Assembly: GCA_009746045.1 (NCBI GenBank)
Contig: RPFO01000114.1
Coordinates: 694,080 to 758,079, forward strand
Reading direction: 5' to 3'
From: Mesostigma viride
Taxonomy: Eukaryota > Streptophyta > Mesostigmatophyceae > Mesostigmatales > Mesostigmataceae
DNA length: 64,000 bases
Program-made: the position numbers and the translations under genes
The notes under the pieces: model-generated
The model's input: the letters and a program-made list of their open reading frames with translations, nothing else
What the model was told of the DNA's origin: nothing
Databases searched by the model: none
In this document: piece by piece, positions 1-64,000 of the stretch
How positions within the stretch are numbered: position 1 is the first letter of the stretch
Layout of the letters: every line of letters starts with the position of its first letter

Positions 1-65
1 TCTCCCATCATTGACAGCCTCATTAGTAGAACAGCACTCTGTGACTGGTCTTTCTCCCCCCTTAA

Positions 66-575
66 TCACTGTGGTGGCGTCCCACACTGACCCATCCTGA
101 AACTGCACCACCTTCTCAGACCACAAGATGGCAGGATTAGCAGACTCCAACCATGGCATCCCCAAATCACATCAGCAGCAGTGAGTGGAATGACATCTGC
201 TGTGACAGACAAGGTTTGACGTGAGCACACTTGAAAAAGCAGTTGCACGTAGCCAGGTGAGTTACTCTGCCTACCATCAGAATATTGGACCTTAACAGGC
301 ACAGGGTGGGGGAGCACTGGTAGATGCAGCTCCTGCACCAAGGAAGTGGAAATGTAGTTACTTCCTGCACCTGAGTCAATCATGAAGAGACATAAAGGCT
401 GAGCCAAAGGGACTGGCACGTTCAACAGCCTAGCCTGGAACTTCAAGAGTTGACTGGGAATAGGAGGGCCCAATGGGGTGGTGGAATCAGAGGCAGACAA
501 GTTGTTCACAGGACGGACATGCACAGCAGGCAAACCAGTTAACTCCACCGCTGGACGTAGTCCTGGGGGCTCCAC
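66..575 (-). pseudogene. Retropepsin-like aspartic protease fragment of LTR retrotransposon
   Basis: A 169-residue frame contains the aspartic protease active-site signature FMIDSGAGSNYIS, followed by hydrophobic beta-strand-like segments and the sequence LTAADVIWG, which resembles the conserved hydrophobic-hydrophobic-Gly end of retropepsins. In LTR elements this enzyme cleaves the Gag-Pol polyprotein. Just after VIWG the homologous reading continues in another frame, which points to a one-base indel near position 155. The copy is therefore probably inactive. It lies directly downstream of gag on the same strand. Confidence 0.75.
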
Positions 576-645
576 TAGTTTTTTGGCAGCTCAGGAGGAT
601 GATCTGAAGACGAGCTCCCCACTGAAGGCTGCACCTGCTGATCCT

Positions 646-1962
646 CTATGCCGTCTGCCTCCCTTCTCCCTCCTCCTCCTCTGCTAGGAGGTGCCACAGG
701 GCGTTGACCATCCGACGCCTGTCTTGCCTGCTGAAGCCCTTGGGCTGGAATGGTCCCTTGCCCGAAGCCTGGAAGTTGGGTCTAAACCCAGGCTGTGCCC
801 TGTGGTCGCTCTGGCTCACCCCAGGAGGGAAGGTGGATGGTCTGGTGAATGGAAGAACCCCCTGAGGACCCTTGGTGTCCTGGGAACTGGTCTCGCTTGG
901 GGCAATCCCGTGCAAAGTGTCCCAGCTGGCCACACGTGAAACAGGCTCCTTTGGACTGCTCCATGGCACTGAGCTCCTCCATCACAGCGTTCAGCTGGTT
1001 CAGGGGCTTCTTAACAGCAGGCGCCTGGTTGCCTGCAGCAGGCTCCCACTTGAGGGAAAAGTCAGGGACACGGCACAGCGTGAGGGCATAAGACAGCACA
1101 GTATCCCACTTCCACTCGACATAGTCGAAAGGGGAGAAATGCTTGTCAATATCCACCCTGACTTGAGGGGAGAGCCCATGCAGAAACCTGTGAAGAGCTT
1201 CAGAATCAGAGCACTGGGGGATTTTGGCCCTCAGGTTGGTAAACGTCTCTACGTATTGTGGTAGTGTCAGGCCGGACTGAGTACAGTTGGCCAACGCGTC
1301 CCGGTCCAGACGGAGCTGGTCCTGGGGAAGGAGAAAACGTCGAAATGAAAGCATGAGAGATGGCAAATCCTTGCAAGTATTACCTGCCGAGGATCGTAAA
1401 AACTCATCAAACCTGTCGGCTGCACTGTCGCTCATTCGCTGTCGAACCATCTTCTTCTGGATGTCCAGGGAAAGTCGTTCTTCCGCTCGTTTGCCGTAGT
1501 TAGCAAAGTGGATAGCGAACACATCCTGGAATCGAGTAGAGAAATGATCGAAACTGCGGTGGGTTAGATTGGTGAGCGACAGCTTGTCTACGGATTCGAT
1601 TTTTGGAAATGGCGGGGCGGAACCTTGATGCGGTGGTATAGTGACGGTCACGGGGACGTCGCTGGCGGGGGTGGTGAAGGTGACCGAGGTCGTCTGCGCT
1701 GGATCCTGCCTATCGCTATCCTGCGTCTCATTCCTCGTAGTAACTGCGGTACTATTAGGTAAAACCCTTCCGTCACCCAACCGAGGAGCCTCTCTCCCCA
1801 ATCCAGCAACCATGTCACGCATGGCCGCCTCCTCCTCCTCAATTCTCTGACGAAGTCTTCCCACATCCTGTTCCACCTCCTCCACCATCTTTCTATACAT
1901 CGCTGCGTGTTGTTCATCGTGTAATAATCTGATTTTAGCTGCTGAGAGGCGATCCGCTGCAA
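646..1962 (-). pseudogene. Gag polyprotein of LTR retrotransposon (CCHC zinc knuckle), frameshifted
   Basis: The main frame, 782-1900, encodes 372 residues: an N-terminal coiled-coil-like stretch rich in Glu and Arg, a helical capsid-like region (from about FDHFSTRFQDVFAIHF onward, with a Leu/Gln-rich central part), and near the C-terminus one CCHC knuckle, CFTCGQLGHFARDC (C-x2-C-x4-H-x4-C), that would bind RNA. After the knuckle the natural basic tail continues in a second frame (646-969), so there is a frameshift near position 865. A further upstream open stretch (1993-2319, Ser/Pro/Arg-rich) may be the N-terminal leader. The family assignment rests on the domain order and the knuckle. Confidence 0.8.
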
Positions 1963-2319
1963 GTCTGGTCCCGTCTCTTCCAGGCGTGGTATTTAGCGGG
2001 AAAAGAAATGAAGAGATGCACTCCGCACAGGACTCGTTCGCGCGCTTGGAATCCTGGGCGACAGTGACGCTCCTCGACCCACGCCTGTCAGCGATGGTTC
2101 GCCTGGTTGGAGACCAGATGCAATGACGGAAAACTTGGGCCCTATGGACAACGAGGGCCGCCTCACTTCAGACATAGAAGTACGGTTGAAATCAAGTTGA
2201 CGCCGTGGAGTACGAGCAGTTGTCTCAGCACCTTCCCTAGCAATGGGTTCCAGAGATGATGACGGATCCAAACCTTGATTAGTAGGGGGTAAAGGTGATT
2301 GTGTCTTCGAACTACTCAT

Positions 2320-2547
2320 ACTTCCACATGGAGTCGCGATCGTCTGCCTAGTAGAGACAACGGTTACGGCTGACTTCTAGTGTTACAGAGCAAGACAGTC
2401 ACATCAGGATGTGTCTCAGTCTGTAACACCGTAAGTTTTCCGCAACTCTATGAATCTTCTCGGATGACAGACATCTGATCAACGTTGTACTACCCGGAAG
2501 GTTGCGACTTCAAGAGAAACACCAAAGTAGAGATCCTCCGATACCAA
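2320..2547 (-). other. LTR element leader with tRNA primer-binding site (2536-2546)
   Basis: The plus-strand string CTCCGATACCA at 2536-2546 has the form of a tRNA 3' end (…CCA). On the element's own strand it reads TGGTATCGGAG, close to the usual initiator-Met primer site TGGTATCAGAG. It sits one base inside the LTR edge at 2548, which is where a primer site should be. The rest, to 2320, is untranslated leader. Confidence 0.65.
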
Positions 2548-3326
2548 TGTAACGACTAAAAATGATCATCAACATCATCCACAGTCCAATATGAAAGATC
2601 TTTTACCTGGGTTGCTTTCCTGAGTTGCAGAACTTCAAGTATCCGAGCAACGTTGAGATGGAAATTCCACAGCACGTGATTTAGGGAATCACAACCCCTT
2701 GTAGACACAAAGACAAGCTCGTGTATAGACGACCTCTGTGGAACTGAAGGACGTCTATAGCCAAGGGGCTCTTATGGATTGGACAACAAAGACAAGCTTT
2801 ATTATACCATGGTGAATCAAAACCAACGTAGCAACAATGGCGACCCCACGTCCTTGATATCGACGTGCTTGTCGAGCTTGCTCCAACCTTAGCCTGAAGA
2901 GAACCAATCAGAACCATGGAATCCTATACAAGATCTTCGTATCCATCCTAGTCACACAAAACAGAACAACACCACACACAGCCTGGCAGAATCTTTCCAT
3001 GAGATCCTAAATCTGTCGTGAGCACTGAAGTCCCAAAGGAGCATTTAAGACTCAATAGTACCAACTAACAAACTACAACCCCACGTGGATCAGGCCACGA
3101 CCAATGAGGGCTCCAATCAGTAGTACCAACCAACAAACTACAACCCTACGTGGATCAGGCCACGACCAATGAGGGTTCCTATCAGTTGGTTGACAAAGTA
3201 TTAGCTCCAAGTACCGTCGTCTTAGAAACCTCATAACTTTCTCAATACTGATCCAAAAGTCCTCGAATAAAGCCAAACATTCACAAAACAAAGGATGTAA
3301 CAACAAAGTCATTTTTGCTTGTTACA
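2548..3326 (-). repeat. 5' long terminal repeat of the LTR retrotransposon
   Basis: This 779-bp segment begins TGTAACG and ends TGTTACA on the plus strand, so the ends are short inverted repeats with the canonical TG...CA form. It directly abuts the primer-binding site. Inside it, about 63 bp (3058-3119) is repeated almost exactly at 3121-3183. A partner LTR outside the window would confirm the boundaries. Confidence 0.7.
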
Positions 3327-3990
3327 GTTCGTTAGCCTAACGAACGGCCGGCCAGTTTCATTTGTTAGTTCCGGTACCCGCCATATTGAGATGCCGACCA
3401 CTAACTGAATGAGTCGGTCAGGGAGCGGCTGGGCTGGCGGCCGCCGGGCCGCTCGCTCACCGCGGCCGCCGACTGCTCACTGATCTCGATCCACTCGTGA
3501 ACTGAGTAGGCTGGCCCGGCCGGCCTGGCACTGCCGGCCGGGCCGGCCGGGCCGGGCCGCACCAGCTGCCGGCCGGCTGGCAGCTCGAGTCACTACACGA
3601 CTGAATAGCCGGTTTCAGTTCACTGCTCAATAGTATACTTTGGCTGAGGCGTCAGTCAACAGTCGGGTGTTGGTGCATACATGCCGTATTTCGGCATGCC
3701 GAAATACGACGAGAGGCAAAGGCCTGAAGCCTGATAGCAGGGCCCCTCGTCCGTCACGGTCGAGCCAGCCTGGAGTGCCTTGCACGGGGTCACTGTCGGT
3801 CATGTGAGGCCGGAGCTGGCTGCGCCGGCCACATGATGATTCCGTCTGTAAACTGACGAAGGCAGCCGGATCCAGGTGGATGACCTGGCCCGGACGGATC
3901 CGCCGGTAAATGACGAAAGAAATGCTCCGATCTCGTGCTCATCATGGTTAAGTACAGCATGGTAATTTCAATTAGGCCGGGCTATTAGGC
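3327..3990. other. GC-rich spacer with palindromes; no gene seen
   Basis: There is no coding signal here. 3420-3600 is a dense run of GGCCGG/CCGGCC motifs. A perfect 24-bp palindrome centred on GCATGC lies at 3685-3708. This may be the remains of a terminal-repeat element or a GC-rich promoter or insulator-like stretch. Confidence 0.4.
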
Positions 3991-3996
3991 TCTGAC

Positions 3997-4003
3997 TATA
4001 AAG
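3997..4003 (+). promoter_or_regulatory. TATA box candidate (TATAAAG)
   Basis: TATAAAG sits 62 bp before the ATG at 4065 in otherwise GC-rich DNA, a good spacing for a core promoter. It would drive the repeat-family ORF that starts at 4065. No start-site data are available. Confidence 0.4.
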
Positions 4004-4064
4004 ACCCCGGATCCCAGCGGTTGCTTTTGGCCGTCCTGTCTGAGAGCACAGCACCAACTCAACC

Positions 4065-4562
4065 ATGAAGGGCACCGATCTGTGCCGTGATCTCAGTCGC
4101 GCGCACGGACCAAGTGGATATGGATGTGGGCCCTGCCGGGGGGCTTATAAGGTTGGCCAACCCGGGGTAGGCACCTCCTATCACAGGGACCCCTCGTCCG
4201 CTCGCAAACCGCTGGCCGCCTTGCATGCGCCCCGCAAGCTGACGCGGTGCGGCCCGGACCTGTGTGTCACAATAGCTTGAGGATGTAGGGCTCGAGGTAC
4301 TACCGGCTTGCTCCACGCCCACATGATTGACAAGGAGAAGCGGGCTGCCATGTGCACGACAGGCACCTCCCTGATCAAGGATCCATGATTAAGGGTAAAA
4401 TGACCCTGTTGTCTCCCCTCGGCCCCCCATTTCTAGCCAGGGTAGAAGTCCTCAGGTAGAGGTTATTGCCCCTGAGGACGGCTGCTACACTTCCGCATCG
4501 GCTGCTAGTCCTATAGAAGATAGAGCTGCTCAGATGAGGATTATATCCCCATCTAGCTAGTG
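4065..4562 (+). pseudogene. Dispersed spliced repeat family X, copy 1 (unknown protein)
   Basis: A 71-codon frame opens at 4065 behind the TATA candidate. Downstream, a probable last exon begins at a CTAGCCAG acceptor (about 4438) and reads QGRSPQVEVIAPEDG and on to a stop near 4562. The same acceptor and exon recur at about 45530-45635, where the tail ends SSDEDYIPI. Copy 1 has a 2-bp indel in the acidic tail that changes its last residues. Similarity continues past the stop to about 4740. Function is unknown; it is probably a transposon gene. Confidence 0.35.
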
Positions 4563-4565
4563 CAG

Positions 4566-5398
4566 CGCAATGTTATGTTGGGGCATGATGCAGATGATCT
4601 TTGTTTTCAACCCTTGTGTAGGTAGTAGTATTCTATCAAGGAGACAACCAGCGCAGGCCAGAAATCGGGAGGTAGTAGTATATTCTATAATGAGATTAGC
4701 ATAGTACTTCCATGGCATGCGCTCTGCGCATTACCAAGAACAGTAACTTGGCAGCCTCATCGTACATGGCCACATCGCACAAAGAAAGAAAGGCTGTTTA
4801 TTCGGCACTTCACAGTAGCAACAGCTTAGAACAACAGACAGTACTTGAGGTAGCTACCTGACGGCGGGCACTTGAGGCAACTACTGGCTGAGAATTCATT
4901 CGCCTCCTGGTGTCCTAGTAGTCGGTCTCATATCGTAGAGGAAGACGCGAGTTTTGGCGCCTGTTGCGCCCCGGGGTAGCAATTAGATAGAGCTTTTCCC
5001 GCTCTTCTGACCGATGCCGTTGACTCCGTTGAATTTGGACAAGTATGGAGGAACTGAAGTTAGAGGGCCCTGATCGGGACGGCCGGTGGGCGCCACTTTG
5101 CCCGCTGGTACTATAGTACTCTCATCATGGGGCCCCGAGTGGCACCACCTGTGGCCGGCTGGTGGCGCGGCCCTGGGCCGGCCCAGGCAGCAAGGCTGGC
5201 ACCTCAGCCCAGTGTCCGTACAGCTGAATGCCAGGCCATCCATCATTTTTCTGTAGAATGAGGTTCCCAAACCCAAGCGGGGTCACCGTCGTGAAGCGTC
5301 GCATACCTGAACTCCTAACTTTCGCATACCTGCACTCCTAACTTCGCAGACCTGTACAAACCCCCAAGGTTCTGCAAGGCGACCACTCCATCAGCCAC
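4566..5398. other. Intergenic region, no supported gene
   Basis: A short motif beginning GGAGACAACCAGCGCAGG at 4640 recurs at about 25947 and 54956 (and degenerate at 27540), marking dispersed repeat debris. The only open frame (4983-5276, minus, 97 codons) lacks recognisable features. Confidence 0.4.
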
Positions 5399-6464
5399 CT
5401 AGCCAACCGACGTCGGCAGCAAGTGCCTCACGGCGCCATCCCTCAGCTCCTTGAACGAGAGGCCCTCGCCGGGCCGCTTCCCCGCCGCCGTGTGGAGCGC
5501 TGCCAGCAGCTTGTCCAGCTGGCTGACCTCCCCGGGCGACAGGGTCCCTGCCTCGGCCCCCAGGACCCTGCGCGCGAACGCCAGCAGGTCCGCATGGGAC
5601 AGCATACCGTCCCCCGTCACATCCATATCCCGGAACATGCCCAGCGCCCACTCGTGCCGCGACTTGATGATGGAGGCCAGCTGGCCGCAAAGCCCCGACT
5701 GGACGTCCCCCTCGTTGGCCTCTCCCCTCCGCCTCTCGCCCTGCACGTTCTGCTGTGGCGTGGCTGTGCGGGCATTTATTCCCGTGTCTGCAGGGCTTCC
5801 GCCCACGTGCGCCCAAGCCGGCTTGCGGGAACCTGCAGGGTGGGCAATCCCCAGACTGTCGCGGATGCCCTCGCCGCTGTCATCGCCACCGCCCAGGGGA
5901 TCGTCTTTTGAGGCTCTCCCGCGAGGCGCGGGGGATGATGCCCCTTGTCGTGGCCGCCCTGGGGGGGCCGACGGAGTCTTCCCGGCCCTGGTGCGGCCCT
6001 CATCATCGGCGCTCATGCCACCTGACATCAGTCGGTCGGCTCGCATCGCTTCCATGCCCGCCCTGCCTGCCCTGGCCTTGGCTTTTCCAGCACCTGCGCT
6101 CGAACTTGCCCCAACCCCCCTCGCAATGACGTCATGATCGTCACCGTTGAGCAGCGCGAGCGCCCTCCGTTTGATCTCCTGAACGGCCAGCGCCAGCTCT
6201 TGGAACGTGATGCTGGCGGAACTGCCTTGAAAAGGCACACCCCCGGCCGTGGCTCTGTCCTGGCCCGTGCCTCCTGGAAGCGGCATCCCCTGTCCTGCCC
6301 ACCCAGGGGCCCCCGCGGACATCAAGTAGGCGAGCAGGGCATCGCCAGCTGGCGCCGCCTGGGGGGAATCCCTGGGGAAGACGAGGCGCACGAGGGCGAG
6401 AACGCCCTCTGGTGGTAGCCTCCCCACATGTGGCTTGTCGATCTGGTAGAAGAGGTCCACCAGC
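5399..6464 (-). CDS. EF-hand gene, last exon (canonical EF loop)
   Basis: The acceptor is the first AG after a pyrimidine-rich stretch (CCAACCAG|G at 6465). Its one leading base completes an Arg codon with the AG left by the previous exon, so phases agree. The exon begins LVDLFYQIDKPHVGRL, which looks like a degenerate EF-hand. It passes a Pro/Ala/Gly-rich linker and ends with the loop DVTGDGMLSHAD (Asp at 1 and 5, Gly at 6, Leu at 8, Asp at 12) and a second amphipathic helix before the stop. Confidence 0.7.
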
Positions 6465-9400
6465 CTGGTTGGCAAGGGGTTGGGTTGTGCAGGGGTTGGG
6501 TATGCGCGGCGACCGGTGAGAAAGGAGGGCACAAGAAAAAGAATTCAATTGAAAGAGCGCTTGGAGGAAAACAAGAGCAGGCATCCATCAATTACTTGCG
6601 CATGTGATTTTGTTAGGAGGGCGTGACGCTATCAGGGTTGTGAAGCTGTTGTGTCTGTAGGACACAGGTGCGCCGAGCACATATAAAGAATGAAATCCTC
6701 TTCAAGTGCTGGAAGGGCCCCCTATGCGAAGATACGTGTGCTAATATGCAAGAAGCCGTAACTAGGCAAAAAAGTTGAACGCTGGACCGGGCTCGTTCGG
6801 GAGATATCAGGGTCGCAAGAAGCGCCGGCAGATCTTTCCTGCAAATAATGACAGCACAACCAGAGAGTATTCTGGGTGGTAGCACAACCAGAGAGTATTC
6901 TGGCTGACAGCACAACAAGAGAGTATTCTGGGTGATAGCACAACCAGAGAGTATTCTGGGTGACAGCACAACCAGAGTATTCTGGGTGACAGCACAACCA
7001 GAGAGTATTCTGGGTGATAGCACAACCAGAGAGTATTCTGGGTGACAGCACAACCAGAGTATTCTGGGTGACAGCACAACCAGAGAGTATTCTGGGTGGT
7101 AGCACAACCAGAGAGTATTCTGGGTGATAGCACAACCAGAGAGTATTCTGGGTGATAGCACAACCAGAGAGTATTCTGGGTGATAGCACAACCAGAGAGT
7201 ATTCTGGGTGATAGCACAACCAGAGAGTATTCTGGGTGACAGCACAACAAGAGAGTATTCTGGGTGGTAGCACAACCAGAGTATTCTGGGTGGTAGCACA
7301 ACCAGAGAGTATTCTGGGTGACAGCACAACCAGAGAGTATTCTGGGTGACAGCACAACAAGAGAGTATTCTGGGTGGTAGCACAACCAGAGTATTCTGGG
7401 TGGTAGCACAACCAGAGAGTATTCTGGGTGACAGCACAACAAGAGAGTATTCTGGGTGACAGCACAACCAGAGAGTATTCTGGGTGATAGCACAACCAGA
7501 GAGTATTCTGGGTGACAGCACAACAAGAGAGTATTCTGGGTGATAGCACAACCAGAGAGTATTCTGGGTGGTAGCACAACCAGAGAGTATTCTGGGTGAC
7601 AGCACAACCAGAGAGTATTCTGGGTGATAGCACAACCAGAGAGTATTCTGGGTGGTAGCACAACCAGAGAGTATTCTGGGTGGTAGCACAACAAGAGAGT
7701 ATTCTGGGTGGTAGCACAACCAGAGAGTATTCTGGGTGACAGCACAACAAGAGAGTATTCTGGTTGACAGCACAACCAGAGAGTATTCTGGGTGATAGCA
7801 CAACCAGAGAGTATTCTGGGTGGTAGCACAACCAGAGAGTATTCTGGGTGACAGCACAACCAGAGAGTATTCTGGGTGATAGCACAACCAGAGAGTATTC
7901 TGGGTGGTAGCACAACCAGAGAGTATTCTGGGTGGTAGCACAACAAGAGAGTATTCTGGGTGGTAGCACAACCAGAGAGTATTCTGGGTGACAGCACAAC
8001 AAGAGAGTATTCTGGGTGACAGCACAACCAGAGAGTATTCTGGGTGATAGCACAACCAGAGAGTATTCTGGGTGGTAGCACAACCAGAGTATTCTGGGTG
8101 ACAGCACAACCAGAGAGTATTCTGGGTGACAGCACAACAAGAGTATTCTGGGTGACAGCACAACCAGAGAGTATTCTGGGTGACAGCACAACCAGAGAGT
8201 ATTCTGGGTGATAGCACAACCAGAGAGTATTCTGGGTGACAGCACAACAAGAGAGTATTCTGGGTGGTAGCACAACCAGAGTATTCTGGGTGGTAGCACA
8301 ACCAGAGAGTATTCTGGGTGACAGCACAACCAGAGAGTATTCTGGGTGACAGCACAACAAGAGAGTATTCTGGGTGACAGCACAACCAGAGAGTATTCTG
8401 GGTGATAGCACAACCAGAGTATTCTGGGTGACAGCACAACCAGAGTATTCTGGGTGACAGCACAACAAGAGAGTATTCTGGGTGGTAGCACAACCAGAGT
8501 ATTCTGGGTGACAGCACAACAAGAGAGTATTCTGGGTGGTAGCACAACCAGAGAGTATTCTGGGTGACAGCACAACAAGAGAGTATTCTGGGTTAGAGCA
8601 CAACAAGAGAGTATTCTGGGTGACAGCACAACCAGAGAGTATTCTGGGTGACAGCACAACCAGAGTATTCTGGGTGACAGCACAACCAGAGAGTATTCTG
8701 GGTGACAGCACAACAAGAGAGTATTCTGGGTGATAGCACAACCAGAGAGTATTCTGGGTGACAGCACAACCAGAGAGTATTCTGGGTGACAGCACAACAA
8801 GAGAGTATTCTGGGTGGTAGCACAACCAGAGAGTATTCTGGGTGACAGCACAACCAGAGAGTATTCTGGGTGGTAGCACAACAAGAGGGTATTCTGGGTG
8901 ACAGCACAACCAGAGAGTATTCTGGGTGACAGCACAACCAGAGAGTATTCTGGGTGACAGCACAACCAGAGAGTATTCTGGGTGACAGCACAACCATAGT
9001 ATTCTGGGTGACAGCACAACCAGAGAGTATTCTGGGTGACAGCACAACAAGAGAGTATTCTGGGTGGTAGCACAACCAGAGAGTATTCTGGGTGATAGCA
9101 CAACCAGAGTATTCTGGGTGATAGGCTTCTGATCCACAGGTCAAGTTGTGGCCTGTGCTTACTAATACAACGCAAGGGGCAGGCTTGGCGCTGCAATGGC
9201 AGTCCCTTGTTGCTGGTTGAAAAAAAGGGAGCAAACAGGGCCCCTTTTTTAGGTAAGGGGAAGAGTAGTATGTCCAGTCCAGTCCAGTCCAGTCCAGTCC
9301 AGTCCAGTCCAGTCCAGTCCAGTCCAGTCCAGTCCAGTCCAGTCCAGTCCAGTCCAGTCCAGTCCAGTCCAGTCCAGTCCAGTCCAGTCCAGTCCAGTCC

Positions 9401-12400
9401 AGTCCAGTCCAGTCCAGTCCAGTCCAGCCCAGCCCAGCCCAGCCCAGTCCAGTCCAGTCCACCAGTCCAGTCCAGTCCAGTCCAGTCCAGTCCAGTCCAG
9501 TCCAGTCCAGTCCAGTCCAGTCCAGTCCAGTCCAGTCCAGTCCAGTCCAGTCCAGTCCAGTCCAGTCCAGTCCAGTCCAGTCCAGTCCAGTCCAGTCCAG
9601 TCCAGTCCAGTCCAGTCCAGTCCAGTCCAGTCCAGTCCAGTCCAGTCCAGTCCAGTCCAGCCCAGCCCAGCCCAGCCCAGCCCAGCCCAGCCCAGCCCAG
9701 CCCAGCCCAGCCCAGCCCAGCCCAGCCCAGCCCAGCCCAGCCCAGCCCAGCCCAGCCCAGCCCAGCCCAGCCCAGCCCAGCCCAGCCCAGCCCAGCCCAG
9801 CCCAGCCCAGCCCAGCCCAGCCCAGCCCAGCCCAGCCCACCAGTTCAGTCCAGTCCAGTCCAGTCCAGTCCAGTCCAGCCCAGCCCAGCCCAGTCCAGCC
9901 CAGCCCAGCCCAGTCCAGTCCAGTCCAGCCCAGCCCAGCCCAGCCCAGCCCAGCCCAGCCCAGCCCAGCCCAGCCCAGCCCAGCCCAGCCCAGCCCAGCC
10001 CAGCCCAGCCCAGTCCACCAGTCCAGTCCAGTCCCGTCCAGTCCAGCCCAGCCCAGCCCAGCCCAGCCCAGTCCACCAGTCCAGTCCAGTCCCGTCCAGT
10101 CCAGCCCAGCCCAGCCCAGCCCAGCCCAGCCCAGCCCAACCCACCAGTCCAGTCCAGTCCAGTCCAGTCCAGTCCAGTCCAGTCCAGTCCAGTCCAGTCC
10201 AGTCCAGTCCAGTCCAGTCCAGTCCAGTCCAGTCCAGTCCAGTCCAGTCCAGTCCAGTCCAGTCCAGTCCAGTCCAGTCCAGTCCAGTCCAGTCCAGTCC
10301 AGTCCAGTCCAGTCCAGCCCAGCCCAGCCCAGTCCAGTCCAGTCCAGTCCAGTCCAGTCCAGTCCAGTCCTTTTACATGATATGAACGACTACAAAAGTC
10401 TTCTTATCTAATAAACATGACTATCACTCAGAGTCCTTGTTTGGTTGTCAAATCGCACTTTGTTCGTTTTCAACTTTGCTTGCTTGTCCTACTGGTCTCG
10501 TGTACTTGGTCGCTTTAGTGCCTCTACGGAGCTTGGGTGGCTGCGGGGTCAAGTGTAGCCTTAAAACTCCTAAAAGCTCCTAAAAGCTCTTAAAAGCTCC
10601 TGAAAGCTCCTAAAAGCTCCTAAAAGCTCCGAAAAGCTCTTAAAAGCTCCTAAAAGCTCCTAAAAGCTCCTAAAAGCTCCTAAAAGCTCCTAAAAGCTCC
10701 TAAAAGCTCCTAAAAGCTCCTAAAAGCTCCTGAAAGCTCCTAAAAACTCATTAAAATGATAAACAAGTGGAACCAAAAAAGGATACACTCTCACACCCCC
10801 AACCATTTCCACGGTAATCCCACGCACCTGATTCGGTTCCGGGTCAGATAGCCCGCCAGCGCCTCCCCGAACGCAAACAAGCCGGCCTCCACCTCCCGCG
10901 GCAACTCGCCACCCACCCCCTTGGCAAACCCACGGCCGCCCGCATCGCCGTCCCGACCAGGGGCCCAGTCACCGCCTTGCCAGCTGGCCCTACGGGCACC
11001 CCCATCTCCGGCCTCGGAAAACATGTCGCCAGCCATGGACGCATGCAATGAGTGTCCCATCGGCGCGCCGGTGCCCTGATGCAGGGACAGCCTGTCAGGA
11101 AGGCTGGCACGCATCCCCACGCCGTGCGGCTGCGTGAAGAAACCAGCTCCCCCAGAGGTGGCTAACGTGGCGTCGCCAGAAGATCCCCCACTTCTCCGTG
11201 CGTCCATTGTAAAGTTACTGTTATTGCCTTGCGAAGCGATACCAACAGGGACATCCTTAGTCGACCTCAACTCCTCCTCCGCCCGCCGCTGCATGCGCTC
11301 GTGCCAGCTGGCGAACGGGCGCTGATGTGGCGACCCGAGAGCAACGCTTGGGCCGCCCCTCAAGCCCACGGGCGACGCGCTGACCGCTGGCGCCTCCAGG
11401 CTGGAACGGGGGCTGAAAAGCTGGCGCATGGCACGACCCTCCTTGGCCCGCGCGCGGGCTGACTCCTGGCCCTGCCCATAGGCCTCCCTCCTACCGCTGC
11501 TGCCGTCACCAGCAGCAGTGGCCTGGCTTGCATGGTGGGCGATAGGGGCCGCGGCCGGCTGGGGGAACCCGTAGCCTGCATTGTCCGCCCACCCGACATC
11601 GCCATCCATGACACCCTTGTCATGCAGGTCACTGCCAGGCATCGCGGGGGGTTGACTGCCAATACGTCCCGCTCCCCTGCCCATCAATTTACCCCTGGAA
11701 CCCGGGCTATGTGTGCTGCTGCTTGATGATGCACGCTCATGCCTGCCACTCACTCTTCGCAGACTGCCATCAGCGCTTCCCCTCGACCCGCCCCCCGCCG
11801 ACCCCAACCCCCCCGGCCCCAGCAGCAGCCCCTCCAGTGCGCGGCACAGTGACGGATGCTGGTCCACCAGCGCCACGAGCGCCCGGTGCTGGGGGGACGG
11901 CAACGATGCGGCGCCAGCATTACCGCCAGCTTGAGCATCACCCAAGCTGCCAGCGCTACTGCCAGCATGCCTGCCAGCATAAGCATATGTGGCCGAAGGA
12001 CTGCCGGGGATGACACCACTGGAGGGTCGGGGCGAGGACAGGTTGCGTACGGTGGACGACAACAAGGGCCGTGAGTTCATGCCCCCTGCGCTCGTGCCCC
12101 CCTCATCCTCACCTGCTGCCGCCGTGGGCGAGTCCTGCGCCTCGTGGACTCTTCTGCCAAACGCCACAAAAGCCCGCGGGCTACCCCTGGGCGACCCTGG
12201 CCGCCCGTCTTTGACGGGAGACGTGGGCCGCGCGCTGTTGGTCGGAGAGGCAGGTAATCGCGGGCCCTTGAGGGGGGATGTGTTCCGCCCCCCTCTAGAA
12301 GGTGATCGCGACCGGTACGCTGTCAACGCTCCCCCCTTGGATAGTCCACGCCCGCCCAGGGATATCCGGTCCTGGGATCCCTCTGCCTCCATCGACCGTT

Positions 12401-14554
12401 GGTCGGTCCCTGGGCTGAACGACCCATCCGGTCCCGTGTCTGCCAGCATCGCCAACTGGAGGAACTCGGGGTAGCTGATGCGCAGGGGGGGGCCATCGTT
12501 GTCGCCGTCGTCCTCACCCGCGCGATGCGCCCCTGCATGTTTGCCTTTGTAGCGAGACTCCTCTCTCCCTGATCGGTGCCACCCCCCCCCCCCCCCCCGA
12601 TCCCATGCAGAGCCGTCCCTTCCCCCCTCTCCATGCGGTGCAAATGCTCGCCATCCAGCCTCCTCTCCATCCCGATCCCAACCACCGCCATGGAGCACAG
12701 GAAGAAGGACACGAGGGAGGGCACGTGGCCCGCGTGTGGGCCGGGCACCAGCCGCACCAGCAGTCGGGCCGCCTCCCAGGGACCCAGCGCGCCGGCGTCC
12801 ATCACGTCCAGCGCGTGGAACGCGGCCCAAGCGGCGCCAGGATCCTCCCCAATGACGCGCGCCAGCGTCTCCAGGCGCGCAAACAGCGCCCGCTTGGCGG
12901 CGGCCACAATCGCATGTTGGGGGCTTGAGGCGCTCGCGCTGTGCTTGGTGCCGGTATTGTGCTTGATGCTGCCGTTGGCGGAGCCAGCGTCGTGGATGGG
13001 GCCGCCAGTGCGGGAGCCAGCAGGACTGCGACTGGCATTCACGCTGGGGCCTTGAGATGCGCCACCGTGCTGGCTACCATTGGCTAGCTGACTGTGTGGG
13101 GCTTTATGTGCACCGCGGTGTCGGCCCGCAGGATTACTCGCTGGCGACGCCAGCCAGGGCTCCGCCAGAATCAGCGCCGCGGCCGCAAGGTGTCCGAGCG
13201 CGGCGCCAAATTCCCCGGCCGTGAAGGGCTCGGACCCTGGGTGAGAGCCATCGTGCGCGGTGGCCCCCATCTCCATCCATTCGCGGTCGCCAGAAGTGTC
13301 CCCCCGTGCCAACAGGACGGCCACCAAGTGGACCAATGTCGCGTGCACCGGGCGGGGGCGCAAGGGATGAGATAAAACGGCGGATCGGTCATGAAATAAA
13401 GAGGCTCTACCAACCCATTCGGTTCCCCCCTGCCCGCCCCCTGCCCATTCCTCAGGGCCATGCCCAAAATTGTGATCCCTGCCAAAGTGGCCATCAAAGC
13501 GGCTCCCCCCCTTGGTTTCAAGACCGCTCCCCGACCACCCCCATGGGTCATCCCCCCCCTGCGCCCCACGCGTGCCATGCCCTAAGCCTGGCTCCCCCTC
13601 TCGCCCGCCACCATGCTGAGAAACGTCACCCCGCCCGGCCCCGTACCGGCCATTCTGGGGAACATCATGGCCTGCGGGATCAGTGACGGGTGCCAGAAGG
13701 CGTGAGAGCACCCGCAACGCCACCCGCTCGCCCAGCCGCCACCACGGCTCGTGACTCTCATCCGAGACCGCGAGTCCTTGGGTGGCATTTGCCAGCTTCA
13801 TCCCTCGTGCTTCCTCTAGCTTCCTCCGCCGCCTCCTCCTCAGCGCCTCAGACCGTTGCGCGCGCGCGTCGCCGGCTGCCTCCTCGTCGATCATCTTCTG
13901 GGCATCGCGCGGAGTCAGACGCTGATACGCCTGGTTTGCCAGCAATAACACGAGTGCAAACAGGCACGCAGGGGGGTACCCTCCCGCTGCCGACCCCATT
14001 GCAAGGCCCACGACCCCAGCCACCCCGCCCCCTTGCCCGTCCTTGACAACGCCCCCGTTTGCACCGCGCCAACTCCCTTCCACCCAGGGTCCCTGGGCGG
14101 ACCACCCACCACCACCGCCACCGCCACCACCACCACCATCATCACCGCCACCATCCCAGTCGTCCTCGCCGTCCTCCCTCGTCATCGGTCGGACAGGTGT
14201 CGCAAGCTCAAGCACCCACGGCTGCGCGCCCTGATCAGGGAACCCGTCCCTCGCCCTAAAACCGACAACCGCCCCTGGCGACAGGAAACTATCGCCCCTC
14301 CCCCCTAGTGGCGGCTGCACGTCCCCACCTCCCGAACGGCCACCCCCACCCCCGCTGTAGCTTTTCCCACCCTCTCCTGTTTCCTCAGTGAGGGCCATGC
14401 CCCCCTCGTCCCGCCACTGCACCGCCCGCCACCAGGGATCGCTCCAGGGCCCATCCAGTGCGCGGGATCTCTTGCTACTGATGCTGTCACTGCTATCGTC
14501 ATCGCTGCTGGAGCCACCACTGCTGCCGCTGCCGCCGCTGCTGCTGCTGCTACC

Positions 14555-14606
<52 letters not shown>

Positions 14607-15286
14607 CCATCACAGCTGCTGCCACGGTCGGAGTACGGACGCGCACCACCCTGGAGGGCCACCCTGGCGGCAGGCTCCCCCTCCCGCGAACCACGCTGGT
14701 ACCCACCATCCTCACCGTCAAGTTGTCCCTCCTCCCCCTCGTTGTGCCCTTCCCCCTTATTGTCAGCCTTGAACTTTTCCTTATGTCCTTTCTCGTTCTT
14801 CTCGCTCTTCTCCTTCTTCTCCTTCTTCTCCGTCTTCTCCTTCTTCTCCTTCTTCTCCTTCTTCTCCTTCTTCTCCTTCTTCTCCTTCTTCTCCTTCTTC
14901 TCTCTCTTCTCCTTCTTCTCCTTCTTCTCCTTCTTCTCCTTCTTCTTCTTCTTCTTCTTCTTCTCCTTCTCCTTCTCCTTCTCCTTCTCCTTCTCCTTCT
15001 CCTTCTCCTTCTCCTTCTCCTTCTCCTTCTCCTTCTCCTTCTCCTTCTCCTTCTCTTTCTCTTTCTTCTCCTTTCCCATCGAATCAGCGCCGCACTCGTC
15101 CCCGGATGCATCCGACCCACCTGACCCCGTATTCCCATCACCCACCTTCCCTTCCTTCCCCTTCCCGTCCTTCCCCTCCCCTTCCTTCCCCTCCCCTTTC
15201 TTCCCCTTCTTTCTTCCCCTTACTGCATCTCCATGGCTTCTGCCTGCCTCATCCTCGCGGCCATCACGGCTGCCACTGTGACTGTC

Positions 15287-15346
<60 letters not shown>

Positions 15347-17953
15347 ATCACTGTCACTGCTGCTAGAAGAGCTGCTACTGCTCTCACCCCCGTTGTGTTT
15401 CCCCTGTCCCCCCTCCTTTTCCCTCCGCCCCTTATACTTTTCCTTCTTCTTCTTCTTCTTCTTCTTCTTCTTCTTCTTCTTCTTCTTCTTCTTCTTCTTC
15501 TTCTTCCCCTTCATTCCTTTCTTTTCCTCATCTGCACCTCCCTCGTTCCCTTTCTTCCCCTCCTTCCCCTTCCCTCCCCCCCCCCCCACTCCCCCGCCCT
15601 TCCCCTGCGCAGCACCCCCCCTCCCCCTCCCTGTCATGCCCCCCAGCCGTTCCCCTCCCCCCCCCTCCTCTCCCTGATGGAGAAACCATCGAGCCATCCG
15701 CACGACCCGCCTCACAGACGACGCCAACCCGCGCAGCATCCATCGAAACGCATCCCCCTGCTCCCGCTGCCAGGGGGATCCCCTGGGTGACCACACCCCT
15801 GGGCTGGTCGGCGAGCAAGGGGGCGTCCGCTCGTCATCCAACACCGCCGACCAACTCTCCCGCCTCGGCGACATGATCGCAGGGTCCGATGCCTTTACAA
15901 TATTGCGGACCATGAACCCCGCACTAGGGCCCAAGAAAGGCTCCGAGGCGGACGCAAGCAGGGGGCCACGGCCATCACCCCTCCCCCCCTCCTGGCCAAA
16001 GTCATCATCGACCTTCTTCCCCAAAGAACCTTCACCGGCAAACGCGCCGCCACCGGATGCGACCGCGGCGTCCTCCAGGGTGCGCCCCAGGTGGGCGGCC
16101 GCGATCACCAGGCGGGTCTCCAGGGGGCTGATCCCGGGCAGAAGCCGCCGCAGCAGGGCGAGCACGGCCAGGGAACGCAGGTGGGGCACCGCCGCACCCA
16201 CCAGCGGACCAGCCGCGGCAGCCGCGGATGCGGACGCGGTTGCTACCTGACGGGGCTTGGCCGTGAGAAATGCCTCCAGGGAAAATGGCCCCTTCTTGCG
16301 ATCTCCTTCGGTGCTTCCACCCCCACCCCCATCATCCTCGTCATGCTCGTCGTTCTGCCCATGGCCAGCACGGTTTGAGGAATCACGGTCACCATCACCA
16401 TCATCATCATGATTGTAATCACCATCCCCACTTTGTATACTAGTAGTGTGCACCATCGCACCCATGCCCAGCTCGCCCTCCCAAAGTCCCAAGTACCGAC
16501 GGTGGCTGGCCACCGCCGCCAGCGCGGACGCCGCCTCCGCCATCTGGCCCCCCATGTACGTGACGAATGCCAGCAATAGCTCTAACGCCGCCTCGGTGTC
16601 TTGCCGTGTCGGCATGTCCGTCGAGCCGCCACCATCCAGGGGGCTAGCCGGCACTTCCGCACCCCGGTCTATTCTCAGCGCCACGTGATCCATGCGGCCA
16701 TGCAGCCTATTCAAGGCATCCAAGCCAAATTGGCTCCCTGCTGCGGCGGAGCCTGGGATGCCTGCGTTACCATTCCTGTCCAGGTCTGCCGAGCCATGCA
16801 AAGGACTGGACCGACCAATGGATGATGCCGTCATCCCTTCGCGGGGAGACGCCAGGGTCGACCCTAGCACTTCCTGCTGGCGGCCATACCCTGCCGACTG
16901 GCCGACACGGTCGCTTGGGAGGAACCCAGGGTTGCCCCACAGGAGCGTGCGTTCGGCACATCGGCAGGGCAGCAGCTCGTCGATGAGCTGGCGACGGGGT
17001 AGCTCGTCCGAGGCGCCACGTGCCCCAGCGAGCAACATGGCCTGTGGTGGGGGGAGTTACAGTTATGGATGGGGCCATGGGGGGCAGGGACTTGAGGGTC
17101 ATGTGGAGTGTCAGCAAGGGTTGGGAGTTGAGGTCATGGGGTGGGTCAGCAAGGGTTGGGAGTGAGGTCATGGGGTGGGTCAGCAAGGGTTGGGAGTTGA
17201 GGCCATGGGGTGGGTCGGCAAGGGTTGGGTTCCTGCAGCTGCTGGCACTTTATTTCTTTCCATGACTCCTAAAGCTTCATTAGATCATTGAAAAAACGAC
17301 AAGCCTTGCAGAATGGCGCCGTTCGGCGTACACAATGCCGGCAAGTGCTTCTTGACCTTTCAACACGAGCACCCATTGGAACCCTTGGCTGTGCACGACT
17401 ATTTGTTTGTGATCGATGAACTGTGCACATTTGGTCGATCCATTCACACCCGCTGCATATGCTGTACTGCGCTGAATGTGCTGTATTGTGCGTTCTTTGA
17501 TCTCTTTCTTCAACCATCACCTGGTGGGTGGAGGTGTATTAACACACGCGCTGTAGTCCATTGATAGTCCATCATAACCGGCAAGTTGAGCAAAACACAT
17601 TTCTCATGAGTTAATCAATCCATTTCTGGCCTCAGCTACTCAGCAGGTTAGTCAAAGATGAAGTGAGCATAGCTCACCAATCACATGGATTAAAACCTGG
17701 ATCAAAGCTTATTGGATCCTCCATTACAATGCATACAATGGACTTTATTGGTCATTACCTGAAAGTACTCCACCGCGTCCGACCCCAGCCCAGGGATCAG
17801 ATGACCCGCCAGGGATGCCAGGTCCTCGGCGCCCAGCCACCCTGTCGCGTCCCGGTCGGCGCGCGCCACGACCTCCTCGATCCGCCGCCGCTTGGTGGCT
17901 CGGCTCACGTTGGCCCCACCCAGGGACTCGTCCAGACCGCAGAAGATCGCGCC
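5399..17953 (-). CDS. Giant EF-hand protein with low-complexity core (5' end not found)
   Basis: Four or more exons on the minus strand join with matching phases: 17953-17759 (ends CAG|GTAATG, phase 0), 17041-12686, 12512-10828 (ends CAG|GTGCGT, phase 2) and 6464-5399 (stop). They give about 2430 residues. EF-hand-like loops occur in the first exon (DRDATGWLGAED), near 12760 (degenerate DVMDAGALGPWE), around 12505 (DGDNDG followed by ISYPEF) and in the last exon (DVTGDGMLSHAD, the best match). Between them lie long Lys/Glu, Ser and Gly runs. A calcium-binding scaffold is the natural inference; I recognise no named family. The last intron (6465-10827) holds three satellites. The short 12513-12685 intron spans a 17-base C run and could instead be a frameshift. 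Upstream exons beyond 17953 are unresolved. Confidence 0.65.
6465..6849. other. 3' end of the satellite-filled intron of the EF-hand gene
   Basis: This is unique sequence between the acceptor at 6465 and the 28-bp satellite. It holds a pyrimidine-rich tract (minus strand, about 6500-6545) suitable for splicing. No other feature is seen. Confidence 0.45.
6850..9124. repeat. 28/26-bp satellite array (about 80 units)
   Basis: The unit is a 28-bp sequence containing GTATTCTGGGTGACAGCAC, with 26-bp variants lacking one AG pair and single-base variants (GAC/GAT/GGT; AACC/AACA). The variants are shuffled rather than grouped. The array lies inside the last intron of the EF-hand gene. Because 28 is not a multiple of three, all minus frames stay open, giving spurious ORFs of 600-800 codons. 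Confidence 0.95.
9125..9272. other. Spacer between satellites inside intron
   Basis: About 150 bp of unique sequence separates the 28-bp and 5-bp arrays. No gene signal is seen. Confidence 0.4.
9273..10370. repeat. Pentanucleotide satellite (CCAGT/CCAGC)n, block-structured
   Basis: About 1.1 kb of 5-bp units alternates between long runs of CCAGT and long runs of CCAGC. Rare CCACC interruptions mark several block edges. The array lies in the same intron as the 28-bp satellite. Open frames across it (Pro-Val-Gln-Ser-Ser type) are artefacts. Confidence 0.95.
10371..10560. other. Unique spacer within intron
   Basis: AT-richer unique sequence lies between two satellites of the EF-hand gene intron, with no coding signal. 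Confidence 0.4.
10561..10750. repeat. 10-bp tandem repeat TAAAAGCTCC (about 19 units)
   Basis: Direct tandem copies of TAAAAGCTCC carry few substitutions. On the gene's strand the unit reads GGAGCTTTTA. The array starts about 80 bp inside the intron from the splice donor at 10827. Confidence 0.95.
10828..12512 (-). CDS. EF-hand gene, Ser/Gly/Arg-rich exon
   Basis: This exon opens near DGDNDGPPLRISYPEFLQLA, which resembles an EF-hand loop followed by its exit helix. It then runs through about 500 residues of disordered Ser/Gly/Pro/Arg-rich sequence with SPRGSP-type motifs that could be phosphorylation sites. It ends in a short helical segment, FAFGEALAGYLTRNR. The donor CAG|GTGCGT is strong, and its phase (2) fits the acceptor at 6464. 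The start at 12512 (GAG|GAC) is one of several possible acceptors. Confidence 0.6.
12513..12685 (-). other. Putative short intron spanning a 17-base C run
   Basis: The frame used upstream (to about 12686) differs from that used downstream (from about 12512), and a run of 17 C lies between them at 12582-12598. A phase-0 donor (GCG|GTGGTT) and phase-0 acceptor (GAG|GAC) would bridge them as an intron. A homopolymer length error or a real frameshift would give the same picture. Confidence 0.35.
12686..17041 (-). CDS. EF-hand gene, large low-complexity exon
   Basis: A single open frame of 1452 codons starts at CACAG|GCC (phase 0). Helical segments occur near the start (RRQLIDELLPCRC), at LRSLAVLALLRRLLPG and near QAYQRLTPRDAQKM. 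Between them are a Lys run from a (CTT)n tract (15440-15505), Ser runs (15285-15375, 14530-14610), a long Lys/Glu stretch (14780-15070) and a Gly run. A degenerate EF-hand (LDVMDAGALGPWEAARLL) lies near the end. An unbroken frame across so many microsatellites supports real coding use. Confidence 0.6.
14527..15510. repeat. Coding trinucleotide and hexanucleotide repeats (Ser, Lys/Glu, Lys runs)
   Basis: Four microsatellites lie within the EF-hand exon: (GCT)n at 14530-14605 and 15285-15350, CTC/CTT purine-pyrimidine repeats at 14770-15070 and (CTT)n at 15441-15505. All keep the triplet or hexamer period, so the frame is preserved. The polypurine-polypyrimidine strands could form triplex DNA. 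Confidence 0.9.
17042..17758 (-). other. Intron of EF-hand gene with 33-bp minisatellite
   Basis: The 717-bp intron runs between CAG|GTAATG and CACAG|GCC, phase 0 on both sides. A unit of about 33 bp containing GGTCAGCAAGGGTTGGGAG is repeated about four times at 17105-17235. Confidence 0.65.
17759..17953 (-). CDS. EF-hand gene, most upstream exon identified
   Basis: The 65-codon exon starts at GCGCAG|GGC and ends TTTCAG|GTAATG. It encodes GAIFCGLDESLGGANVSRAT followed by a basic helix (KRRRIEEVVARA), an EF-hand loop DRDATGWLGAED with Asp at positions 1, 3 and 12, and an exit helix. The frame is also open further upstream (to about 18000), so the acceptor choice is tentative. It must be preceded by at least one more exon. 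Confidence 0.6.
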
Positions 17954-18009
17954 CTGCGCGAGCCAGAATTGGTGTGGGGGCCGTACCAGGAACAGGGGGC
18001 CATGGTTAG

Positions 18010-18435
18010 AAACAGTGCTGGAGGTATAGCATAGGTATAGGTATGGTTAGCATATGTATAGGCTCGGTAAAGGGATACTATATAGTACTAGTATACGTAT
18101 AGGTGTAGGAGAAGAATCACAACCTATATAGTAGGTTGTACAGGTACAGTATAGGTTTAGGAATCACAACCTATATAGTAGGTTGAATAGGTATAGGAAT
18201 CACAAACTATATAGTAGGCTGTATAGGTACAGTATAGGTATATGAATCACAACCTATATAGTAGGTTGAATAGGTATAGGAATCACAAACTATATAGTAG
18301 GCTGTATAGGTACCGTATAGGTTTAGGAATCACAACCTATGTAGTAGGTTGTATAGGTATAGTATAGGTTTAGGAATCTCTACCTATATAGTAGGCTGTA
18401 TAGGTATAGTATAGGTATATAGTATATGCAGGTGG
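18010..18435. repeat. AT-rich interspersed tandem repeat (TATAGGTATAG motifs)
   Basis: Imperfect units of about 45-65 bp contain AATCACAACCTATATAGTAG and GGTATAGTATAGG. The array lies upstream of the first identified EF-hand exon, in what is probably an intron. Confidence 0.8.
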
Positions 18436-18543
18436 TGCCGGAGTAGGTCCACATGGTAAATAGTGGGTCGCAGAACACAGGGCGTACTGTCACAGATACT
18501 TGCTTCACAAGGCACCCCCTTCCAACAGGACAGCACCTTGGAC

Positions 18544-18815
18544 AGTGGGGCCAAGTCACAAATGGGGTGGGGTCATGTCACAAATGGTGGGGTGGGGCCA
18601 TGTCCCGAATGGAGGGGTGGGGCCATGTCACGAATGGAGGGGTGGGGCCATGTCACGAATGGTGGGGTGGGGTCATGTCACAAATGGTGGGGTGGGGCCA
18701 TGTCACAAAAGGTGGGGTGGGGCCATGTCACAAATGGTGGGGTGGGGCCATGTCACGAATGGTGGGGTGGGGCCATGTCACAAATGGTGGGGTGGGGCCA
18801 TGTCACGAATGAGCA
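18544..18815. repeat. 25-bp minisatellite (GGTGGGGCCATGTCAC motif)
   Basis: About ten 25-bp units, each containing GGGGCCATGTCAC, alternate CAAAT and CGAAT. All plus frames stay open, giving spurious proteins. Confidence 0.9.
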
Positions 18816-19794
18816 GGAAAGGGAGGTCCACAAGGCATTCTGGGGCACCTCACAACTCGTAGGTCCAGACAGAAGAATGGGGCACATTGCAAATAGTAGG
18901 TCCCAACAGAAGATAAGGGGGGCAAGCTATGCAAGTTATGATGCCATCACGGTGACTGCTAGGCGCTCTTTGCCGCGCACGCTTGATCGTATTGGTCGGC
19001 ATAAGGGGATGAAAATAAGAAAAAACAAGAACAACAGCATTAAAAGCCAATGGAAATAGACAAGGCAAGAAAGGACCCCTGGTCCAGGGAAAGATCCCGT
19101 CATCCCAGCAAGAGAGCCAGACGCACACAATGGGAGTCAGACGAACTGTGGATGAACAAACTATGGATGAATAATCGGGCACTTACAATTTCTGGCAAAC
19201 ACACGATCAAGGTATGCTACTATTTAGAGATCATGGGCTCTTGATCCGCAGGTGATATGGTTCGCCTCTAAATACAGCATCCTCAGTTTGACCATGCTGT
19301 ACTAAGAAATTTTGTGTGTGTGTGTGTGTGTGTGTGTTTGGCCAACAGCTAGAATGGCTAGCTAGAATGACCAGCTAGAGAGACCGTAGAAAGTCACCAG
19401 CCAGCGGCTATTGGTGGGTGCTATCTCATCTGTTGGCACGAACGTTGCGATGAAGCCAACAGCCTGCCTTCTTACAGTAATAGCCCTTATAAGAATGGCC
19501 ACCTAAAGGACTAGCATCACCAAGGATGACGGATGCTGCATGGTCGTGTTGTGCCAGCCAGCATCCTAAGACTGAGACCCCAGTACTCGGATTTTATTCA
19601 CTACCTTGACTAGAGAGCTGAGTGACCTACGTGAACAGAAAGCATACAAGAAACTGCTCACAAGAAGAAGGGAGCCCCCCCTTGCTGAAGGCGTAGTTTA
19701 CCTGACGTAGCAGTCGCCCGTGGTTGTCTGCCGACATCGTAATCCGTGTCCGTTGGGGAATGTTTTTTTGCCAGACGCCTGTCACACCGCGGCT
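18816..19794. other. Unique region with a (TG)n microsatellite; no gene supported
   Basis: A (TG)n tract lies at 19314-19336. Short open frames here have no recognisable content. Missing 5' exons of the EF-hand gene could lie here, but I could not define them. Confidence 0.35.
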
Positions 19795-20106
19795 TCAAGC
19801 GCACCCTGTGTTGGCAGTGTCGATGACTTGCAGATCAAACTCGAGTGAATGCTCGGCTGCAATCATATAGTACTCAACCAGCGCCTCAGCAACGCTGGCG
19901 AACAGGAAAACCTGGCATTGGTGCCCCGGTGCCGTCGGAAGCGAGAGTGACATAATTCCGGTGGGGAAAATGCTACGCCATAGCCATAAATCCAGCCATT
20001 CGATAATTTTAATGGGTGTAGCCAATAAACGTGCTATGAGGGTAGACGGCTCAAAAGTGACAACATTCTCAGATCCACGCAGAGGTAGTTTAGTACACTT
20101 CTTCAC
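19795..20106 (-). CDS. Hypothetical ORF, possible first exon
   Basis: A 103-codon frame begins MKKCTKLPLRGSENVVTF and contains hydrophobic helices (IEWLDLWLWRSIF; FLFASVAEALVEYYMIAAE). A plausible donor, ACAGG|GTGCGC, lies just before its stop. It sits between the EF-hand gene and SLBP, in the right orientation to be the first exon of the former, but I found no matching downstream exon. I do not recognise it. Confidence 0.3.
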   Translation of the reverse strand: MKKCTKLPLRGSENVVTFEPSTLIARLLATPIKIIEWLDLWLWRSIFPTGIMSLSLPTAPGHQCQVFLFASVAEALVEYYMIAAEHSLEFDLQVIDTANTGCA

Positions 20107-21110
20107 GTGTACAGGATTTAGCGAATATGCGTTAAGTTAGATACGCTGTGGCTGTGGCTGGAGTTTCAATTCAGACACTGCCAAACAAGAAAGAGCTGCT
20201 GATATTTTTGGCTCTCCGATTGTGACTAAGGCAATCTTCCAAGTTATTCAAGGGAACACACAACCCATGCATCCGTGGCTTCCAACGCATGACCAAGCAA
20301 GCTGTTGCCTCTCGCCACCACTCTGTTACAAAATTGCTGCTTTCCCCCATCTATGGCATGGACGACAGAAGATATGACGCGTTTACCCTCGTGATATGCT
20401 CCCAACTTGCCATAGCTGTCGAGGGTTTTCTGATCACGCCTACTGGCCCAGGACTGGCCATACAGTTTTGGACTTCAACGGCATCCTAATATATAACCTC
20501 GAGGTCCTGCGCGCCATCTCCACCCGACTGACCCGAGACGGACCCGAGACGGACCACAGACGGACCCGAGACGGACCCGAGACGGACATATCAGCCTGGC
20601 AGAGTCTTCTGGCAATTGGCCGTCGGACACACAGCGGCATCTAGCTAGATACTCCCGATGTACTTGAATTCTGACTTTGTCCTCAGTCTATTGGCAGAAT
20701 ACTAGTGATTCAGATCTTACTGTTGCAGCCGTCAGAAAAAAATGTTCCTTTCGGAGCGGAACGGGATTTTAGGTCTGTGGTCTGAGTAGCCGGCGCGCGG
20801 GAAGCCGGGAACCTCAGCGTTACATATTTTGAACGTACATACGCACGCATTTGAAAGCGTTTCCCGCCAGTTCTGTTGGTTGATGAGACTTTCAGAATGT
20901 TGACTGATAACACGCGAGGGCGTTCCCACTCGCTACCGCCCTTCTCAGAGCTAGGTGGTTCGAAATTGCGGCCTGCGACAGTTAAGTTGCGGCCTGGATT
21001 TGAATGATAACCTCTTAAACCGGAAGGACTAGCCGGCCAACCTCTTCTTTTGTTTTACCTGGCAAATCTCGTGCTCTCTCTCTCTCTGACTCATAATAAC
21101 GAGTCCACTG
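20107..21110. other. Intergenic region upstream of SLBP
   Basis: There is no coding signal. A tandem repeat of about 11 bp (GACGGACCCGA) with five to six copies lies at 20530-20590. The region between the minus-strand ORF at 20106 and SLBP at 21132 could be a two-way promoter. Confidence 0.35.
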
Positions 21111-21125
21111 ATGTCGTGCCTGTAA
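21111..21125 (+). promoter_or_regulatory. Four-codon upstream ORF in SLBP leader
   Basis: ATG TCG TGC CTG TAA ends seven bases before the next ATG at 21132. If transcription begins upstream, this uORF could dampen initiation at 21132 or favour a later Met. Confidence 0.3.
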
Positions 21126-21131
21126 AAACGC

Positions 21132-24100
21132 ATGCCGGCAAAAGGGCAAATTTGTTCGTACTTGCATGTAAGCGATTTACAAAAGGTAACAGAAGTTGCG
21201 GGCTTTCGTAAAGCACCGATGGAAGCATCGCGTGGCGTTATTGTTCAGAAAAGCGGAAGCGGAATGCCGTCGTCCGCAATTTGGAGAGACAACACAGCAG
21301 CCTGCGACACAACCGCAAGCCACGGTAAGTTATTGCACTTCTCAGCATGGATGCATCTTTCAAATTCTTGCTAGTCCTGTGTGCCTGCAATGCGTGCAAT
21401 CACTTCCCGGGTTGTCCCGATGGTGCTTCGCGGTCGGGAGCATCCGAATCTTCACCTACACGCCATCAACTCGTTTTCTCGCTTAGAATCACATGGACGC
21501 AGTAGAACTTTGCATAGGCGACCAGCATGGAGCACATTGGTCCCGCTTTGGCCCTCGCACTCCTTATCTCCTTATCAAATGAAAGGTTGACATACAAATT
21601 ATGTCAATCCTGCATTTCGAAAACCAAGTATTGCTGCATTCGTTAAAATCCGCATTCGGCAAGGCTCGATTCAGGTAGCAAACTTTTACGCTTGTCTTAT
21701 GTGTACGGGGGCCGGGACCATGCGTCTTGGCATCCAACCTTTGATGGCGACATCCCAGGGAACCAGTTCCACCCTGAGCTAACGTCATAGTAGCATCATC
21801 CGATAACGTCATAGTAGCATCATCTTTCGTTGCCATGTCCATTCCATTTTCATTTATCATAATCAATTTCATAATTCGTTTGTGTCATCTCACCGATCCA
21901 ATCGTCCCTATGCCATGGGCGTACCTTCCATCCTTCCTTCCTTCCTTCCTTCCTTCCTTCCTTCCTTCCTTCCTTCCTTCCTTCCTTCCTTCCTTCCTTC
22001 CTTCCTTCCTTCCTTCCTTCCTTCCTTCCTTCCTTCCTTCCTTCCTTCCTTCCTTCCTTCCTTCCTTCCTTCCTTCCTTCCTTCCTTCCTTCCTTCCTTC
22101 CTTCCTTCCTTCCTTCCTTCCTTCCTTCCTTCCTTCCTTCCTTCCTTCCTTCCTTCCTTCCTTCCTTCCTTCCTTCCTTCCTTCCTTCCTTCCTTCCTTC
22201 CTTCCTTCCTTCCTTCCTTCCTTCCTTCCTTCCTTCCTTCCTTCCTTCCTTCCTTCCTTCCTTCCTTCCTTCCTTCCTTCCTTCCTTCCTTCCTTCCTTC
22301 CTTCCTTCCTTCCTTCCTTCCTTCCTTCCTTCCTTCCTTCCTTCCTTCCTTCCTTCCTTCCTTCCTTCCTTCCTTCCTTCCTTCCTTCCTTCCTTCCTTC
22401 CTTCCTTCCTTCCTTCCTTCCTTCCTTCCTTCCTTCCTTCCTTCCTTCCTTCCTTCCTTCCTTCCTTCCTTCCTTCCTTCCTTCCTTCCTTCCTTCCTTC
22501 CTTCCTTCCTTCCTTCCTTCCTTCCTTCCTTCCTTCCTTCCTTCCTTCCTTCCTTCCTTCCTTCCTTCCTTCCTTCCTTCCTTCCTTCCTTCCTTCCTTC
22601 CGGCCCCGATGCCCCTGCAGGTGGGGGGGCACGTCCCCTGACCACCTGGCCCCAGCCGACCATGCCGCACCGCGACCACCCGTACCACAAGTCTCCGTAC
22701 CGTAATCACGGGCACCACGGGCCAGCGAGGCATGCGGGCGACCATGGGCGCAGGGAGGGGCGCGAGAACCGGGCAGACCATGCAGCGTGCCCTGCCAACG
22801 ATGGCAAGCATGGCCCGCCTGGTGACCACCAGGGTGATGCCCCCGTCAAGCATGGCCCTGCGGCGTGCCATGCGAGCGATAGCAAGCATGGGCAAGCCAG
22901 GGGGGCGGCCAGGGAGAGCACCTCTCACGCCGCACGCGGTGGTCATGACAACGAGACGTCGGTGCCCGGGAGGCAGCGGGACGAGGGGAGCGGCCAATGG
23001 CAAGGGGAGCTGATGAGGAGGAGAGTTGAGATGAAAAGGGATGAGGCAGGGGGCAGGATGGGTGGCAGGTTTGGGGAGTTTGACCCTCGCAGGCTGGGGT
23101 CGGCACGTTCGGCCCCACAGGGTGGGGGGTATGACGGAAATAAGCGTGACGGAAGCCATTGTAAAAGGGTGACCCCACCCCACGCCGTTGCTCAGCAGCC
23201 TGCCGTGCCCATCGCACGAAGGATAGACATAGGGACCGCGCCAGTACGGCCGGATGCGCACGCGGGGGCTGGCGGCGCACAAGCGGGCCGGGTCGGCCTG
23301 CAGGAGGGCCGGCCAGCCGTCGAGCGTAACACCGACTGGGACAAGTGGGAGACTCCCCGCGTGAAGCGCAAATGGGGGGACGAGGACGACGAAGACGAGG
23401 ATGCTGGCGGTGGTGGTGGCGGCGGTGGTGGCGGTGCCCTCCTCCGTGCGGGGTCAGTTTCTTGTGGAGGAGCTCCGGCCACCAGGGACCCCCAGGTGCT
23501 CGCCAGCCCATGCCCCAGCGTGGGCGCGCCAAGGGATGTGTCGGACGCCTTCGCGCTGGACGCTGACCAGGGTGGTGGCAGTGGTGGCGGCGATGGTAGC
23601 AGTGGCGGTGATGGTGGTGACAAGAGTGGTGGTGGTGGCGGTGTTGGAGCACGCAAGGCGACGGGCGACCCATTCGATCCCGGTACGCCAATCAATGAAA
23701 GAGGGATGATAGAGGATAAATGATAGAATGCACCTATTTGCAATAGAAGGCTCCTAATTGCAACCATGGCATCAGTAGTCCTATCCATTGATCACAGTAC
23801 GCCAAGTGCGGGAGGTGTTTTGCATCACGCAATCCTATCATCTGGCAGTTTGTCGTGAATGTTGAACAAGGCGTGCTGTGTGCGGTAACCTGCAATCATC
23901 ATGGCAACATCTAGTGCTATATACCGTCGTATGGCACTAGGGTGATAGGGATGCTGGTGCCGACGATACCTGCTACATATTTCCAGGAATTGTTTTAGTA
24001 GGGGCTGGCACACGATACACCTCTGCTGCCGTGATAGTTGCAGGATTTACAAGGGCATTTTGCGAGAGCGTTACATGGGCGTTACCAGGGCATTTTGCGA

Positions 24101-25735
24101 GTTTTTTTTCCCCCGCGCTTCGTGTGACCCTGGGCCCCTCGTATGTGCAGTCAATGGGGGGGGGCAGCCCTGTGTGCCTTCACCGTTGCCGCTCCCTTCA
24201 CTCCCATCCCCTACTCCCTGATTCCCCGCCCCTCCTGCCCCCTTACCCCCATGCACCTGCCTTTGTTCCTGCCCCCTCCTGTTGCCTCCCCCCTCCCTGC
24301 TCATATACCCTGCCCCTGGCCCCCCCCGCCCCCCCGGTTGCCTCCCCCCTGCCTGTTCATATACCCTTCCCCTTCCACCCCCTTCCCCCTGGTTGCCTTT
24401 TCCCTGCTTGCTCTGATACCCCTCCCCTGCCCCCCCCCCCGCCCCCCTGGTTGTCTTTGTTACGGAGCAGTGACGGACCCGCAGCGCCTGTCGCAGCGGC
24501 AGAAGCAGATCGACTACGGCAAGAACACGATCGCGTACGCGCGCTACCTTAAGGAGGTGCCCCGGTGAGCGCTCCTGGGCGGGTTGGCTTGCGATAATGT
24601 TGTAGCTGTCATGTGGGGCTTGTCATGTGGGGCTTGTCATGTGGGGCTTGTCATATGTAGCTACAGCTGTCATGTGGCTGCCATGTGTACATATCACAGT
24701 AGCTGTTATGCACAGGTAGTTGTCATGTGTGGCCATCAACAGGTGTCGCCATCATGTCGCCTTGATGTGGATGATAATGCTGGGGTGGTGGCAGGGGTGA
24801 GGATGCAAGTTGATAGGGCAGGGTATGCCCGCTGCCTCACAGCCCTGCCCAGATGAGCTGACAGTCGGGTTTATGAAGGATTGGCTGCCTGTGATGGTTG
24901 TCTCCAACGAACAGCATGGTCGTCCACTAGGCATGTAGTAACATGCCCCCTACAGACAGCTCCCCTTTCCGTGTGTCTAGCACAACTTGCTTTCATCAAC
25001 GGTGACCCCTCGCTCCCCTCCTCATCCCTTACCTCCTCCCCCACCTCCTCCACCTCGTCTCCAACCTTGCCCCCCACCTCGTGCCCGTTCCTATCTCGCA
25101 GGCACCACCGCCGCCGCTCCGACCCGGCCACCCCCGACAAGTCGCGCGGCATATCCAAGCGCTGCTTTGACGGGCTCGTGCGCGCATGGCGACGCAAGCT
25201 CCACCAATGGGACGAGCCGGGGGCTCCCGTCCCCCCCCACCTCGCTGACGACCTCACCCATTCTCGCTCTCCCAACATCGATGCTCCCGGGTCCACAGAC
25301 GGTGGCGGCTGCAAGTATTACGAGGAGCCCGTGGTCCTGCGGCCCCCGGGTAAACGGCGCCAGGTGGCGGGCCCCGGTGCTAAGGAGACACCAGCGGGTA
25401 GCTCGGGAGCTGATGAGGACGTGGATGTGCCGGTTGCTGGTGTCCCGGGTGGTGTGGCCTCGCGGGGCAAGCCAGTTGGGAGCAGCAGAGATGGGATGGC
25501 TCAGCCGAAGGGCTCTCATGATGCCAGAATTAACTCCATGCATGCGACTGCAACCAAGCTGGGCATGCTGGCGTCCCCCCCCGGCATGGCACCAAATGGC
25601 CAACCGAGCCCCCCGGTGGGGTCGAATGAGGCCAAGGCGCCCGCTACGACCACACTGTCTATTTTCGACGACTGGGACATGGACGAGGAGGCGACTGCGA
25701 TGGAATGGGATGAGAACGACGTCAACGTTGATTGA
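21132..25735 (+). CDS. SLBP: Histone RNA hairpin-binding protein (SLBP)
   Basis: Four exons join with matching phases: 21132-21324 (CACG|GTAAGT), 22621-23682, 24471-24564 (CCCG|GTGAGC) and 25102-25735, giving about 660 residues. The RNA-binding domain spans exons 3-4: [20 protein letters not shown], then the TPDK tetrad (TPNK in animals), [20 protein letters not shown]. This is the full signature of SLBP, which binds the 3' stem-loop of replication-dependent histone mRNAs and directs their processing and translation. The N-terminus (exons 1-2) is disordered, His/Gly/Arg-rich and much longer than in animals, where the whole protein is about 270 residues. It ends with an acidic stretch near [13 protein letters not shown]. 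The C-terminal tail is acidic too ([18 protein letters not shown]). The start Met is uncertain: 21132, or Met30 at 21219. Confidence 0.9.
21325..22620 (+). other. SLBP intron 1 containing (TTCC)n array
   Basis: The donor GTAAGT at 21325 and the acceptor CCCCTGCAG ending at 22620 share phase 1. About half the intron is the TTCC array, so the pyrimidine tract before the acceptor is hundreds of bases long. Confidence 0.8.
21931..22601 (+). repeat. Perfect (TTCC)n microsatellite, 671 bp
   Basis: About 168 copies of TTCC run without a visible interruption and end 19 bases before the SLBP exon 2 acceptor. The lack of interruptions suggests recent expansion, or collapse or correction during assembly. 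Long open frames across it (Leu-Pro-Ser-Phe or Lys-Glu-Gly-Arg) are artefacts. Confidence 0.98.
23683..24470 (+). other. SLBP intron 2
   Basis: The intron runs from G|GTACGC to GGAGCAG|TG, phase 1. Its second half (24170-24460) is strongly pyrimidine-rich with C runs. No other feature is seen. Confidence 0.75.
24565..25101 (+). other. SLBP intron 3, splits the RNA-binding domain
   Basis: The intron runs from CCCG|GTGAGC to CTCGCAG|G, phase 2, within the Arg codon after LKEVP. It contains short TCATGTGGGGCTTG repeats at 24609-24650. Confidence 0.8.
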
Positions 25736-26370
25736 TGCCTGATGATGGGGGGTGCCTTGCGAAGCCGTTAGATGCACAAGTATACGTCATGCTAGGCCTC
25801 ACGAGGGAAGCTCGCTCCTCACGTTCTTGTTGTACAATGCTAATAGCAAGTCACATCGGTTACCATGCCCTTGCCGGGAAGCTCCCCATCCACAGGGGCA
25901 CCTGGATGTACTTGAAATGCTGGGGCCAGCATGGCGGATGTATATGAATGAGACAACCAGCGCAGGCCAGAACTCTGGAGAATCCGGACCGTATATGGCC
26001 GGTTGTATCAAGAAGACAAGACCCATTTAGCCCGCATAAAACAGAAGATGAGACCCTATATCAATGAGATTATTCTAAATAGAAAATGTTGGCATGGTAC
26101 GAGACAGGCTCACGCCTGGGCAGCCTCCTGGTTTGTTGGTAAGATGGAGGCCAATGGCTCGCAAGGATAGGTGGCAGGTAGTGATGAAGGAGACCGCCCC
26201 CAAGTCAGTGGGGGCTCCGCATGTGACCCAGTTTGGCTTGCCCATGCGAATGACACGCAAGTACTTACTTTTTGGCATTCATAGCGATTCGGGCCGTGGT
26301 GCCCACATGCAACCACCATAACTAGGACCTAGATAGGTAGCTTCATCCATTCCATCCCATTCCCATTTAG
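25736..26370. other. SLBP downstream region with repeat debris
   Basis: There is no gene signal. A dispersed motif (GAGACAACCAGCGCAGGCCAG) at 25947 is shared with 4640 and 54956. A match to the family X downstream flank (ATGACACGCAAGTACTTACT) occurs near 26248. Confidence 0.4.
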
Positions 26371-26700
26371 ATAGATTAGACCGGTAGGAATGTTTGCACC
26401 CATCCATCCATCCATCGGGGTTAATGCTCCGTGACTCCCCAACGGGAGCACGAGTCTAATTAATTAATTAATTAATCCCATTCCCATTCTACTGAGGACT
26501 TCTGCTCACGTGCCGCAGTCACGTGTAAATTAATTAATTAAAAAGTTAATTATAAAAGTAATTAATTAACGGCTGGTTGTCTTGGGCAGGCACGGCCGAT
26601 GCAGCGGCCGACGCTTTTCCTCCGGTCGTACTAACTAGCGATTTCCCATTAATTAATTATAATTAATTAATTAATTAATAAATTAATAGCGATATAACCC
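26371..26700 (+). mobile_element. 3' stub of ORF1-type retroelement with stem-loop and TTAA tail
   Basis: GACCGGTAGGAATGTTTGCA and CATCCATCCATCGGGGTTAA precede a stem-loop at 26431-26451 (GTGACTCCC, loop CAAC, GGGAGCAC), then CGAGTCTAATTAATTAATT. The same unit occurs at about 60604-60690 and inverted at 63380-63560. More TTAATTAA-rich sequence continues to 26690. Confidence 0.65.
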
Positions 26701-26732
26701 ATGCATGCAAGCAAACAAAATATGCGTATGTG

Positions 26733-26910
26733 TAAGTTGGCGATGCCCTAGGATCCGGAGACGTCCGTCCTATAGTCAGCGAAAGTTGGTGCGAGAGGTC
26801 CCCAGTTCGATTCCGGTCGATCGGATTCCTTTGCAGATCGCGTCTTTCCGCGTTTTCCGCGGACCGGCACTGAACGCAAATGGTTTTCACCTTTGCATGC
26901 GGCGTGCCTG
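26733..26910 (+). mobile_element. tRNA-derived SINE candidate, copy 1
   Basis: A block of about 190 bp is shared with 27315-27505 (minus), 57465-57660 (minus) and in part 55145-55258 (plus). It holds a tRNA T-arm or B-box-like string, AGTTCGATTCC, and an upstream A-box-like TATAGTCAGCG at tRNA-like spacing. The direct repeat AAAATATGC flanks it (about 26716-26724 and 26917-26925), a likely target-site duplication. Confidence 0.55.
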
Positions 26911-27089
26911 ATCAGAAAATATGCAGACCTAGCTATATCGTCGAGGCATGCATGCAGGCCGCAGCAAGTGGTAAACAAATGCTGCCCGGTGCGCTGGTAT
27001 GTGAAAAAACGCAAAAAACTCAGAGGAGTTCCAAAAGGGTTCGAAGTTATACACAGCACTATGTAGCAATGCTTGCTCACGTCCCCATA

Positions 27090-27290
27090 GCCATGTAATG
27101 CTCACCCGGGTCATATTGCACCCAAAGGGGATGCCCCGGGCTTCTTTTAGACGTGTCCAATTGAGCACCCTGTGGCATGAGGGAAGGGGGGGGACTCTGC
27201 CCCACTACCCATTACGTGCACACTCAGGGGTAAAAAGCACTTCGGTGCTCCGTGACTCCCCAACGGAAGCACGTGTTATTATTTGATTAT
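27090..27290 (+). mobile_element. ORF1-type retroelement 3' end fragment
   Basis: GGTCATATTGCACCCAAAGG through GGGTAAAAAGCACTTCGGTG and a stem-loop at 27252-27272 match the 3' region at 58990-59250 (plus) and, inverted, 63540-63780. One stem base differs (GGAAGC for GGGAGC). The tail is AT-rich. Confidence 0.6.
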
Positions 27291-27314
27291 ATATCAAATA
27301 TATTATATATTCTG

Positions 27315-27505
27315 ATTTGGCACGCCGCAAAGGTGAAAACCATTTGCGTTCAGTGCCAGTCCGCGGAAAACGCGGAAAACGCGATCTGCAAATGAATCCG
27401 ACCGGAATCGAACTGGGGACCTCTCGCACCAACTTTCGCTGACTATAGGACGGACGTCTCCGGATCCTAGGGCATCGCCAACTTACACCTACAGTCATCC
27501 GCAAA
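27315..27505 (-). mobile_element. tRNA-derived SINE candidate, copy 2
   Basis: Near-identical to copy 1 but inverted and longer at the 5' end, which reads GGAGAACTTTTGCGGATGAC. The same 5' end occurs at 57640-57660, so this probably shows the full element start. The B-box string is retained. Confidence 0.6.
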
Positions 27506-27888
27506 AGTTCTCCTATATTTTAATATATTAATTATATATCAATGAGACCAGCGCATAGGCGAGAAATAGGAGAATCTGGACTATAGTAGCTCAAGCCTGC
27601 CGTCATCATATATAGACCTCGATCCACAAGCAACGCATGCATGCAAACAAAGAATGGGTCGACCCGGAACTGAAACACTCAATTTATAAAATAAATAAAC
27701 ATCTGCAGAGTCCCTAATGTTGGACCTGTACAAATACACATACGAGCGGGCTGCACGCGCATACCTGTTCACGATTGACTGCACACTATTTGCAGTCCAT
27801 GGAACAACTACCATGCACAGCACAACGCCCTCTATATCACGTAACACAGAGGTTCATCACTATATCAGATAACACAGTGGCCCGTCGA
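27506..27888. other. 3' flank of the Tubby-like gene, no gene seen
   Basis: The sequence is AT-rich. Repeated ATATCA-GTAACACAG-type phrases occur at 27833-27908. Any 3' UTR and polyadenylation signal of the Tubby-like gene would lie here. Confidence 0.35.
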
Positions 27889-30800
27889 CTATATCATGTA
27901 ACACAGCTTGCGGTCCATGGACGCAAGCACGAGCGCAAATGCCTGCAGGCCCGTGATCGGGAACGAGTAGGATAGAGCAAACTTGTCCTTGTCCATCTTG
28001 CCCAAGCTCACGACCACGGTCTGGTCCTCGTCCTGCAGAATGCACAGGGATCACGAAGGTGTGGTAAAAGGTGGGGTGGCGGAAGCATGTGAAGGATGAG
28101 AGCGCTTATAGAGAATCGCCATGCAAAACCAGGGATTGCCATAATCGCAAATTCAGCGTAGTTTTGAGGTCACTTTGATACTAGACAGGGAAAGCCTTGT
28201 GCGCCGTTGCCCACCGGTACACAAGGCCACTGTGCCTCCTGCACATGCGCTCCACCCTCCGGCAGGCACAGCGGCTCCATGTGGCCACAATATACGACAG
28301 TTAACAAGCTAGGCCACAACACCCATCGAAAGGCACACCGGCAGCAACATGCCAGGTGTGCCTCATGCGCATGCGCGCCACCCACCGGCAGGCACAGCTG
28401 GAAGTTCTTGGACGAACCGAACGCGACACGTGGGTCATCCCACATGTAGCAAAACTGGCGGCGGCGGCCCTTGGCAGCCTGCATTACCGGCGGCCGCGAG
28501 AGCAGCGCCAGCATGTCGCCAATGTTCTCGATGCGGTCCCACCGGCGGGTTGCGTTGTCCGGCTGGTGCGTGGCGGGTGGCGGGTGGCGGGTGGCGGGGT
28601 GATGGATAAGAGTACACGGGGCGAGGGCGAGGACAGAGAGCTAAGGGTCAGTGGGATAGAATATATGAAAGAAAAGGTCAGCGGACATATAAGAGGGATG
28701 CTGTAGTATGGGTATATCAGACAGATGCAACTCCTGTACGGAGACAAATGAGTTATGTGAGATAGTCGTCTATGTAGATATGAGAGTAATGAAGTGTATA
28801 ATTATACATATGTGGATAAGCATTAGAAAAGAGTTTAAGGGCAGGCCGCGGGCGAAGGTGCAGCCGCAGGCGCGGGCGATGGCGATGGCGATGGCAATGG
28901 CGATGCACAAACGCAAGTCAACGCGGTTAAGCCATTACCCGTGACTCTGCAACACAGATCAATTGGGCCATGCAACACACATCCATTGGGCCGTGCAACA
29001 CACATCAATTGGGCCATGCACACACATCAATTGGGCCATGCAACACACATCCATTGGGCCATGCAACACACATCCATTGGGCCATGCAACACACATCAAT
29101 TGGGCAATGCACACACGTCAATTGGGCCATGCAACACACATCCATTGGGCCATGCAACACACATCAATTGGGCCATGCAACACACATCGATTGGGGCACC
29201 CACGTGGTTTCCTGATGGTCATCGCGACAATCGACACAACCACCCTCCACCCTTTCGAAACAAACAGCAACGATGAAGGACCAACAGCCAACCATGCCAA
29301 CCAGCTGAACATGGTAGCAAATAGCTTGCATATGAGCGCAACTATACACACAAGCAGATCAAGCATGCACCTTTGCACATAAAGGAAAGGACTAGCCACT
29401 CACGATGGACAGATCGGGCAGCACGGCCGCCATGAGCCGCCAGGTGCCCCTCAGGGTGTCCCAGGTGGGTCGGAACGCGACCGAACCCATGACCCTGCGG
29501 TGCGGCCGCCGCGCGCGCTTGCCCTTCGGCCGGCGACGCATCAGTGCGCGCTTGCCCTCGCTGCCTGCCCCGTCGCCATCGTAGTCGCCATTGCCATAGG
29601 CATTGCCGCTGCTGTGGTCGTAGCTGTCATCATATGTGTACGGGCTGAAGCCACGGCCCGTGTCTTCAGAACCATTCGATTCAAGCACGGGTTCCAGGGA
29701 GGATGGGTTCAGGGGCCCTGGCGCTGCGAGGGAGGACTCGGGCTTCTGCGGCAAGGGGGTGGGGGCAGAGCGGGACCAAACCGGCCATCATGTGGTGTGG
29801 GGGGTAAGGAAGGGGGGGGCACACGTGTAATCGTGCTATGTGTGGGGTAAAGAAGGGGGCCGGGGGGGGACATGAGCCACAGGAGATATGACGGGTAGAG
29901 AGTGCGTGACAGGGCGAATGGGTAGCAAAGGGGGGGGGGGGGTTGTTGTTGCGTAGTGCCGAGGCCGTGTGTGATATCATGGGCTGGCATCTGCATGACA
30001 GCGGCACACGGCAAGCGGAGGTGAGCGGTGTGCGAAATGTGTGGTGAAATGTAGTGGACATGCACAGCATGTATATCAGGGTATTTGTGGGGTGGGGGCA
30101 TGGGGCACAAGATAAAGCGAGGTCAGCCTTAGGATGTCTTGCGGTCAGCATGGGCGTGATCAAGGGAGGGTGGATTGCTTGAAAGTAAGAGATGGCCACC
30201 TTGAAGCCCGCTATTATACGCCAAAGTTGATAGTAGCATACTGACAAGTATATGATAGTATACCTACTATAATATGATAGTAGCATACTGATTATCATAT
30301 GGTATGATACCTACTATAGTATGATAGTAGCATACTGATTATCATATGATAGGATACCTACTATAATATGATAGTAGCATACTGACGTTTTTACCAATGC
30401 ACGGAGTGGTATGGCAGGGCAAAGGGGCGCATGGAGATGCTGACACTCTCCCATCCCCGGGTCCCGGGTCCCGGGTCCCGCATCGCCCAAGATCAACACA
30501 CACCCAAAATCAGCGCTTCCCCGGATGCTGCACACAGCGCACAGGGAGCAGGAACGAGCCCAATCAGCACCCACACGCCACCCGACCAACATGCCACAAC
30601 ACCAACACCCCGCCCGACCATGCTACCGCGCTACGACACTGCCATGCTACATGATCTCCCAACGGAGTCATGTTATAATTTAATGCTACCATCTCGCCAT
30701 GCTACCACGTAAGTGTACCGACGCACCGTGGGGCAGAGCATCGTGAAGCTGGTCCCTGCCAGGTTGGAGCGCAGCACGGCCAGCGCGCGCGGGTCGTCCA

Positions 30801-33800
30801 GGGACAGCCCATGTGGGTCGGCCGCGATCACGTACGCCGACCCAAGCGCGCTCGTCGGCATGCGCTGGGCGACCGCCGCACGCGTCTCACTGGCGCCCGG
30901 CACCTGGGGGGGTGGGGCCCCCACATGAGTACATGCATGTCCGCAGGATTTGATGCTCGATGAGAACGTTACCAGGCATTATGAGCTGGCACCCGGCACC
31001 TGCATGGAGAATGTATCATGGAGGCATGAAGCACATATAGCTAGGCGGCAGCGGCTGTCCCTTGCCTTCACGAGGGCCCTTGGGGATCCATTGTTCCTCG
31101 GCACCCACGCAGACTTCCTTGCCCCCCAAGCTTCCTATAAAACGCAGACTTCCTCGCCACCACCCAAGCTTCCTAAGTCATCCGATCGTGGGCCGTGGCA
31201 GGAACGTTGCCGTCCTTTCAATCGGGTGGTTGATGTGTAGCTCGAGCTTTTAGTTGTGTGCCATTCCTTCATCCCAATGGCACGGACTTCCGTGTGTTTC
31301 TCTTGTTCGCTTTTTTTCCCGCCCTGTTTTGATGATTTACACCGGTATTCATTATTGATGAATAGATGGTGGCATTTATGGATAATGATCAATTCTGATG
31401 AATAGCAGAAGTAGTACTACTAGTATATATATACTATGTCCATCTCACCTCCGTAATCTATCATTCTCAATGTATATATATACTAGTCCAAAGTATAGTA
31501 GTATATATTTCCCATTATATACTGCAGTATGAATAGTCATGTTGCGCCTTGGTTAGCTCTAACATGTTTCCCCTGCCGTGTCCTGACATACGTAACTTCT
31601 TGGAGGGAAAGGGAACCTTGCTGGTATCAGATGTACGTGGCTTATCTATTTATGGTGTCGATTGATGTATTCATGCTGAGCTTTGCGGGTAGTCCACCTA
31701 CTTATTGAAAATGTTTTGCTAAACTTGGCAGAATACTATAACTCGTCATCTCAGCTATCTATATGTATATATAAGTACACTGCTAATTTCCCTTAGGCGT
31801 CCTTCGAAGTTGTGCAGATTGCACTTCCCTCAAAGTATTTGAACTCGTATTTCGACGGAGGGAAGCGTCAGGGATAGCTGCTTGCAAGGGAGGTGTTAGA
31901 CAGGGAGCTTTTAGACAGGGAACTATTGCAAGGGAGCTGTTAGACAGGGAGCTTTTAGACAGGGAAGTATTGCAAGGGAAGTATTGCAAGGGAAGCGTTG
32001 CAAGAGGGCTGTTGCAAGGGAAGTATTGCAAGGGAGCTGTTGCGAGGGAAGTGTTGCGAGGGAAGGGTTGCGAGGGAGCTGTTGCGAGGGAAGGGTTGCG
32101 AGGGAGCTGTTGCAAGGGAGCTGTTGCAAGGGAGCTGTTGCAAGGGAAGTATTGCAAGGGAAGTATTGCGAGGGAGCTGTTGCAAGGGAAGGGTTGCAAG
32201 GGAAGGGTTGCGAGGGAAGGGTTGCAAGAGGGCTGTTGCAAGGGAAGTATTGCAAGGGAGCTGTTGCAAGGGAAGTATGCAAGGGAAGTATTGCGAGGGA
32301 GCTGTTGCGAGGGAGCTGTTGCAAGGGAGCTGTTGCAAGGGAAGTATTGCAAGGGAGCTGTTGCGAGGGAAGGGTTGCGAGGGAGCTGTTGCAAGGGAAG
32401 TATTGCGAGGGAAGTATTGCAAGGAAACTGTTACAAAGGGAGTCAAGGCATCGGAGTAGGATGAGAGCACCTGGACGAGTAAGTCATGAGGGGCAGCAGC
32501 ATCCCACAGAGGTTGTTGAAACAGTTCTTAGCACGGTACTAACCACACTTAGAATAGGAAGAGTAACCAAGCAGCTGGAGGCATTCTATTCAGTTATGGT
32601 GACAGAAAAAAGCCACCCTAATCGGAGAACCACATGCACAAGGCAGCACCGATCTTGATGAATAAGGCGTACTGCGCAAGACAGTACGGTACTAGCATAA
32701 AAACTGGATATATCACATGTACCAACACGGCACTCACCCTGATGACCAGGGCATACCAAGGGGTGAACTAACCCATGTAACAAAAAGAAGGGGAGACCAT
32801 TCAAGGTGAGAAAGGCAATCACGTGTGTACCAAGATTGCACCAACCTTGATGAACAAGGCGTAGCGCGGGAAGCGTGACGATTGCGAGCGGTCGCGCACG
32901 ACATAGGCCTCCACGGCACCCAGCCCCCTGGGAGGGGGCAGCGCCATCATCGTTCGCATGTCCTCTGGGACGACCGCCGTGGAGCGGCCACCTCGCCCGA
33001 GGGGGGCCCTGTTCCACGCGGAAGGAGGGGCGGTTCCAGCCGAACACGCGCACGCACCATGGCCCAACAATAAATGGCGGTCCCGACGGATACAGGCGGG
33101 TCGACAAGGCAGGCGGTGCCCAGGACCACCGGGTGAAGGGATGCGAGCAGCCTGTGGAGCCTACGAGGTGTGTGGGAACGAAAGATTCATGCTGGAGGCT
33201 GCACAGCATAGGATCCGCCATTGCTCCACACCCAAGACAAGGGCTTGCCACCTGGCACCCTGGGCTGGATTGTCAGTGGGCCGTGCTCACTCTCGGACTC
33301 GGTAGTGAAACTGCCAGAGATGTGAAACTTCTAGCAGATGTTTCACTCCAGAGCCCATGGCCGTGCTGTGCACCGTGGCAAGGTTCCGCACACGCGCCTG
33401 TGACTCATGCACCAATTCGCTGAGGCTTGGCAAGCTCCCGCAAACGCGAGCTCGTGCGCGCTCCCTGTTTGCCGAGTCAGCGACCATCATCAGTGCAGCT
33501 AGCGTTTTCACGTTTGTTGCTTTCTGACGACCATCATCAGTGCCTACTCGGGAAACAGAGTAGGCTACCGTCATCAGCGAAACGGGGGTTCTAAACTCAC
33601 CAGGGGGGTCAACAACATGGCAGGGTAGACCAAGTTGCGTACCGATGTAGATGCCTAATGATAGATCGATTATTAAAATGCCACAAATTAAATCGTCATG
33701 ACCAGGGCAACAGGTACGCATGACCTGCCCAAGCTCAACTATGCAAACTAATGTAACTCTGCTGACTGAAATATTTATGCTAGCTGATCCAGCAATGTAA

Positions 33801-36800
33801 AACGCACCGCCTACGGCATCGCGACATGGGTCACAAAGAATGCTGGCTACTTGGGTCACAACAAACTAATTGGGTCACAACAAACTATTTGGGTCACAAC
33901 AAACTAATTGGGTCACAACAAACTATTTGGGTCACAACAAACTATTTGGGTCACAACAAACTATTTGGGTCACAACAAACTATTTGGGTCACAACAAACT
34001 ATTTGGGTCACAACAAACTATTTGGGTCACAACAAACTATTTGGGTCACAACAAACTATTTGGGTCACAACAACCTATTTGCGTCACAACAAACTATTTG
34101 GGTCACAACAAACTATTTTGGTCACAACAAACTATTTGGGTCACAACAAACTATTTGGGTCACAACAAACTATTTGGGTCACAACAAACTATTTGGGTCA
34201 CAACAAACTATTTGGGTCACAACAAACTATTTGGGTCACAACAAACTATTTGGGTCACAACAAACTATTTGGGTCACAACAAACTATTTGGGTCACAACA
34301 AACTATTTGGGTCACAACAAACTATTTGGGTCACAACAAACTATTTGGGTCACAGCAAACTATTTGGGTCACAACAAACTATTTGGGTCACAACAAACTC
34401 TTTGGGTCACAACAAACTATTTGGGTCACAACAAACTATTTGGGTCACAACAAACTATTTGGGGGCAACAGGGAACCTTCCCAAAGCACCTGTGCTAGCA
34501 CAACCGCAAAGCTAGTCGTGAAACTCACTGCTTGGACGAGAGCGCAACCGGGACTGTGCCCATTATTGGGGTACCAAGACGCGGAAAGACACCACTGTGA
34601 CAGCAAACTAATGCCAACACGACACACACAAGTATCTCTGCCAAATCTGCCAGCAGCAGCGCACAGCTGCTCAAGTTACAGCCAACGGTCAGAGACGGGC
34701 CCCGGACCTGACGATGGTGCCCGCTGGGCGCTGGCTAAACACCAATGTCATCACAACTGCTGTGCTATCCATGGCCGCGCTCACAAGATGTAATAAACAG
34801 GTGGTGGCGCTCACGAGATGCAGTACATGGATGGAGGCACTCAGGGGACGTAATGAACAGATGGCGCCACTCACGAGATGCAGTACATGGATGGAGGCAC
34901 TCAGGAGACGTAATGAACAGATGGCGCCACTCACGAGATGCAGTACATGGATGGAGGCACTCAGGAGACGTAATGAATCGATGGCGCCACTCACGAGATG
35001 CAGTACATGGATGGAGGCACTCAGGAGACGTAATGAACAGATGGCGCCACTCACGAGATGCAGTACATAGATGGAGGCACTCAGGAGACGTAATGAACAG
35101 ATGGCGCCACTCACGAGATGCAGTACATGGATGGAGGCACTCAGGAGACGTAATGAACAGATGGCGCCACTCACGAGATGCAGTACATGGATGGAGGCAC
35201 TCAGGAGACGTAATGAACAGATGGCGCCACTCACAAGATGCAGTACATGGATGGAGGCACTCAGGAGACGTAATGAATCGATGGCGCCACTCACGAGATG
35301 CAGTACATAGATGGAGGCACTCAGGAGACGTAATGAACAGATGGCGCCACTCACGAGATGCAGTACATAGATGGAGGCACTCAGGAGACGTAATGAATCG
35401 ATGGCGCCACTCACGAGATGTAATAGAGAGAATGCGGCAATCACGAGATGAATGGCCGCACTCACAAGATGTAATAAACAGATGGCGGCACTTACTGCTC
35501 CGACACAGGCCCCGGACCCGAGGGCGGCCGTCGCTGGCTGGAAACGCCTGCTGAGCTGGCGGACGACGCGCGGCTCCCCTTCCCCGAGGACGGGCGGCCC
35601 TGCTCCTGCGGGGAGTGAGGGTGCCGTACGAGCAGTGGGTGAGGAGGAATCGAAAGCACGCAGGCAGCAGAAAACCAATGACGCACAAACGCAAAATCAA
35701 TGCGGGGACGGACGGACGCAAACGGTTACAACATGTTTGGCTTCTTGTAGGGATGCGGTCGGAGATTGATGTCAGCGAACAGACACCGAGTCCATGACAT
35801 GGCCTGTAGGAGGCAGCGAGCTTTGGGTAAGGGTTAAGAGTTTAGAGTTTACCACGCAGACAACGGTCTTTTCCAGACGAGATTGTTGACAGGATGGATT
35901 GCGAAAATGCAGACAATGTGACACTCGTGCGGCAGACAATGTGACACTCGTGCGGAGCAGGCATAACATTCATAAGCAGTGGCCACAAAATATTGACTCC
36001 CATTGGGGAGTCGTGGGGCACAATAATATCCGATTTAAGAGCTTTCCATCCCCGTTCGTTGCACGATGAGCTGAGGCCCATGAGGCCTCACAGACTGCGC
36101 CGGCATGCTTCCCAGTCTTGGGATTCACACAGAAAAACTCGACCAACCAACAAACCAATGAGCATGCATGCTTGCCCCCCAGGACAAGCTGTTGCCCCCC
36201 CCCCCCCGCACCCCCCCCCACCCCCCTTTCTCCCTGTTGCTGCTGCTCTCTCTGTAGGGCATGCTCCCCCACGCCACACACCCACCTGTTGTTTCCATCA
36301 AATATATCGAACCAGCTGACCTGTTGCGGCTGCTCCCTCTGTTGGGACTTGGAGCGGTTCATGCGATCAATAACCTTGTCCAGCGAAGGGATGTGGTGCT
36401 CCTGCAGGGGGGGAGGGGGGAGGAGGGGAACCAGCAGCAAGCAGGAGACGTGTCATGGGACGGCCCCCAGCAGCAAGCAGGAGACGTGTCATGGGACGGC
36501 CCCCAGCAGCAAGCAGGAGACGTGTCATGGGACGGCCCCCAGCAGCAAGCAGGAGACGTGTCATGGGACGGCCCCCAGCAGCAAGCAGGAGACGTGTCAT
36601 GGGACGGCCCCCAGCAGCAAGCAGGAGACGTGTCATGGGACGGCCCCCAGCAGCAAGCAGGAGACGTGTCATGGGACGGCCCCCAGCAGCAAGCAGGAGA
36701 CGTGTCATGGGACGGCCCCCAGCAGCAAGCAGGAGACGTGTCATGGGACGGCCCCCAGCAGCAAGCAGGAGACGTGTCATGGGACGGCCCCCAGCAGCAA

Positions 36801-39201
36801 GCAGGAGACGTGTCATGGGACGGCCCCCAGCAGCAAGCAGGAGACGTGTCATGGGACGGCCCCCAGCAGCAAGCAGGAGACGTGTCATGGGACGGCCCCC
36901 AGCAGCAAGCAGGAGACGTGTCATGGGACGGCCCCCAGCAGCAAGCAGGAGACGTGTCATGGGACGGCCCCCAGCTGCCAGCAGGAGACGTGTCATGGGA
37001 CGGCCCCCAGCAGCAAGCAGGAGACGTGTCATGGGACCTGTATAGCCAAACACTAAGCTTAAACGTATACAATTCATATATATTAAGACCGCATACATAT
37101 TAAGAAAACGTACATCCATGGTTGACACCGTGCCGGCGTCCGACCCCTCATCCTCATCTCCTGGTAAACTCGCCAAGTCCTCCGAACCAATGTCGTAAGA
37201 AGAAGCGATTGTGCCCGCACGCGGCGCCCTCGCATTCCCTCCCCCTAGCGGCGGGGGAAGCGCATATCCTGCACCAAACTCCCCCTCCCCCTCCCCCCCC
37301 ACCTTCTTCTTCTTGTCCTTAGAGGGACTTCCCGGAAGCCGCTCTGGCGGCTCACCCCGGCCCGATGACCTCTCTCCGGGGCCCCGGCCAGGGGGCGGTG
37401 GCAGCGCATAGCCAGCCCCCATGCCGCCCACCCTGTCACTCGCCGGCGACGCGCCCTGTGCTGACGCGGCACCCTGACTGCTCGAGCTGGCGCCCACAAC
37501 AACCGCTTTGTCGCGGGCAGGGCCACGGCCAGGTGGCGGCGGCAGGGCATACCCTTGCCCTTGCAAACGTGACACTTCGGTCGCTCCCTTCCTCGCCCTC
37601 GCGAACCTGCCGGCAGGGTCGCCCCCCTGGCCAGGGTGGCTCGGTGGTGGTATCCCCGCCGCCTCCAGGGACGGCATGGTGGACACCGAGGAGTCCCCCC
37701 CCCGCGACCCAAGCGAGGCGCCAAACCCTTGTGAGGAAGACGTAGCCAGCGATGTGTGGCCTTGGGACGAGTGGCCCTGCGATGAAGACGCCCCAGCCGC
37801 ACCCGCGCCCGCGCCGGTGGCCCTGCCGCCCGCCACCGCCCCTGGCGCCGCCCCCGGTGGGGGCAGCGCGTACCCTGCCAGGGAAGGCATGGACCTGCCC
37901 GAGTCGTCCTGTGAGCTGGTCGAGTCCAGCGCAGCGCGAGGGGGGCCAACGGAGCCCGTCCCGGTGGCTGCTGCCGACGGCACGGGGGCCCTCTGTCGCC
38001 CCCTCCCTTGTACGTCTGACCCATGCCCCTCTCGGCCATCCGATTGGCCGCTGCCCCATGTTGGGTGAGAGCCCCCAGAGCCCGCGGCATGGGAGCTGTC
38101 GCCCAGGGAGCTGCCGCCCCCCCCCTGGGATCCAGAGGAGTCCACGCCCCCGGGGGTGCCGCGAGGGGCCACATTGCCCCCCCCGCGGGCCAGGGGGGGC
38201 GGGAGCGCAAAACCCGCCCCCAGCGCTCCCAGGGACCCGTTTGGGTCTTCGTCTTGCCTCTCGCCCAACCCCAGTGATCCGTCACCGTTGGCATCCGTAT
38301 CGGGGCCTAGACCATCCTCCTCCTCGTCGTCCAGCGTGCCCGCATCCTCCACGTCCTCCACAGTCGAGAGCGGTCTGCGGGCGACGCTGGATCGGGCCAG
38401 GGGGGGCGGCAAAGCGAAACCCGCCCCAAGGTTGCGGAGGGATCCGTTGGGGTCGCTTTGACTCCCCAGCGGGTCGAAGGCGCTGGAGGAACCTGCAGAG
38501 TCGAGGCTGGTGCGGCCAGCCGTCGCCGCGCCGCCACTTGGCCGCGCGCCATCGCTGCCGGCGCTGCGTGCCAAAGGGGGGGGCAGCGCGAATCCGGTCT
38601 CCAAGGATGGGGTTGACCTAGAGGAGCTGGTTTGAGAGCCACCTGAGCCTGTGCCTGTTGGCATGGCTCTTGCGCTGGCATCCGCGCGACGGCCCGAATG
38701 TGCTGACGGGGCCTCGGCAGAAATTTGAGAGGAGAGCAAGCCCGAGCTGGCGCCTTGGGAGCCGGTTAGATCCGCGACCGTCGGGACAGCCCGGGGCACC
38801 CCGCCAGGGCCTCTCCCCAAGGGCGGAGGTAGGGCAACGCCGTACCCAAAGGATGGCATGGAGCCCGTCGAGGCAGAGGAGTCGGAATCCAAGTTTGGGG
38901 CCGGGCGCGCCAGCAAGGCTTCGCGCCGCTCTTCCTCAGGGAATACGAAACTGCCGACTCTTTCTCCCTGAGTGAACTCCGCCGTGTCGTCCCCATTCGT
39001 GCCGCCGAGGGCCTGGTCAGGCGCGTACTCCTGGACACGGTTGGCGTCGTCGAAAACGAAACTCTCTCTCCTGCTGTCGGCAGCAAAGTCAGCACTGCCC
39101 AGGTCCACGTCAAACGTGACCGAATCATAACTGGCGGAGGCGGTGGTTTGCTCAACATCGTAGGCTTTCACCGCTTTTCCTTTATCAGGTTTTCGATCCA
39201 T
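27889..39201 (-). CDS. TULP: Tubby-like protein with long disordered N-terminus
   Basis: Eight exons read from ATG at 39201: 39201-37114, 36401-36321, 35605-35496, 33008-32846, 30903-30709, 29745-29404, 28562-28386 and 28032-27889 (stop). All junction phases match and the sum is 1100 codons including the stop. The last five exons form a Tubby C-terminal domain: ALPPPRGLGAVEAYVVRDRS with RYALFIK; SAYVIAADPHGLSLDD and LRSNLAGTSF; RPTWDTLRGTWRLMAAVLPD; SRPPVM, then RVAFGSSKNFQ; and DKFALSYSFPITGLQAFAL to the end. Tubby proteins bind phosphoinositides and carry membrane cargo into cilia. Of the two PIP2-contact residues (Lys and Arg in GKLRSN of mouse Tub), only the Arg is kept here. Residues 1-696 are disordered with nine Pro-rich motifs. 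An optional 27-base microexon (34734-34708) would also fit the frame. Confidence 0.85.
28033..28385 (-). other. Tubby-like gene last intron
   Basis: The intron runs from CTGCCG|GTGGGT to CTGCAG|GAC, phase 0. It carries a degenerate duplication of a phrase containing GGCACACCGGCAGCAACATG-like sequence (about 28210-28270 and 28335-28395). Confidence 0.6.
28563..29403 (-). other. Tubby-like gene intron with 23-bp array
   Basis: The intron runs from ATC|GTGAGT to CACCAG|CCG, phase 0. A minisatellite of about 23 bp (GGGCCATGCAACACACATC) fills 28945-29195. A (GATGGC)n-like stretch lies at 28876-28905. Confidence 0.75.
29746..30708 (-). other. Tubby-like gene intron with LINE 3' stub
   Basis: The donor, TAC|GTGGTA, is weak; the GTACAC just upstream is an alternative in another phase. 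Repeats of ATGATAGTAGCATACTGA occur at 30225-30385. A retroelement 3' end lies at 30649-30690 (stem-loop, then TTATAATTTAAT), matching the LINE end at 57319-57355. Confidence 0.55.
30904..32845 (-). other. Tubby-like gene intron with 14-bp array
   Basis: The intron runs from AAG|GTTGGT to CCCCAG|GTG, phase 0. A 14-bp array occupies 31880-32430. The rest is AT-rich unique sequence with TATATA runs at 31430-31510. Confidence 0.7.
31880..32430. repeat. 14-bp minisatellite (TTGCAAGGGAGCTG type)
   Basis: About 40 units of 14 bp mix two main variants (TTGCAAGGGAGCTG and TTGCAAGGGAAGTA). They lie in a Tubby-like gene intron. All frames are open across it. Confidence 0.9.
33845..34468. repeat. 19-bp satellite (TTGGGTCACAACAAACTAT)
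   Basis: About 32 nearly identical 19-bp units with rare point changes. Period 19 keeps all three plus frames open, producing artefact ORFs. Confidence 0.97.
34790..35430. repeat. 60-bp satellite (about 11 units)
   Basis: Direct 60-bp units contain ATGGCGCCACTCACGAGATG and GGAGGCACTCAGGAGACG. Units differ at a few sites (GAACAG/GAATCG; ACATGG/ACATAG). Confidence 0.97.
36402..37113 (-). other. Tubby-like gene intron 1, mostly 36-bp satellite
   Basis: The donor GGAT|GTACGT and the acceptor CCCTGCAG|GAG are in phase 0. The 36-bp array (about 36430-37040) fills some 85% of this 712-bp intron. Confidence 0.8.
36430..37040. repeat. 36-bp satellite (about 17 units)
   Basis: The 36-bp unit contains AGCAGCAAGCAGGAGACGTG; only one unit (about 36973) shows changes (CAGCTGCCAG). 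A period divisible by three makes long regular peptide-repeat frames on both strands. Confidence 0.97.
37114..39201 (-). CDS. Tubby-like gene exon 1: nine repeated GYALPPP motifs
   Basis: This exon encodes residues 1-696, starting MDRKPDKGKAVKAYDVEQ. It is disordered and Ser/Gly/Ala-rich. The motif (S-M/T-P-S-L)-x-x-G-Y/F-A-L-P-P-P recurs near residues 121, 203, 261, 330, 443, 515 (weaker, AGIPPPS), 550, 597 and 645. Spacers between motifs differ in sequence and length (35-115 residues), so this is a repeated short linear motif rather than a simple DNA repeat. Two SFVF motifs (near residues 47 and 84) precede it. The exon ends before a GTACGT donor. Confidence 0.8.
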
Positions 39202-40215
39202 GTCAGCTCCACCAGGCCTGCTTTACGAAAGTAAATGGCCTGGGGAGATTCTGCCAAGTTTTCACCGAAACTAGTCGACCATTCGCAGTCGGGTCTACGT
39301 ACAACATCAGCCAACTAACCAGGCATGACTAGTTGAATACATTCGATATTCCATCCGCGCAGACGCGGACTTGACTATCATGCCATAATGTTAGAGAAAA
39401 TGCTTAACCATGCAAGGGCTTTACATACTGGCATTGAAATTGGCTGAAGGCTTTACAGTATAGTGTACTGCATGTGAATTAAGGATACACGGTACAGTCC
39501 CAGTCTGCCACCATAGTTGTGCTCGCTGAAAATTTGGTCTCAGCCTGCTCCCAGTTGTCAAGCACGCGGATCACGTCTCTTTGGTGCTGTACAGTGGCGC
39601 TCTCCGCAGTCCGCACAAGTGCAAGTTGACTCAACTCAAGTCCGCAATTTCGACACCGAGCTCCAGAGTTATTATCTGTTTACTGTATCACGTGGGAACT
39701 TGTTCCGTAGTTCTTCGTACAGTATCATGCTGGCTGCAACACGGAACTACGATTATCTGGAGGGACGCCACGCAATGTGTTTCCAACTATTGGAACGTTT
39801 ACAGTTCGCGAAAGTGTACTGTTCATAGTGTCCTGGCCCTCGGCCGTTTCCAAATCTCTGCTGCCCATGTGTGGCGTGGGCAACAACAACAACAACAACA
39901 ACAACAACAAGAATGCTCATCTCTCCCACCCATTTACTCTCCCACCGATTTACGACCGTCAGATGGGTGAATCTGACGGACGGACGGACAGGTACACCCG
40001 AGAACCGCACAGATGTAGCCGAAATCCGCACAGATGTAGCCGAAAACCGCACAGATGTAGCCGAAAAACCGCACAGATGCAGCCGAAAACCGCACAGATG
40101 TAGCCGAAAAACCGCACAGATGTAGCCGAATAGCCTTGTCCAGTGGAAGTGGAGGCCAAGGAGGCTCGCAGTCCTCCCAGAGCCCTGTCCAGTGGCCCGA
40201 CATGCTGCATGCTGC
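39202..40215. other. Upstream region of the Tubby-like gene, with small repeats
   Basis: The promoter of the Tubby-like gene should lie just above 39201, but no clear TATA box is seen. A plus-strand frame at 39517-39828 (103 codons) has no recognisable domain. (CAA)n lies at 39882-39910. A 21-bp repeat (GCACAGATGTAGCCGAAAAC) with about six copies lies at 40006-40130. Confidence 0.4.
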
Positions 40216-40350
40216 ATGCTGTCGAATCGCCTGGAGTACCGCACATGCTACATGGACCGGCTTGCTGCGGCGCGCCAGGAGGATTTGGAGCCGTCGGATG
40301 GGGAGGAGTTGCCCCAACGCAAGGGGCGACGAAAAAACGGGAATAAATAG
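40216..40350 (+). CDS. Candidate terminal exon of unknown plus-strand gene
   Basis: A 45-codon stretch has coding-like composition, including RLEYRTCYMDRLAAARQEDL followed by a Lys/Arg-rich tail (RKGRRKNGNK) and a stop. An AATAAA overlaps the stop, and another occurs about 70 bp later. Upstream exons were not found. It could equally be chance. Confidence 0.25.
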   Translation: MLSNRLEYRTCYMDRLAAARQEDLEPSDGEELPQRKGRRKNGNK

Positions 40351-40886
40351 GGCGCACACCGTACGTTGCGTAGGTGATGTTGTTGGGCGTAATGGACAAG
40401 AACTACTGGTCTTGAAATAAAACTTGCGTCCCGGTAGGCCGCCGGCCGGACTGGTCCACTCTGTACGTTTTAGTGTTTGCTAGCGTCCGCGTTCCTCCGG
40501 CAGGTTGCCGGCCGGACTGGTAGTTTTTGCTAACATCCCTAATGTGTACACATTCAACAAAACATGGTTCGAACAGTCGATGATAACGCAGTCCAAATCT
40601 AACAACCTACAACCTACCCCTCGAACAACAACAGTTCGCGGACAGAACAAAGGCCCGCCCCCCACTCCCGAGCGCGTAGCTAGGCCTAGTCTAGAGTCTA
40701 TGTAGGGGTCAAGTATCTCACCGCTCTCACCTTGTTTCAGTTGTTTGCCACCCCATTATTATAGGCAGGGCCAGCCGTTTCATCCACTATTAATAACCTG
40801 TCGGTTCACCGGCGTGGGATTCAACTCAACTCAACTCAACTCAACGTGGGAACTCAACTCAACTCAACTCAACTCAACTCCCGAGG
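40351..40886. other. Spacer before the foldback element
   Basis: No gene is seen. The string GCCGGCCGGACTGGT occurs at about 40441 and 40508. Two (CTCAA)n runs (40824-40845 and 40852-40880) end just before the element's target-site duplication. Confidence 0.4.
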
Positions 40887-40896
40887 GCCCAGGAGT
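40887..40896 (+). repeat. Target-site duplication, left copy (GCCCAGGAGT)
   Basis: This 10-bp string abuts the left end of the inverted-repeat element. An identical copy abuts the right end at 51795-51804. Confidence 0.8.
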
Positions 40897-41633
40897 GGTA
40901 TTTCTTATTCCGGGGCCCAATGGCCGGCGCCGCGCCAGACTCGCCCGCCTTTGGGCTTTGTGTCACACTTTGGGCGTCTTGGAATTTGGCTTTGGGCGTC
41001 TTGGAAGTTGGCTTTGGGCGTTTGCTCTTTTGGCAGATTTCTACACTACACTGGTACTACGTAAAAAAGCACAGACTGGTGCGGCGTAACATTTTTAAAC
41101 TTGGTAAAATTACCGCCGCACAGCCAGCCAGAACTGGACAAGGTGATGGCCGCAAGTAGTCGTTGCTGGGCTATCGTATTTGTAGCATGGGGCGTTTCAC
41201 CGAGTCTACGGTTAGCATGATGGGGAGGATTCCTAACCTTCATTATGTGGGTTAAGTAGGGGTGCTCATAGTGGCCGGTTTCCCTCGCTTCCTTGTAAAC
41301 CAGGCTCTGCGTCAAGATCACAGACGACCGGGTAAGTAGTTGTTCCAGTCTGTTCTAGTTTGTATGACGCCTGCTATTAGGCGTTCTTGTTATTGTCGTT
41401 CATCATCGCCGTGACCGTCGTGGCCAGCAGCGTGCTTTTTTTACATACCGGATGGTGTCGACTTGTTTATTGATAGCGCATTGGTGAATATCGCTGCATG
41501 GAGGAATATCGGCTACAACCCGCGGGAAAGTGCTGGCTCCAATGTTCTTTTTGTATGCAGGATGACGGCACTGCCAAGCCGGAGACGAATATGACGCTCG
41601 TTATAATGCCAGTCATTCAGACCGACTGCGCGA
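40897..41633 (+). repeat. Left terminal inverted repeat, unique part
   Basis: About 740 bp matches 51068-51794 in reverse orientation. The left copy carries 12 extra bases near 40962. Substitutions are very few (for example GGCG/GACG near 41082), which suggests a young or homogenised element. Confidence 0.85.
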
Positions 41634-43605
41634 CTGGTTGTGGGATACACGTTCCTGGTTGTGGGATGTGTTCCTTGTTGTGGGATACTTGTTCCTGGTT
41701 GTGGGATGCACGTTCCTGGTTGTGGGATGCACGTTCCTGGTTGTGGGATGTGTTCCTGGTTGTAGGATACTTGTTCCTGGTTGTGGGATGTGTTCCTGGT
41801 TGTGGGATGCACGTTCCTTGTGTTGCTGGTTGTGGGAAACACGTTCCTGGTTGTGGGATACTTGTTCCTGGTGGTGGGAAACACGTTCCTAGTTGTAGGA
41901 TACACGTTCCTGGTTGTGGGAAACACGTTCCTGGTTGTAGGATACTTGTTCCTGGTTGTGGGAAACACGTTCCTGGTTGTAGGATACACGTTCCTGGTTG
42001 TGGGAAACACGTTCCTGGTTGTGGGATACACGTTCCTGGTTGTGGGAAACACGTTCCTGGTTGTGGGAAACACGTTCCTGGTTGTGGGATACACGTTCCT
42101 GGTTGTGGGAAACACGTTCCTGGTTGTAGGTACACGTTCCTGGTTGTGGGAAACACGTTCCTGGTTGTGGGAAACACGTTCCTGGTTGTAGGATACTTGT
42201 TCCTGGTTGTAGGATACTTCTTCCTGGTTGTGGGAAACACGTTCCTGGTTGTGGGAAACACGTTCCTGGTTGTAGGATACACGTTCCTGGTTGTGGGATA
42301 GTCGTTCCTGGTTGTGGGATAGTCGTTCCTGGTTGTGGGAAACACGTTCCTGGTGGTGGGAAACACGTTCCTGGTTGTAGGATACACGTTCCTGGTTGTG
42401 GGAAACACGTTCCTGGTGGTGGGAAACACGTTCCTGGTTGTAGGATACACGTTCCTGGTTGTGGGAAACACGTTCCTGGTTGTGGGAAACACGTTCCTGG
42501 TTGTAGGATACACGTTCCTGGTTGTGGGAAACACGTTCCTGGTTGTGGGAAACACGTTCCTGGTTGTGGGAAACACGTTCCTGGTTGTAGGATACTTGTT
42601 CCTGGTTGTGGGAAACACGTTCCTGGTTGTGGGAAACACGTTCCTGGTTGTAGGAAACACGTTCCTGGTTGTGGGAAACACGTTCCTGGTTGTGGGAAAC
42701 ACGTTCCTGGTTGTGGGATACACGTTCCTGGTTGTGGGATACTTGTTCCTGGTTGTGGGAAACACGTTCCTGGTTGTGGGAAACACGTTCCTGGTTGTGG
42801 GAAACACGTTCCTGGTTGTGGGAAACACGTTCCTGGTTGTGGGATACACGTTCCTGGTTGTGGGATACACGTTCCTGGTTGTGGGAAACACGTTCCTGGT
42901 TGTAGGAAACACGTTCCTGGTTGTGGGAAACACGTTCCTGGTTGTGGGATACTTGTTCCTCGTTGTGGGAAACACGTTCCTGGTTGTGGGAAACACGTTC
43001 CTGGTTGTGGGAAACACGTTCCTGGTTGTGGGAAACACGTTCCTGGTTGTGGGAAACACGTTCCTGGTTGTGGGAAACACGTTCCTGGTTGTGGGATACA
43101 CGTTCCTGGTTGTGGGATACACGTTCCTGGTTGTGGGAAACACGTTCCTGGTTGTAGGATACTTGTTCTTGGTTGTGGGAAACACGTTCCTGGTTGTGGG
43201 AAACACGTTCCTGGTTGTGGGATACTTGTTCCTGGTTGTGGGAAACACGTTCCTGGTTGTGGGAAACACGTTCCTGGTTGTAGGATACACGTTCCTGGTT
43301 GTGGGAAACACGTTCCTGGTTGTGGGAAACACGTTCCTGGTTGTGGGAAACACGTTCCTGGTTGTGGGAAACACGTTCCTGGTTGTGGGATACACGTTCC
43401 TGGTTGTGGGAAACACGTTCCTGGTTGTGGGAAACACGTTCCTGGTTGTGGGAAACACGTTCCTGGTTGTGGGAAACACGTTCCTGGTTGTGGGATACAC
43501 GTTCCTGGTTGTGGGAAACACGTTCCTGGTTGTGGGATACACGTTCCTGGTTGTGGGATACACGTTCCTGGTTGTGGGAAACACGTTCCTGGTTGTAGGA
43601 TAGTC
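41634..43605 (+). repeat. 21-bp satellite, left arm (GGTTGTGGGAAACACGTTCCT)
   Basis: About 94 units vary at GGAAACACG/GGATACACG/GGATACTTG. The period of seven codons yields repeated Phe-Leu-Val-Val-Gly-Asn-Thr frames that are not credible proteins. The inverted counterpart at 50180-51075 is shorter (about 42 units). Confidence 0.95.
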
Positions 43606-43659
43606 GAGCCTAGTTGTGGGATGTGTTCCTGGTCCAAATATAAAGGGGCACGGGAATTA

Positions 43660-43905
43660 GCGATAGCATAGGGGGCTCGGGAATAACGTTAGCAGAGGGG
43701 CACGGGCACTAACGTTAGTGAAGGGGCACGGGCACTAACGTTAGCAGAGGGGGCTGGGCACTAACGTTAGTAAAGGGGCACGGGCACTAACGTTAGCAGA
43801 GGGGGCTGGGCACTACCGTTAGTAAAGGGGCACGGGCACTAACGATAGCAGAGGGGGCTGGGCACTAACGTTAGTAAAGGGGCACGGGCACTAACGTAAA
43901 GTCTT
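43660..43905 (+). repeat. CTAACGTTAG palindrome array, left arm
   Basis: About nine copies of the 10-bp palindrome CTAACGTTAG (with AACGATAG variants) are spaced by 26 bp, alternating GTGAAGGGGCACGGGCA-like and GCAGAGGGGGCTGGGCA-like spacers. The longer inverted partner lies at 49398-50130. Confidence 0.9.
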
Positions 43906-44104
43906 TACCACAAGGGTTTGCTCACATGACGCTCGGGATCGCTTGGGACCTATTTATGGTAACGTGAGATAGGCCAGCTTTGAGAAAGCGAGGTAGTAAA
44001 TCTATAACTTGGGGGAGAGGCCGGGTTTTGAGGAATCTACTACTGCATTAAACTAATTTACATAAAAACCTTTGAAATAAATGTCTTTTTGTGAATGCAT
44101 GCAG
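43906..44104. other. Inner loop of foldback element, unique sequence
   Basis: Nothing recognisable is seen. The sequence is AT-richer than the arms. Confidence 0.3.
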
Positions 44105-44601
44105 ACCGTGACGTCATGGTGGGAGGTCAAAGCTCCTCTCTTGGTGTTCGGGAAGATGCCCGGACCTGCATTGAGGACTTGACAGGTGAATCGTGATGTA
44201 TGTTTTATACACATGAATAACAACCTAACAATGTTGTTGATTTGTTCGCATTTGATTGTAGTATCATTTAAGTTTTTGTAAGTTGTTCTCTACCTGAACT
44301 ACATGCCGGATTGCTTTTTTGTACATGGCCATATATTTTTGCTCACAGGAAATCACACACAAATTGTCCAATACACATGACCATGCACCCACACATGATG
44401 TCGATCGGTTCTCGGTTTGGTAGTCTCGGTAAGGTATACTTTTTTTTGTTAATTTACATATGTCAAGAATGGCACACACATACGCTTAGCAGAATGCGGG
44501 TTTATTACCAGGGGCGTGTTTGGCATGTTCCCAAGTCCGATAATATCTTCTTGTCTTCCTTTGTATGCATGCAGGCCCTGACCTAGAGGTAGAAGGAGCA
44601 G
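44105..44601 (+). other. Two candidate small exons of unknown gene inside the element
   Basis: Possible exons 44105-44185 and 44575-44601 share the same acceptor context (GCATGCAG), have donors GACAG|GTGAAT and GCAG|GTATAC, and agree in phase 1. Their reading includes RDVMVGGQSSSLGVREDART. A further GTAAGC donor (45032) follows an open Gly/Pro/Ser-rich stretch at 44893-45031. They may be remnants of a captured gene or of a transposase gene. Confidence 0.25.
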
Positions 44602-45499
44602 GTATACCGGGAAGACACCGCCACACCTGACGTGGGACGAACGAGCGCGACCTGTGCGACATCCTCCTGTGGCTCAAGTGCTGAAGAAGAGTTGCTCGCG
44701 GTTGTGTTAACCCATTCCCGATACCGATACAGATGTCCAGCACTAAAGGGCCTCTATGGAGCTTTTATTGAGAAAAACGTGGCAACTTGCACAGCGATGG
44801 AGTGTAGGGTAGAGGGTTGTAGACCCGCCCTGCGCACGCCTGTGAGGGTGCTCCGGTATGTAGTGTGCATCCTTTGTGTGTGTTATCATTAGTTGGCCTA
44901 CTCACTACCAAGTGGGAGTGTAATTGTTCGTGGTGGGAGTCCTGCCTTGGATGCCGTCCGCCCCGGCAAGCCCTCCTCCAGGCAGTCAGGGGAACCACCA
45001 TTGGGGGGAGGTGGCTCAATTGATGGAGGTGGTAAGCCCCTGCACCGATTGGCTAGTCGGTCGAATCCCACCAGATGACGTAACTCTCACTGCGTAATGG
45101 GAAGCTAATTGGTGGTGGCATAGTCATGGGATGCGTAGGTCTACTTCATGATTACCCGCTATCTTACTTTGTTTTTATCGTGGTCCTCTCTACTGCTGCA
45201 AGGGGCTCCCTACCTGTTGGGGGCGGGGGGGGCGGGTTATCTTTGTTAGTTACGCCGTCTCTCAGTGGCGTTGCGTCCGTTCGATATGGACTTGCCTACA
45301 GAGGGTGGTACTGACGTGTTGATCGGGAGTTCCGGTTGAGCCTGTGATACATTATTTTTCAATTTGCGTTTCAATTTGCGGTGGTTGATGAAGCATGACT
45401 ATATGGTTGTCTCCTTGATATGCTGTATCTATAGTTTTCGGAAGACACCGACGCACGGCTGACACGCATGGTTGACACACTCCTGTTTTCTCCCCACGG
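44602..45499. other. Loop of foldback element, no firm gene
   Basis: Short Gly-rich frames lie at 44893-45078 and 45126-45314. No domain is recognised. Confidence 0.3.
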
Positions 45500-45760
45500 G
45501 CCCCGCGGCCCGTTGCTAGCCAGGGTAGAAGTCCGCAGGTGGAGGTTATTGGTCCTGAGGATAGCCGCTACACTACCGCCTCGTCTGCCATTACAGTAGA
45601 GGACAGCTCGGATGAGGATTACATCCCCATCTAGTGCTTAACGGTTGGGGGATGATGCAGACGATATTTGTTTAAACTTTTGTGTAATTATTTTTCTAAT
45701 GAGATTAGCATAGTACTCCGTGGCATGCCTTTGCGCATGACACGCAAGTACTTACTTACT
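45500..45760 (+). pseudogene. Repeat family X, copy 2 (C-terminal exon)
   Basis: This is homologous to 4412-4740. An exon after the CTAGCCAG acceptor (about 45530) reads QGRSPQVEVIGPED and ends with the acidic SSDEDYIPI and a stop at about 45634. The flank beyond the stop (GAGATTAGCATAGTACT) is also shared. This copy keeps the frame that copy 1 lost. A (TTAC)n tract follows at 45748-45772. Confidence 0.4.
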
Positions 45761-46280
45761 TACTTACTTACTTATGGTTGACACTACACGTACCAACTTG
45801 ATTATTTGGGTGGTTATGCCCTTTCATACGGCTTCGATCACGATGCATGGATTTACATTTCCCTTCCTTATTTAAGTGAATGACATGGGGAGACATGCTG
45901 TAGGACTTGGCGCACTTTGCCTGAGCAAGGTGTGACAATTAATTCACCGCTATAAATGTGAATGGACCAAGTTCGTCGAAACGGGGAAATAACGTTACTT
46001 GATACTAGATTTAGGGAGGTCCTGTGTTCGTAACTTGCTGGTAGCTACTGTGGTTTCTCATTTTCGGTGTTGTCCGTGGAATCTCATATTTGGGCAGCTA
46101 GCCCCATTCACGTTGAGCGCTTACTGACAACAATACAAGATTTAGACGCGTAGGGGGGCAAGAATCAATTGTGCGTCGGCACGGTAGCTTGCATCATTCA
46201 CGATTTGTGCGTTTTAGTCGAAGGGCATCTACTTAGTTCGGCAGAGCAACGGGGGTTGTTTAGTTAGTAGTTAGTTAGTA
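45761..46280. other. Loop sequence without recognised feature
   Basis: AT-rich unique sequence, with no coding signal. Confidence 0.3.
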
Positions 46281-48170
46281 CTTAATTAATTAATTAATTA
46301 ATTATCAACATCACTCCGTTGGGAGTGGATGTAGCACATAGCCCTGAGAAGGGGCATATGGCTTTTAATACATTCTAGGCTACTTCATGCAAGGGTGGGA
46401 ATGTAAGCTACCCCTGCTCTAGGTGCACCAGGGCACCCGCACCCTCATGGTCTATCACGCTATGCCCGGGTAAGGGGGCCGGAGCATGCCTGTGAGGGGG
46501 AAGATCATCATGGCTATACAAAAACTAGAGCGTGGCATCTCAGCAGAGAGCAGCTCTCTGCATGGGCACAGCATTACTAAATAAAACTAGGCATCGTCTG
46601 GAGTGTGGCTCATCATAGGCACACATGTACATGATTAAATAAAGCGCGTGGCTTAGCTGGAATAGGGCCTCTAGGAGGCGTACATGTACATGGCCACGGT
46701 CTATCTATTCTACACTACTACTGCTGTATTCCCCTAAGCTGGGGCGTCTGGAGTCGCTGGGGCCGCGGGGGTCGCCTGCCAGGGCTTGTGGCCGACGTAG
46801 ATGGCCGCCCCCTTCCAGTACACCGGCTGCCCCGCCTTGGTCTGCCGGAGCTGGAGGTAGGTCGGCCATAGCTCCCGTCGCCGTTGTTGCTGCGCCAGGG
46901 TCAAGTCGTCATCAAGGGTGAAGAGAGTCTTCTCGAGCCGCTTGCGGCGTCTGAGAAAAGAAATCTTGTCCGCCGGGGTCTTAAAGGTGAGAAGGAGCGG
47001 GGGCGGCCCTGCCTTACCCCGCGCGCGGGGAAGGCGGTGGGCGGCCAGCTCGATCTCACCAGTAAGGCCCATGCGATCAAGGATTTCTCTCTCAAAAGCA
47101 CGCGCAAGCTTCTCGGAATTCTCACCTTCCTCCATCTTGAGATTCTTGACAATGACGTTGAGGCTGCGCTTGGCGAGCTCGGCCTCCTCGCGGAGGTCAA
47201 GCGTCTGCCGTTGAAGCTGGGCTGCGACGGCGGAGGTGGTGGAGGTGGTGTGTTGCTTAAGCATGTCCGCCCAGGTGGTGATGGGAGGAGCATCGCCGGC
47301 CAGGCCAGCCGGGGCTGGCTTGGCGGCAATGTCCTTCACCGCCTGGGCGGTGAGGCCTGCGGTGTTCTGCAGAACCTCGATAGCGATGGCGTTGTCCTTA
47401 AGACGCTGGTCGATGTCGCGGAGCTGGGCGGTGATGGAGTCGGAGGGGGGGGGGGGGTGGAGGCGAGGAGGGTGGCGGTGGCGGTGGCGGTGGCGGTGGG
47501 GATTTTGGGGAGCTCAGCAGCCATCTTACGACCCAAAACTTCCATGTCGCAAGCAAGGGGCGTCACATGCTGTGAGAGGAGGCGGAGGAGGGCGAATTCG
47601 GTCAAGGGGACGGGTTGCCAGACGTCCGCGGAACAGCGTTGAAGGATGGAAAAGAGGGCGGCAAGCTGAAGGCGCGGTCGCGACCAGCCAGACAGGTCAG
47701 CTGAGCGGAGCTGAAACTGGCCGTCAGACTGGCTGCGGAAGCATTTGTGGCGTTGGAGGCGTTGGCACAGGTCAAGAAGGGAGGCATACGACCCATAAAA
47801 CAGGAGCTCCAGCATCCGGATGTGTGGCCTGTCGAAATAGCCAGGTCTGCGGACGTCGAAGCCTCGAAGGTGGAAAATAACTCATCGACGTCAAAGTCGG
47901 TCTCAGACCAGCTAGGTTCGGTGGGGCGGCTGCGTTTGGGCTCGGGCGAGGCTGAAGGCGAGGCAGGAAGCCCGGGAGGGTGCTGGACGACCACCAGTGC
48001 GCGACTAGTGTCACCACTGCCTTCCGGCCCTGATGGCGAAGCTGCAGCCGGAGCTGCAGACGTATTTTCATTGCCTAACGCATTCGCCAGGCTGCGTTGC
48101 GTTGTTGTGCGTTTGCTCGTCATAATAGCAGTTCGCGTAATAGCTGCAGGCGGGTCACAATACTGCATTA
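46281..48170 (-). mobile_element. ORF1-type non-LTR retroelement without RT (copy 1)
   Basis: On the minus strand an ORF1 region (48124 to 46734) is followed directly by about 410 bp of 3' UTR, a stem-loop at 46312-46327 (CACTCC, loop CAAC, GGAGTG) and a TTAATTAA tail at 46281-46305. No reverse transcriptase lies between ORF1 and the tail. A second copy at 54770-56233 has the same order. This resembles mammalian HAL1 elements, which keep only L1 ORF1, but that comparison is an inference. Confidence 0.65.
46734..48124 (-). pseudogene. LINE ORF1p-like RNA-binding protein, frameshifted
   Basis: The C-terminal 202 codons (46734-47339) include SLNVIVKNLKMEEGENSEKL, AHRLPRARGKAGPPPLLLTF and RRRKRLEKTLFTLDDDLTLA, then RRRELWPTYLQLRQTKAGQP and IYVGHKPW. 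This is the RRM plus C-terminal-domain pattern of L1 ORF1p, an RNA chaperone that coats its own transcript. The upstream part (RMLELLFYGSYASLLDLCQR and onward) lies in a second frame, broken by a G/C run near 47445, and the N-terminus (MTSKRTTTQRSLANALGNEN) lies in a third, so the copy is decayed. A coiled-coil-like stretch (LQRQTLDLREEAELAKR) precedes the RRM. Confidence 0.7.
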
Positions 48171-48400
48171 CAGCTGTAACCGTTTATAGTAGCAGATGCG
48201 CCTAGAAAAGATGCATCGGTTGCAAGTGATCTGACGGAATTTGGGGCTCAGACGCGAAAGTTCTGAGCTCCGCCGTCAGCCATGGCTACCTCGTGGCTCG
48301 TGGCTCCGGGCATGCACACATGTACATACAGTTAGTACTTACTTAGTTAAAATAGTTAGTCAGTTAGTTAGCTAGTGAGCTAGTTAGAACTTGATAGGTA
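48171..48400. other. Spacer within foldback loop
   Basis: No gene is seen. There are short AGTTAGT-like repeats at 48330-48385. Confidence 0.3.
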
Positions 48401-48419
48401 GGTCAGGTAGGTAGGTAAT

Positions 48420-48790
48420 TAATTAATTAATTAATTAGACTCGTGCTCCCGTTGGGGAGTCACGGAGCCCGAACTGCCTTTCATCCCTTTGTTTGCACAA
48501 CAGGAAGGAAGGTCAGAGACCCCCTTTCTCCTTCATGCTAGAGGCATGCCACAGCTGCGTGACTCCCAAACGGGAGCACGAGTCTAATTAATTAATTAAT
48601 TAATTAATTAATTAATTAATTAATTAATTAATTAATTAATGCCACAGCTGCAATCGGACACGCTAAACGATCCTGCAAGATCTGTGGGTGCAATGAGACC
48701 CATGTGAGCTTATCATAACAAGGAGCGTGGGCAAGTAATGTGAGCATAGCCAAGACGTAGCATCATTGGATGTACAAGGAAATATTTAAT
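48420..48790 (-). mobile_element. ORF1-type retroelement 3' end, nested tails
   Basis: A stem-loop at 48443-48463 beside a TTAATTAA tail (48418-48437) is followed by 3' UTR matching 63540-63780. The UTR is interrupted at 48559-48640 by a second, oppositely oriented stem-loop (48559-48579) and a long (TTAA)n tail, so a later stub appears to have inserted into the older one. Confidence 0.6.
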
Positions 48791-48849
48791 AGCTCTATCT
48801 TGATGTGCGTGTAGGAATAACTGCATGGAGGAATAACGGCGAACATGTG

Positions 48850-49012
48850 AAGGAACAAGTATCCCACAACCAGGAACGTGCATCCCACAAGCAGGAACGA
48901 GTATCCCACAAGCAGGAACGTGTTTCCCACCACCAGGAACAAGTATCCCACAACCAGGAACGACTATCCCACAACTAGGAACGTGTATCCCACAACCAGG
49001 AACAAGTATCCT
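48850..49012. repeat. Small third block of the 21-bp satellite
   Basis: About eight units of the ATCCCACAACCAGGAACGTG type lie in the orientation of the right arm but outside the main right array. Just before it is CTGCATGGAGGAATAACGGC, resembling the TIR sequence near 41496. Confidence 0.85.
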
Positions 49013-49395
49013 CTGCCGGCAGTGCCACCCCATGCAAGACCCCACAAGCCGTCCTTGCATAAAGGGGACATGCAGTCATCACAAGGAGTGGTAACTGCCG
49101 GCAGTGCCACCCCATGCAAGAACACACAAGCCGGGGACATGCAGTCATCACAAGGAGTGGTGACTGCCGGCAGTGCCACGCCATGCAAGACCCCACAAGC
49201 CGTCCTTGCGTCAAGGGGACATGCAGTCATCACAAGGAGTGGTAACTGCCGGCAGTGCCACCCCATGCAAGAACACACAAGCCGGGGACATGCAGTCATC
49301 ACAAGGAGTGGTAACTGCCGGCAGTGCTACCCCATGCCAGAACCCACAAGCCATCCATGCAATCATCACAGGGAGTGGTAACTGCCGGCAGTGCG
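49013..49395. repeat. Long-unit tandem repeat (GGGGACATGCAGTCATCACA)
   Basis: Units of about 60-75 bp contain AGTGGTAACTGCCGGCAGTG, repeated about five times with internal deletions. GCCGGC-centred short palindromes occur in each unit. Confidence 0.85.
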
Positions 49396-49397
49396 TG

Positions 49398-50130
49398 GCC
49401 CTAACGTTAATTCCCACAACCCCTCTGCTAACGTTAGTGCCCAGCCCCCTCTGCTAACGTTAGTGCCCCCCCCTCCTTTGCTAACATTAGTTCCCACACC
49501 CCTCTGCTAACGTTAGTGCCCGTGCCCCTTTACTAACGTTAGTGCCCATCCCCCTCTGCTAACGTTAGTGCCCGTGCCCCTCTACTAACGTTAGTGCCCA
49601 GCCCCCTCTGCTAACGTTAGTGCCCCCCCTCCTTTGCTAACATTAGTTCCCACACCCCTCTGCTAACGTAAGTGCCCTCCCCCCCCTGATATCGTTAATG
49701 CCCACCCCCCTTCACTAACTTTATTCCCACACCCCCTCTGTTAACGTTAGTGCCCGCGCCCCTTTACTAACGTTAGTGCTCGTGCCCCTCTGCTAACGTT
49801 AGTGCCTGTGCCCCTTTACTAACGTTAGTGCCCAGCCCCCTCTGCTAACGTTAGTGCCCGTGCCCCTTTACTAACGTTAGTGCCCGTGCCCCTCTGCTAA
49901 CGTTAGTGCCCGTGCCCCTTTACTAACGTTAGTGCCCAGCCCCCTCTGCTAACGTTAGTGCCCGTGCCCCTTTACTAACGATAGTGCCCAGCCCCCTCTG
50001 CTAACGTTAGTGCCCGTGCCCCTTTACTAACGTTAGTGCCCAGCCCCCTCTGCTAACGTTAGTGCCCGTGCCCCTTCACTAACGTTAGTGCCCGTGCCCC
50101 TCTGCTAACGTTATTCCCGAGCCCCCTCTG
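49398..50130 (-). repeat. CTAACGTTAG palindrome array, right arm
   Basis: Roughly 30 copies of CTAACGTTAG or close variants with a period near 26 bp; inverted partner of 43660-43905 but about three times as long. Confidence 0.9.
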
Positions 50131-50179
50131 CTATCGCTAATTCCCGTGCCCCTTTATATTTGGACCAGGAACACATCCC

Positions 50180-51075
50180 ACAACTAGGCTCGACTATCCC
50201 ACAACTAGGAACGTGCATCCCACAACCAGGAACGTGTATCCTACAACCAGGAACGTGTATCCCACAACCAGGAACGTGTATCCCACAACCAGGAACGTGT
50301 TTCCCACAACCAGGAACGTGTATCCCACAACCAGGAACGTGTTTCCCACAACCAGGAACGTGTATCCCACAACCAGGAACGTGTTTCCCACAACCAGGAA
50401 CGTGTATCCCACAACCAGGAACGTGTTTCCCACAACCAGGTCCGTGTTTCCCACAACCAGGAACGTGTTTCCCACAACCAGGAACACATCCCACAACCAG
50501 GAACAAGTATCCTACAACCAGGAACGTGTTTCCCACAACCAGGAACGTGTTTCCCACAACCAGGAACGTGTACCTACAACCAGGAACGTGTTTCCCACAA
50601 CCAGGAACGTGTATCCCACAACCAGGAACGTGTTTCCCACAACCAGGAACGTGTTTCCCACAACCAGGAACGTGTATCCCACAACCAGGAACGTGTTTCC
50701 CACAACCAGGAACGTGTATCCTACAACCAGGAACGTGTTTCCCACAACCAGGAACAAGTATCCTACAACCAGGAACGTGTTTCCCACAACCAGGAACGTG
50801 TATCCTACAACTAGGAACGTGTTTCCCACCACCAGGAACAAGTATCCCACAACCAGGAACGTGTTTCCCACAACCAGCAACACAAGGAACGTGCATCCCA
50901 CAACCAGGAACACATCCCACAACCAGGAACAAGTATCCTACAACCAGGAACACATCCCACAACCAGGAACGTGCATCCCACAACCAGGAACGTGCATCCC
51001 ACAACCAGGAACAAGTATCCCACAACAAGGAACACATCCCACAACCAGGAACGTGTATCCCACAACCAGTCGCGC
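50180..51075 (-). repeat. 21-bp satellite, right arm
   Basis: About 42 units form the reverse complement of the left-arm array. The outer part is collinear with the left arm unit by unit; the inner part differs in unit number. Confidence 0.95.
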
Positions 51076-51794
51076 AGTCGGTCTGAATGACTGGCATTAT
51101 AACGAGCGTCATATTCGTCTCCGGCTTGGCAGTGCCGTCATCCTGCATACAAAAAGAACATTGGAGCCAGCACTTTCCCGCGGGTTGTAGCCGATATTCC
51201 TCCATGCAGCGATATTCACCAATGCGCTATCAATAAACAAGTCGACACCATCCGGTATGTAAAAAAAGCACGCTGCTGGCCACGACGGTCACGGCGATGA
51301 TGAACGACAATAACAAGAACGCCTAATAGCAGGCGTCATACAAACTAGAACAGACTGGAACAACTACTTACCCGGTCGTCTGTGATCTTGACGCAGAGCC
51401 TGGTTTACAAGGAAGCGAGGGAAACCGGCCACTATGAGCACCCCTACTTAACCCACATAATGAAGGTTAGGAATCCTCCCCATCATGCTAACCGTAGACT
51501 CGGTGAAACGCCCCATGCTACAAATACGATAGCCCAGCAACGACTACTTGCGGCCATCACCTTGTCCAGTTCTGGCTGGCTGTGCGGCGGTAATTTTACC
51601 AAGTTTAAAAATGTTACGTCGCACCAGTCTGTGCTTTTTTACGTAGTACCAGTGTAGTGTAGAAATCTGCCAAAAGAGCAAACGCCCAAAGCCAACTTCC
51701 AAGACGCCCAAAGCCAAATTCCAAGACGCCCAAAGCCCAAAGGCGGGCGAGTCTGGCGCGGCGCCGGCCATTGGGCCCCGGAATAAGAAATACC
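51068..51794 (-). repeat. Right terminal inverted repeat, unique part
   Basis: Reverse complement of 40897-41633, ending in …GAATAAGAAATACC. It lacks the 12-bp insertion of the left copy. Confidence 0.85.
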
Positions 51795-51804
51795 GCCCAG
51801 GAGT
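51795..51804 (+). repeat. Target-site duplication, right copy (GCCCAGGAGT)
   Basis: Identical, in direct orientation, to 40887-40896 at the other end of the element. Confidence 0.8.
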
Positions 51805-52276
51805 GCAACGTGCGATTGCCGTGAAAGGTTCTGCGAACTAGTGAAGGGACCACTAATTCCATAGGAGAAAAAGGCAAGATCCTTATTTGAATGCGCGCCG
51901 GTACATCCAGATATTCCTACAGTATCTGGATCACGTGCCATTCTGACGACGGCGCAGTTCAATCGCTGACTTCTAACTGCCGCAAAAAACCATGACAAGA
52001 AGTCGGCAACGTGCCTTCGCAACGGCGGTGGTGTGTAATGGCATCACTGCCAAGACGGCTAGTATTTTGCATGGAAAATTAAGGTGCTAAACGCCATTTA
52101 ACCTGTTGAAAAGCTGTTTTCCAGTACGGACACGTTGCATTGACGTTGCGAGGCGTTGAAGCGTCAAAGCATTTACTGGGAGACAGCAGTCATTGACGCA
52201 CGGATGCTTCAGGAAGGCACACTCGAGTAGCGAGGCAATTGCAGAGCCCCTTGCTAAGTCCAGCAAAAAGGCGGAG
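51805..52276 (+). promoter_or_regulatory. Presumed promoter and leader of the methyltransferase gene
   Basis: Unique sequence between the foldback element and the likely start codon. No clear TATA box is seen. An in-frame ATG at 52193 would add 28 residues before the targeting-like peptide. Confidence 0.35.
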
Positions 52277-54136
52277 ATGAATTCACTTCTACTGCCTATT
52301 AGACGCAGTTGCCTACTTATTCGTTGCATTTCCACCGGTCCATCGAGAAGCAGAAATGCCGGGGTGAACCCCCGACGCAGTGAACCCCGACGGGATGGTC
52401 CCCGGCGCGATGAGTTCCGAGGGGAAGAGCCCCGCCGGAGAGAATTGGGACGGGAGGGACCCCGGCGGGGTGAGTTTCGAAGAGACGAACCTCGACGTGA
52501 GGAGCCTCGCAGGGAGGACTCTCGACGGGGCGGGATCCAACGGGACGACTTTCGATGGGACGAGCCCCCGCGGGATGATTTCCGACGAGGGGAGATCCGT
52601 CGGGACGAACCCCGGGGGGAAGATTTCCGGCGGAATGACTTCCGACGGGATGATTTCCGGCGAGAGGAGCCCCGGCGGGAGGAGTTTCGGCGGGACGAAG
52701 CCCCGCTAGAGGAGCCCCGCCGGGGAGACCGCCGTCGGGATGAGCCCCGCAGGGATGACCGCCGGCGGGAGGAATCCCGTCGGGATGAGCCCCGCCGTGA
52801 AGATGCCCGGCGTAGCGAGCCGACTCGGCGCGTGTCCAAGTCGCTATCTCCCAGCCACGAGGCCACGGGCAGCCCCTCTACCCCCACGGCCGTCCTCAAG
52901 GAAGGCAAGGCCAGCATCTTCTCGGCGGAGGCACCCCTGGTCTTCTCTGGTGCCGTCCAGCGCGTGACAGGGTCCCCTGGCGTGGGCGACTCGGTCATCC
53001 TTGCCAACGACATGCTGCAGCCGCTGGGGTGGGGCGTGTTCAACCCGCACTCGATGTACCAGGTGCGCATGATGCAGTACCGCGACATGGGCGCGGGCGA
53101 GCCGTTTGCGCCGAGTATGGACCAATCAGAGCACGTGAGGTGGCGGCTGGCACAGTGCCTCGCGCGGCGCGCGGCGCTCGGCCTGCCCAGCGGGGAGACG
53201 AATGCGTTCCGGCTCGCCAGCAGCGAGGGGGACGCGCTCTCCGGTCTCGTTATCGACTCCTACAACGACCACCTGGTCATCTCGGTGACCGCTGCGTGGG
53301 CGCAGCTCCAAAAGGATGCCGTCATCCGTCACGCGTTTGACCTGACCGGCGCCCGGGGCATCATCTGGAGGCCCTCCTCGGCCATGCTCCGCAAGGAAGG
53401 GGTCGAGGTCAAGTCGGACGCGACCTACCACACCAGGGACCAGCCAGGGGGCGTTGAAGAGAGCGCCAGCTCATCGGTCCCCCCCGTGCTCATCCGCGAG
53501 AACGGGATGCTCTTCGAGGTCAACCTTCTCAGCCAGAAGACCGGGTTCTACTGCGACCAGCGCGACAACAGAGACCTGATCCGCACGCTGGCCAGGGGGA
53601 AGTCGGTCCTCGACCTGTGCTGCTTCAGCGGCGGGTTTGCGGTCGCAGCGGCGCTGGGGGGGGCCACCTGCGTGACAGGTGTCGACAGTTCGTCGGCCGC
53701 GATCGCCGCTGCCGGCCGCAACGCGGACCTGAACGGCGTGGGGCCCCTGTGCACCTTTGTTGAGGCGGATGTCGATGAGTGGATGGCGGGGCAGCTGGAC
53801 GACCCAAACAGCCCGCGGTACGACATCATCGTCCTTGACCCGCCCAAGCTGGCGCCGACGAGCAAGGACTTGCGTCGCGCACTCCAGAAGTACCGCCGGC
53901 TGAACGCGCTGGCCATGGGGCTGATTCAGCCCGCAGGGGGGCTGCTGCTCACGTGCTCGTGCTCCGGCGCTGTCACTCAATCGGACAGCTTCCCTTATAT
54001 GCTCGTCGAGGCGGCCCAGGCGGCGCGGCGGAGCGCGGTGCAGCTGCAGGTGATGGGCGCCGCAGGGTGCCACTTGCAGCATCTGACGTTTGCCGAGGGC
54101 AACTATCTGATCGCCAGCCTGCTGCATGTCTCCTGA
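52277..54136 (+). CDS. RlmI-like SAM-dependent rRNA (cytosine-C5) methyltransferase, organelle-targeted
   Basis: An intronless frame of 619 residues from Met 52277. That start gives MNSLLLPIRRSCLLIRCIST, a basic, hydrophobic presequence typical of mitochondria or chloroplasts; 52193 is an alternative. Residues about 30-185 are an Arg/Asp/Glu-rich repeat (RRDEPRR, RREEPRR). A PUA-like domain follows (VFSGAVQRVTG, then LGWGVFNPHSMYQVRMM). The class I methyltransferase core has GFYCDQRDNR, motif I VLDLCCFSGGFAVAAALGGA, motif IV IIVLDPPKLAP and motif VI TCSCSG with its catalytic-type Cys. This arrangement is that of RlmI/YccW, which methylates a large-subunit rRNA cytosine in bacteria. The substrate here is inferred to be organelle rRNA. 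The Arg-rich repeat is absent from bacterial relatives. Confidence 0.9.
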   Translation: MNSLLLPIRRSCLLIRCISTGPSRSRNAGVNPRRSEPRRDGPRRDEFRGEEPRRRELGREGPRRGEFRRDEPRREEPRREDSRRGGIQRDDFRWDEPPRDDFRRGEIRRDEPRGEDFRRNDFRRDDFRREEPRREEFRRDEAPLEEPRRGDRRRDEPRRDDRRREESRRDEPRREDARRSEPTRRVSKSLSPSHEATGSPSTPTAVLKEGKASIFSAEAPLVFSGAVQRVTGSPGVGDSVILANDMLQPLGWGVFNPHSMYQVRMMQYRDMGAGEPFAPSMDQSEHVRWRLAQCLARRAALGLPSGETNAFRLASSEGDALSGLVIDSYNDHLVISVTAAWAQLQKDAVIRHAFDLTGARGIIWRPSSAMLRKEGVEVKSDATYHTRDQPGGVEESASSSVPPVLIRENGMLFEVNLLSQKTGFYCDQRDNRDLIRTLARGKSVLDLCCFSGGFAVAAALGGATCVTGVDSSSAAIAAAGRNADLNGVGPLCTFVEADVDEWMAGQLDDPNSPRYDIIVLDPPKLAPTSKDLRRALQKYRRLNALAMGLIQPAGGLLLTCSCSGAVTQSDSFPYMLVEAAQAARRSAVQLQVMGAAGCHLQHLTFAEGNYLIASLLHVS

Positions 54137-54758
54137 GGGAGGGGGTCTGTTTTCTGAGGTGGTCCATTGCGGCCTCCTTCTCGAACAAGGGAATGGCTAG
54201 TCTTGAGTGCGCTGGTGGAGTGGATAGCCTTGAGTGGCATGGTTTGATGGAAAAGAAGCCCAAGCGTGGAGTGACCCCAGACTTGCGAAAACATAAAGCG
54301 CCTTCAGCAGCGAAAGCATATAGTGACCCTTTGGGGAGTAAAAATGTTTAGTATGGCAGCGCACTAGTTTTTTTAAGTACCTCATGAGCCATGAATATCC
54401 CCCCCCCCATACCAACTGGGGTCATGCTGCTGCGGTTCGTTTCCTTTACTAGCATAAGCATCTCAACGATCTCGTCAACTCTCAAGTGCTTTCGCTCGCT
54501 AGTGGAGGGCCTCTGATGGACGCCGATTACCATTTCGAAAACATACACAGTACATCAGGGAGCTTGTGGAGCCACAGCTTGTCAGCATTTTGTTGCCACA
54601 ATGCTTCTGTCGATTACCACTACACTTCTAGTCTCCTCACATGGAACCTTGGGCGAGGCTAGCACATGATTGTCAGGAATTTTAAAAAATATCCCAATGG
54701 AGTTGTGCCTGTGTGCTCCCAAATTTGAATGTTCTGTGGCATTAAATTAAATTATAAC
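54137..54758. other. 3' flank of the methyltransferase gene, no gene seen
   Basis: There is no coding signal. The sequence becomes AT-rich toward the retroelement tail at about 54740. Confidence 0.4.
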
Positions 54759-55144
54759 ATGACTCCGTGGGGAGATAATTAATTAATAAATTAGGAACAT
54801 AACTGCGTTGGGAGTATATGTAGCACATATCCCAGAGAAGGGGCACTGATATGGCTTTTAATACATTCTAAGCTACTTCCTGCAAGGGTGGGAATGTAAA
54901 CGACACTTGCTCGGGGTGCACCAGGGCCCACCTGCATCTAGATCAAGCTATCAAAGAGACAACCAGCGCAGGCCAGAAATCGGGAGAATCCGGACCATGG
55001 TAGCTCGAGCCTGCCGTTATCTTTTCCGCGTTTTCGAGTCGTTCAGGATGATGAAGATGAATGGTGATGGAAATGTGTATCAGATCAAGCTATGCCCAGC
55101 TAAGGGGGAGCCTGTCATGGGGGGGAAGATCATCCTGGCTATAC

Positions 55145-55258
55145 AAGAGAGGTCCCCAGTTCGATTCCGGCCTGGATTCATTTGCAGATCGCGTTTTCCG
55201 CGGACCGGCACTGAACGCAAATGGTTTTTCACCTTTGCGGCGTGCCAAATCAGAAACT
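55145..55258 (+). mobile_element. SINE copy 4, 5'-truncated
   Basis: This starts at the B-box region (GAGGTCCCCAGTTCGATTCC) and runs to GCGGCGTGCCAAATCAGAAA, matching the 3' two-thirds of the other SINE copies. Confidence 0.5.
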
Positions 55259-55483
55259 CAGAATACAAGAGCTAGGGCATGGCTTCTCAACAGAGAGCAT
55301 CTCTCTGCATAGGCATATCATGGCTAAATTCTTAATGCAACATCCATGGGGGTCCCATTATAGGCCTGCATGGCTTGGCTAAATTCTGAAGGCATCATCC
55401 ATGGCCCGGGCCATTATGGGCGCACATGCGCGAGGGCCACATGCAAGGCTAAGCCTGACTAATCTACACTACTGGTATATATT

Positions 55484-55817
55484 ATAATAATATAATTACT
55501 TACAGCAGAGTGAAATCACTCAAACCAAAGCAAACGCCCAGCTATAAACCTCTATACAGAGCCATGCCAAATCTCTATACTACGATAAGACCAATGGAAA
55601 CTCCTAACGGGAGGAACCTAATAGCCCTGCTGCACCGCAAAATCAGCCCGCGTACGGCGGAGCATGATGTCAGCCATGGCCCGAGTCAGCGCCACCGACA
55701 AGCGCTGACGCCAATATGACGTCCAGGTCCGCGCCGACCATGAGGCCCGCTGGCCCTCCAGGTCCAGCCGGTCCTCCCGGAGCCGGCAACACTCCTTGAA
55801 GAAGGCGGAGGTCAGGG
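55484..55817 (-). mobile_element. 334-bp insertion with 15-bp target-site duplication
   Basis: CTACTGGTATATATT occurs at 55469-55483 and again at 55818-55832, flanking a segment absent from ORF1 element copy 1. The segment is GC-rich with one open minus frame (including FFKECCRLREDRLDLEGQRA) and ends in an AT tail on the minus strand. The TSD size and tail suggest target-primed retrotransposition. Confidence 0.6.
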
Positions 55818-56239
55818 CTACTGGTATATATTCCCTAGTCTGAGGTGGCAGGAGGTGCCTGCCAGGGCTTGTGGTCAACATGGATGACCGCCCCCCTCCA
55901 GTATACCGGCTTCCCCCCTGCGCTCTGCCGGAGCTGAAGGTACGTAGGTCGGCCATAGCTCGCGTCGCCGCTGTTGCGCTGGGCCAGGATCAAGTCGTCG
56001 TCCAGCGTGAAGTGAGTCCCCGAGAGCTTCTTGAGGCCTTTCAGGAACGACATGCAGCTTGTCCGCCATGTACTTAAAGCGGGTGAGGAGCACGGGTGCC
56101 GGGCCAGCCTTACCCCGCGCGCGGGGGAGGAGGACAGCCGACATCCGCAGCTCACCATGGTGAGTTGCATGGGGGCAAGAATGTCGCGCTTAAATGCCGT
56201 GAGAAGAGTCTTCCAGGTCTCACCGGTCGCCATGCTTTG

Positions 56240-57360
56240 AATGCTCTTCTCCCCGAAGCCAATGCATTATGGGTGGAGGTGCTGTCGAATGCCGGGTATG
56301 AATGCGCTGCCGGTAGTTGGATCATCACAGACTCAGCCCAAGTACGCCTACGCCTTGCCGCCCTTAGCCGTTCTAAGACAGCAGCAGAGAAGAGTATACC
56401 TATGCATGCCCATAGCCACCTATGGAGGCGCGGGCGGTGGGGTTGGAGATTAGTGTCAAAACTGAGGCGATGGTGATTGGGGCCTCCAGTACACCACCGC
56501 TGCCGCGCCTGCTCGACGGGACGGAGGTCCCGTTCCGCGACCGCTTCAAGCTGTTGGGGAGTTGGCTTCCTGACACTGCCGACGATGTGGACACCCGCAT
56601 CGGCCTTGCCTGGGCCAAGCTCCGTTCGCTCAAACCCTACTGGCACTCGAAGGGCCTGGACGACCACCGCAAGCGCATGCTCTTCAAGGTCCTCGATTGT
56701 CCTCACGGTGCTCACGTATGGAGCCGAGGCGTGGACCAGCCCACCCAAACTGGCAGCTAGGCTAGACGGCACGGTTTACAGGATGCTTCGACAGGTCCTT
56801 AACGTAGGTTTTTCCGAGCGTCCGTCATCAGAATCTTTGTACCATGGCATGCCTCGTATTTCGGACGAGATTAGGCACCGTAGGATAGCATTTGTAGGAC
56901 ACCTTGCTCGCACCAGCTAGGTCGACACCGCATTTGGCCTGGCCGGCCCCCAGCGGCTTGGCCAGCCAGGGCGGCACATTCTGACCTGGCCTGGCCCTAA
57001 GGACATTCCTAAGAAGGTAGGGAAACATGTCATGAACTACACCCAGATGTTGCTGGATGACCTAGTGGTCCCAGCCCAGTTTGAGCACCGCATCCACTCT
57101 CTCTCCCGTCTTTGGACTGCCATGCAGGACAAGACGCGGTGGCAGAAGATTGTCAAGGCGCACACGCCCGACCCTGTGGGCAAGCCACCTCCCCCCAAGC
57201 GGCGGCTCAGGCGTTTTGATGAGTAGTGTAGTTAGGATTTTCTAGATAGCTATAGAGTTAGGATAGTTCGATCCCGCGGCTTCCTCCACCCGCCATCCCA
57301 ATCATGGAATATGTGCTACATGACCTCCCCACGGAGGCATGTTATAATTTAATTTAATTT
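56240..57360 (+). mobile_element. LINE fragment: RT C-terminal part, 3' UTR, stem-loop, (TTTAA)n tail
   Basis: A decayed reverse transcriptase C-terminus (see 56422-57226) is followed by a short 3' UTR, a stem-loop at 57319-57341 (CATGACCTCC / GGAGGCATG) and TTATAATTTAATTTAATTTA. This copy ties the stem-loop directly to an RT-bearing element. Confidence 0.75.
56422..57226 (+). pseudogene. LINE reverse transcriptase, thumb and C-terminal domain
   Basis: The frame includes VGLEISVKTEAMVIG (the GL-x-x-x-x-K-T-E block after the catalytic YADD), FKLLGSWLPDTADDVDTRIG, WAKLRSLKPYWHSKG and, in other frames, TYGAEAWT, VYRMLRQVLNVGFSERP and GMPRISDEIRHRRIAFVGHL. These are conserved C-terminal features of non-LTR reverse transcriptases. 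Two frameshifts and a stop after GHLARTS show decay. The YADD box itself is not in this fragment. Confidence 0.75.
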
Positions 57361-57464
57361 AATTTAATAGCCACCTATGATTTCACCACTCTGTATACCA
57401 GACTAGATTTGCACGATTTGAAAGCTCATTTGGATAGCCTCCTTACTCGTCTGTATTCTGGTTT
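57227..57464 (+). other. LINE 3' UTR and tail; short spacer
   Basis: Contains the stem-loop at 57319-57341 and the TTTAA tail to about 57369. The remainder up to 57464 is unremarkable. Confidence 0.5.
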
Positions 57465-57660
57465 GGCACGCCGCAAAGGTGAAAACCATTTGCGTTCAGT
57501 GCCGGTCCGCGGAAAACGCGGAAAAACGCGATCTGCAAATGAATCCAGGCCGGAATCGAACTGGGGACCTCTCGCACCAATTTTGCTGACTATAGGACGG
57601 ACGTCTCCGGATCCTAGGGCATCGCCAACTGACACCTACAGTCATCCGCAAAAGTTCTCC
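57465..57660 (-). mobile_element. tRNA-derived SINE candidate, copy 3
   Basis: Nearly identical to the copy at 27315-27505, with the same 5' start (GGAGAACTTTTGCGGATGAC) and the same 3' end near GGCACGCCGCAAAGG on the plus strand. The B-box string is intact. Confidence 0.6.
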
Positions 57661-57779
57661 TTTCCGGGGAGTGATGCAGATAGGGAAAACACACATACAC
57701 ACACCACCACTACCAAACACAAACAACCAAAACTACTTAGAAGGAAAAGCATGGGCACGGTATTAACATATTAATTCAT

Positions 57780-57935
57780 GAAACTCGTGCTCCCGTTGGG
57801 GAGTCACGGAGTGTTAACCCCACGTCATGCTGTGCATGGGCACGGCGTGACATGGGCACGGCATGACTAAATAATGCTAGGCATCATCTGGTGTAGGCAC
57901 ACATGTACATGACTAAATAATGCCAATTCATGAGC
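57780..57935 (-). mobile_element. Retroelement stem-loop stub (57786-57806)
   Basis: The stem-loop GTGCTCCC...GGGGAGTCAC is next to an ATTAATTCATGAAACTC tail on its left. Its right side shares GGCATCATCTGG and CACACATGTACATGACTAAA with the ORF1 element 3' UTR near 46590. Confidence 0.5.
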
Positions 57936-57939
57936 TGGT

Positions 57940-58560
57940 ATTCAAAAAAATAAAATAAAATTATAACATGACTCCGTTGGGAGATCATGTAGCACATATT
58001 CCTTGCCGTAGTAGATGGAGGGAGGTGGGCGAAGCCGCGGAATCGAACTAAGCTAAATCCGTCTTAGCTATCTAGTCTAGAAAGTCCTAACTATGCTAGT
58101 CAGCAAAGCGCCCCGGCCTTTAGCTTGGGGGGAGGGGGCCGCTTGCCCACAGGGGCTGGCGTGTGAGCCTGGACAATCTTCTGCCACAGGTCTCTTCTTG
58201 TTCTGCATAGCAGTCCGAGCAATTAAGAGAGAGGGAGTGAATGCAGTGTTCAAACTGAGCTGGGACCACTAGGTCGGCCAGCAACATCTGTATGTACTGG
58301 TTCATGGCAGGTAAACCCAGCTTTCTAGGAATGTGCTTGGGGCCAGGCCAGGTCAGGATGTGCCGCCCTGGTTGGCCAAGCTGCTGGGCCGGGCCGGCCA
58401 GACCAAGGGCGCGGTATCGGCTGACTGGTGCGAGCAAGATGTCCTACAAACGCTATCCTATGCTGCCTAATCTCGTCCGAAATGCGAGGCATACCCTGAT
58501 ACAATGACTCTAATGACCTATGCGTGGAAAACCCTACATTCAGGACCTGTCGAGGCATCC
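57940..58560 (-). mobile_element. LINE 3' end, minus copy (RT C-terminus, stem-loop, tail)
   Basis: The tail TAAAATAAAATTATAA and a stem-loop at 57967-57989 (CATGACTCC / GGAGATCATG) precede, on the minus strand, the RT C-terminus with QVLNVGFSTHRSLESLYQGM and GMPRISDEIRQHRIAFVGHL. It is homologous to 56760-57341. Frameshifts are present. Confidence 0.7.
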
Positions 58561-58599
58561 TGTAAACCGTGCCGTCTAGCTTGACGGCCAGTCCCCTTC

Positions 58600-59268
58600 C
58601 CTGAGGAAATGCAGCGGCTCCTCTCTCGTCGCAAGAGGTTGCATGACCTCACCTGGATGCTGGGGCGACGACCTGATATCGACCCCCGCTCAGCAGCAGC
58701 AGCGACGCGACCTGTGGCCTGAATACCTCCGGCACAATCAGGACCCCCAGAAGCCCAATGTCAAGGAGACAACCAGCCCAATGTGTACTTGAGGGGCGGG
58801 GACCTCATGATCAACCACAAAATGTGGTTCCCCCCTGCGGGCTAGAATAGCTAGCCCTAGCTTGAACCATTGGTAGTCACTGCCGCCATGGCAGCCATGC
58901 CTAGAATGTTTGCCTAGCCGAGCCACCATACCTAGCTAGTCACGTGCCCAGCAAACGCACGGCACACAACCAGCCATAGCCTTAGTTTAGCTTTTGTACA
59001 TGCAACCATGCTACGTCCTGGCTATGATCAGGTTACTTGCCCACGCTCATCGTTACGATATGCTCACATGGGTCTTATTGCACCCACAGAACTTGCCGGA
59101 TTGTATATCGTGTCCGATTGCTACTGTGGCATGCCTCTGGCATGAATTGGAGAAAGGGGGTCTCTGCCCTTTCTTCCTGTTGTGCACATGCAGGGATTAA
59201 AAGCACTCCGATGCTCCGTGACTCCCCATGCAACGGGGGCACGAGTTTAATAAAATTCATTAATTAAT
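58600..59268 (+). mobile_element. ORF1-type retroelement (second family), 3' half
   Basis: An ORF1 C-terminus (58600-58845) reads RRKRLHDLTWML and RRDLWPEYLRHNQD, then in a shifted frame NVYLRGGDLMINHKMWF with a stop at 58843. This parallels RRRELWPTYLQLRQ and VYWKG...HKPW of the other ORF1 family. It is followed directly by about 370 bp of 3' UTR, a stem-loop (59217-59241, with a 4-base loop insertion) and an ATTAATTAATT tail. Again no RT lies between ORF1 and the tail. Confidence 0.65.
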
Positions 59269-60551
59269 TGGCGGTCAGTGTGTCCGTGAGCGTCCATGCC
59301 TCGGCGCCATACGTGAGCACCGTGAGAAAACACCAGGGCCTTGAAGAGCATTCGCTTGCGGTGCTCGCCCAGGCCCTTCGAGTGCCAGTAGGTTTTCAGC
59401 GAACGAAGCCTAGCCCAGGCCAGGCCGATGCGGATGTCCACACCGTCGGCGGTGTCGGCCGGGGAGCATGCTCCCCAGCAGTTTGAAGGGATCACGGAAC
59501 GGGAGGTCCGTCCCGTCCAGCAGCCGCGGCAGCGGCTGGCAACTGGTAGCCCCAACCACCGGCATCGCCTCAGTTTTGACACTGATCTCCAACCCCACCA
59601 CCCGCGCCTCAAAGCCCAGACAGTCTAGCCAGGTCCAGGAATGTGCTCGGGGCGCCGCTCGATGAGGGTGGTCATCATCCGCATAAATCAGGTCGGACAG
59701 GCGGCCTAACCAGGGCCACAGCCGCCATGTTCGCGCGCGTTAAGGATGTCCAGGTCGGGCTCGAACCCCTTCAGAGCAGTAAAGCGCGCACGTGCCCGGC
59801 GCATGACGCCGTCATCAGTGATCCATGACAGTATAATGAGCAGATATGGTTGTCTCCTTAATTGAGATATGGGCACAGGACACAGCCTTGCCACACCCCG
59901 TGGTCAAGGGGGAATGGTGGGGTGGTGCCTTCCGCAGTCCCGGCACTACTGCCTGTGATCGAGCCCTCATACAGTCGACGAATGGCAGCAATTAACGCTG
60001 GTGGTACCCGATCCAGAGCTAGGATGGCCCAAAGAGCCTCCCAGAGGGCCGTGTCAAAGGCCTCACTTGATATAGTCAACAAGAATGAAGACCAGCGGCA
60101 AACCGTCAGGGCAAAGGCGACGCACCTCCTCCATCAACCGGCACGCGACAAATACAGCCATAACAGTGTTAAGACCACGACGGAGACCCAGCTGAGACTC
60201 ACCCAGGTGTGGGTCCAGCGCGGCACGAAGCCTGTGCAGCATCATGCGCATGAAGACCTTCAGCGCGGCGCTCTGGAGGCAGACACCCTGATAGTTACCG
60301 GGGTCAGCAGCAGAGCCCTTCTTGTACAGCATGACTCGGATGGCCGTCTGCCACTCAGCAGGCAGAGGCGCATCAGAGAGCAGGACACGGTTGCAGAACG
60401 CCAGCAGAAGCTCCCGCACCGCCGGGTCAGGGGTCTTCAGCAGCTCAGCAGATAAGCTGGTTGGCACCGACCGCCGCGTCGAACCGCAGGCGAGCAAGGG
60501 CGCCGTCCAATTCCTCCGAAGTGAAGGGGTGGACGACGTCGTTGGTGGCAA
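59269..60551 (-). pseudogene. LINE reverse transcriptase (fingers, palm, YADD, thumb), frameshifted
   Basis: On the minus strand: fingers and palm at 60551-60063 (PAEWQTAIRVMLYKKGSAAD, NYQGVCLQSAALKVFMRMML and FILVDYIKAFDT-like); then FDTALWEALWAILALDRVPP and GVWQGCVLCPYLN (60082-59858); then the catalytic LIYADDDH with YADD at 59674-59685; then VGLEISVKTEAM and a thumb region to 59269. Non-LTR RTs copy their RNA at a nicked target. Frameshifts between blocks and missing ends mark a dead copy. Its 3' end abuts the tail of the neighbouring ORF1 element. Confidence 0.8.
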
Positions 60552-60569
60552 GGCAGCCCAGTGATGTTG

Positions 60570-60690
60570 TTTAGATAGATGTAGATAGATGTAGATAGAT
60601 TAGACCGGTAGGACTGTTTACACCCACCCATCCATCCATCGGGGTTAATGCTCCGTGACTCCCCAACGGGAGAACGAGTCTAATTAAGGG
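60570..60690 (+). mobile_element. Retroelement 3' stub with stem-loop (60655-60675)
   Basis: GTAGATAGATTAGACCGGTA through CATCCATCCATCGGGGTTAA and the stem-loop (GTGACTCCC, GGGAGAAC) match 26371-26460. The TAATTAA tail is short. Confidence 0.6.
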
Positions 60691-61133
60691 GAGGTGGCAC
60701 CCCAAAACCCAAAAAATCTGACATATGCTAATATCACTTGAAATTCATTTGCACAATGCTGAATTATGATTGGGGGCACTAAATAACATCTCTAGTGAGT
60801 TGTCCATGCACTTGTTGGGGGTACTACCCCCATATATACGCCAATAATGCGCTATAAATAGCAAAAGACGCTAATTAGGGCTGAGTATGCCCCAGCCAAT
60901 GCACTTATTTGTTGGCTACCAAAAATCAAGGTCATATAGTTCCCTGAGTTTGTAGCTTGCTGAGCTATTTACATCATGGAAATGGCAAAACCTTGAACAG
61001 TTATTAATTTTCCCGCAAAACAGGTCATTTTTTACCGGACATTGGGAATATACATATCATAAACACTTCCGATAAGGCCACAAAATCAACAAAAATTCCG
61101 GCTAACAGGGGGACAGCAGTGTTCCAAGTCCCA
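60691..61133. other. AT-rich region, no gene seen
   Basis: No coding or repeat signal is recognised. Confidence 0.35.
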
Positions 61134-61540
61134 GGTCATTCCGACAAGTCTAGCTCAAGTTATTGCGTCAGACGTGTTTTAAAAAAATGCCCGCTAAAAC
61201 AGAAAATGTCACTATATCAGCCCTTGTAAGCATCCTGCACAAGGCAGGCAGGGCAAAACCAATCCCCCTTGGGCTCCTTAGTCAACGGGGGGTCAGCGCA
61301 GCACCCATGCAGTCCTCCCTTGCACCCGAATGTGCTGCACAGCAGGAAAGGGACACCGTCAATTTCATCCGGGGAAGCACATGCAAGGCAAGGAATATTA
61401 TCAACATCATTCTCATCATCACTACTACCTTCCCCATCGTCCCCCTGCCCCTCCCTTTGCATCACGTCGTGGCAGCCACCCTTAACACAGGTCATTCCGA
61501 CAAGTCTTGCTCAAGTAATAAGGTTATGCGTGCTAAAACC
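61134..61540 (+). repeat. Direct repeat pair flanking the PHD exon
   Basis: GGTCATTCCGACAAGTCT followed by A/T-GCTCAAGT occurs at about 61134-61163 and again at about 61492-61520, on either side of the PHD-finger exon. A TGCCCGCTAAAAC / GCGTGCTAAAACC match follows each. Confidence 0.6.
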
Positions 61541-62872
61541 TGAACATAAGCTTAAGGGGGGGTTTCTTTGTATATGGCCACTTAGGCATGCTGTTTTCCA
61601 TCCAAAAAGCCAGAAAGCATGCCCCACTCGATCACAAAACATAAGCAAACGGCTAGGCACCACATCTTCCCTCACCTGCCCTCGGCATGGCCAACCTTGC
61701 CAGCGCAAGCATAGCAACACGATCGCTAGGCATACATGCCAAGAGAGCATACACTATACTCTACCCAAGGTTACCTTGTAAACTTCATGCCAAGAACTCA
61801 GCAAATCTATGATCAAAAGCACATATAATTAACTCTAGCACACTGATGACGACACATGCTCAAGGTTGGGGGTCACTGTGGCACGCACTGATGGGTTTCC
61901 TAGACGACCACTCACTACCTGACAAGGCGCTAAGGACCACTCAGAAAGCAAGTAAACACAATCACACTTTACATGCCATCAACATGGATCAAATCCATGC
62001 TGAATATGTTGTGAAGTACAAAGGGGTGGCCACGCACCTCATACTCCTTCACCGTCCCTCGAGCATGGCCAGACTTATAAGTACGTGAATAGCAATAATG
62101 ATGATGGCACTAACATGCATTACCAGCATTTTCTATGTTTCTCCCAGGTTAGATTGTAAGGGTTATGCCAACCAAGCTTACCAACACAGCAACAACTCCT
62201 TAACTGCACTACCCGACATGGGCAACAAACTGGAACTATGGAGGGCAAGGAACCAAGGAGATCATGGCATACAAAGCTTGTATGCAGTCAACCATGTCAA
62301 CCATGGTTGGCTCAGCAACATTGCTGTCTTGTCACATCATCATAACAAGGAAAGCTCAAATAAACCAATGATGGCAGCTATCTACATGCAGTCACACAAA
62401 TGCAATATCTCCAACATGATCGTCGATTTAAAAAATTCCTTCCCTGCACGATAAAATGCAAAGAAACCAGTGGCGGCCGTTCAGCTTCTGACCGCTGTGA
62501 TGCCGCTGCGAGGAAAGGGTGCGTCACTATCACACAACAAGAAGCGTCCATACGCACAACATCCTTGCCAGAACACGTGCTATGAAATCCCTTACGCCTT
62601 CCCTAGGATCTATCGGCTGAGACTGAAGCGGATTTGATCAAGACATCAACGAAAACAAGCTAAAGCTGCCAGGTATTCGTCAACACGACGGCAGCAACGG
62701 AGAGTTAACTGGCGGAAACTGACCAAAACGAACGCAAAAAACTTCGAACGATGAGCTCTTCGAAGAAAGAACTGATAGTAGATAACAGTCGCCACAAATC
62801 TATACCTTGCCCTCGTAGATCCCTCGCCCAGGCGCGCAACAACGGCCGTTCTTCCATGGAAGGTTCCGACAT
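61217..62872 (-). CDS. PHD-finger protein gene, small exons (partial model)
   Basis: The start ATG at 62872 gives MSEPSMEERPLLRAWARDLR in exon 62872-62806 (CAAG|GTATAG, phase 1). Next come 62505-62468 (TCGCAG|CG, phase 1 to 0) and 62073-62038 (ATAAG|TCT to GAG|GTGCGT, phase 0), then a PHD exon ending at the stop at 61217. The PHD finger is complete: CLAC-x13-C-x4-C-x4-HGCC-x14-C-PA-C, with WFCPAC at its end and an acidic SSDDENDVDN stretch before it. PHD fingers usually read histone H3 tails. The exact acceptor of the PHD exon (phase 0, near 61475) and any exons between 61500 and 62030 are uncertain. A transposon-encoded PHD protein is an alternative. Confidence 0.5.
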
Positions 62873-63330
62873 GCACTGCGCAGGCCTGAAAAAATACTTA
62901 CAGAGAATGGCCGAAAATGTAGCAAAAAGCACCCGTTCGGTTTAGAATTCGATGCTACCGATATGAATGCATCCTTCACGGTCAAAAAGACCCCCAAAAC
63001 TGAGAATTTACTGCCGCAATCACGAATTCTATTTTATTCCGCGCGACCAAAAAATGCAGATTACCCCCCATGCCGATGGCAGTAAAAGAAAGCAGCGATA
63101 TTGTAAACCAGCCACTTGCCGCCGCAATCCAACATCATTAAATCATCGTCTTCAACATCCAATCATTTTTTTTGCATTTCTCTAGCCCTACATTGCTAGT
63201 TTCGCCTAAACGCAGTCGCCATGGCCACTTCCGCAAGTGGTGCGCGCACGGAGCACCCACTTTTCACGGTACGGCCGGTGCCGCGAATTTTTTCGCGCGG
63301 AAAATATTCGGCGCGCCACGTCCCCTTAAT
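62873..63330. other. Upstream region of the PHD gene, no other feature
   Basis: Probably promoter and leader for the minus-strand PHD gene. No TATA box is recognised. The sequence becomes GC-rich at 63220-63320 with CGCGCGG and GGCGCGCC. Confidence 0.35.
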
Positions 63331-64000
63331 TAATTAATTAATTAAGGCAGCCCTCCTTCAATTAATTAATGAATTAATTAGACTCGTGCTCCCGTTGGGG
63401 AGTCACGGAGCATTAACCCCGATGGATGGATTAATTAATTAATTAGACTCGTGCTCCCGTTGGGGAGTCACGGAGCATCAACCCCGATGGATCCATGGAT
63501 GGATGGATGGATGGATGGATTAATTAATTAATTAATTAAACTCGTGCTCCCGTTGGGGAGTCACGGAGCACTGAAGTGCTTTTAATCCCTGGGTGTGCAC
63601 TACAAGAGAAAGGGCAGAGACCCCCAGTCTCCTTCATGCCAAAGGCATGCCACAGCTGCAATCGGGCGCGGCTAGCTAAAAGGACAGGCTAACGATCCGG
63701 CAAACTGTGGGTGCAATAAGACCCATGTAAGCGGGGCATAACAAGTATAGCGTGGGCAAGTAATCTGACCATAGCACGGGCGTAGCATGGCTGTGCTAGG
63801 ACTAGGCTAAGGCTATGGCTGGTTGTGTACCGTGCGTTGGCGGCACGTGACTAGGTATGTTGGCACAGCTAGGCGAACATTCTATAGGCATGGCTGCCTT
63901 AGCGGCAGTGACTCCAATGGTTACAATTGCTAGGGCTATTGCTATTCTAGCCCGCTGGGGGCGTCCACATCTTGTGGTTGATCATGGATGGATGGATGGA
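63331..64000 (-). mobile_element. ORF1-type retroelement (second family), cut by right edge, with nested stubs
   Basis: Three stem-loops in the same orientation (63396-63416, 63451-63471, 63544-63564) each follow a TTAATTAA tail, showing repeated insertion into tails. From 63560 on, the minus strand gives the 3' UTR matching 58860-59215. At 63953-63992 it gives an ORF1 C-terminus, MINHKMW and PPAG with a stop. The rest of the element lies beyond the window. Confidence 0.65.

Follow-up and report, generated by a model that had tools for sequence, protein, structure and literature searches.

ORF1-only retroelements that share 3' hairpins with reverse transcriptase-bearing LINEs in the alga Mesostigma viride

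The alga Mesostigma viride has a large genome, and the stretch of it analysed here (the window; contig RPFO01000114.1, positions 694,080-758,079 of the forward strand, 64,000 nt) contains ORF1-only retroelements, pieces of LINEs that bear a reverse transcriptase (RT), and short 3' stubs (Table 1). The family A1 element begins with a (CACGAGC)n repeat near 48306 and carries an ORF1 with broken frames at 46737-48117, followed by a 3'UTR of ~400 nt that leads into a hairpin; next after its (TTAA)n tail lies a direct repeat at about 46266-46280. The original prediction had read this region (46.3-48.3 kb) as an ORF1 element lacking RT, and this holds, with near-full-length copies without RT found genome-wide. 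It had also placed a LINE at 56240-57360, and an RT C-terminus, a hairpin and (TTTAA)n do occupy 56.4-57.36 kb, the RT-A hairpin at 57318..57342 being followed by TATAA(TTTAA)n. Three further regions are ORF1-only as proposed but less complete: 54759-56233 holds a 5'-truncated element with the ORF1 C-terminus alone and a mutated hairpin, adjoined by a separate RT-A-type stub; at 58600-59268 about 66 aa of a frameshifted ORF1 C-terminus survive; and all that 63331-64000 retains is the last ~12 ORF1 codons and a 3'UTR. The latter two regions belong to a third family with hairpin B, so that the two RT-less ORF1 families originally proposed become at least three (A1, A2 and B).

Table 1. Retroelement features of the window, with positions counted from its first nucleotide.
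Feature	Position	Strand	Details
RT-B-type 3' stub	26427..26475	+	type B hairpin, (TTAA)n
RT-A type hairpin stub	30649..30680	+	CAAC loop
(TTAA)n tail of A1 element	46281..46301	-	
ORF1-only element, family A1	46302..48306	-	broken frames
Type A hairpin of A1 element	46308..46332	-	ACATC-C-ACTCC-CAAC-GGAGT-GATGT
Minimal stub	54741..54776	-	part of hairpin and (TTTAA)n only; RT-A-type copy truncated inside stem
5'-truncated ORF1-only element, family A2	54790..56233	-	ORF1 C-terminus 55847-56233, long 3'UTR
Mutated hairpin of A2 element	54797-54821	-	
RT-A LINE, 5'-truncated	56422..57317	+	C-terminal part of RT ORF, short 3'UTR
Type A hairpin of RT-A LINE	57318..57342	+	ACATGA-CCTCC-CCAC-GGAGG-CATGT
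Type A hairpin, older RT-A relative	57966..57990	-	CAAC loop
RT fragment, older RT-A relative	58124-58621	-	partner of hairpin 57966..57990
ORF1-only element, family B	58615..59245	+	frameshifted ORF1 C-terminus, 3'UTR
Degenerate type B hairpin of family B element	near 59212-59245	+	
RT fragment of RT-A-like LINE	59307..60633	-	RT and upstream linker, decayed
RT-B-type 3' stub	60650..60687	+	type B hairpin
Two RT-B-type 3' stubs	63382..63478	-	hairpins near 63382-63413 and 63447-63478
Family B ORF1-only 3' end	63540..64000	-	last ORF1 codons, 3'UTR, TTAA tail
Type B hairpin of family B 3' end	near 63540-63571	-	

All 13 stem-loop positions named in the original prediction hold such a hairpin, those at 27252 and 48559 being degenerate. 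The short stubs had been regarded as parasites of the LINE; the assignable ones resemble truncated copies instead. Those at 26427, 60655, 63389 and 63454 bear the 3' flank of a second RT-bearing LINE, RT-B, and look, from sequence, like truncated RT-B copies. A separate class of stubs was rejected, since those with enough flank match the 3' ends of RT-B or of ORF1-B.

Thirty loci, chosen by likeness to window sequences, were fetched for the A1 element and yielded 23 independent near-full-length copies of 1.94-2.0 kb; omitted were L010 and L011, whose flanks are the same as those of the window copy, and the 5'-truncated L029 and L031-L034 (L033 being a repeat of L032). The copies run from a 5'UTR through ORF1 and a 3'UTR to the hairpin and (TTAA)n, with sharp 5' ends and flanks that differ between copies. 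Direct repeats, each 9 nt or longer, flank 20 of the 23, against 14 of 506 mispaired controls; matches as long as 47 nt turned up in one or more of these controls, showing some flanks to be related. Across element copies the 3' end is constant and 5' truncation variable, and the A1 copies bear the tested marks of a non-LTR retrotransposon inserted by target-primed reverse transcription. ORF1 is unbroken, with a proper start, in only five full-length copies (457-471 aa), and broken or start-shifted in 18/23; in coding for a protein the elements depart from SINEs.

These ORF1-only elements are real, present in many copies and devoid of RT. Among 61 ORF1 C-termini examined at A1, A2 and B loci, likewise picked for their likeness to the window (L001, L009 and L039 left out as duplicates of the window), the next feature was the element's own sense hairpin in 43, including five type B hairpins assigned by eye; the count becomes 40/58 once the segmental duplicates L010, L011 and L033 are removed. 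The remaining 18 comprise six that meet the antisense hairpin of another insertion, three with a chance-like CTCC/GGAG core, four at the end of the locus, and five with neither hairpin nor RT, among which one had 693 nt left and one a hairpin too degenerate for the pattern. An RT on the same element, which would have undone the original prediction, was sought at these loci, and RT came first after ORF1 in 0/61; ORF1 is thus present and RT absent from the element, as in a half-LINE of the mammalian HAL1 kind. One locus, L070, has pieces of an ORF1 element before an endonuclease (EN). The idea that this arrangement shows how the LINE is really built was rejected, since among 40 scored copies none but L070 crosses the junction, the others ending at base 451-489 of the query; the best reading of the locus is that a truncated LINE landed in an ORF1 element.

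The RT-bearing LINEs form two lineages, A and B, each with its own hairpin. The RT of RT-A matches RVT_1 in Pfam (E 1.4e-23), and the ten solved RTs that match it are R2 or R2-like proteins and LINE-1 ORF2p. A Pfam search of its EN returned nothing useful, and we take this domain to be an EN from its place and its motifs. RT-A carries its own ORF1, which differs from that of the ORF1-only families (a remote kinship of 32% over 97 columns) and is joined to the start of ORF2: among 40 scored copies, 29 cover 1836 or more of the 1841 query bases. A bipartite LINE, with RT and ORF1 always on separate elements, was therefore dropped for RT-A. RT-B is known as short C-terminal pieces alone, in four loci.

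Pfam and PDB sequence searches with the ORF1-only ORF1 gave no match and nothing useful, respectively. In a Foldseek search with the predicted structure, the best 12 of 961 matches were human LINE-1 ORF1p (best E 1.1e-5). The model is weak overall (mean pLDDT 47.6), with ten-residue blocks of 50-77 over residues 301-440; at this low confidence it shows helices, the RRM order and a C-terminal domain. TM-scores to the ORF1p trimer are low (0.33-0.36 by target) and to a single RRM (2w7a) 0.62-0.63. The model thus has the parts of an L1-type ORF1p, namely a helical region, an RRM and a C-terminal domain. Values of dN/dS were 0.32-0.43 between A1 and A2 ORF1, rose to as much as 0.70 when A was compared with B, and lay at 0.67-1.36 for some pairs of close A2 copies; on the best reading of these comparisons, a divergent ORF1 has been kept under constraint in the ORF1-only elements.

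One hairpin common to all elements had been proposed; there are instead two families, A (consensus ACAT..CTCC-CNAC-GGAG..ATGT) and B (GTGACTCCC-CAAC-GGGAGCAC), each with RT-bearing and ORF1-only members. Genome-wide searches allowing up to 3 mismatches gave 5536 matches to the RT-type end of type A, 1394 to its ORF1-type end and 8117 to type B, and 0 to each reversed-pattern control. Stem changes covary, as the original prediction required, at two pairs among 18 distinct type A sequences, the columns beyond these pairs being fixed by the search pattern. The covariation score was 0.192 against 0.052 (sd 0.020) in shuffles, none of 500 as high, and slid pairings scored 0.002-0.027; one of the two informative pairs is broken in 5/18 sequences, and the number of pairs with two-sided change (2) was matched or exceeded in 463/500 shuffles. 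In all four RT/ORF1-only pairs compared, likeness is confined to the 3' end, the 70 nt upstream lying within the shuffle range, so that the 3' end is the sole part the two kinds of element have in common, as foreseen. Compensatory stem change and likeness limited to the 3' tail are among the features of stringent LINEs and their partners, and by analogy with these in the literature we infer that the RT recognises the hairpin. The loop is CCAC in 26/37 RT-type type A ends, and CAAC in 58/58 ORF1-type type A ends and 21/21 type B ends. Where an RT lies close by, its likeness to the reference RT is 88% or more at 18/23 CCAC ends and at 2/6 CAAC ends. Type A tails also differ (TTTAA in RT-type ends, TTAA in ORF1-type ends), and from these mismatches of loop and tail A1 and A2 may be mobilised by an older or unseen RT.

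Family B elements occur with the B hairpin and also, after a swap of the 3' end, with the A hairpin. Genome-wide, 2018 parent and 128 swapped junctions were counted, with 0 in reversed controls. Judged from these junctions, a 3'-end swap within an ORF1-only family appears to be new here. A template switch or recombination would once have given family B ORF1 an A-type 3' end, and the resulting chimera would then have multiplied; a change of LINE partner is consistent with this, and perhaps the swap served just such a change of donor.

The elements can be set beside several known systems. HAL1 (half-L1) elements of mammals, non-autonomous derivatives of L1 with an L1-type ORF1p only, are likely LINE-mobilised, as described in PMC5753468 and PMC4161310, and mammalian L1 is treated in PMC4176376 as of the relaxed, poly(A) type. 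The algal elements are likewise non-autonomous with an L1-type ORF1p only, but their ORF1 and that of RT-A are only distant relatives, they share a covarying hairpin with the LINE, and in one family the 3' end has been swapped between hairpin types. HeT-A, found with TART at Drosophila telomeres, is a non-LTR element with Gag/ORF1 only that is believed to depend on the RT of another (PMC5537684), as we suppose here; HeT-A forms arrays by addition to chromosome ends, whereas the algal elements carry a 3' hairpin and are not confined to telomeric arrays, their copies lying with direct repeats at many contig-internal positions. In the stringent-type LINEs UnaL2 and ZfL2, the ORF2 protein recognises a stem-loop and a SINE partner has the same 3' tail (PMC4176376); the algal passenger also has a LINE-like 3' tail but is a protein-coding ORF1 element rather than a small, non-coding SINE. 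A plant L1 lineage has a 3' end common to SINEs, with a putative hairpin showing compensatory changes and a UCU loop, and Chlamydomonas L1-1_CR, an L1-clade LINE, has a 3' end in common with SINEX-3_CR, although that pair ends in poly(A); the partners described in the sections of PMC3747384 used here are SINEs, with no ORF1-only partner. The algal elements are best read as resembling HAL1 and HeT-A, but diversified, with a constrained ORF1 and a structured, swappable 3' tag.

These observations suggest that RT-less ORF1 elements parasitise stringent-type LINEs and can exchange 3' ends, a reading to which we assign a probability of roughly 0.8. The ORF1-only elements could instead be plain half-LINEs, internal deletions or spliced copies of a two-ORF LINE in which ORF1 is a passive relic. 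Their ORF1 and hairpin are both LINE-like, their frames are mostly disrupted in A1, HAL1 is such a derivative with several origins in mammals according to PMC5753468, and spliced L1 copies are known (PMC5860796); since RT-B is represented by C-terminal pieces, family B could have arisen from it by simple deletion. Direct descent from RT-A was rejected, its ORF1 being different and only remotely related; ahead of the hairpin, moreover, the RT-A 3'UTR does not resemble the ORF1-only 3'UTR. With three ORF1 families persisting at dN/dS <1 between families, and RT first after their ORF1 in none of the 61 cases, we consider this account unlikely. Less probable still is a cooperating split system, as suggested for HeT-A/TART, in which ORF1-only elements supply an ORF1 protein that the LINEs need: ORF1 is under apparent constraint and both hairpin families contain ORF1-only and RT-bearing ends, but RT-A, with its own ORF1 reaching the start of ORF2, has no obvious need for such a protein. 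That the hairpin is a signal for RNA 3'-end processing or for termination, common to many transcripts, would suit its place at the extreme 3' end and a recognition role argued by analogy, but is very improbable for a structure followed by RT-style AT-repeat tails whose unit varies by family, lying inside direct repeats in 20/23 copies and making up, with its tail, nearly the whole of some stubs.

On the parasitic reading, the ORF1-only elements probably borrow the copying enzyme of full-size elements. Each would code one L1-type ORF1 protein, probably RNA-binding and perhaps acting on its own transcript in cis, and the transcript would end in a bulged stem-loop and short AT repeat that mimic the 3' end of an autonomous LINE. 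The LINE ORF2 protein (endonuclease and RT) would bind this mimic and insert the element by target-primed reverse transcription, leaving the AT-repeat tail, direct repeats and 5'-truncated stubs. A tentative extension, which we hold to be possible rather than likely, is an arms race of modular parasites, in which a lasting ORF1-only guild uses a structured 3' tag to hijack LINE enzymes, tag swaps change the LINE host, and LINEs are driven to alter the tag; it draws on RT-A ends having mostly a CCAC loop, on the RTs near CCAC ends being more often close to the reference RT than those near CAAC ends, on CAAC at all ORF1-class A and all B ends, and, for host change by tag acquisition, on the family B copies with an A tag. 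Should the parasitic reading hold, half-LINEs would be able to settle outside animals as a lasting and varied guild whose constrained ORF1 protein is its own, and the 3' tag of a LINE would serve as a host-range module open to swapping. A genome that holds several ORF1 families along with two hairpins and natural chimeras would make the choice of RNA in trans by LINE enzymes directly testable, and likewise the contribution of the ORF1 protein.

The genome that holds the window is eukaryotic (440 Mb, 2243 contigs). A search for the chlorophyll a/b-binding family PF00504 gives 33 matches in it, of which 20 exceed 80 bits (best E-value 3.2e-47); only one of 14 control genomes, a cyanobacterium, has a match. 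The algal source named in the original prediction is thus well supported, and the ORF1-only element that it described is real. A genome search with the A1 element of the window yielded 40 scored copies, 30 of which were examined as loci; once these were reoriented, homology ended abruptly on both the 5' and the 3' side. Twenty-three independent copies of 1.94-2.0 kb share a layout comprising a (CACGAGC)n GAGGTAGCCATGG start, ORF1, a 3' UTR of ~400 nt, a hairpin and an AT tail, which is (TTAA)n in almost all of them, and the flank beyond the tail differs from copy to copy. Of the 23, 20 lie between direct repeats of 9 nt or more, versus 14 of 506 control pairings of 5' and 3' flanks from different copies, in which matches of up to 47 nt indicate that some A1 flanks are themselves related. 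Between the direct repeat and the mapped 5' end, these 20 copies (loci L009-L038) have a filler of 7-45 nt that sometimes holds local repeats and in a few, such as L018, consists partly of extra CACGAGC units. Loci L010 and L011 (contigs C1767 and C1106) have the window's ORF1 element and its flanks in common and are segmental duplications; L032 and L033 duplicate each other.

The prediction that no reverse transcriptase (RT) accompanies these ORF1s held throughout the loci surveyed. With three loci that duplicate the window set aside, none of 61 C-termini of ORF1-only proteins is followed first by RT or the putative endonuclease (EN), and 43 are followed by their own sense hairpin (40 of 58 upon removal of the segmental duplicates L010, L011 and L033). 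In six cases the hairpin met next is antisense and belongs to another insertion, and in three the next feature is a chance-like CTCC/GGAG core; the locus stops in four, and five have neither hairpin nor RT/EN inside 1300 nt, among them one with only 693 nt remaining and the window's B copy, whose hairpin is too degenerate for the search pattern. The nearest upstream coding match was also determined for 116 family hairpin ends. RT is nearest to 32 of the 37 GTTATAA-type ends, mostly at a distance of 89-151 nt, the remainder having ORF1 (one, a neighbour) or no coding match (four). Ends with GTTGATAA, GTTCCTAA and the like (n = 58) have ORF1 at most 1100 nt upstream in 40 cases, mostly at ~400-450 nt, a few of these being a second hairpin behind one ORF1; the others have RT (two, neighbours), ORF1 farther away (five) or nothing (11). 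Upstream of the 21 type B ends lie family B ORF1 (five), another ORF1 match (one), RT (four, one a neighbour) or nothing (11). At L040, L042, L062 and L066, LINE and ORF1 fragments are nested or adjoin with little sequence between them, which suggests insertion into or beside one another.

The type A hairpin was analysed in 18 distinct sequences, whose stem contains one bulged base. Two variable pairs have changes at both sides, with 14 two-sided change cells versus 5.3 expected, and the covariation score of 0.192 exceeded all 500 shuffles (0.052, sd 0.020), which ignore kinship; slid pairings scored 0.002-0.027. By count of pairs (two), two-sided change is no commoner than in the shuffles, as 463 of 500 reach that count; one of the two pairs is broken in 5 of the 18 sequences, and the remaining stem columns, being set by the search pattern, are uninformative. 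Folding-energy z-scores of five ends range from -3.0 to -3.8. At up to three mismatches the genome contains 5536 type A RT-type, 1394 type A ORF1-type and 8117 type B ends, and reversed-pattern controls for all three gave no match genome-wide.

Sharing of 3' ends was examined in four RT/ORF1-only pairs. RT-B is represented by short pieces of its C-terminus (30-106 aa, with 41-60% likeness to RT-A) and by weaker pieces; it precedes hairpin B in L044, L046, L060 and L063, and ORF1-B precedes the same hairpin in L037, L049, L051, L054 and L061. In two RT-B/ORF1-B pairs the alignment starts 2 nt ahead of the hairpin and continues, almost without differences, to or almost to the end. RT-A aligns with ORF1-A1 or A2, with gaps, from a point ~25 nt ahead of the hairpin. 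In these pairs the upstream 70 nt reach scores of 8-10, versus shuffle maxima of 11-13; between RT-A and RT-B, which are alike upstream too, the score is 15 versus 13. Such confinement of likeness to the 3' end is the pattern described for stringent LINE/SINE pairs (PMC4176376). Because RT-B is known from C-terminal pieces only, family B might instead be a plain deletion derivative.

RT-A, the autonomous LINE, has an RVT_1 domain (E = 1.4e-23), and a search with it yielded 40 scored copies of 93-95% identity, the window's own excepted. Its 5' part was followed through overlapping copies read one at a time and never joined into one sequence: RT, the linker ahead of it and a portion of EN (L040 with L069), EN (L070), and the ORF2 start with an ORF1 ahead (L071, the RT being known from other copies and not from L071). 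Of 40 scored copies of the DNA that runs from this ORF1 into the ORF2 start, 29 cover 1836 or more of the 1841 query bases (88-100% identity). In DNA, L071 shares with the other loci searched only 43-45 bases, which lie at its extreme 5' edge, ahead of the ORF. Profile comparison aligned the ORF1-only proteins with the ORF1 of RT-A over 97 columns (32% identity, probability 89.5, E = 2e-6). Given this distant likeness, the ORF1-only elements are, as judged from sequence, not recent deletions of RT-A.

The loop is CCAC in 26 of 37 RT-A-type ends and CAAC in all 58 type A ORF1-class ends, and the AT tail also differs. Among ends with RT within 200 nt, 18 of 23 with CCAC and 2 of 6 with CAAC reach 88% identity to the reference RT, figures biased by the choice of LINE loci by likeness to a CCAC copy. 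Another RT may serve A1 and A2; the CCAC loop of RT-A may also reflect the escape of a LINE from its parasites.

The AlphaFold model for the ORF1-only protein has low overall confidence (mean pLDDT 47.6, with 50-77 in ten-residue blocks across residues 301-440) but shows a helix, RRM and C-terminal domain, in that order, in its C-terminal part. Human LINE-1 ORF1p accounts for the best 12 of 961 PDB matches by Foldseek (best E = 1.1e-5, probability 1.00); by target, TM-scores are 0.33-0.40 for structures with several domains and 0.62-0.63 for that of the RRM alone. The dN/dS ratio is 0.32-0.43 between A1 and A2, 0.41-0.70 between A and B, and 0.29-1.36 among close A2 copies, a spread expected from dead copies. 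Of the 23 full-length A1 copies, 5 keep ORF1 (457-471 aa) unbroken and with its proper start; in a sixth, L016, it is also unbroken but starts in a shifted frame.

Search queries and other features of the window
Position	Strand	Feature	Reading
66-2167	-	Frames encoding a zinc knuckle of CCHC type and a retropepsin-like motif	Probably a gag-pol fragment of an LTR retrotransposon
40897-43897 and 49848-51794		Large duplication in inverted orientation, 97% identical over 1633 bp, with diverged minisatellite arrays	
46300-48170		Query, A1 copies	
52160-54136	+	Open frame; Pfam domains of PUA-like and SAM methyltransferase type (PF10672, PF17785) and a charged Arg/Asp/Glu repeat in the N-terminal part	
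55138-55262 and 57478-57590		Inverted repeat pair with a GGTTCGATTCC-like box, presumably resembling a B-box; one copy within the 3' UTR of the A2 element	Perhaps a tRNA-derived SINE
56440-57345		Query, RT-A copies	

HAL1, described as coding for ORF1p only, has several origins in mammals (PMC5753468), and HeT-A is described as having no enzymes for transposition (PMC5537684). L1s described in plants share with SINEs a putative 3' hairpin with compensating changes, and in Chlamydomonas an L1 and a SINE have ~80 nt in common (PMC3747384). Among the titles and abstracts listed from an open-access library, we found no report of ORF1-only elements sharing or swapping a LINE 3' hairpin.

Six ORF1-B copies (L061, L051, L049, L054, L037 and the window's) have a B-type 3' end. 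Two further copies (the upstream element of L035, and L066) have the ORF1-B end of these copies but an A2-type 3' UTR with hairpin A. The first ~200 nt of the chimeric 3' UTR are 90-94% identical to L037 and L061 and 87-90% to L051; the switch point is a short similar motif, and the A2-type part is 85-89% identical to the A2 copy of L066. The genome has 128 occurrences of the chimera junction and 2018 of the parent B junction, counts that may be low because both patterns were built from a few copies; the reversed patterns gave none genome-wide. The 128 junction copies indicate that the chimera multiplied after it formed. From these alignments, the 3'-end swap in family B is probably a change of LINE partner.
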